Positions 1 to 21,546 of a DNA stretch of 21,546 bases are shown one piece after another. Position 1 is the first letter of the stretch. Each line of letters starts with the position of its first letter. The notes below the pieces were generated by a model. It had not been told where the DNA came from, did not search any database, and was given only the letters and a program-made list of their open reading frames with translations. The DNA lies in the NCBI GenBank assembly GCA_034717985.1, contig JAYEMH010000030.1:1-21546 (forward strand), given 5' to 3'. The stretch is from JAYEMH01 sp034717985 [NCBI: Candidatus Ratteibacteria bacterium]. GTDB taxonomy: Bacteria; CAZDME01; JAYEMH01. The translations under genes and the position numbers were made by a program.

Positions 1-965
1 CGATATAAAGGCTGCCGATAAATCGGACAGGGATAAAAAATTCCGGATTCTATTCCTTTTTTCTTCAGGTATTTTATAAAATCTTCCCGCTTTATCCCCC
101 GCTTCAGGCGGACGGTATATTGGTGAAAAATATGTTTATATCCCCGGGGAACCAACGGCAGGATAAGCCAATCTAATTTTTCTAAACCCCGGTTAAAGAG
201 GCCGGCATTCTTAATTCTTTTTTGATTGAATCCGTCTAATTTTTTAAGCTGAGAACGTCCTAAAGCCGCGGCCATATTGGTCAGGCGGTAATTATAACCG
301 AGGTGATGATGGACATTTTTCCGGATAGAACCGTGATTAATATAACGCTCAAGCGCCTCTTTAAATTTCTTTTTATTACAAACCGCCATCCCTCCTTCTC
401 CGGAGGTAATATTTTTGGTGGCATAAAAGCTGAAAGTGCTTATCTCCCCGAAAGCGCCCGCTTTTTTGCCCAAGAATTCAGCTCCAACCGCCTGGGCACA
501 GTCTTCAACCAGAGTTAGATTAAACCGGTTCACGATTTTTTTAATCTCAGCCATATTACAAGGCAAACCAAAAAGATGCACCAGCAGCAAAGTTTTAATT
601 TTCTTATTTTTCTTTAAATTCTCTATTACGCTTTCTAAAGACAGGTTAAAACTTACCGGGTTTATATCGGCAAAAACCGGGATTGCCCCCTGATAAAGAA
701 TAGCATTAGCCGTAGCAATAAAACTAAAAGGCGTGGTTAAGACATAAGATCCTTCCCTCACCCCGGCTGTTTTTAAGGCAACATCTAAAGCGGTTGTCCC
801 GGAGGAAACACCTACGCTGAATTTCATCCCCAGATAGCGGGAAAATTCCTCTTCAAATCTTTTGACAAAACTGCCTGAAGAGAGATTCCCCGACCTGAGT
901 ACTTTGAGTATCTCCCCTTCTTCAACTTTTCCAATTATCGGTTTTGAAAGTCGTATCATCTTCAT
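1..965 (-). CDS. DegT/DnrJ/EryC1/StrS-family PLP sugar aminotransferase, truncated at the left window edge
   Basis: The frame is open from ATG at 965 to the window edge, giving about 321 residues with no stop; the C-terminus lies outside. Family features seen: the SSGTTAL cofactor-phosphate segment (~54-60), VEDCAQA (~153-159, Asp to the PLP nitrogen), the PLP lysine in FYATKNITSGEGG (Lys ~184), and NYRLTNMAAALG further on. These enzymes transaminate keto-sugar nucleotides. The ATG follows the lpxI stop with no gap, so the two are almost certainly co-transcribed. A second ATG two codons in is an alternative start. Sitting directly after lipid A genes, it could be GnnB, which with the oxidoreductase GnnA makes UDP-GlcNAc3N for amide-linked lipid A. 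An O-antigen or other sugar role is equally possible. The family call is firm; the substrate is unknown. Confidence 0.93.
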   Translation of the reverse strand, partial: MKMIRLSKPIIGKVEEGEILKVLRSGNLSSGSFVKRFEEEFSRYLGMKFSVGVSSGTTALDVALKTAGVREGSYVLTTPFSFIATANAILYQGAIPVFADINPVSFNLSLESVIENLKKNKKIKTLLLVHLFGLPCNMAEIKKIVNRFNLTLVEDCAQAVGAEFLGKKAGAFGEISTFSFYATKNITSGEGGMAVCNKKKFKEALERYINHGSIRKNVHHHLGYNYRLTNMAAALGRSQLKKLDGFNQKRIKNAGLFNRGLEKLDWLILPLVPRGYKHIFHQYTVRLKRGIKREDFIKYLKKKGIESGIFYPCPIYRQPLY

Positions 966-1766
966 CTAAAAAGCCACAATACAAATTCCCCAGCCGTCGG
1001 CTAATCTAATAATTTTTTCTTTTTCTAACACAAGCGTCTTTTTCGCCTCAATGGCTAAGATTTTTGCCTTGAGTCGATGGAGCAATCTTATTGTTCTTTC
1101 CCCGATAACCGGAAGGTCAAAACGCATATCCTGATTAGGTTTACTTACCTTAACGACTACAATTCCCTCTTTGCCAAATCGCCAGGCTCTCCTGACCGCC
1201 TCATCCGTCCCTTCTATCGCCTCAATGGCCAGAATCGTCTTATTCTTCACTATCACTGTCTGGCCGATATCTAATCCGGCTATCTGCTTGGCAATCTTTT
1301 TCCCAAACTCGATATCTTCCCATTCTGAGGAGGTGGGACTGATTTGCGTTAGAGCCCCTTTCCCGGGAAGAAAATCATCTAAATATGTAGCTGAATTAAT
1401 AAGGATGATGTTTCTCGCGGCCAGTCTTTCAGCCACCCTGCCCAATAAAGAATCGGTGGTTTTATTATCCACCTCACGCAAGAGTTCCCTGGCTTCTTCA
1501 TCTAACTTAACCTTAGAGAAAAGTAAGGATAAATTGACCTGTCCGGCCATAACTGCCCGGGTTACCCCTGCGCCGGTTAAAATATCAACGAGCTTCTTTA
1601 ATTCCCCAACGCTAATCCAATGGATTTCATCAACATATCTGGAAAGTCCCCTGGAGGTTTCTTCTTTAAAGGCGATGGCAATAATTTTCGTCCCCTTTTT
1701 TTTAGCTCCTTGCGTAAAAAAAAGAGGAAATTTGCCATTCCCCGCGATTAAACCGATTTTATCCAT
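966..1766 (-). CDS. lpxI: UDP-2,3-diacylglucosamine pyrophosphatase LpxI (DUF1009 family)
   Basis: This 266-aa protein matches the LpxI family in length and motifs: N-terminal IGLIAGNGKFP (~4-14), TTDSLLGRVAE (~103-113), and the C-terminal block KPNQDMRFDLPVIG (~209-222), which holds the conserved Asp needed for metal-dependent catalysis. LpxI hydrolyses UDP-2,3-diacylglucosamine to lipid X at the cytoplasmic membrane face. It replaces the unrelated LpxH used by E. coli. ATG at 1766 is preceded by AAGG at a suitable distance. The gene follows lpxA after a 142-bp spacer holding a heptamer inverted repeat and abuts the aminotransferase downstream. LpxB, the next enzyme, is not in the window. 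Confidence 0.93.
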   Translation of the reverse strand: MDKIGLIAGNGKFPLFFTQGAKKKGTKIIAIAFKEETSRGLSRYVDEIHWISVGELKKLVDILTGAGVTRAVMAGQVNLSLLFSKVKLDEEARELLREVDNKTTDSLLGRVAERLAARNIILINSATYLDDFLPGKGALTQISPTSSEWEDIEFGKKIAKQIAGLDIGQTVIVKNKTILAIEAIEGTDEAVRRAWRFGKEGIVVVKVSKPNQDMRFDLPVIGERTIRLLHRLKAKILAIEAKKTLVLEKEKIIRLADGWGICIVAF

Positions 1767-1785
1767 ATTACCTTATAAAAAAATT

Positions 1786-1901
1786 GAAACCAGATACCAA
1801 AATACAGAAACCAGCTAAAAAGCGCAGTTTTACTCTTTGAAGAAAATCGCTTTTAATAAAATTAAATGAATTCTGGTTACTGGTTACTGGTTTCTGGTTT
1901 C
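1786..1901. repeat. Heptamer array with inverted arms between lpxA and lpxI
   Basis: The left arm (1786-1813) is four consecutive 7-bp units, two of them GAAACCA with variants GATACCA and AAATACA. The right arm (1874-1901) is four units in exact 7-bp register, TGGTTAC twice then TGGTTTC twice. TGGTTTC is the exact complement of GAAACCA, so the arms can pair across a 60-bp AT-rich centre. No gene is seen in the gap. On the coding strand the right arm lies just after the lpxA stop. Confidence 0.8.
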
Positions 1902-1908
1902 TTAGTTT

Positions 1909-2682
1909 TTACTTGCAGATACCCCGCTTAGAATCTCCAATGAAATCAATAAGATATTCCGCCTCTTTAGAATTGCCAAATTCCTTTTTAATCCTCGTTA
2001 CTGCTTGAGAGGTATTCAAATTGGAGCGGAAAAGTACCTTGAATATTTTCTTCAGGGTATCAATCCTTTCCTGGGAGAAATTGCTGCGCTGCAGGCCGAT
2101 ATTGTTTATGCCGTAAATCTGCGTGGGATGTCCGTCAGCTCTGGCAAAGGGAACAATATCCTTAACCACTTTGGAACAGCCGCCGATAATAGAAAGTTCC
2201 CCTATGGTTACAAATTGGTGAATGGCACTTACTCCACCGATAATCGCCTTGTTTTTTATATTAACATGCCCGGCCAGGGTTACTTCATTGGCTAAAATCG
2301 CCCCATTATGTACCCGGCAGTTATGAGCCACATGAGCATAAGCCATAATAAGATTACCATCACCGAGAAAGGTGGTGTTGTCTTCACCGGTGGCTCTGTT
2401 TATGGTAACGTATTCGCGAATCATATTTTTATTGCCTACTTTTACAAAACTTTTTTCACCTTTGTATTTCAAATCCTGCGATTGAGAACCGATAACTGCC
2501 CCCGTAAAAATTTGGCAGTTTTCTCCGATGGTGGTAAATCCCGTAATAACGGCGTGCGAACCAATCTTGGTTCCCCGGCCTATTTTAATCTCACCTTCTA
2601 TAACCGCATAAGGGCCAACCTCTACGTTATCTTCTAATTCCACCTTTTTACCAATAATCGCCGTTGGATGGATATTAACCAA
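1909..2682 (-). CDS. lpxA: UDP-N-acetylglucosamine O-acyltransferase LpxA
   Basis: The 257-aa protein has a left-handed beta-helix hexapeptide-repeat N-terminal two thirds and the LpxA helical C-terminus. It transfers a 3-hydroxyacyl chain from ACP to UDP-GlcNAc, or UDP-GlcNAc3N, as the first lipid A step. Diagnostic segments: IGSQSQDLKYKGE (~64-76), AHVAHNC with the catalytic His ~120 (E. coli His125), AGHV (~137-140), and IIGGCSKV, where Gly ~168 aligns with E. coli Gly173, the acyl-chain ruler. A glycine there allows long (C14-type) acyl chains in E. coli; carrying that over is inference. The start appears to be TTG at 2682, with AGGGG overlapping the end of lpxC-fabZ as ribosome-binding site. 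The gap to that gene is only 4 bp, suggesting translational coupling. Confidence 0.96.
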   Translation of the reverse strand: MVNIHPTAIIGKKVELEDNVEVGPYAVIEGEIKIGRGTKIGSHAVITGFTTIGENCQIFTGAVIGSQSQDLKYKGEKSFVKVGNKNMIREYVTINRATGEDNTTFLGDGNLIMAYAHVAHNCRVHNGAILANEVTLAGHVNIKNKAIIGGVSAIHQFVTIGELSIIGGCSKVVKDIVPFARADGHPTQIYGINNIGLQRSNFSQERIDTLKKIFKVLFRSNLNTSQAVTRIKKEFGNSKEAEYLIDFIGDSKRGICK

Positions 2683-2686
2683 AATT

Positions 2687-3997
2687 TTACCCCTGAACTA
2701 ATGAAAACATTAACTCCGCCTCGGCTACCATCTTACCGTCAACAAAAGCCTTAGCCCTGATTTTCCCCGTCCTGGTTTTGAGTCTTATAACTTTAACTTC
2801 GACCAAAAGCTGGTCGCCCGGTTTTACCGGCTGTCTAAATTTAACATTGTTAATACCCATGAAATAAGCCAGTTTCCCCCTGTTCTCAGGTTTACTCAAC
2901 ATCAAGGTTCCGGCCACTTGGGCCATAGATTCAATTACCAGAACCCCGGGCATAACCGGATGCCCAGGGAAATGCCCGGTAAAGAAATATTCGTTTCCGG
3001 TAACATTTTTCAAGCCAACAGCGCGTTTATCCACCTCTAATTCTAAAATTTTATCAACCAGAAGAAAAGGATAACGATGAGGAAGAATTTTCTGAATCTC
3101 TCCGATATCCAGGGGGGGTGAAGAAGGCATATTCGATGTGGCCCGGCTGATTGCTCCCTCTTTAGATTTCTGTTCAAACTTTTTCATCTTTCTAACCAGC
3201 TCTACATTCAGGGCGTGTCCGGATTTAATCGCCATAACATGTGCCTTTAGAGACGAACCGAGCAAAAAAAGATCCCCCATTAAATCCAGAATTTTATGGC
3301 GGACAAATTCGTCCGGGAAACGCAAAGTTTCATTTAAAATATTTTTTTCACCGATAACCACCGCATTTTCCAAACTTCCTCCCTTGATTAATCCCCTTCT
3401 CTGAAGAGATTCTACCTCGTGAAGAAAACAAAATGTTCGAGCGGAAGCAATCTGCCGGGTAAAGGTTTCCTCGTCAATATTAAAGGATGCAAATTGGGCT
3501 CCTAAAGCCGGGTGGTTATAGTCAATGGTAAATGAAAGTTTGAATTCAGGAGCGGGCAAAACCACCAGAAGCGCACCATTCTCAGCCGCCCAGCAAGGTT
3601 CTTTCAAATTGTAGTAACGCTTGGATTCATTCTGCAGTTTAATCCCGGACTCGTTTAATATTTTTACCAGAGGCAAAGCGCTGCCGTCTCCCACCGGAGG
3701 CTCATTGGCATTAAGTTCAATAATCAAATTATCGATTTTAAAACCAGCCAGGGAAGCGAGGATATGTTCAACAGTATGAATCTTTACTTCGCCGCGGCCA
3801 ATGGTTGTCCCCCGGGCAATATCAACAACCTGAGTGATATCAGCGGTTATTTCGGGTTTATTGGCTAAATCGGTTCGGACAAATTTCACCCCGGTATTAA
3901 CCGGAGCCGGAATGAAAGTAATGGTAGTCTCATTCCCCGTATGCAGGCCTATTCCTGAATAGGCAATTTTTCTTTTGATTGTTCTTTGCGGTTCCAT
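2687..3997 (-). CDS. lpxC-fabZ: Bifunctional LpxC deacetylase / FabZ 3-hydroxyacyl-ACP dehydratase fusion
   Basis: A single 436-aa frame encodes two enzymes. Residues ~1-275 are LpxC, the zinc deacetylase that commits UDP-3-O-acyl-GlcNAc to lipid A: IGLHTG near the N-terminus, HTVEH (~74-78, zinc His), RHKILDLMGD (His ~234, Asp ~242) and SGHALN (His ~261). Residues ~295-436 are FabZ: PHRYPFLLVD, GHFPGHPVMPG with catalytic His ~342, and IESMAQ with Glu ~356. FabZ dehydrates 3-hydroxyacyl-ACP and competes with LpxA and LpxD for the same substrate pool. Such fusions are known in Bacteroidetes and some other diderms. I place the start at ATG 3997 because it aligns with the LpxC N-terminus (MxxQRTxKR); ATG 4009 would add four residues. 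Either start lies inside the end of lpxD. Confidence 0.95.
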   Translation of the reverse strand: MEPQRTIKRKIAYSGIGLHTGNETTITFIPAPVNTGVKFVRTDLANKPEITADITQVVDIARGTTIGRGEVKIHTVEHILASLAGFKIDNLIIELNANEPPVGDGSALPLVKILNESGIKLQNESKRYYNLKEPCWAAENGALLVVLPAPEFKLSFTIDYNHPALGAQFASFNIDEETFTRQIASARTFCFLHEVESLQRRGLIKGGSLENAVVIGEKNILNETLRFPDEFVRHKILDLMGDLFLLGSSLKAHVMAIKSGHALNVELVRKMKKFEQKSKEGAISRATSNMPSSPPLDIGEIQKILPHRYPFLLVDKILELEVDKRAVGLKNVTGNEYFFTGHFPGHPVMPGVLVIESMAQVAGTLMLSKPENRGKLAYFMGINNVKFRQPVKPGDQLLVEVKVIRLKTRTGKIRAKAFVDGKMVAEAELMFSLVQG

Positions 3998-5022
3998 TTT
4001 TTTTCCCATTCTTTGAGTTTTTCATCAAGACTTTTTACCAAGGCAAATAATTTGGGCAGACGTTGAATCAAAGCTTTAATTCTTTTTTCATCCTGGTGCG
4101 CCTGGGCCGGAAATCCCGAAACACAGAGACCGGGCGGAATGTTTTTGGTGGCGGCGCTTTTAGCCGCAATCACCGCATTAGCCCCGATATGGATATGTCC
4201 GACCACCCCTGACTGCCCGGCCATGGTTACATTTTTACCCAGGATGGCGCTTCCTGAAATACCTGTCTGGGAAACAATTATCGAGTTCCCGCCAATTTCA
4301 ACATTATGGGCAATTTGAACCAGGTTATCAATCTTGGTGCCCTTTTTGATGTGCGTCTTTCCAATTGTCGCCCGGTCCACACAAACATTAGCGCCGATTT
4401 CTACATCATCTTCAATGATTACCGTTCCCAATTGAGGTATTTTGTGATGTACTCCTTTCATGGGAGCGAAGCCAAACCCATCACTGCCAATCACCGTACC
4501 GCTGTGAATAATCACCCGGTTGCCAATGGCGTTCTTCCCTTTTATAACCACACTGGGGTAGATGCTGCAATCGCTGCCAATCTTAGTGTGGGCGCCAATA
4601 TAAGTATTGGAGTAAAGAATAGTTCTATCTCCTATCCGGGCATGGTCTTCAACTACGGCAAAGGGCAAAATCGTAACATCTTTTCCTAATTTAACGTTTT
4701 TGCCAATATAAGCCCGGGGATGAACCCCTTTTGGGATGAAAATATCATTTGAGACCATCAATTCCATTACCTTGGTAAAAGCGATATAAGGATTCTCTGT
4801 TATGATAAGCGCTTTGCGGTTAAAATTTTTAACCTGGGAAGAAACAATAATGGCTGAAGCCTGAGTCATCTCTAAAAGAGAAAGATAGCGGGAATTAGCT
4901 ACAAAGGTAATTTCTCCTTTCCGGGCCTCTTTGATACCGGAGACACCGCCAATGACAATCTTCTCATCGCCAATTATTTTCCCGTCTACCAAATTAGCAA
5001 TTTCTTTTAAGGTCTTTTTCAC
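3949..5022 (-). CDS. lpxD: UDP-3-O-(3-hydroxyacyl)glucosamine N-acyltransferase LpxD
   Basis: The 357-aa protein has the N-terminal uridine-binding domain (~1-100), then a hexapeptide beta-helix (~100-310), then a charged helical tail. GSDGFGFAP and the block IDNLVQIAHNVEIG with the catalytic histidine (E. coli His239 equivalent) identify LpxD. It N-acylates the product of LpxC. The start is GTG at 5022, overlapping the skp stop as GTGA, so translation is probably coupled. The Lys/Glu-rich tail (KLKEWEKKWNRKEQ) overlaps the start of lpxC-fabZ by about 49 bp in another frame. The order bamA-skp-lpxD-fabZ-lpxA is the classic envelope operon of diderms. Confidence 0.96.
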   Translation of the reverse strand: MKKTLKEIANLVDGKIIGDEKIVIGGVSGIKEARKGEITFVANSRYLSLLEMTQASAIIVSSQVKNFNRKALIITENPYIAFTKVMELMVSNDIFIPKGVHPRAYIGKNVKLGKDVTILPFAVVEDHARIGDRTILYSNTYIGAHTKIGSDCSIYPSVVIKGKNAIGNRVIIHSGTVIGSDGFGFAPMKGVHHKIPQLGTVIIEDDVEIGANVCVDRATIGKTHIKKGTKIDNLVQIAHNVEIGGNSIIVSQTGISGSAILGKNVTMAGQSGVVGHIHIGANAVIAAKSAATKNIPPGLCVSGFPAQAHQDEKRIKALIQRLPKLFALVKSLDEKLKEWEKKWNRKEQSKEKLPIQE

Positions 5023-5579
5023 TGCCTTGCCTTTTTGTTCAGCTCTTTTATCACTTTATCGGTGATGTCGTCATGACCCTGATTATAAAAAATAATTCCT
5101 TGATTCTGGATAACCAAAGTGTATCCCTGTTTCCGGGCAATGCTTTGAACTGCTTTATCTATTTCCTCATAAAGCTCTTTATGCATATCCTGATCCAGTA
5201 CGCCTAATTCCTGATTGGATTCTTTGACCATTTTTTGTAACTTCTCTAATTTCGTTCTTAAAACTTTCTGTTTCTTCTCTTTTTGTTTTTCCGTGAGAGA
5301 TTCTATTTCCTCAACCAGGGCTTTTCTTAACTTTACCACTTCTGCCTGCAATTTAGTTATCTCCTGCTTCTTCTTCTCTTTCTCTTTTTCAAATTTGTTA
5401 AAGAGCGCTTCACGCTTATTATAAGATTTCATAATCCGGCCTAAATCAATTACCGCTATCTTAACATTATCCCGGGCAAAACCCGTATCCACCCCAGAAA
5501 ATAGATATGCGGCAAAAATCAAAACGGCCAATATTTTACTAATTTTTATCACCCCCGGGCTGAAATTATTCTTTTTCAT
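5019..5579 (-). CDS. skp: Periplasmic chaperone Skp/OmpH family
   Basis: The 186-aa protein begins with a signal peptide (basic start, hydrophobic ISKILAVLIFAAYLFSG, cleavage likely near GFARD). The mature start KIAVIDLGRIM matches the OmpH/Skp beta-strand. A very long Lys/Glu-rich coiled coil (~60-150) follows, then the returning strand GYTLVIQNQGIIFYN. Skp trimers hold unfolded outer-membrane proteins in the periplasm and hand them to the BAM complex, whose core gene lies 50 bp upstream. ATG 5579 is preceded by GGAGAG. The family is certain from architecture and neighbours, although sequence conservation is low. Confidence 0.92.
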   Translation of the reverse strand: MKKNNFSPGVIKISKILAVLIFAAYLFSGVDTGFARDNVKIAVIDLGRIMKSYNKREALFNKFEKEKEKKKQEITKLQAEVVKLRKALVEEIESLTEKQKEKKQKVLRTKLEKLQKMVKESNQELGVLDQDMHKELYEEIDKAVQSIARKQGYTLVIQNQGIIFYNQGHDDITDKVIKELNKKARQ

Positions 5580-5629
5580 CTGACTCTCCTATTTTTTAGA
5601 TTCCCATAGTTGCCTTCTACCGCCTGCTT

Positions 5630-7930
5630 TTAAAACGTGTGTCCCATTCTGAAATGAATCCGGCCTTCCTCGGGTTCACCCGGATCGACGTCAAGAGGAT
5701 AGCCATAATCAAGATGAACCGGCCCGATAGGAGTGGTAAGTCTCAAGCCCAGGCCAACTCCGGTATGTAAATCATCGGCATCACAATCACCCTGCTCAGC
5801 CCAGACATAGCCCGAGTCACAAAATATCGCCCCTTTGATTATGGAACGGCGCTTGGCTTCGTCTTGAATTAAAGGAAAAGTAACCTCTATGTTGCCTATC
5901 CCTAATAACCGGCCGCCAATCGGATCGCCATTGCTGTCTTTGGGACCAACTTCTCTTTCTTTATAGCCCCGGATAGTTTGTCCGCCACCGGCATAAAACC
6001 GCTCATAAATTGGCACAGTTAGCGTATCGTCAAAACTCTCTACTAAACCGGCTCGGAAGCGCAAATCCAAAACTATTTTATTTGCGGGCGTAAAAAACCA
6101 ACGGCTATCTAAATTATACTTAGTAAAATCTTTGTCGCCTTCCAGAAATCCCCCGGCGTATTCAGCCGAGATAATATTTCGTGAGCCCCGGGAAGGGTCA
6201 AAGATATTGTCCCGGGTATCCCTCACCAAAGAAAAACGCAAAGAGCTGATTACATTGCTGCCTTCTTCCGCCCAGATATCAGCCGAGGCCTCAGACTCAA
6301 GGTCTCCTATTTTAACCGTCTCATTTTTGTAAGTGAGATACAAACTTAAATCTTCAGCTAAAGTTTTACCCAGACGAATTGTTCCGCCGGTTCTTTCTTC
6401 ATCATATTCTTCCCGCACCCAGCTTCTTCTATAAATATCAAAACCAAAGGAAAGCGGCCAGTCAAAAATCCAGGGTTCGGTAAAACTCAGACTGTAATCC
6501 TTTCTTTTGGTCCCGAATTCAGCGCGAATTTTTATATCCTGTCCATCGCCGGTAAAGCGGGGAAAATTTAATAAATCAAAATTTCTCTGTTCTAACTCCA
6601 CAAAACCTATCGCCTTGTCCACCGAGCTATAACCTGCTCCCAGACCGAAGGAGCCGGTTTTTTCCTCCTCCACCTTAAAGATTAAATGCCGCTGATTGGG
6701 AGCCGTTCCCGGCAAAGTATCAACTTCAACAGTTTTAAAAAAACCGAGATTATAGAGCTTTTCGCGGCTTCGCTCAACTTTTTGCCCATCAAAGATGTCA
6801 GCGGATTTAACCTTCAATTCTCTCCTGATAACAATATCCTTAGTTTTCGTGTTGCCTTCAATCAGAATCTCCTCGATGTAAGCCAGCTCACCTTCTTTAA
6901 TGTGATAATCAATATCGATGGCTGCCTTTTTTGTTCTCTGAATATCCGGCCAGACCCGGGCAAAAATATAACCCTTCTCCGCATACAGCCTGAAGATAGC
7001 GTTGATATCTTCCCGGAGATTTCTCTCGCTGTAAACCATTCCCGGACGCATCTGGATATGCTGAAGAATAGATTCTGAGGAAAAAAGCTTGTTTCCGCTA
7101 ATTTTTAAATCCCGAAGATGATAGAGACTGCCTTCCTCGATAACAATGGTAATGTAAAGAAACTTCTTCGCCTCCCCCAGCGTCAGCTCATAGCTGTCAA
7201 TTTTCGCATCAAGAAAACCTTGATCTTTATAAAAAGAAACGAGCTTGTTTAAATCTCCTTCAAAATTCTTCTCTTTAAAGAATCCCTTATTAAAGAATTT
7301 CTTTTCTCTTGTTTTCATAAGTTTTTTGAGCTTCCGGGCAGAAAAGCTTTTAAGCCCGGTAAAGTTGATTTTTTTAATCCGCACCCGGCACCCCTCTTTA
7401 ATCTGGAAAGCAAGAGTTTTCTTCCCGCCTCTTTGGGTAATATGTGTTTTTATCTCGGCATAGTGATATCCGATATCCTGGTATTTCGCTTTTATTTTTT
7501 TTACATCCTCATGAATGATTTGTTCATTCAGAACTTCTCCCTGCCGGGAGCTGATTAACCCTAAAATCTTTTTAGTCTTTAGTCCCTTGTTTCCTTCGAT
7601 AGTCAGCTCGGTAATAATCGGCTTTTCGGAAACGACAAAAATAAGCTTGATTTGGTTTTTATCTAAATCAACGGTTTCTACCTCAACATCGGAAAACATC
7701 CCTAGAGCGTAGATTCTTTTTAGGTCCTCTCTGGCTTTAAGGCGGGAAAAAGGAGCGCCCACTTTTGTTTCTACCTGGGAGAGGATTAAAAAAGAGCTGA
7801 CCTCTTCGTTCCCGGAAACATCAATGGCTCCCACTACTTTTTCTTCAGCCGCCAGGAGCTGGCCGTCCACCAGATGTCCGAGGGTGAAAACCAATAAAGC
7901 AACAAGAAAACCTGCTTTGATTTTTTGCAT
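5630..7930 (-). CDS. bamA: Outer-membrane protein assembly factor BamA (Omp85 family)
   Basis: The 766-aa protein has a signal peptide (~1-28), five POTRA-type domains (~30-420; e.g. IDVSGNEEVSS, ELTIEGNKGLKTKKI, IKKINFTGLKSFS, LRDLKISGNKLFS, IEEILIEGNTKTKD) and a C-terminal 16-strand barrel. The barrel loop-6 motif appears as GGGQTIRGYKERE (usual VRGF/Y), and the chain ends in Phe (FRMGHTF), the beta-signal of outer-membrane proteins. BamA inserts beta-barrel proteins into the outer membrane. Length fits the family (about 750-850 aa). ATG 7930 is preceded by AAAGGGAT. An extended -10 promoter sits about 45 bp upstream, so bamA-skp-lpx can be transcribed independently of the genes above it. 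Confidence 0.97.
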   Translation of the reverse strand: MQKIKAGFLVALLVFTLGHLVDGQLLAAEEKVVGAIDVSGNEEVSSFLILSQVETKVGAPFSRLKAREDLKRIYALGMFSDVEVETVDLDKNQIKLIFVVSEKPIITELTIEGNKGLKTKKILGLISSRQGEVLNEQIIHEDVKKIKAKYQDIGYHYAEIKTHITQRGGKKTLAFQIKEGCRVRIKKINFTGLKSFSARKLKKLMKTREKKFFNKGFFKEKNFEGDLNKLVSFYKDQGFLDAKIDSYELTLGEAKKFLYITIVIEEGSLYHLRDLKISGNKLFSSESILQHIQMRPGMVYSERNLREDINAIFRLYAEKGYIFARVWPDIQRTKKAAIDIDYHIKEGELAYIEEILIEGNTKTKDIVIRRELKVKSADIFDGQKVERSREKLYNLGFFKTVEVDTLPGTAPNQRHLIFKVEEEKTGSFGLGAGYSSVDKAIGFVELEQRNFDLLNFPRFTGDGQDIKIRAEFGTKRKDYSLSFTEPWIFDWPLSFGFDIYRRSWVREEYDEERTGGTIRLGKTLAEDLSLYLTYKNETVKIGDLESEASADIWAEEGSNVISSLRFSLVRDTRDNIFDPSRGSRNIISAEYAGGFLEGDKDFTKYNLDSRWFFTPANKIVLDLRFRAGLVESFDDTLTVPIYERFYAGGGQTIRGYKEREVGPKDSNGDPIGGRLLGIGNIEVTFPLIQDEAKRRSIIKGAIFCDSGYVWAEQGDCDADDLHTGVGLGLRLTTPIGPVHLDYGYPLDVDPGEPEEGRIHFRMGHTF

Positions 7931-7977
7931 ATTATCCCTTTCGTAATGTATTAGGAGTAACGATAGGAAATTGGGGT

Positions 7978-7986
7978 ATTATACCA
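7978..7986 (-). promoter_or_regulatory. Extended -10 promoter upstream of bamA
   Basis: On the minus strand the sequence reads TGGTATAAT, a perfect TATAAT with the TGn extension. The region one promoter spacing upstream gives only a weak -35 (TTTATC or TTTTAT), which extended -10 promoters tolerate. The predicted transcript would begin near 7971 with a ~40-nt leader ending in the bamA ribosome-binding site. Confidence 0.6.
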
Positions 7987-8049
7987 TATAGCCCCCAAAG
8001 ATAAAAGAGTTTTTTTATCCCCTGTCAAATTCAAGGTAATACCAGTGGG

Positions 8050-8084
8050 AATCCGTGTTTTTTGAATCTGTGTCCATCTGTGGT
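8050..8084. repeat. Single-arm heptamer array (ACCACAG / CAGATTC type) after the tamB-like gene
   Basis: Read on the minus strand, five 7-bp units follow one another (8084 down to 8050): ACCACAG, ATGGACA, CAGATTC, AAAAAAC, ACGGATT. They share a CACAGAT/CACGGAT core. I see no inverted partner arm. The 169-bp gap between the tamB-like gene and bamA holds this array, an AT-rich inverted repeat (8000-8019) and the bamA promoter, and no gene. Confidence 0.55.
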
Positions 8085-8099
8085 TTAACTTCTTTAGGG

Positions 8100-10382
8100 T
8101 TAGAATTTCACCTCATGTTCAATCCCCACGAAATCATCATCTTCATCCATACGCAGCTTGAATTTTTCTCTTCCCTTTATACTGTATTCCAGCTCCACTT
8201 CGGGACTCGGGTCTTTAGCCAGGTCTTCTTCCGGTTCACCCAGGGTGGGCGCCCGCAGGCTTACCGAAAAACCTCCGGATACCTCCTTGGTCAAACTTAG
8301 TTCCTTCTCCTCTTCTTCCTGATTGATTTTCCATCCTTTCCAAACCATCTGGCTTTCATCCAGAACATACTCAATGTCCTGAAACATTTCCTTGCCGCCT
8401 TTACTTAAATCTATCGGCCCCCGGCAAACAAGTGTCGTGTCATCGAAAATAACGGGTGATTCTTTTAAAGTAAAATATGGATTTGTCCCTTCAACTTGAA
8501 ATTTGGCATATTCAATATTTTTTTTGCCGATTTTAGAATCTTTTAGCTCTACCGTCCCTTTTACGGCTATCTCCGGCCACTTCCCTTTACACTCTATTTC
8601 TCCCGAAGCCGTTCCGAAATTATCTTCCTCAGAAAAAGCGGACGAAAAACCCAGTATCGGAACAATATCCGCCTCTCTTAAAAACAAACTAAGATTAACT
8701 GCCATGGGAGAAAAATTGATTTCTCCTTCTATAAAATACGAATCAAGCCACTTTAAGCTCTCAATAATTAATTTTTTTGAATCTATCTTTATTAAACCGG
8801 TCAAAGGCGTATAGACTTTCTCCTGGATAACTATCGGTTCAACCAATATTTCTCCCGCTAATCCCGCCGCCGTCAATTGGCCGCTTAAATTCACCTCTGC
8901 CCGATGGGGACTGCCTTCTGCCTCCAAGTTAGCCTGAAGCCTTAAATCGTCTCCTTTTTTCCTGCCTTTAAGTTTACATTTAAATTTCCCGGAAGATAAA
9001 ACTGAATCCTGGATAATCAGCCTTTCTTTATTACCGCTTAAGTTGATCTGGCCATTTAAAGATCCTGAGCCTAAACTGAAACCATTCAAAAGTAGCGCCA
9101 ACTCTAGCAAATAAGACTGCGGGCGGATGGAGCCGGCTATCCTCATCTTTCTCTCCGGATCCAGGGAAATATTCTCTATTTTAATTAGATTTTTGCCGCT
9201 TTTTACTTTCCAGTTGACAGTTTTAACTTTTCCAAAACTATCCCAGGCTAACTTACCTTCATAATCAACTTCCGGTGAACCGATGGCACCGGTTACTTTC
9301 CCGTCCAGCCTGAAAATCCCGGGAATATCCGGCCAGCGCTTCAGGTAATAGGAAGATAAATTCTCACTCCGCAGAGGCGGCAGATAAAAATAAAGGGCAT
9401 AGTTTAGATCCTTCTTCAATTCCACCTTCCAGAGTATCTTTCCCACTTTCGAAAGAAAAGCCTCGCCCGCTTCACCATATATCCCCTGGGGTAAAAATCG
9501 CAACTGGCAGCCAATCTTTTCTAAAGCAAATTTCTCTCCCTCACCTCTAAAATCAAGCCTGCCCAAAATCTTGGGGGCCAATAAATCACCGGTAAATTTC
9601 AGTTCGCCGAAACATTCGCCCCAAGGCAGCTGAAGCGCTTTTAAATTTAGCTCGCCGGTTAAATCAGGGCGGGTTAAAATTTCAGTAATCTTGACTTTTC
9701 CTGAAAGTTCGCCTTCTAAAATTTTCAACATTAGCTCGCCTGAAATTTTCAGATTATCAGGCTGGCCGCTTAGACGGCCGAAAAACTTTCCCCGCCCGGT
9801 TAACTTCAAAAATTTAATTTCCGGCCAGAAGTTTAACAAATCGCCGGCTTTGAAATTATGCGTTCCCATATTTAAATCAATCACCGGATTCTCTGCGAAA
9901 TTTCTCACCCAACCCCGACAGACAAGTTCACCTTCTCCCAGAGGCAATCGCAAATAATCAACATAGAAGTCGTGATTGGGCACCAAGAGCTTTCCTTTCA
10001 GGCCGGCTAAGGGTTTCTTGAACGAACGCAGCTTTACACTCCCTCCTTGAAAAGAGATTTTGCGGAAACCATCCGCATAACCTTTGCTGCCTTTCAGTAA
10101 ATTTAAAAAATTCAGATGAATTACCATGCGCTCAGCCGTAAAATGTTCAAGGGGATCTTTCTCTCCCAGGCTTCTAATCTTCAGGTCAGAAAGGCATACC
10201 TCGCTTAAAAAATTAACTTTTACCTCTCCGACGACAATTTTCCGGCCCAGCTTGTCGGAAAAAGCCTCAAGCAAGGCGGGTTTATAATTTTTTACAAAGT
10301 TAGTCAAAATAACAAATGTCGTCAGCCGGAAAATTAAAAAACCGGTAAGAACCAATATAACAAATATCTTGAGCTTTTTCAT
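8100..10382 (-). CDS. AsmA/TamB-like large periplasmic protein with N-terminal membrane anchor
   Basis: The 760-aa protein starts with a signal-anchor helix (~4-30: KIFVILVLTGFLIFRLTTFVIL). A long beta-strand-rich region follows, with repeated short hydrophobic/glycine patterns (e.g. GELNLKALQLPWGECFGEL, GSLNGQINLSGNK, GTASGEIECKGKW, LVCRGPIDLSKGG). It has no enzyme motif. It ends in an acidic stretch (RMDEDDDFVGIEHEVKF). This architecture fits the AsmA/TamB/YhdP group, whose beta-groove proteins bridge the inner and outer membranes for lipid transport or outer-membrane protein assembly. Its place directly upstream of bamA supports an envelope role, as TamB partners an Omp85 protein in other bacteria. 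It is shorter than E. coli TamB (1259 aa), and I cannot align a DUF490 domain by eye, so the subfamily is open. ATG 10382 follows AAAGGG. Confidence 0.7.
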   Translation of the reverse strand: MKKLKIFVILVLTGFLIFRLTTFVILTNFVKNYKPALLEAFSDKLGRKIVVGEVKVNFLSEVCLSDLKIRSLGEKDPLEHFTAERMVIHLNFLNLLKGSKGYADGFRKISFQGGSVKLRSFKKPLAGLKGKLLVPNHDFYVDYLRLPLGEGELVCRGWVRNFAENPVIDLNMGTHNFKAGDLLNFWPEIKFLKLTGRGKFFGRLSGQPDNLKISGELMLKILEGELSGKVKITEILTRPDLTGELNLKALQLPWGECFGELKFTGDLLAPKILGRLDFRGEGEKFALEKIGCQLRFLPQGIYGEAGEAFLSKVGKILWKVELKKDLNYALYFYLPPLRSENLSSYYLKRWPDIPGIFRLDGKVTGAIGSPEVDYEGKLAWDSFGKVKTVNWKVKSGKNLIKIENISLDPERKMRIAGSIRPQSYLLELALLLNGFSLGSGSLNGQINLSGNKERLIIQDSVLSSGKFKCKLKGRKKGDDLRLQANLEAEGSPHRAEVNLSGQLTAAGLAGEILVEPIVIQEKVYTPLTGLIKIDSKKLIIESLKWLDSYFIEGEINFSPMAVNLSLFLREADIVPILGFSSAFSEEDNFGTASGEIECKGKWPEIAVKGTVELKDSKIGKKNIEYAKFQVEGTNPYFTLKESPVIFDDTTLVCRGPIDLSKGGKEMFQDIEYVLDESQMVWKGWKINQEEEEKELSLTKEVSGGFSVSLRAPTLGEPEEDLAKDPSPEVELEYSIKGREKFKLRMDEDDDFVGIEHEVKF

Positions 10383-10420
10383 AGAAGAAACCCTTTTAAA
10401 GGCAGGGGTACTGTCAAGAA

Positions 10421-10534
10421 TTAACCACAGAGTACAGAGAATTTCTTTAGCGTGGTTAAATTCTTTTCCTATTCTGGTTTATTTCTTTTTTTTCTGCTTT
10501 TTTCAGTGTCTCTGTTCTTCAGTGTTTCTGTGGT
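10421..10534. repeat. Heptamer-type inverted repeat between the tamB-like gene and clpC
   Basis: The gap 10383-10624 (242 bp, no gene seen) has ACCACAG-type units at 10424-10444 and complementary CTGTGGT-type units at 10507-10534. TTAACCAC (10421-10428) also pairs perfectly with GTGGTTAA (10452-10459). The right part, up to ~10580, is strongly pyrimidine-rich on the plus strand. Units are more degenerate than in the other arrays. Confidence 0.5.
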
Positions 10535-10624
10535 TTGTCTTTTGTTTCTTTTTTCTCTCTGTGGAGCCTGCGGTTTATTTCATGTCTTTTTATAACTTAT
10601 TTGACACTACCGAGGCAGGAAGCC

Positions 10625-13042
10625 CTAATTTCTTTTCTCAAATACTAATCTATCCTTCTCTGCTTTCACCAGAATTGTCGTCCCGACGGGAAACTTACCT
10701 TTTAACATCTCCATCGCCAGAGGGTCTTCAATGAACCTCTGAATAGCCCGGCGCAATGGGCGTGCCCCAAAGCTGGGGTCATATCCTTTATCAATCAAAA
10801 ACTCTTTGGCCTTGTTACTGAGCTTTATCTTCACTTCCTTTTCGGTAAGACGCCTCTTTACCTTGTCCACCATTAAATTAACAATCTGGATAAGATCTTC
10901 TTTGGAAAGAGAATTAAAAACAACCACTTCGTCAATTCGGTTGAGAAATTCCGGCTGAAAGGTTTTTCTGAGTTCGTCCATCAGTTTGTCTTTCATTGCC
11001 TGGCGTGATTCTTCCTGGTCGGGAGCGGTAAATCCCATCGAGGTCTTTTTATTAATCAAGCGCGCCCCCACATTTGAGGTCATAATTAAAACTACATTGC
11101 GAAAATCTACGACCCGGCCAAGACTATCCGTAAGCCGTCCCTCCTCAATTACCTGGAGGAGAATATTAAATACATCAGGGTGGGCTTTCTCTATTTCATC
11201 CAAGAGAACAACCGAATAGGGGCTCCTTCTTACCTTCTCGGTTAACTGTCCGCCTTCTTCATAACCGACATAACCCGGGGGAGCTCCGACCAGGCGGGAA
11301 ACAGCAAATTTTTCCATATATTCGGACATATCAATTTGAATCATCGCTTCTTCATTACCAAAAAGGAATTCTGCTAAAGCCCTGGCTAACTCGGTTTTCC
11401 CTACTCCGGTTGGACCCAAAAAGATAAAAGAACCGATGGGTCGTTTGGGATCTTTTATGCCGGCACGGGAACGCCGCACCGCCCGGGTAACCACTGACAA
11501 GGCTTGACTTTGCCCGATAACCCGCCGGCGAAGTTCCTCTTCCATGCGCAGGAGGCGGTCGGTTTCTCCCTCTTCCAATCGGGTAACCGGAACTCCGGTC
11601 CATTTAGAAACAATCAAGGCAATATCTTCGGCGCTGACAAAAACCTTATCTTCCCCCTGTTTATTCTTTGCCCAGTGTTTCTTAACGGCCGCCAGTTCTA
11701 CTTGGAGCTGATGATGGGTGTCGCGAAAACCGGCCGCTTTTTCAAACTCCTGTATTTTGACAGCCGCTTCTTTCTTTTGGCCTGCCCGCTCAATTTTATT
11801 TTCCAACTCCTGTAATTCAGGAGGAGGTGAAGATGTCTTTAAATGAACCCGGGAGCCGGCTTCATCAATCAGGTCAATAGCCTTATCAGGCAAAAACCTT
11901 CCTGAGATATATCGGTCGGAGAGCTTGGCGGCTGCCTCTAAAGCTTCATCAGTAATCTTTACCCGGTGGTGGGCCTCATAACGGTCCCTTAATCCTTTAA
12001 GGATTTCAATCGTTTCAGTCACCGTCGGGGGTTCAATAAAAATAGGCTGAAATCTTCTTTCCAAAGCGGCATCTTTTTCAATATGCTTGCGGTATTCATC
12101 TAACGTAGTTGCCCCGATACACTGAATCTCTCCCCGGGAAAGAGCCGGCTTTAAAATGCTTGAGGCGTCAATCGCCCCTTCGGCCGCCCCGGCACCAACC
12201 AGGTTGTGCATCTCATCAATAAAAAGGATAATATCTTTGGAACGGCAGATTTCATTCATCACCGCCTTAATTCTTTCTTCAAATTGACCGCGATACTTCG
12301 TTCCGGCAACCAGCATGGCCAAGTCTAAAGTTACTACTCTTTGATTTTTTAATAAATGCGGAACTTCATTAGCGACAATTTTCTGAGCTAACCCTTCAAC
12401 AACGGCTGTTTTCCCAACGCCTGCTTCTCCAATTAAAACCGGATTGTTCTTTGTCCGGCGGCTTAAAACCTGAATGATTCTTTCTATTTCATCTTTGCGG
12501 CCAATAACCGGGTCTAATTTTCCCTGGCGGGCAAGTTCGGTTAAATCCCGGCTGAAAGCATCCAGAGTCGGAGACTTGGATTTTTTGCCCCTGGGAGGTT
12601 CAGCCGCGCCTCCTAAAAGATTGCTAATCTCGGTTCTTATTTTCTCGAAAGTGAGCCCCATCTTCTCTAAAACCCTGGCCGCAATCCCTTCTCCCTCTCT
12701 AATCAAACCGAGCAGGATATGTTCAGTGCCAATATAGGTATGGGACATCGCCTGGGCATTTTCAATCGCTAATTCCAGTACCTTTTTAGCCCTGGGGGTA
12801 AAAGGTATCTCGCCCAGGGTTAAAGTAGCCGATCCGCTTTGAACCATTTTTTCGATTTCTAACCGCAGACTATCTAACTCCAGCCCTAAATTCTGCAGAA
12901 CGATAGCCGCTACTCCCTCCCCTTCACGAACTAAACCTAAAAGGAGATGTTCGGTGCCAATATAGGCATGCCCTAATCTTCCGGCTTCCTCCCGGGCCAG
13001 CTTAACTACTCTCTTTGCCCTTTCTGTAAAATGTTCAAACAT
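10625..13042 (-). CDS. clpC: ATP-dependent Clp protease ATPase subunit ClpC
   Basis: The 805-aa Hsp100 unfoldase has two Clp-N repeats (~1-70, ~75-145), AAA+ D1 with Walker A GEAGVGKT (~205-212) and Walker B ILFIDE (~272-277), and a ClpC-type middle domain with the UVR-like [10 protein letters not shown] (~432-441). D2 follows with GPTGVGKT (~543-550) and VVLLDE (~611-616). A hydrophobic-Gly-Phe tripeptide (MGF, ~669-671) in the expected loop fits ClpP docking. Both N-domain GTEH motifs (Glu ~31 and Glu ~107) match the residues that bind phosphoarginine in B. subtilis ClpC. With mcsA and mcsB just upstream, this suggests degradation of arginine-phosphorylated proteins. ATG 13042 has a strong AAGGAGGA site. 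ClpP and a CtsR repressor are not in the window. Confidence 0.97.
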
Positions 13043-13064
13043 GATATTTTATTCCTCCTTGATT

Positions 13065-13139
13065 TAGCTTTTAGCTCTTAGCTCATAGCCACAATTATGT
13101 ACTAAGAGCTATCAGCCACGAGCTATGAGCTATCAGATA
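13065..13139. repeat. Heptamer array with inverted arms between mcsB and clpC
   Basis: The left arm (13065-13092) is four units in exact register: TAGCTTT, TAGCTCT, TAGCTCA, TAGCCAC. The right arm (13105-13139) is five in-register units of the complement, including AGAGCTA, CGAGCTA and TGAGCTA. The arms are separated by 12 bp, so the transcript could fold into a long imperfect stem. On the coding strand the first unit (TATCTGA) contains the mcsB stop codon itself. The array fills the space up to the clpC ribosome-binding site. Confidence 0.85.
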
Positions 13140-14191
13140 TGCGCTAATTTCTCCCTAATCAGCAAGGCCCTCTTCTCATCCCTTTCCATTGGATTTAATT
13201 CTTTCTTTCCCATCTTTTGCAGATGAGCCGGCTGAGTAATAATAAACAATTCGTTTATTTTTCGTCTCTCCACTTCTTTTTCGCTTATAATCCCCAGAGC
13301 CAGGCCAAGACGAATAGTTGATAATAATCCGATTGTTTCCTGGCTGGTAATAAGACGGGCATTCTTTAAAATCCCTAAAGCCCGGAAAACCTTGTCATGG
13401 ATTTCTGATCTTGACTTATTTAAAACAACCTTTTTGGCATTTTGCTCGTATTCGATAATCTGTTTAATTACCCGGTCAATATTTTCAATTAACTCCTCCT
13501 CGGTTCTTCCCAGGCAAATCTGGTTGGAAATTTGAAAATAATTACCCGTGGCCTGCGTGCCTTCTCCGTAAAGACCGCGCACCGCCAATCCCAATTTAGC
13601 CACCGCCTGGAGCAAACGATTAATATCGCGGGAAACCGCCAAAGCCGGCAAGTGCATTAAAACCGAGGCCCTTAAGCCCGTTCCGGTATTGGTAGGACAA
13701 GCGGTCAGATAACCCCATTTAGGCGAAAAGGCATAATCCAAGTTTTTTTCCAGCTCCCCATCAATCTTATTAGAAATCCGCCAGGCCTCTTGCAGTTCAA
13801 GTCCGGAAAAAATAATCTGAAGCCGCAGGTGGTCTTCTTCGTTAATCATCACCCCGGCTATTTCTTTCTCTCCGATAATCACCGCTCTTTCCTTATTGTC
13901 CCTGATTTGTTCATGGCTGATCAGGTGCCGCTCGGCTAAAAACTGCCTGTCCAGAAGCGAAAGCTGGTCCAGACGAATAAAAAGTCCTCTTTTTAAACTC
14001 GGGCATTTGACCGCCGCCGCCTGAATTAAAGAAAGAATTCTTTCCCTATTGGTTTTTTTTGCCCAGTGGGGAAAGGGAATTTTAGAAATATTGCGGGCCA
14101 ATCTTATTCGACTGCTAATAACCACTTCTGAATAAGCGCCTTCGCCTTTAAGCCATTCACCGGATTTATTGATTAAATCTTCAAACTTCAT
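13133..14191 (-). CDS. mcsB: Protein arginine kinase McsB
   Basis: The 352-aa protein belongs to the phosphagen-kinase fold and matches McsB, which phosphorylates arginines of proteins and marks them for ClpC-ClpP. Visible signatures: VISSRIRLARNI (~24-35, nucleotide/phosphate arginines), NEEDHLR (~117-123, catalytic acidic residues), CPTNTGTGLRASV (~165-177, active-site loop), GEGTQATGNYFQISNQ (~209-224), and the C-terminal RDEKRA (~337-342). RDEKRA fits the RDxxRA allosteric phosphoarginine-binding motif that separates McsB from arginine/creatine kinases. Its ATG overlaps the mcsA stop as ATGA, typical of coupled partners. It is followed by clpC after a 90-bp heptamer array. Confidence 0.96.
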   Translation of the reverse strand: MKFEDLINKSGEWLKGEGAYSEVVISSRIRLARNISKIPFPHWAKKTNRERILSLIQAAAVKCPSLKRGLFIRLDQLSLLDRQFLAERHLISHEQIRDNKERAVIIGEKEIAGVMINEEDHLRLQIIFSGLELQEAWRISNKIDGELEKNLDYAFSPKWGYLTACPTNTGTGLRASVLMHLPALAVSRDINRLLQAVAKLGLAVRGLYGEGTQATGNYFQISNQICLGRTEEELIENIDRVIKQIIEYEQNAKKVVLNKSRSEIHDKVFRALGILKNARLITSQETIGLLSTIRLGLALGIISEKEVERRKINELFIITQPAHLQKMGKKELNPMERDEKRALLIREKLAHI

Positions 14192-14706
14192 TTTTCTTTT
14201 TGTTCTTTCTTCTCCAGTGCCCTGATTTTATCTCTTAAACTCGCTGCTTTTTCAAACTCTTCCTGTTCTACCACCCGGGCCAATTCAGCTTTAAATTTTT
14301 CTACGGCCGAAGGAGGCTTCTCTTCCCGACGGCTAAGGACCCGCTTGCCTTTCTTAGGAAATTTTCCCCGGTGCTGTATACTGCCGTGAATTTTTCTGAG
14401 CAGCGGGACCAGTCCTTTTTGAAACGCTTGATAACACTCGCCACAGCCCAGGCGGCCAATCTTTCCAAATTGGGCATAAGTCAAGCCGCAATTTTTACAT
14501 TTAACCCCGGCTTCTTCAACCTTGGGAGGAGTAATACCCAAATTAATCAACCCGACTAAAAGGTCGGCAATCGAAAAATGGGGCTGAATGCTTAAACCCT
14601 TTTTCTGGGCACAATCCTCACAGAGGTGAAGTTCGCTGACCTGGTTATTTACTACTTCAGTAAAATGTACCGTAGCTTCATTTTTCCCGCAAATCTGGCA
14701 TAACAT
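14188..14706 (-). CDS. mcsA: McsA, zinc-finger activator of McsB, with UVR domain
   Basis: I start at ATG 14706, giving 172 aa: the sequence opens with MLCQICGK as in other McsA proteins, and GAGGGATGAG precedes it. Four CxxC pairs are present (Cys 3/6, 29/32, 70/73, 88/91), forming two zinc sites. The C-terminus (~137-166, EQEEFEKAASLRDKIRALE) is a UVR domain like those in UvrB/UvrC and ClpC. McsA binds and activates McsB. The gene overlaps mcsB by 4 bp. A longer open frame to 14802 exists, but the extra 32 residues come from the heptamer repeat and do not look like protein. Confidence 0.93.
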   Translation of the reverse strand: MLCQICGKNEATVHFTEVVNNQVSELHLCEDCAQKKGLSIQPHFSIADLLVGLINLGITPPKVEEAGVKCKNCGLTYAQFGKIGRLGCGECYQAFQKGLVPLLRKIHGSIQHRGKFPKKGKRVLSRREEKPPSAVEKFKAELARVVEQEEFEKAASLRDKIRALEKKEQKEK

Positions 14707-14741
14707 CTCATCCCTCGTTTCACTCAGCAACTGAAAACAAA

Positions 14742-14871
14742 CCACAGTCCACAGATTATTCCACAGTCCACAGTCCATAGAAAAAAACAAAAAATCTACC
14801 AACTATTAACTTCATTCTTAAACTATGGACTATCGACTGTCGACTGCTTGTGCCCGTTAGGGTATGGACTA
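14742..14871. repeat. Heptamer array with inverted arms between ilvE and mcsA
   Basis: The left part holds CCACAGT/CCACAGA units (14742-14755) and, after a 5-bp phase break, CCACAGT twice then CCATAG (14761-14780). The right part holds the partly complementary ACTATGG, ACTATCG, ACTGTCG in register (14822-14842). A further unit, TAGTCCA on the coding strand (14871-14865), begins exactly at the ilvE stop codon. Between the arms is an AT-rich centre without a gene. Confidence 0.75.
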
Positions 14872-15753
14872 TTTCTTAACATAAATTTCCCCTCCCTCTC
14901 TCCTGGTAATTTTATGAAATTCCTCAATCATCTTTAAGGTGGTTTTTCCCGGCTGCCCGTCTCCGATCATCCGGTCGTCTATTTTTACCACCGGAATAAT
15001 TTCTGCCGCTGTTCCTGTCAGGAAACATTCCTGGACACGGTATAATTCCTCCCGGCCGATTTCTTCCTCCGCCAGGGGTAACTCAAATTTCCGGGCTATC
15101 TCCATAACAATATCCCGCGTAATTCCTTCCAGCACGCCTAAGTAAAGCGGCGGCGTTAAAAGTTTTCCCTGGATAACAATGAAAATATTGTCCCCTGTGC
15201 ATTCGGTAACCAATCCCTGACGATTAAACATTATCCCTTCCTCAACCTTTTTGTCTATGGCTTCGATTTTTCCCAGTATATTGTTCAAATAGTTCATCGA
15301 TTTTATCTGAGGGTCGAGGGCCCGGGGGCTGTTACGTTCCGTGGAAAGAGTAGCAATTTCCAGCCCTTGTTTGTAGAAGCTTTCCGGGTAAAGAGAAATT
15401 TTATGGGTGATAATAACAATGGTGGGCTTCGGACATTTTCTGGGGTCAAGCCCCAGATCGCCCGTTCCCCGGCTGACTATCAAACGGATATAGGCATCTT
15501 TAAGGTTATTTTTCCTTAAGGTTACCAAAACCGCTTCTTTAAGCTCTTCTTTACTTAAAGGAATTTTAAGGGCGATTCTCCCGGCTGATTTATAGAGACG
15601 CTCAAGATGCGCTTCAAAGCGAAAAACCCGGCCGGCATAGGAACGAATACCTTCAAAAACCCCGTCACCATAAAGAAAACCGTGGTCAAAAACGGAAATG
15701 AGAGCTTTGCTTTGCGGAAAAAACTTTCCGTTTATATAAATTTGCAGTTCCAT
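14869..15753 (-). CDS. ilvE: Branched-chain amino acid aminotransferase (class IV PLP, IlvE)
   Basis: The 294-aa protein has the fold-type IV pattern: VFDHGFLYGDGVFEGIR (~21-37), YIRLIVSRGTGDLGLDP (~88-104), the PLP lysine in KSMNYLNNILGK (Lys ~151), ECTGDNIFIV, and FLTGTAAEIIPV. It closely resembles IlvE proteins of the archaeal/deep-branching type (from memory, Methanocaldococcus IlvE shares the DLGLDPRKCPKPTI block). The expected reaction is transamination of leucine, isoleucine and valine with 2-oxoglutarate. D-amino-acid transaminase and aminodeoxychorismate lyase are related alternatives that fit less well. ATG 15753 follows AAGGGG. It lies between lolD and mcsA with heptamer arrays on both sides and has no obvious functional link to either neighbour. 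Confidence 0.88.
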   Translation of the reverse strand: MELQIYINGKFFPQSKALISVFDHGFLYGDGVFEGIRSYAGRVFRFEAHLERLYKSAGRIALKIPLSKEELKEAVLVTLRKNNLKDAYIRLIVSRGTGDLGLDPRKCPKPTIVIITHKISLYPESFYKQGLEIATLSTERNSPRALDPQIKSMNYLNNILGKIEAIDKKVEEGIMFNRQGLVTECTGDNIFIVIQGKLLTPPLYLGVLEGITRDIVMEIARKFELPLAEEEIGREELYRVQECFLTGTAAEIIPVVKIDDRMIGDGQPGKTTLKMIEEFHKITRREGGEIYVKK

Positions 15754-15766
15754 TTTTTATCCCCTT

Positions 15767-15801
15767 TATCAGTCGTTAGTCGATAGTATTTAGTCGTTAG
15801 T
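15767..15801. repeat. Single-arm heptamer array in front of ilvE
   Basis: Five units in exact 7-bp register (TATCAGT, CGTTAGT, CGATAGT, ATTTAGT, CGTTAGT) fill almost the whole 51-bp space between the lolD stop (15805) and the ilvE ribosome-binding site. On the coding strand each unit starts with AC, and most carry TAA or TGA. No inverted arm is seen. Confidence 0.75.
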
Positions 15802-15804
15802 AAT

Positions 15805-16491
15805 TTAAATTTCTTCAAGCCGCCCGTCCTGTAACTTCAGCACCCGTTTTGCTTGACGGGCAAGATTTTCATCATGGCTGACTAAAATGAGGGTTTTCCC
15901 CTTGGTTTTATTCAGCTTTTCAAATAATAATCTTTCGATTATCTCCCCGCTGCAGCGGTCTAAATTGCCGGTGGGCTCATCGGCAAAAATTACCTCCGGT
16001 TCGTTAATTAAAGCCCGGGCAATAGCTACCCGCTGCTGTTCCCCGCCTGATAGAGAACCAGGTTTATGTTCGGCCCGTTCCGCCAAACCCATCTCCTCCA
16101 GGAGTTTCATTCCCCTTTTTTGTGTTTCAGTAGAATCTTCCTTCCGGGGGCGAATTAAAGCCGGTAGTATTACATTTTCCAAAGCGGTAAATTCAGGCAG
16201 GAGGTGATAAAACTGAAAAATAAATCCCATCTTGCCCCGGCGTAATCCGTCCCGTTGGTTTTCACTGAGCGAACTAATTGAAGTTTTCTCCCAAAAAATC
16301 TCCCCCCGGCTGGGAAAATCCAAAGTGCCTAAAATGTGCAGTAAAGTGCTCTTGCCTGCCCCGGAAACACCAACGATGCCTAAATTATCCCCTCTTTCAA
16401 CCGTTAAATCAATCCCTTTTAAAACCTCTAATACCTCATGGCCGGTTTGATAAATCTTCTCCAAACCCCGCGCCGCTAAAACTTCACTCAT
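15805..16491 (-). CDS. lolD: Lipoprotein-releasing ABC transporter ATP-binding protein LolD
   Basis: With ATG 16491 as start the protein is 228 aa, the usual LolD length. ABC motifs: Walker [10 protein letters not shown] (~42-50), Q-loop [18 protein letters not shown], signature [15 protein letters not shown], Walker [13 protein letters not shown] and switch His in LVSHDENLA. The [16 protein letters not shown] segment is typical of LolD and MacB-like exporters. It energises extraction of mature lipoproteins from the inner membrane. The start overlaps the end of lolC/E by 8 bp, with GAGGCG as ribosome-binding site inside lolC/E. An in-frame TTG at 16506 is a less likely start. Confidence 0.94.
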
Positions 16492-17707
16492 AACGAATCG
16501 CCTCAATCATATTAAGCCGTGAAGCATGCCAGGCCGGATAAATGGTTGCTAATAAGCTGATTAAAAAAGCGGAGGCGGCAATCCTTAAGAAATCCCATCC
16601 TTCCATTTTAATCGGTAAGTATTCGATAGAATAAACGTCGTAATAAACTTCCGGCAGCCTGATAAATTGATATTTTTCAAGTGATACCGCCAGGACATAG
16701 CCGCCGAAACATCCTAAACCTGTTCCCACCAGCCCAATTGTCAATCCCATCAGTATAAAAATAGTCAAAATGGTTTTGCGGCTGGCGCCCAGGGAGCGGA
16801 GAATGCCGATATCCCGGGTTTTTTCCATCGTAATCATAATTAAAGTGCTAATGATATTGAAAGCAGCCACGATGACAATCAAAGTCAGGATAATAAACAT
16901 TACCTTTTTCTCAAGTTTTAAAGCGCTAAAAAGACTGCGATTGACTTCCAGCCAACTGGTTACGATATAGGAAAATCCTAAATCCCGGCGCAAATTTTCA
17001 CTAATCTGGCCGGCCTTGTCAAGATTATCCAGCTTCAAGGCCAGGCCGGTAATCCTATCGGTAAACCCGAAAAGCCGCTGCGCTTCTTTCAGCTCCAGAT
17101 AAGCCAGCTGCGAATCGTAATCATACATTCCTGATTTAAATACCGCCTGAAGGTGAAATCGGCTTAACTGGGGAATAGTCCCCAGAGGTGTCAGGGTAAA
17201 ATGCGGAGATACTAAAGTAAGCATTTCTCCTGCCTCCACATTCAAACGCCTTTTTAACTCGCCGCCGATTAAAATCCATTTAGGCCCGCCCTGAGGGATT
17301 TCTCCTTCTTTTAAATAACTGCCTAAAGAGGTGGTTTCTAATTCCCGGGCATAATCAATTCCTTTTACCAATACACCGGCAATCTGATCCTGATAACGAA
17401 GCACCGCTTCGCCGCGCACGTACGGGGCAATAGCGACAACGTGGGGATAGCCTTTCAGCTTGCCGATTAAATCCGGATATTCATAAATGCCGTTTTGTCC
17501 TTCTACATAAATGTGCGCTTTCGCCCCCAGGATTTTATTTTTTAATTCGGTGTTAAACCCATTCATAACCGCCAGGACAACAATCAAGGCCATCACCCCG
17601 ACCATAACTCCGGCCGTCGAAATAAGGCTGATTAAAGAAATAAAGGCCTCTTTCCGTTTTCCCAGAAGATAACGTAAGCTTATAAAAATTTCAAAAGGCA
17701 GCTTCAT
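16484..17707 (-). CDS. lolC/lolE: Lipoprotein-releasing system permease LolC/LolE family
   Basis: The 407-aa permease has the LolC/E layout: N-terminal FEIFISLRYL and one membrane helix (~25-50), a large periplasmic domain (~51-265), then three C-terminal helices (~270-292, ~312-342, ~375-397). EKTRDIGILRSLGASRKTI (~293-311) is the cytoplasmic coupling segment of FtsX/MacB-type permeases. With LolD it releases lipoproteins for transport to the outer membrane. Only one permease gene is present here, so it may act as a homodimer, or the second may be elsewhere. ATG 17707 has AAGGAG five bases upstream; that site is formed by the last two units of the adjoining heptamer array. Confidence 0.93.
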   Translation of the reverse strand: MKLPFEIFISLRYLLGKRKEAFISLISLISTAGVMVGVMALIVVLAVMNGFNTELKNKILGAKAHIYVEGQNGIYEYPDLIGKLKGYPHVVAIAPYVRGEAVLRYQDQIAGVLVKGIDYARELETTSLGSYLKEGEIPQGGPKWILIGGELKRRLNVEAGEMLTLVSPHFTLTPLGTIPQLSRFHLQAVFKSGMYDYDSQLAYLELKEAQRLFGFTDRITGLALKLDNLDKAGQISENLRRDLGFSYIVTSWLEVNRSLFSALKLEKKVMFIILTLIVIVAAFNIISTLIMITMEKTRDIGILRSLGASRKTILTIFILMGLTIGLVGTGLGCFGGYVLAVSLEKYQFIRLPEVYYDVYSIEYLPIKMEGWDFLRIAASAFLISLLATIYPAWHASRLNMIEAIRYE

Positions 17708-17708
17708 A

Positions 17709-17830
17709 TTAGCTCCTTGCTCTTGGCTCTTAGCTCATAGTCCTATTTGGCTGTTAGCTCTTAGCTCATAGTCCTATTTCTATTTTGTTACTATGAACCA
17801 TCAGCTATGAACTAAATAAGCTATGAGCTA
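17709..17830. repeat. Heptamer array with inverted arms and a 31-bp-offset direct repeat between lysS and lolC/E
   Basis: The left arm starts with TTAGCTC, CTTGCTC, TTGGCTC, TTAGCTC in register (17709-17736). The 19-bp word TTAGCTCATAGTCCTATTT occurs exactly twice (17730-17748 and 17761-17779). The right arm (17794-17830) carries TGAACCA, TCAGCTA, TGAACTA and TGAGCTA, the complementary family, with one 2-bp phase slip. On the coding strand the first unit TAGCTCA starts exactly at the lysS TAG stop. The array occupies the whole 120-bp gap. Confidence 0.85.
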
Positions 17831-19303
17831 CTTTTCCGGTCTGAGCTGAGGAAATAAAATTACTTCCCTGATTGAACTGCAGCCGGTAAGCAGCATCACC
17901 AACCGGTCAATCCCAATGCCTAATCCTCCGGCCGGCGGCATACCGTACTCCAGAGCTTTTAGAAAATCTTCGTCCAACTTCTTCTTTTTTCCGGCCTGCT
18001 TCTTAAGCTGAGAAAGCAATCTCGCTTTTTGCTTCCGGGAATCATTCAACTCGGTGTAAGCATTGGCTAATTCCTGCCCGTTAATGAAGAGTTCAAAGCG
18101 CTCGGCCAGTTCCTGCCTCTCCCTTTTGGCTTTAGCCAGGGGGGTAAGCTCAAGAGGATAATCAGTCACGAAAGTAGGCTCTATAAGCTTAGGCTGAACA
18201 AATTTATCAAAGATTGAAACCATAATTTCCGCCCTGGTCTCTTCGCCGGTTAAATTTAAATCCAGCTCTCCGGCAGCCTCTTTTGATTTTTCAAGAGTAG
18301 TAATTTCATTGAAATCTATTTTCACTTTCTCTTTGATCGCGGTGATAAAATCAACCCTTTTCCAGGGGGGAGACAGATTAATGCTTTTATCCCCGGAGCT
18401 TATCTCGGAACTGCCCGAGGTTTTTTCCGCTAAAAAATTTATCAGACTTTCCGTCAAATCCATCATCAACCGGTAATCCCCATAAGCGGCGTAAACTTCC
18501 AGCATGGTAAATTCCGGATTATGACGGGTGGAAAGCCCTTCGTTGCGGAAGCTGCGATTTATCTCATAAACCTTTTCAAACCCGCCCACTAATAATCGCT
18601 TTAAATAAAGCTCGGGGGCAATCCTTAAAAAAAGCTCGGTATCCAGGGCTTTATGGTAAGTGGCAAACGGCTCGGCCTTGGCTCCTCCCGGGATGGGCTG
18701 CATCATCGGTGTTTCAACTTCAAGATAGCCCTTTTGATTTAGAAACTCCCGAATTAAAGTAATTATCCGGCTTCGCTTTAAAAATATTTCTTTGACTTTG
18801 GGGTTGACAATTAAATCTACATAACGTTCGCGGTAGCGAACCTCAATATCCCGTAAACCATGCCACTTCTCCGGAAGCGGCCGTAAAGCTTTCGCCAGAA
18901 CGGTTAATTTTTCAACCTTGACGGTTAACTCGCCGGTACGGGTTTTAAATAGAGGTCCCTTTACACCAATAATATCTCCCCGTTCGATTAGCCGGGAAAC
19001 CTCAAACTGGGCTTGCCCTAAAACGTCCAGTTTCAAATAGAGCTGAATCTTTCCGCTGCTGTCGTGCAGGTCAGCAAATACTGCTTTGCCATGCCCCCTG
19101 ATTAACATTAGCCGTCCGGCAATTTGAACCTCAGCTTTGTCAATTTGCTCATCCTTTAAAGAGTCGAATTTCTCCCTTAACTTTTTAATTGAGCCTGTCC
19201 GGAGAAACCGCTGTCCGTAAGGGTCAATCCCCTGACCCTCTAAAACCTCCAGTTTTTTAATCCGCTCTTCAACTTGCGATGATACTTTTTCCTTGTCAGC
19301 CAT
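17828..19303 (-). CDS. lysS: Lysyl-tRNA synthetase, class II
   Basis: The 491-aa enzyme charges tRNA-Lys. An N-terminal OB-fold anticodon-binding domain (~55-140; VQIAGRLMLIRGHGKAVFADL) is followed by the class II catalytic domain: motif 1 region VETPMMQPIPGGAKAEPF (~196-213), motif 2 YEINRSFRNEGLSTRHNPEFTM (split around Arg ~253 and Arg ~260) and motif 3 GGLGIGIDRLVML (~460-471). Length is standard for bacterial LysS. ATG 19303 has AAAGG just upstream. It is the first gene after a strong promoter and a leader hairpin, so it probably heads the lysS-lolC/E-lolD transcript and perhaps more. Confidence 0.97.
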   Translation of the reverse strand: MADKEKVSSQVEERIKKLEVLEGQGIDPYGQRFLRTGSIKKLREKFDSLKDEQIDKAEVQIAGRLMLIRGHGKAVFADLHDSSGKIQLYLKLDVLGQAQFEVSRLIERGDIIGVKGPLFKTRTGELTVKVEKLTVLAKALRPLPEKWHGLRDIEVRYRERYVDLIVNPKVKEIFLKRSRIITLIREFLNQKGYLEVETPMMQPIPGGAKAEPFATYHKALDTELFLRIAPELYLKRLLVGGFEKVYEINRSFRNEGLSTRHNPEFTMLEVYAAYGDYRLMMDLTESLINFLAEKTSGSSEISSGDKSINLSPPWKRVDFITAIKEKVKIDFNEITTLEKSKEAAGELDLNLTGEETRAEIMVSIFDKFVQPKLIEPTFVTDYPLELTPLAKAKRERQELAERFELFINGQELANAYTELNDSRKQKARLLSQLKKQAGKKKKLDEDFLKALEYGMPPAGGLGIGIDRLVMLLTGCSSIREVILFPQLRPEK

Positions 19304-19337
19304 TTTTAGCCTTTAAATTAGTAAGATTAGCAATTTT

Positions 19338-19366
19338 AGGGTCTGCTGAATCTTTCAGCAGACCCT
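19338..19366 (-). promoter_or_regulatory. Perfect 13-bp hairpin at the start of the lysS leader
   Basis: The arms AGGGTCTGCTGAA and its exact complement enclose a 3-nt loop. The hairpin begins about 7 nt after the predicted transcription start and ends 34 bp before the lysS ATG. No U-run follows it on the minus strand, so it does not look like an intrinsic terminator. A 5'-end mRNA stabiliser or a protein-binding operator are possibilities. No T-box features are visible. Confidence 0.6.
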
Positions 19367-19379
19367 ATATTAAGCTGCT

Positions 19380-19408
19380 ATTGTATTATAAAGATAATCA
19401 CCTGTCAA
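19380..19408 (-). promoter_or_regulatory. Sigma70-type promoter for lysS and downstream genes
   Basis: On the minus strand, TTGACA (19408-19403) is followed after exactly 17 bp by TACAAT (19385-19380). The -35 is perfect and the -10 matches five of six. Transcription should start near 19373, giving a ~70-nt leader. It is the best promoter in the window. Confidence 0.78.
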
Positions 19409-19495
19409 GCGCTCTTTAAAATAACTATTTTCACATTCGGCGGGCAAGTCTTATCTTCTCTCCACCCGCCCAGAAGTCTCTACACCCGGCCTTCT

Positions 19496-19518
19496 AAATA
19501 GGGGATGGACACCTATTT
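19496..19518. repeat. Short GGGGATGGACACC hairpin element downstream of the isomerase gene
   Basis: AAATAGG (19496-19502) and CCTATTT (19512-19518) pair perfectly around a 9-nt loop, 9 bp beyond the isomerase stop. The arms and asymmetric loop resemble REP-type units associated with single-strand Y1 transposases, but only one copy is present here. A weaker inverted repeat (GGCGGG at 19439-19444 with CCCGCC at 19465-19470) lies nearby. It could instead be a weak terminator. The rest of the 19304-19527 gap holds the lysS promoter and leader. Confidence 0.4.
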
Positions 19519-19527
19519 TTCTTCCAA

Positions 19528-20082
19528 TCACTTCATATACGCCTTTATGATCTTTTGTTCGGAAAGAGGCCGGCTAGATTTATCGGTGGACGCATTTTCT
19601 ATTTTCTTTACAACATCATACCCAGATATAACCTCACCAAAAATTGTGTGCTTCATATTGAGCCAGGGTGTTTTTGCCGTAGTAATAAAAAATTGACTGC
19701 CATTTGTATTTGGTCCGGCATTTGCCATAGCCACTATCCCCGGCCGGTCAAATGTAACCTTAGAGCTTACTTCGTCTTCAAAAGGCACACCCCAGATTGA
19801 ACTGCCACCTCTGCCTGTTCCGGTAGGGTCGCCACTTTGAATCATAAAATTTTTTATTACCCTATGAAATATTACCCCGTTATAATAACCTTTGGCAGCC
19901 AGCCCGGTGAAATTCTCACAGGTTTTGGGAGCTGCATCAAACATCAATTTAATTTCTATTAGGCCCTGATTTGTCTCTAAAATCATAATCTCTCCTTCCG
20001 TAGCAGCATCTTGCGCATACGCATTACTACTCATCAAAATACCTAAAAAACCAATTGCCGTAATCAAAATCTGTTTCATCAT
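19528..20082 (-). CDS. Secreted cyclophilin-type peptidyl-prolyl cis-trans isomerase
   Basis: The 184-aa protein has a signal peptide (ILITAIGFLGILMSSNAYAQD, cleavage after AYA) and a single cyclophilin domain. Hallmarks: FHRVIKNFMIQSGDPTGTG (with the catalytic FHR arginine and the QSGD segment), MANAGPNTNGSQFFIT and WLNMKHTIFGEV. It catalyses proline isomerisation of exported proteins, presumably in the periplasm like E. coli PpiA. The tandem ATG-ATG start is at 20082/20079, 16 bp after prfB; AGGGAT about 14 nt upstream is a rather distant ribosome-binding site, so coupling to prfB is plausible. Confidence 0.93.
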   Translation of the reverse strand: MMKQILITAIGFLGILMSSNAYAQDAATEGEIMILETNQGLIEIKLMFDAAPKTCENFTGLAAKGYYNGVIFHRVIKNFMIQSGDPTGTGRGGSSIWGVPFEDEVSSKVTFDRPGIVAMANAGPNTNGSQFFITTAKTPWLNMKHTIFGEVISGYDVVKKIENASTDKSSRPLSEQKIIKAYMK

Positions 20083-20098
20083 CTAAAAATAAGTATCC

Positions 20099-21197
20099 CT
20101 ATTTTTGCTTCTTTCTCTTCAGGGCGGCAAAGATAAAGGCATCAATTTCGCCATCCATTACCGCCTGAACATTTCCTGCTTCCAGCTTGGTGCGATGGTC
20201 TTTGACTAAAGAGTAAGGCTGGAAGGTATAGGAACGAATCTGACTGCCCCAGGCAATATCCTTTTTCTCATCCCACTCTTCTTCTAATTTCTTGAGCTTT
20301 TTTTGTTTATAGTATTCGTAGAGCCGCGATTTAAGAACCTTTAAGGCTGTTTGCTTATTTTTATATTGGGAACGCTCGCTCTGGCACTGCACCACTATGC
20401 CTGAAGGCAGATGGGTAATTCTTACCGCCGAATCAGTTACATTAACATGCTGTCCGCCCGGACCGCCAGCTCTAAAGGTATCAATCTTCAAGTCATTGTC
20501 GTTTATATCCACCTTTATGTCATCTTCAATTTCCGGAATTACATCTATTGAAGCAAAAGAAGTGTGCCGTCTCCGGTTAGCATCAAAGGGAGAGATTCTT
20601 ACCAGGCGGTGGACGCCAATTTCGCACTTCAAGTATCCATAGGCATAATCTCCCCGGGCAATGGCAGTAACACTTTTTATGCCGGCCTCTTCCCCGGGCA
20701 GTAAATCAACTGTTTCCAGCTTATACCCCTTTTTTTCTGCCCACCGGGTATACATCCTCAAAAGCATGGCCGCCCAATCACAAGCCTCTGTTCCGCCGGC
20801 TCCGGCATGAATACTAATAATCGCCGGCCTTATGTCATTTTTACCGCTTAGAAAAACATGGAACTCTAATCGGTCTATATCCCGGGCCAATTCCTGAGAA
20901 TCTTGAATTAAATCTTCAATTAAATCCTTATCTCCTGCCTCGCTCATGAGCGTTAATTCCTTTAAATCGTCAAATCGATGCAGGATATTCAGGAAAGGCT
21001 CAATCTGACTCCTTAGTTGATTTAACTCCCGAATCGTAACTTTTGCCTGGACTTGATCCTGCCAGAAACCCGGCTTTTGAACCAGCGTATTGAGCGCGGA
21101 TAACTTTTTCCTCCGCCCATCCAGGTCAAAGATACCCCCTGAGTTCAGCTAATTTGCCGTCTAACTCCTTAATTTTTCTCTCCAGCTCTTCTTTCAT
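20099..21197 (-). CDS. prfB: Peptide chain release factor 2 (RF2) expressed by +1 programmed frameshift
   Basis: Translation starts at ATG 21197 behind the strong site GAGGAGGT and runs 23 codons to an in-frame TGA (21128-21126). Shifting +1 at CTTTGA continues through 20099, for a total of 365 aa, the same length as E. coli RF2. The coding sequence is the join of 21197-21129 and 21127-20099. The downstream part carries SPF (~202-204), the tripeptide that reads UGA/UAA, and GGQ (~247-249), which triggers peptidyl-tRNA hydrolysis. The short first frame and N-terminal domain would be lost if the gene were called from the internal ATG at 20947. It lies between lnt and the isomerase gene. Confidence 0.97.
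21126..21140 (-). promoter_or_regulatory. RF2 autoregulatory +1 frameshift site
   Basis: The minus strand reads AGGGGG TAT CTT TGA C. It has an internal Shine-Dalgarno-like AGGGGG, the slippery CTT (tRNA re-pairs on TTT), the UGA stop, and C as the following base, which makes UGA a poor stop. This is the E. coli arrangement. Low RF2 stalls termination and favours the shift, so RF2 controls its own synthesis. Confidence 0.96.
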
Positions 21198-21208
21198 GAT
21201 TTACCTCC

Positions 21209-21418
21209 TCAATGAGCCCGCAGCTTATGGAACAAAGTGAACATAAGTTGCTGGGCGAATTGACCCCCAGCGTTTAGGCCCTTCCTTTGTAAGGATTAGT
21301 AAGGCCTATCCTTTAGACCCCTCCTTAAAAAGGAGCAGGAGGGTCTATCCTTTAGGGTTAGGATTAGATTTGCCTAGCAAATCTGCAGGGGGTAATCATC
21401 AATTCAATGAGCCCGCAG
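21209..21418. repeat. Hairpin-rich ~195-bp insert flanked by a 15-bp direct repeat, between lnt and prfB
   Basis: The word TCAATGAGCCCGCAG occurs exactly at 21209-21223 and 21404-21418. The second copy is the end of lnt; the first abuts the prfB ribosome-binding site. Between them are four or more inverted repeats. They are CTTATG/CATAAG (21224-21247), GCTGGG/CCCAGC (21250-21271), TAGACCC/GGGTCTA enclosing CTCCTT/AAGGAG (21314-21347), and a perfect 8-bp stem AGATTTGC/GCAAATCT (21366-21384). The 11-bp word CTATCCTTTAG occurs twice (21306, 21345). No gene is seen. It looks like a small non-autonomous (MITE- or REP-like) insertion, though no transposase is present. Confidence 0.6.
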
Positions 21419-21546
21419 ACTTAAAATAATTAACACCGCGCCGGCCAATAAATTCAAATAGACAAACCAGTCTCCAAACCGGGTATAAAAAGTCAGCTTC
21501 CCAAGCATACCTACTTTCTGAATCAGAAATCCTCTCACCCAGAGCG
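21404..21546 (-). CDS. lnt: C-terminal end of apolipoprotein N-acyltransferase Lnt (partial)
   Basis: Only the last ~46 residues lie in the window, ending at TGA 21406-21404. The segment LTFYTRFGDWFVYLNLLA followed by a hydrophobic helix and SLRAH matches the Lnt C-terminus (TPYxRxGxW, then the last membrane helix and a short basic tail). Lnt adds the third acyl chain to lipoproteins, making them substrates for the LolCDE exporter encoded further along the window. With so short a fragment the call rests on this one motif plus context. Confidence 0.78.
   Translation of the reverse strand, partial: LWVRGFLIQKVGMLGKLTFYTRFGDWFVYLNLLAGAVLIILSLRAH

What the first reader, a model, noticed from the sequence alone, without database searches (positions are those of the whole stretch)
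1786..17830. A family of gap-specific heptamer arrays, often inverted, fills the intergenic spacers
Seven gaps carry 7-bp-periodic arrays: 1786-1901, 8050-8084, 10421-10534, 13065-13139, 14742-14871, 15767-15801, 17709-17830. The words differ between gaps (GAAACCA, TAGCTCA, CCACAGT, CGTTAGT and others), but the 7-bp register is exact over 4-5 units in the best cases. In five gaps a second array with the complementary words lies 12-60 bp or more away. Shared period with unshared sequence argues against copies of one mobile element. It suggests a process that writes 7-bp units locally, or selection for a structure or periodic protein contact. Heptanucleotide tandem repeats are known in cyanobacteria (STRR), but I know of no described system with gap-specific words and inverted arms.
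Basis: partly seen in the sequence, partly recalled or inferred. Interest (0 to 1): 0.72.

Follow-up and report, generated by a model that had tools for sequence, protein, structure and literature searches.

The report
Heptamer-armed hairpin repeats between bacterial genes
The spaces between these bacterial genes hold runs of near-identical 7-letter DNA words, often mirrored so that they can fold into a hairpin; they look like small scattered repeat elements whose arms grow and shrink seven letters at a time, and some of the same words turn up in distantly related bacteria.

Summary
The 7-bp register is real: significant in 5 of the 7 claimed gaps, weak at 10421-10534, absent at 8050-8084; four gaps fold into strong hairpins. 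The source genome is not held, so I used relatives. In stretches not picked for a hit, lag-7 arrays number 47 in 640 kb of G003 and 30 in 131 kb of G235; other lags from 4 to 13 give 0-15 and 0-1. 'Gap-specific words' is only partly right: in G003 and G235 words form families at many loci, and some window words recur elsewhere, though one G003 word does not spread to its relatives. Within a family the arm order is fixed. Some families are dispersed elements, 81-90% alike, with 7-bp unit differences. Best reading: small palindromic MITE- or REPIN-like repeats whose arms are heptamer arrays that change by 7-nt slippage. Not supported: fold-back copying, target-site duplications, adjacent Y1 transposases, viral carriage. 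Heptamer arrays are known in bacteria; hairpin arms, fixed polarity and many word families make this a new variant.

The parts
1786..1902 (.). heptamer-armed hairpin between the lpxI-like and lpxA genes: left arm 1786-1815 (GAAACCA-type units), right arm 1871-1902 (TTCTGGT/TACTGGT units)
   Evidence: TRF period 7, 4.6 copies; gap lag-7 z 3.5; fold z -4.3
10421..10534 (.). weak candidate: CCACAGAG-type left end and CTCTG/TTCTGTGG right end between clpC and the AsmA-like gene
   Evidence: lag-7 p 0.038; fold z -2.0, 6 of 200 shuffles as good
13063..13146 (.). TAGCTC / GAGCTA hairpin between mcsB and clpC; the TAGCTC run starts directly after the mcsB stop codon (TGA at 13135-13133 on the - strand)
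   Evidence: TRF; lag-7 z 5.8; fold z -3.8; sequence
14742..14871 (.). CCACAGT left arm and CTATGGA/CTATCGA/CTGTCGA right arm between mcsA and the ilvE-like gene; the ilvE-like stop codon TAG (14871-14869, - strand) is the first three letters of a TAGTCCA unit
   Evidence: TRF; lag-7 z 7.2; fold z -5.6; sequence
15767..15801 (.). single-arm array of TAGTCGT/TAGTCGA units between the ilvE-like and lolD genes
   Evidence: lag-7 z 3.4; no hairpin, fold z -0.5
17709..17832 (.). TAGCTC / GAGCTA hairpin between lolE and lysS, with a 31-bp tandem duplication at 17719-17779; the lysS stop codon TAG (17830-17828, - strand) is the first three letters of a TAGCTC unit
   Evidence: TRF; lag-7 z 6.5; fold z -7.9; sequence
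8050..8084 (.). claimed array, not supported as a 7-bp array
   Evidence: gap lag-7 p 0.34, best lag-7 run score 5; fold z -0.9

Best explanation
The arrays are the arms of small, non-coding, palindromic repeat elements of MITE- or REPIN-like kind that lie scattered between genes. A founder element carries a word on one arm and its complement on the other. Copies spread within a genome, and some word families are found in distantly related genomes. Each arm then gains and loses whole 7-nt units by replication slippage, independently of the other arm, and units drift by point mutation. Elements settle between genes because a 7-bp change would shift a reading frame. Shown here, in the relatives G003 and G235: the 7-bp register, dispersed copies, 7-bp unit differences between copies, one arm order per family, and (G003) intergenic enrichment; across genomes, shared words. 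Shown in the window: the register and the hairpins. Inferred: that copies spread by transposition, that slippage is the unit-changing step, and that the window's own arrays belong to the same class. Unknown: the enzyme that moves them, and why the step is 7.
For: Lag-7 arrays: 69 in 849 kb of G003 and 79 in 330 kb of G235; in the stretches not picked for a hit 47 in 640 kb (other lags from 4 to 13: 0-15) and 30 in 131 kb (0-1). Of 18 lag-8 runs in G003, 13 are one octamer family, AGGCACAN. In G003 42 of 69 lie mostly outside ORFs of 80 aa or more, which leave only 10% of the sample. CGAAANN family: 12 further places over 50 bp at 81-90% identity to one copy; 10 copies aligned at 81% mean column identity, with gaps of exactly 7 columns in two and of 15 in a third. 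The GTTTTAR hairpin of G235 sits between shared outer sequences in several copies whose arms differ by 7-bp units, read by eye. Indel length 7 stands out from its neighbours in array pairs (18; 4 and 2 for lengths 6 and 8) and not in others (3; 1 and 4). A complementary partner within 150 bp for 27 of 69 arrays against about 3.5 expected. Arm order: every family with two or more arm pairs shows one order only: CGAAANN 8 of 8, AGGCACAN 5 of 5, ACAGANN 2 of 2, TTAAGNN 3 of 3 (G003) and 6 of 6 (G235, overlapping GTTTTAR), GTTTTAR 8 of 8, AATTGNA 4 of 4, TAGCTC 3 of 3 plus 1 in the window. Shared words: TAGCTC x3 in 6 of 290 genomes (reversed control 1 of 290), CTGGTT x3 in 3 of 116 (control 1 of 116), GACTAT x3 in 2 of 33 chosen genomes, 40 and 5 matches (control 1 match in each of 2).
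Against: The window's own genome is not held, so its elements are not shown to be multi-copy there beyond two families seen twice. The search patterns are idealised: the window itself carries the exact three-unit pattern only for CTGGTT, doublets for TAGCTC, and not even a doublet for GACTAT. One much-repeated G003 word is not shared: ACAGANN x4 has 26 matches in G003, 4 in G038 (where the reversed control also has 4) and none in 58 other relatives, two of which match the control. No mobilising enzyme was found: Y1 transposase genes have a lag-7/8 run nearby in only 5 of 30 loci, and G235, the densest genome read, has none. Left and right flanks of the G235 modular elements do not match within an element more than in shuffled pairs (40 rows, mean 1.25 against 1.41, p 0.68), so no target-site duplication is shown. 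Many arrays have no partner arm above the control threshold (42 of 69; also window 15767-15801). Shared words could also come from convergence or vertical descent. The 31-bp duplication in the window is not a multiple of 7.
Confidence: 0.6

Rival explanations
1. Purely local slippage: each gap grew its own heptamer array from chance sequence, with no dispersal. This is the ordinary heptanucleotide simple-repeat explanation; the length 7 would come from the polymerase contact, as proposed by Mrazek et al. 2007 (read only as cited in PMC4679880 and PMC4692102).
For: Heptamers are reported as the commonest repeat class in most genomes (quoting Mrazek 2007); 7-bp indels between copies; single-arm arrays with in-register drift, such as L079 4106-4246 and G124 L187; 42 of 69 arrays without a partner above the control threshold; ACAGANN confined to G003.
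Against: Does not explain the complementary partner array (27 of 69), one arm order per family, 81-90% alike dispersed copies or the same word in distant genomes.
Confidence: 0.17
2. Selected regulatory structures: bidirectional terminators, mRNA-stabilising stems or repeated protein-binding sites.
For: Strong hairpins in four window gaps; in G003 none of 39 gap elements is divergent although divergent gaps make 17.2 of 91.9 kb, and 1 start-side edge lies within 10 bp of a start against 7.4 expected; in G003 all 27 partnered arrays have the purine-rich arm first.
Against: G235 shows no such avoidance (11 divergent of 49; start side 8 against 10.6). The window's TAGCTC hairpins have the opposite purine order. 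One of 26 pairs has a two-sided change. The terminator scan finds 26 sites against 23.3 in shuffles. No Rfam family matches in the window.
Confidence: 0.12
3. Fold-back (snap-back) copying: one arm is written on the other as template during replication.
For: Arms share words; L039 245-115 folds into one hairpin of -102 kcal/mol that reaches well into the flanks.
Against: In 20 arm pairs the order of unit variants matches between arms no better than with shuffled units (excess 0.02 +/- 0.06 identical bases per unit).
Confidence: 0.05
4. An active writer, such as a reverse transcriptase or telomerase-like enzyme with an internal template, adds 7-nt units.
For: Strict 7-nt step with changing words; not excluded.
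Against: No candidate gene of this kind was looked for (only Y1 transposases); a constant template would not give many word families in one genome; slippage needs no new enzyme.
Confidence: 0.04

Closest known systems
Heptanucleotide long simple sequence repeats and cyanobacterial STRR
   Same: Intergenic runs of 7-nt units; indels mostly in 7-nt steps between two Cyanothece strains (PMC4679880, abstract and sections 3 and 10 read).
   Different: Here the units often lie on two complementary arms of a hairpin, in many word families per genome, with degenerate units and one arm order per family.
TAACTGA direct repeats of Beggiatoaceae, Cyanobacteria and Bacteroidetes (MacGregor 2015, PMC4679880)
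   Same: One heptamer dispersed over many intergenic sites and shared by distant lineages; no transfer mechanism evident.
   Different: 169 direct sets and one indirect set in the main genome, mostly just before start codons; here arms are often inverted and no pile-up at starts was seen.
GGGNATC and GGGGAYT repeats of Xanthomonas and Nostoc (Rehm 2015, PMC4692102)
   Same: Degenerate heptamer runs between genes, some as inverted repeats, length variation between related organisms.
   Different: Those are G-rich and form quadruplexes in vitro; the window words hold no GGG tract.
Tandem heptamer and octamer sites of Geobacter metallireducens (PMC2700814, passages read)
   Same: Five-unit heptamer sites (MTYCTGA), four-unit octamer sites (GTTGCTYN) and three-unit TCTCCGTS sites, mostly in pairs; opposite strands at variable distance stated for the TCTCCGTS class. 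The authors read them as global regulator sites.
   Different: A few fixed classes in one genome; no account of one arm order per word or of words shared across genomes in the passages read.
MITEs, and REPINs with RAYT transposases (PMC3116915, passages read)
   Same: Short inverted-repeat hairpins dispersed between genes, with no gene of their own.
   Different: No target-site duplication was shown and few have a Y1 transposase nearby; arms are tandem heptamers, not one REP word.

Membership tests
Heptanucleotide simple sequence repeats | period of exactly 7 above chance | tested here: met
   z 5.95 at lag 7 only; 5 of 7 claimed gaps
Heptanucleotide simple sequence repeats | copies differ by 7-nt steps | tested here: met
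   in G003 repeats 18 gaps of length 7 against 4 and 2 of lengths 6 and 8 (pairs share copies); not testable for the window's own loci
MITE | dispersed near-identical copies without a gene | tested here: met
   met in G003 and G235; not testable for the window
MITE | target-site duplication | tested here: not met
   40 rows for the G235 modular family, p 0.68; other families not tested
MITE | terminal inverted repeats shared with a transposase-bearing element | not tested
   outer inverted sequences seen by eye around the GTTTTAR hairpin of G235; no full-length partner was sought
REPIN / RAYT | Y1 transposase gene beside the element | tested here: not met
   a lag-7/8 run nearby in 5 of 30 Y1 loci
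REPIN / RAYT | Y1 transposase gene in the same genome | tested here: inconclusive
   PF01797 matches in 11 of 12 genomes where arrays were seen and in 14 of 28 where none was seen in the piece read (set not balanced for genome size); but G235, the densest, has none (1.5 Mb held, completeness unknown)
Quadruplex heptamers | G-tracts of three or more in each unit | tested here: not met
   window words TAGCTC, CTGGTT, GACTATC, CCACAGT hold none
Intrinsic terminator | GC-rich stem followed by a T run, above chance | tested here: not met
   26 sites against 23.3 +/- 4.7 in shuffles over 1700-20000
Known structured RNA | match to an Rfam family | tested here: not met
   none in the window at gathering scores

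The most novel reading that the evidence does not exclude
A transferable class of heptamer-array elements exists in uncultured bacteria with a partly shared word vocabulary, a fixed arm order for each word and, in G235, a modular build (one constant tail of about 23 bp behind five kinds of head, chained head to tail in places), moved by an enzyme not yet known.
Probability: 0.15. Interest if true: 0.75.

Novelty: new variant of a known kind. Interest (0 to 1): 0.5.

Why it matters
Heptamer repeats have long been noted in bacteria; the papers read here give only a proposal for the length 7 and no account of their spread. Genomes such as G003 and G235 hold dozens of arrays in the parts read, so the unit step, the word vocabulary and the arm order can be measured, and close strains could show unit gain and loss directly. 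If the elements are mobile, they are a repeat class of uncultured bacteria that I did not find described as such.

Tried and rejected
Fold-back copying between arms: unit order matches no better than shuffled units in 20 pairs. Target-site duplication for the G235 modular family: looked real by eye (CAAG/CAAG, AAAT/AAAT) but not above shuffled pairing. RAYT link: 5 of 30 Y1 loci have a lag-7/8 run nearby; by presence, 11 of 12 array genomes against 14 of 28 others, but none in G235, so left open as presence and not supported as adjacency. A constant purine-first rule: holds for 27 of 27 partnered arrays in G003 but not for the window's TAGCTC hairpins, so arm order goes by family. Arrays at stop codons: suggested by three window gaps, but 14 against 9.6 expected in G003 and 13 against 11.0 in G235, so not claimed. 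A fixed core with variable spacer: 36 arrays, sum of squares 405 against 309 expected, only 5 of 36 with p < 0.05, so weak. Two-sided pair changes: 1 of 26 pairs. ACAGANN as a shared word: not found beyond G003 above control. A paper search with repeat letters returned five papers, unrelated by title and abstract.
Full report
What the window is. The main genes lie on the - strand: an lpxI-like gene, lpxA, an lpxC-fabZ fusion, lpxD, ompH-like, bamA, an AsmA-like gene, clpC, mcsB, mcsA, an ilvE-like gene, lolD, lolE, lysS, a peptidyl-prolyl isomerase and prfB (names are mine from the translations, not from a family search). No whole genome is held. Among 60 relatives of G003 the nearest by the lpxC-fabZ product are G008 and G006 (61%), then G003 (58%); by McsB the best of 24 hits are 59% (L001), 57% (L002, candidate division NPL-UPA2) and 56% (L003, in G003). 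No close relative was found, so unit gain and loss could not be watched at the window's own loci.

The observation. Over the 10 gaps, lag 7 is the one lag that stands out (556 against 451, z 5.95). Gap by gap, five of the seven claimed places are significant, 10421-10534 is weak and 8050-8084 is not a 7-bp array. Four gaps fold into hairpins well beyond shuffles. Two word families each serve two gaps. The 31-bp tandem duplication at 17719-17779 is not a multiple of 7.

Relatives. I read 849 kb of G003 in 60 stretches; 12 of them lie on contigs chosen because a pattern had hit there. Runs of lag matches, low complexity removed, number 69 at lag 7 and 0-18 at other lags from 4 to 13; in the 48 unselected stretches 47 and 0-15. 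Lags 14 and 21 follow as harmonics (49 and 23), and lag 16 as that of the octamers (21). Of 18 lag-8 runs 13 are AGGCACAN. In G235 (330 kb in 20 stretches, 12 on contigs chosen for a TAGCTC hit) the counts are 79 at lag 7 and 0-6 elsewhere; in the 8 unselected stretches 30 and 0-1. For a wider survey I took one piece of up to 20 kb from 39 genomes among the relatives (19, leaving out G038, whose piece was placed on a hit, and 20; 12 pieces are shorter than 20 kb, the shortest 619 bases, and one is all N). Five of 39 hold a lag-7 array, 15 arrays in 660 kb, against 0-4 at each other lag from 4 to 13. Of the 24 McsB loci only L003 has any. So the trait is patchy: dense in a few genomes, not seen in most pieces.

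The words are families. In G003 the words ACAGANN, AGTTNAA, TTAAGNN, ATTGNAA, CGAAANN and AGACTAT recur at several loci. G004 has the AGGCACAN-then-CGAAACT succession upstream of its lpxC, as in G003 elements. G235 has TAGCTC, GTTTTAR, AATTGRA, AAATGCA, TTAGGGR and CCCTGTN. Words of the window's kind occur elsewhere: TAGCTC x3 in 6 of 290 genomes, reversed control 1 of 290; CTGGTT x3 in 3 of 116, control 1; GACTAT x3 in 2 of 33 chosen genomes, control 1 match in each of 2, with G124 holding both TAGCTC and GACTAT. These patterns are idealised; the window carries the exact triplet only for CTGGTT and doublets for TAGCTC. Against sharing: ACAGANN x4, with 26 matches in G003, is not above control in any of the 59 other relatives searched. 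In two G246 loci the TAGCTC hairpins, by eye, have the same arm order as in the window and G235.

Arms. A complementary partner array lies within 150 bp for 27 of 69 G003 arrays, against about 3.5 expected from the flanks of other arrays. For each family with two or more pairs only one order of arms is seen (I chose the word list after seeing the data, copies of one family are related by descent, and two of the word patterns overlap in G235, so the counts are not independent trials). In 20 arm pairs the order of unit variants does not match between arms: the arms share a word but are not unit-by-unit copies. This tells against fold-back copying and against tight selection on pairing. In the CGAAANN family 1 of 26 predicted pairs has a two-sided change.

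Copies and units. The CGAAANN element is dispersed over G003, 12 further places at 81-90% identity to one copy; aligned copies show gaps of exactly 7 columns in two of 10, and of 15 in another. Between repeat copies in G003, gap length 7 is in excess over its neighbours when the copies hold arrays (18 in 185 pairs; 4 of length 6, 2 of length 8) and not otherwise (3 in 156 pairs; 1 and 4); lengths 1 and 2 are the commonest in both (pairs share copies, so they are not independent). In G235 the GTTTTAR hairpin sits between shared outer sequences, and copies differ by whole units (by eye). Also in G235, 37 places carry a constant tail (up to 5 mismatches); many follow one of five kinds of head, and three are chained at L203 13464-13633. 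Left flank and right end look alike by eye, but pairing within elements is not above shuffled pairing (p 0.68), so no target-site duplication is claimed.

Context. In G003 39 of 64 merged elements lie in called gaps: 34 tandem, 5 convergent, 0 divergent; in G235 49 of 64 do: 31 tandem, 7 convergent, 11 divergent (simple ORF calling). Avoidance of divergent gaps thus holds in one genome only.

Y1 transposases. PF01797 matches 11 of 18 genomes and 14 of 22. By my sorting, 11 of 12 genomes where arrays were seen have one, against 14 of 28 where none was seen in the piece read. This leans towards a link, but the sets are not balanced for size, several array genomes were picked by word hits, the genes have a lag-7/8 run nearby in only 5 of 30 loci, and the densest genome, G235, has no match. 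I leave a Y1 part open and do not file the elements as REPINs.

What was not found. No Rfam family in the window. No excess over reversed words in viral contigs. Paper searches brought up heptamer arrays in other bacteria but, in the listings and passages read, no account of one arm order per word or of many word families per genome. Most subscription papers are not in that library; the PNAS survey of Mrazek et al. 2007, the STRR work of Mazel et al. 1990 (recalled) and the small dispersed repeats of Elhai (the SDR citation in PMC3116915; authorship recalled) were not read. Other papers were seen in passages only: PMC4853749, PMC6749651 and PMC4060949.

Verdict. The best account is a class of small dispersed hairpin repeats whose arms are heptamer arrays; slippage in 7-nt steps is supported, transposition is inferred, and the reason for the number 7 stays open.

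Noticed in passing
window 21125-21140, - strand: The prfB reading frame listed at 20099-20947 is preceded on the - strand by AGGGGGTATCTTTGAC, the classical RF2 programmed +1 frameshift site (motif recalled), so the gene probably begins further upstream.
   Followed up: no
window 19337-19367: Perfect 14-bp inverted repeat with a 3-base loop, TAGGGTCTGCTGAA..TTCAGCAGACCCTA, upstream of lysS; the surrounding fold has z -4.2.
   Followed up: no
window 21273-21355: A 39-bp tandem repeat, 2.1 copies, upstream of prfB.
   Followed up: no
L203 13464-13633 and 37 places in L198-L217: Constant tail AAAAATGGAAATTCCTATACGAT, often behind one of five kinds of head, chained head to tail in a cassette-like way in places.
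   Followed up: partly
L027, L032, L037, L042, L044, L077, L088, L093, L112, L114 (G003); L118 (G004): Octamer AGGCACAN arrays, also as inverted arms, in several copies outside CGAAANN arms.
   Followed up: partly
L199, L201, L203, L204, L207, L208, L211, L213-L216 (G235): TTAGGGN / CTAACCC-type heptamer arrays, telomere-like in wording, some with both arms.
   Followed up: no
L077 3554-3895 and many places in G003: Another dispersed repeat family of about 200 bp in which no lag-7 array was called.
   Followed up: no
Y1 transposase genes are commoner in genomes where heptamer arrays were seen (11 of 12 against 14 of 28), yet missing from the densest one, G235.
   Followed up: partly
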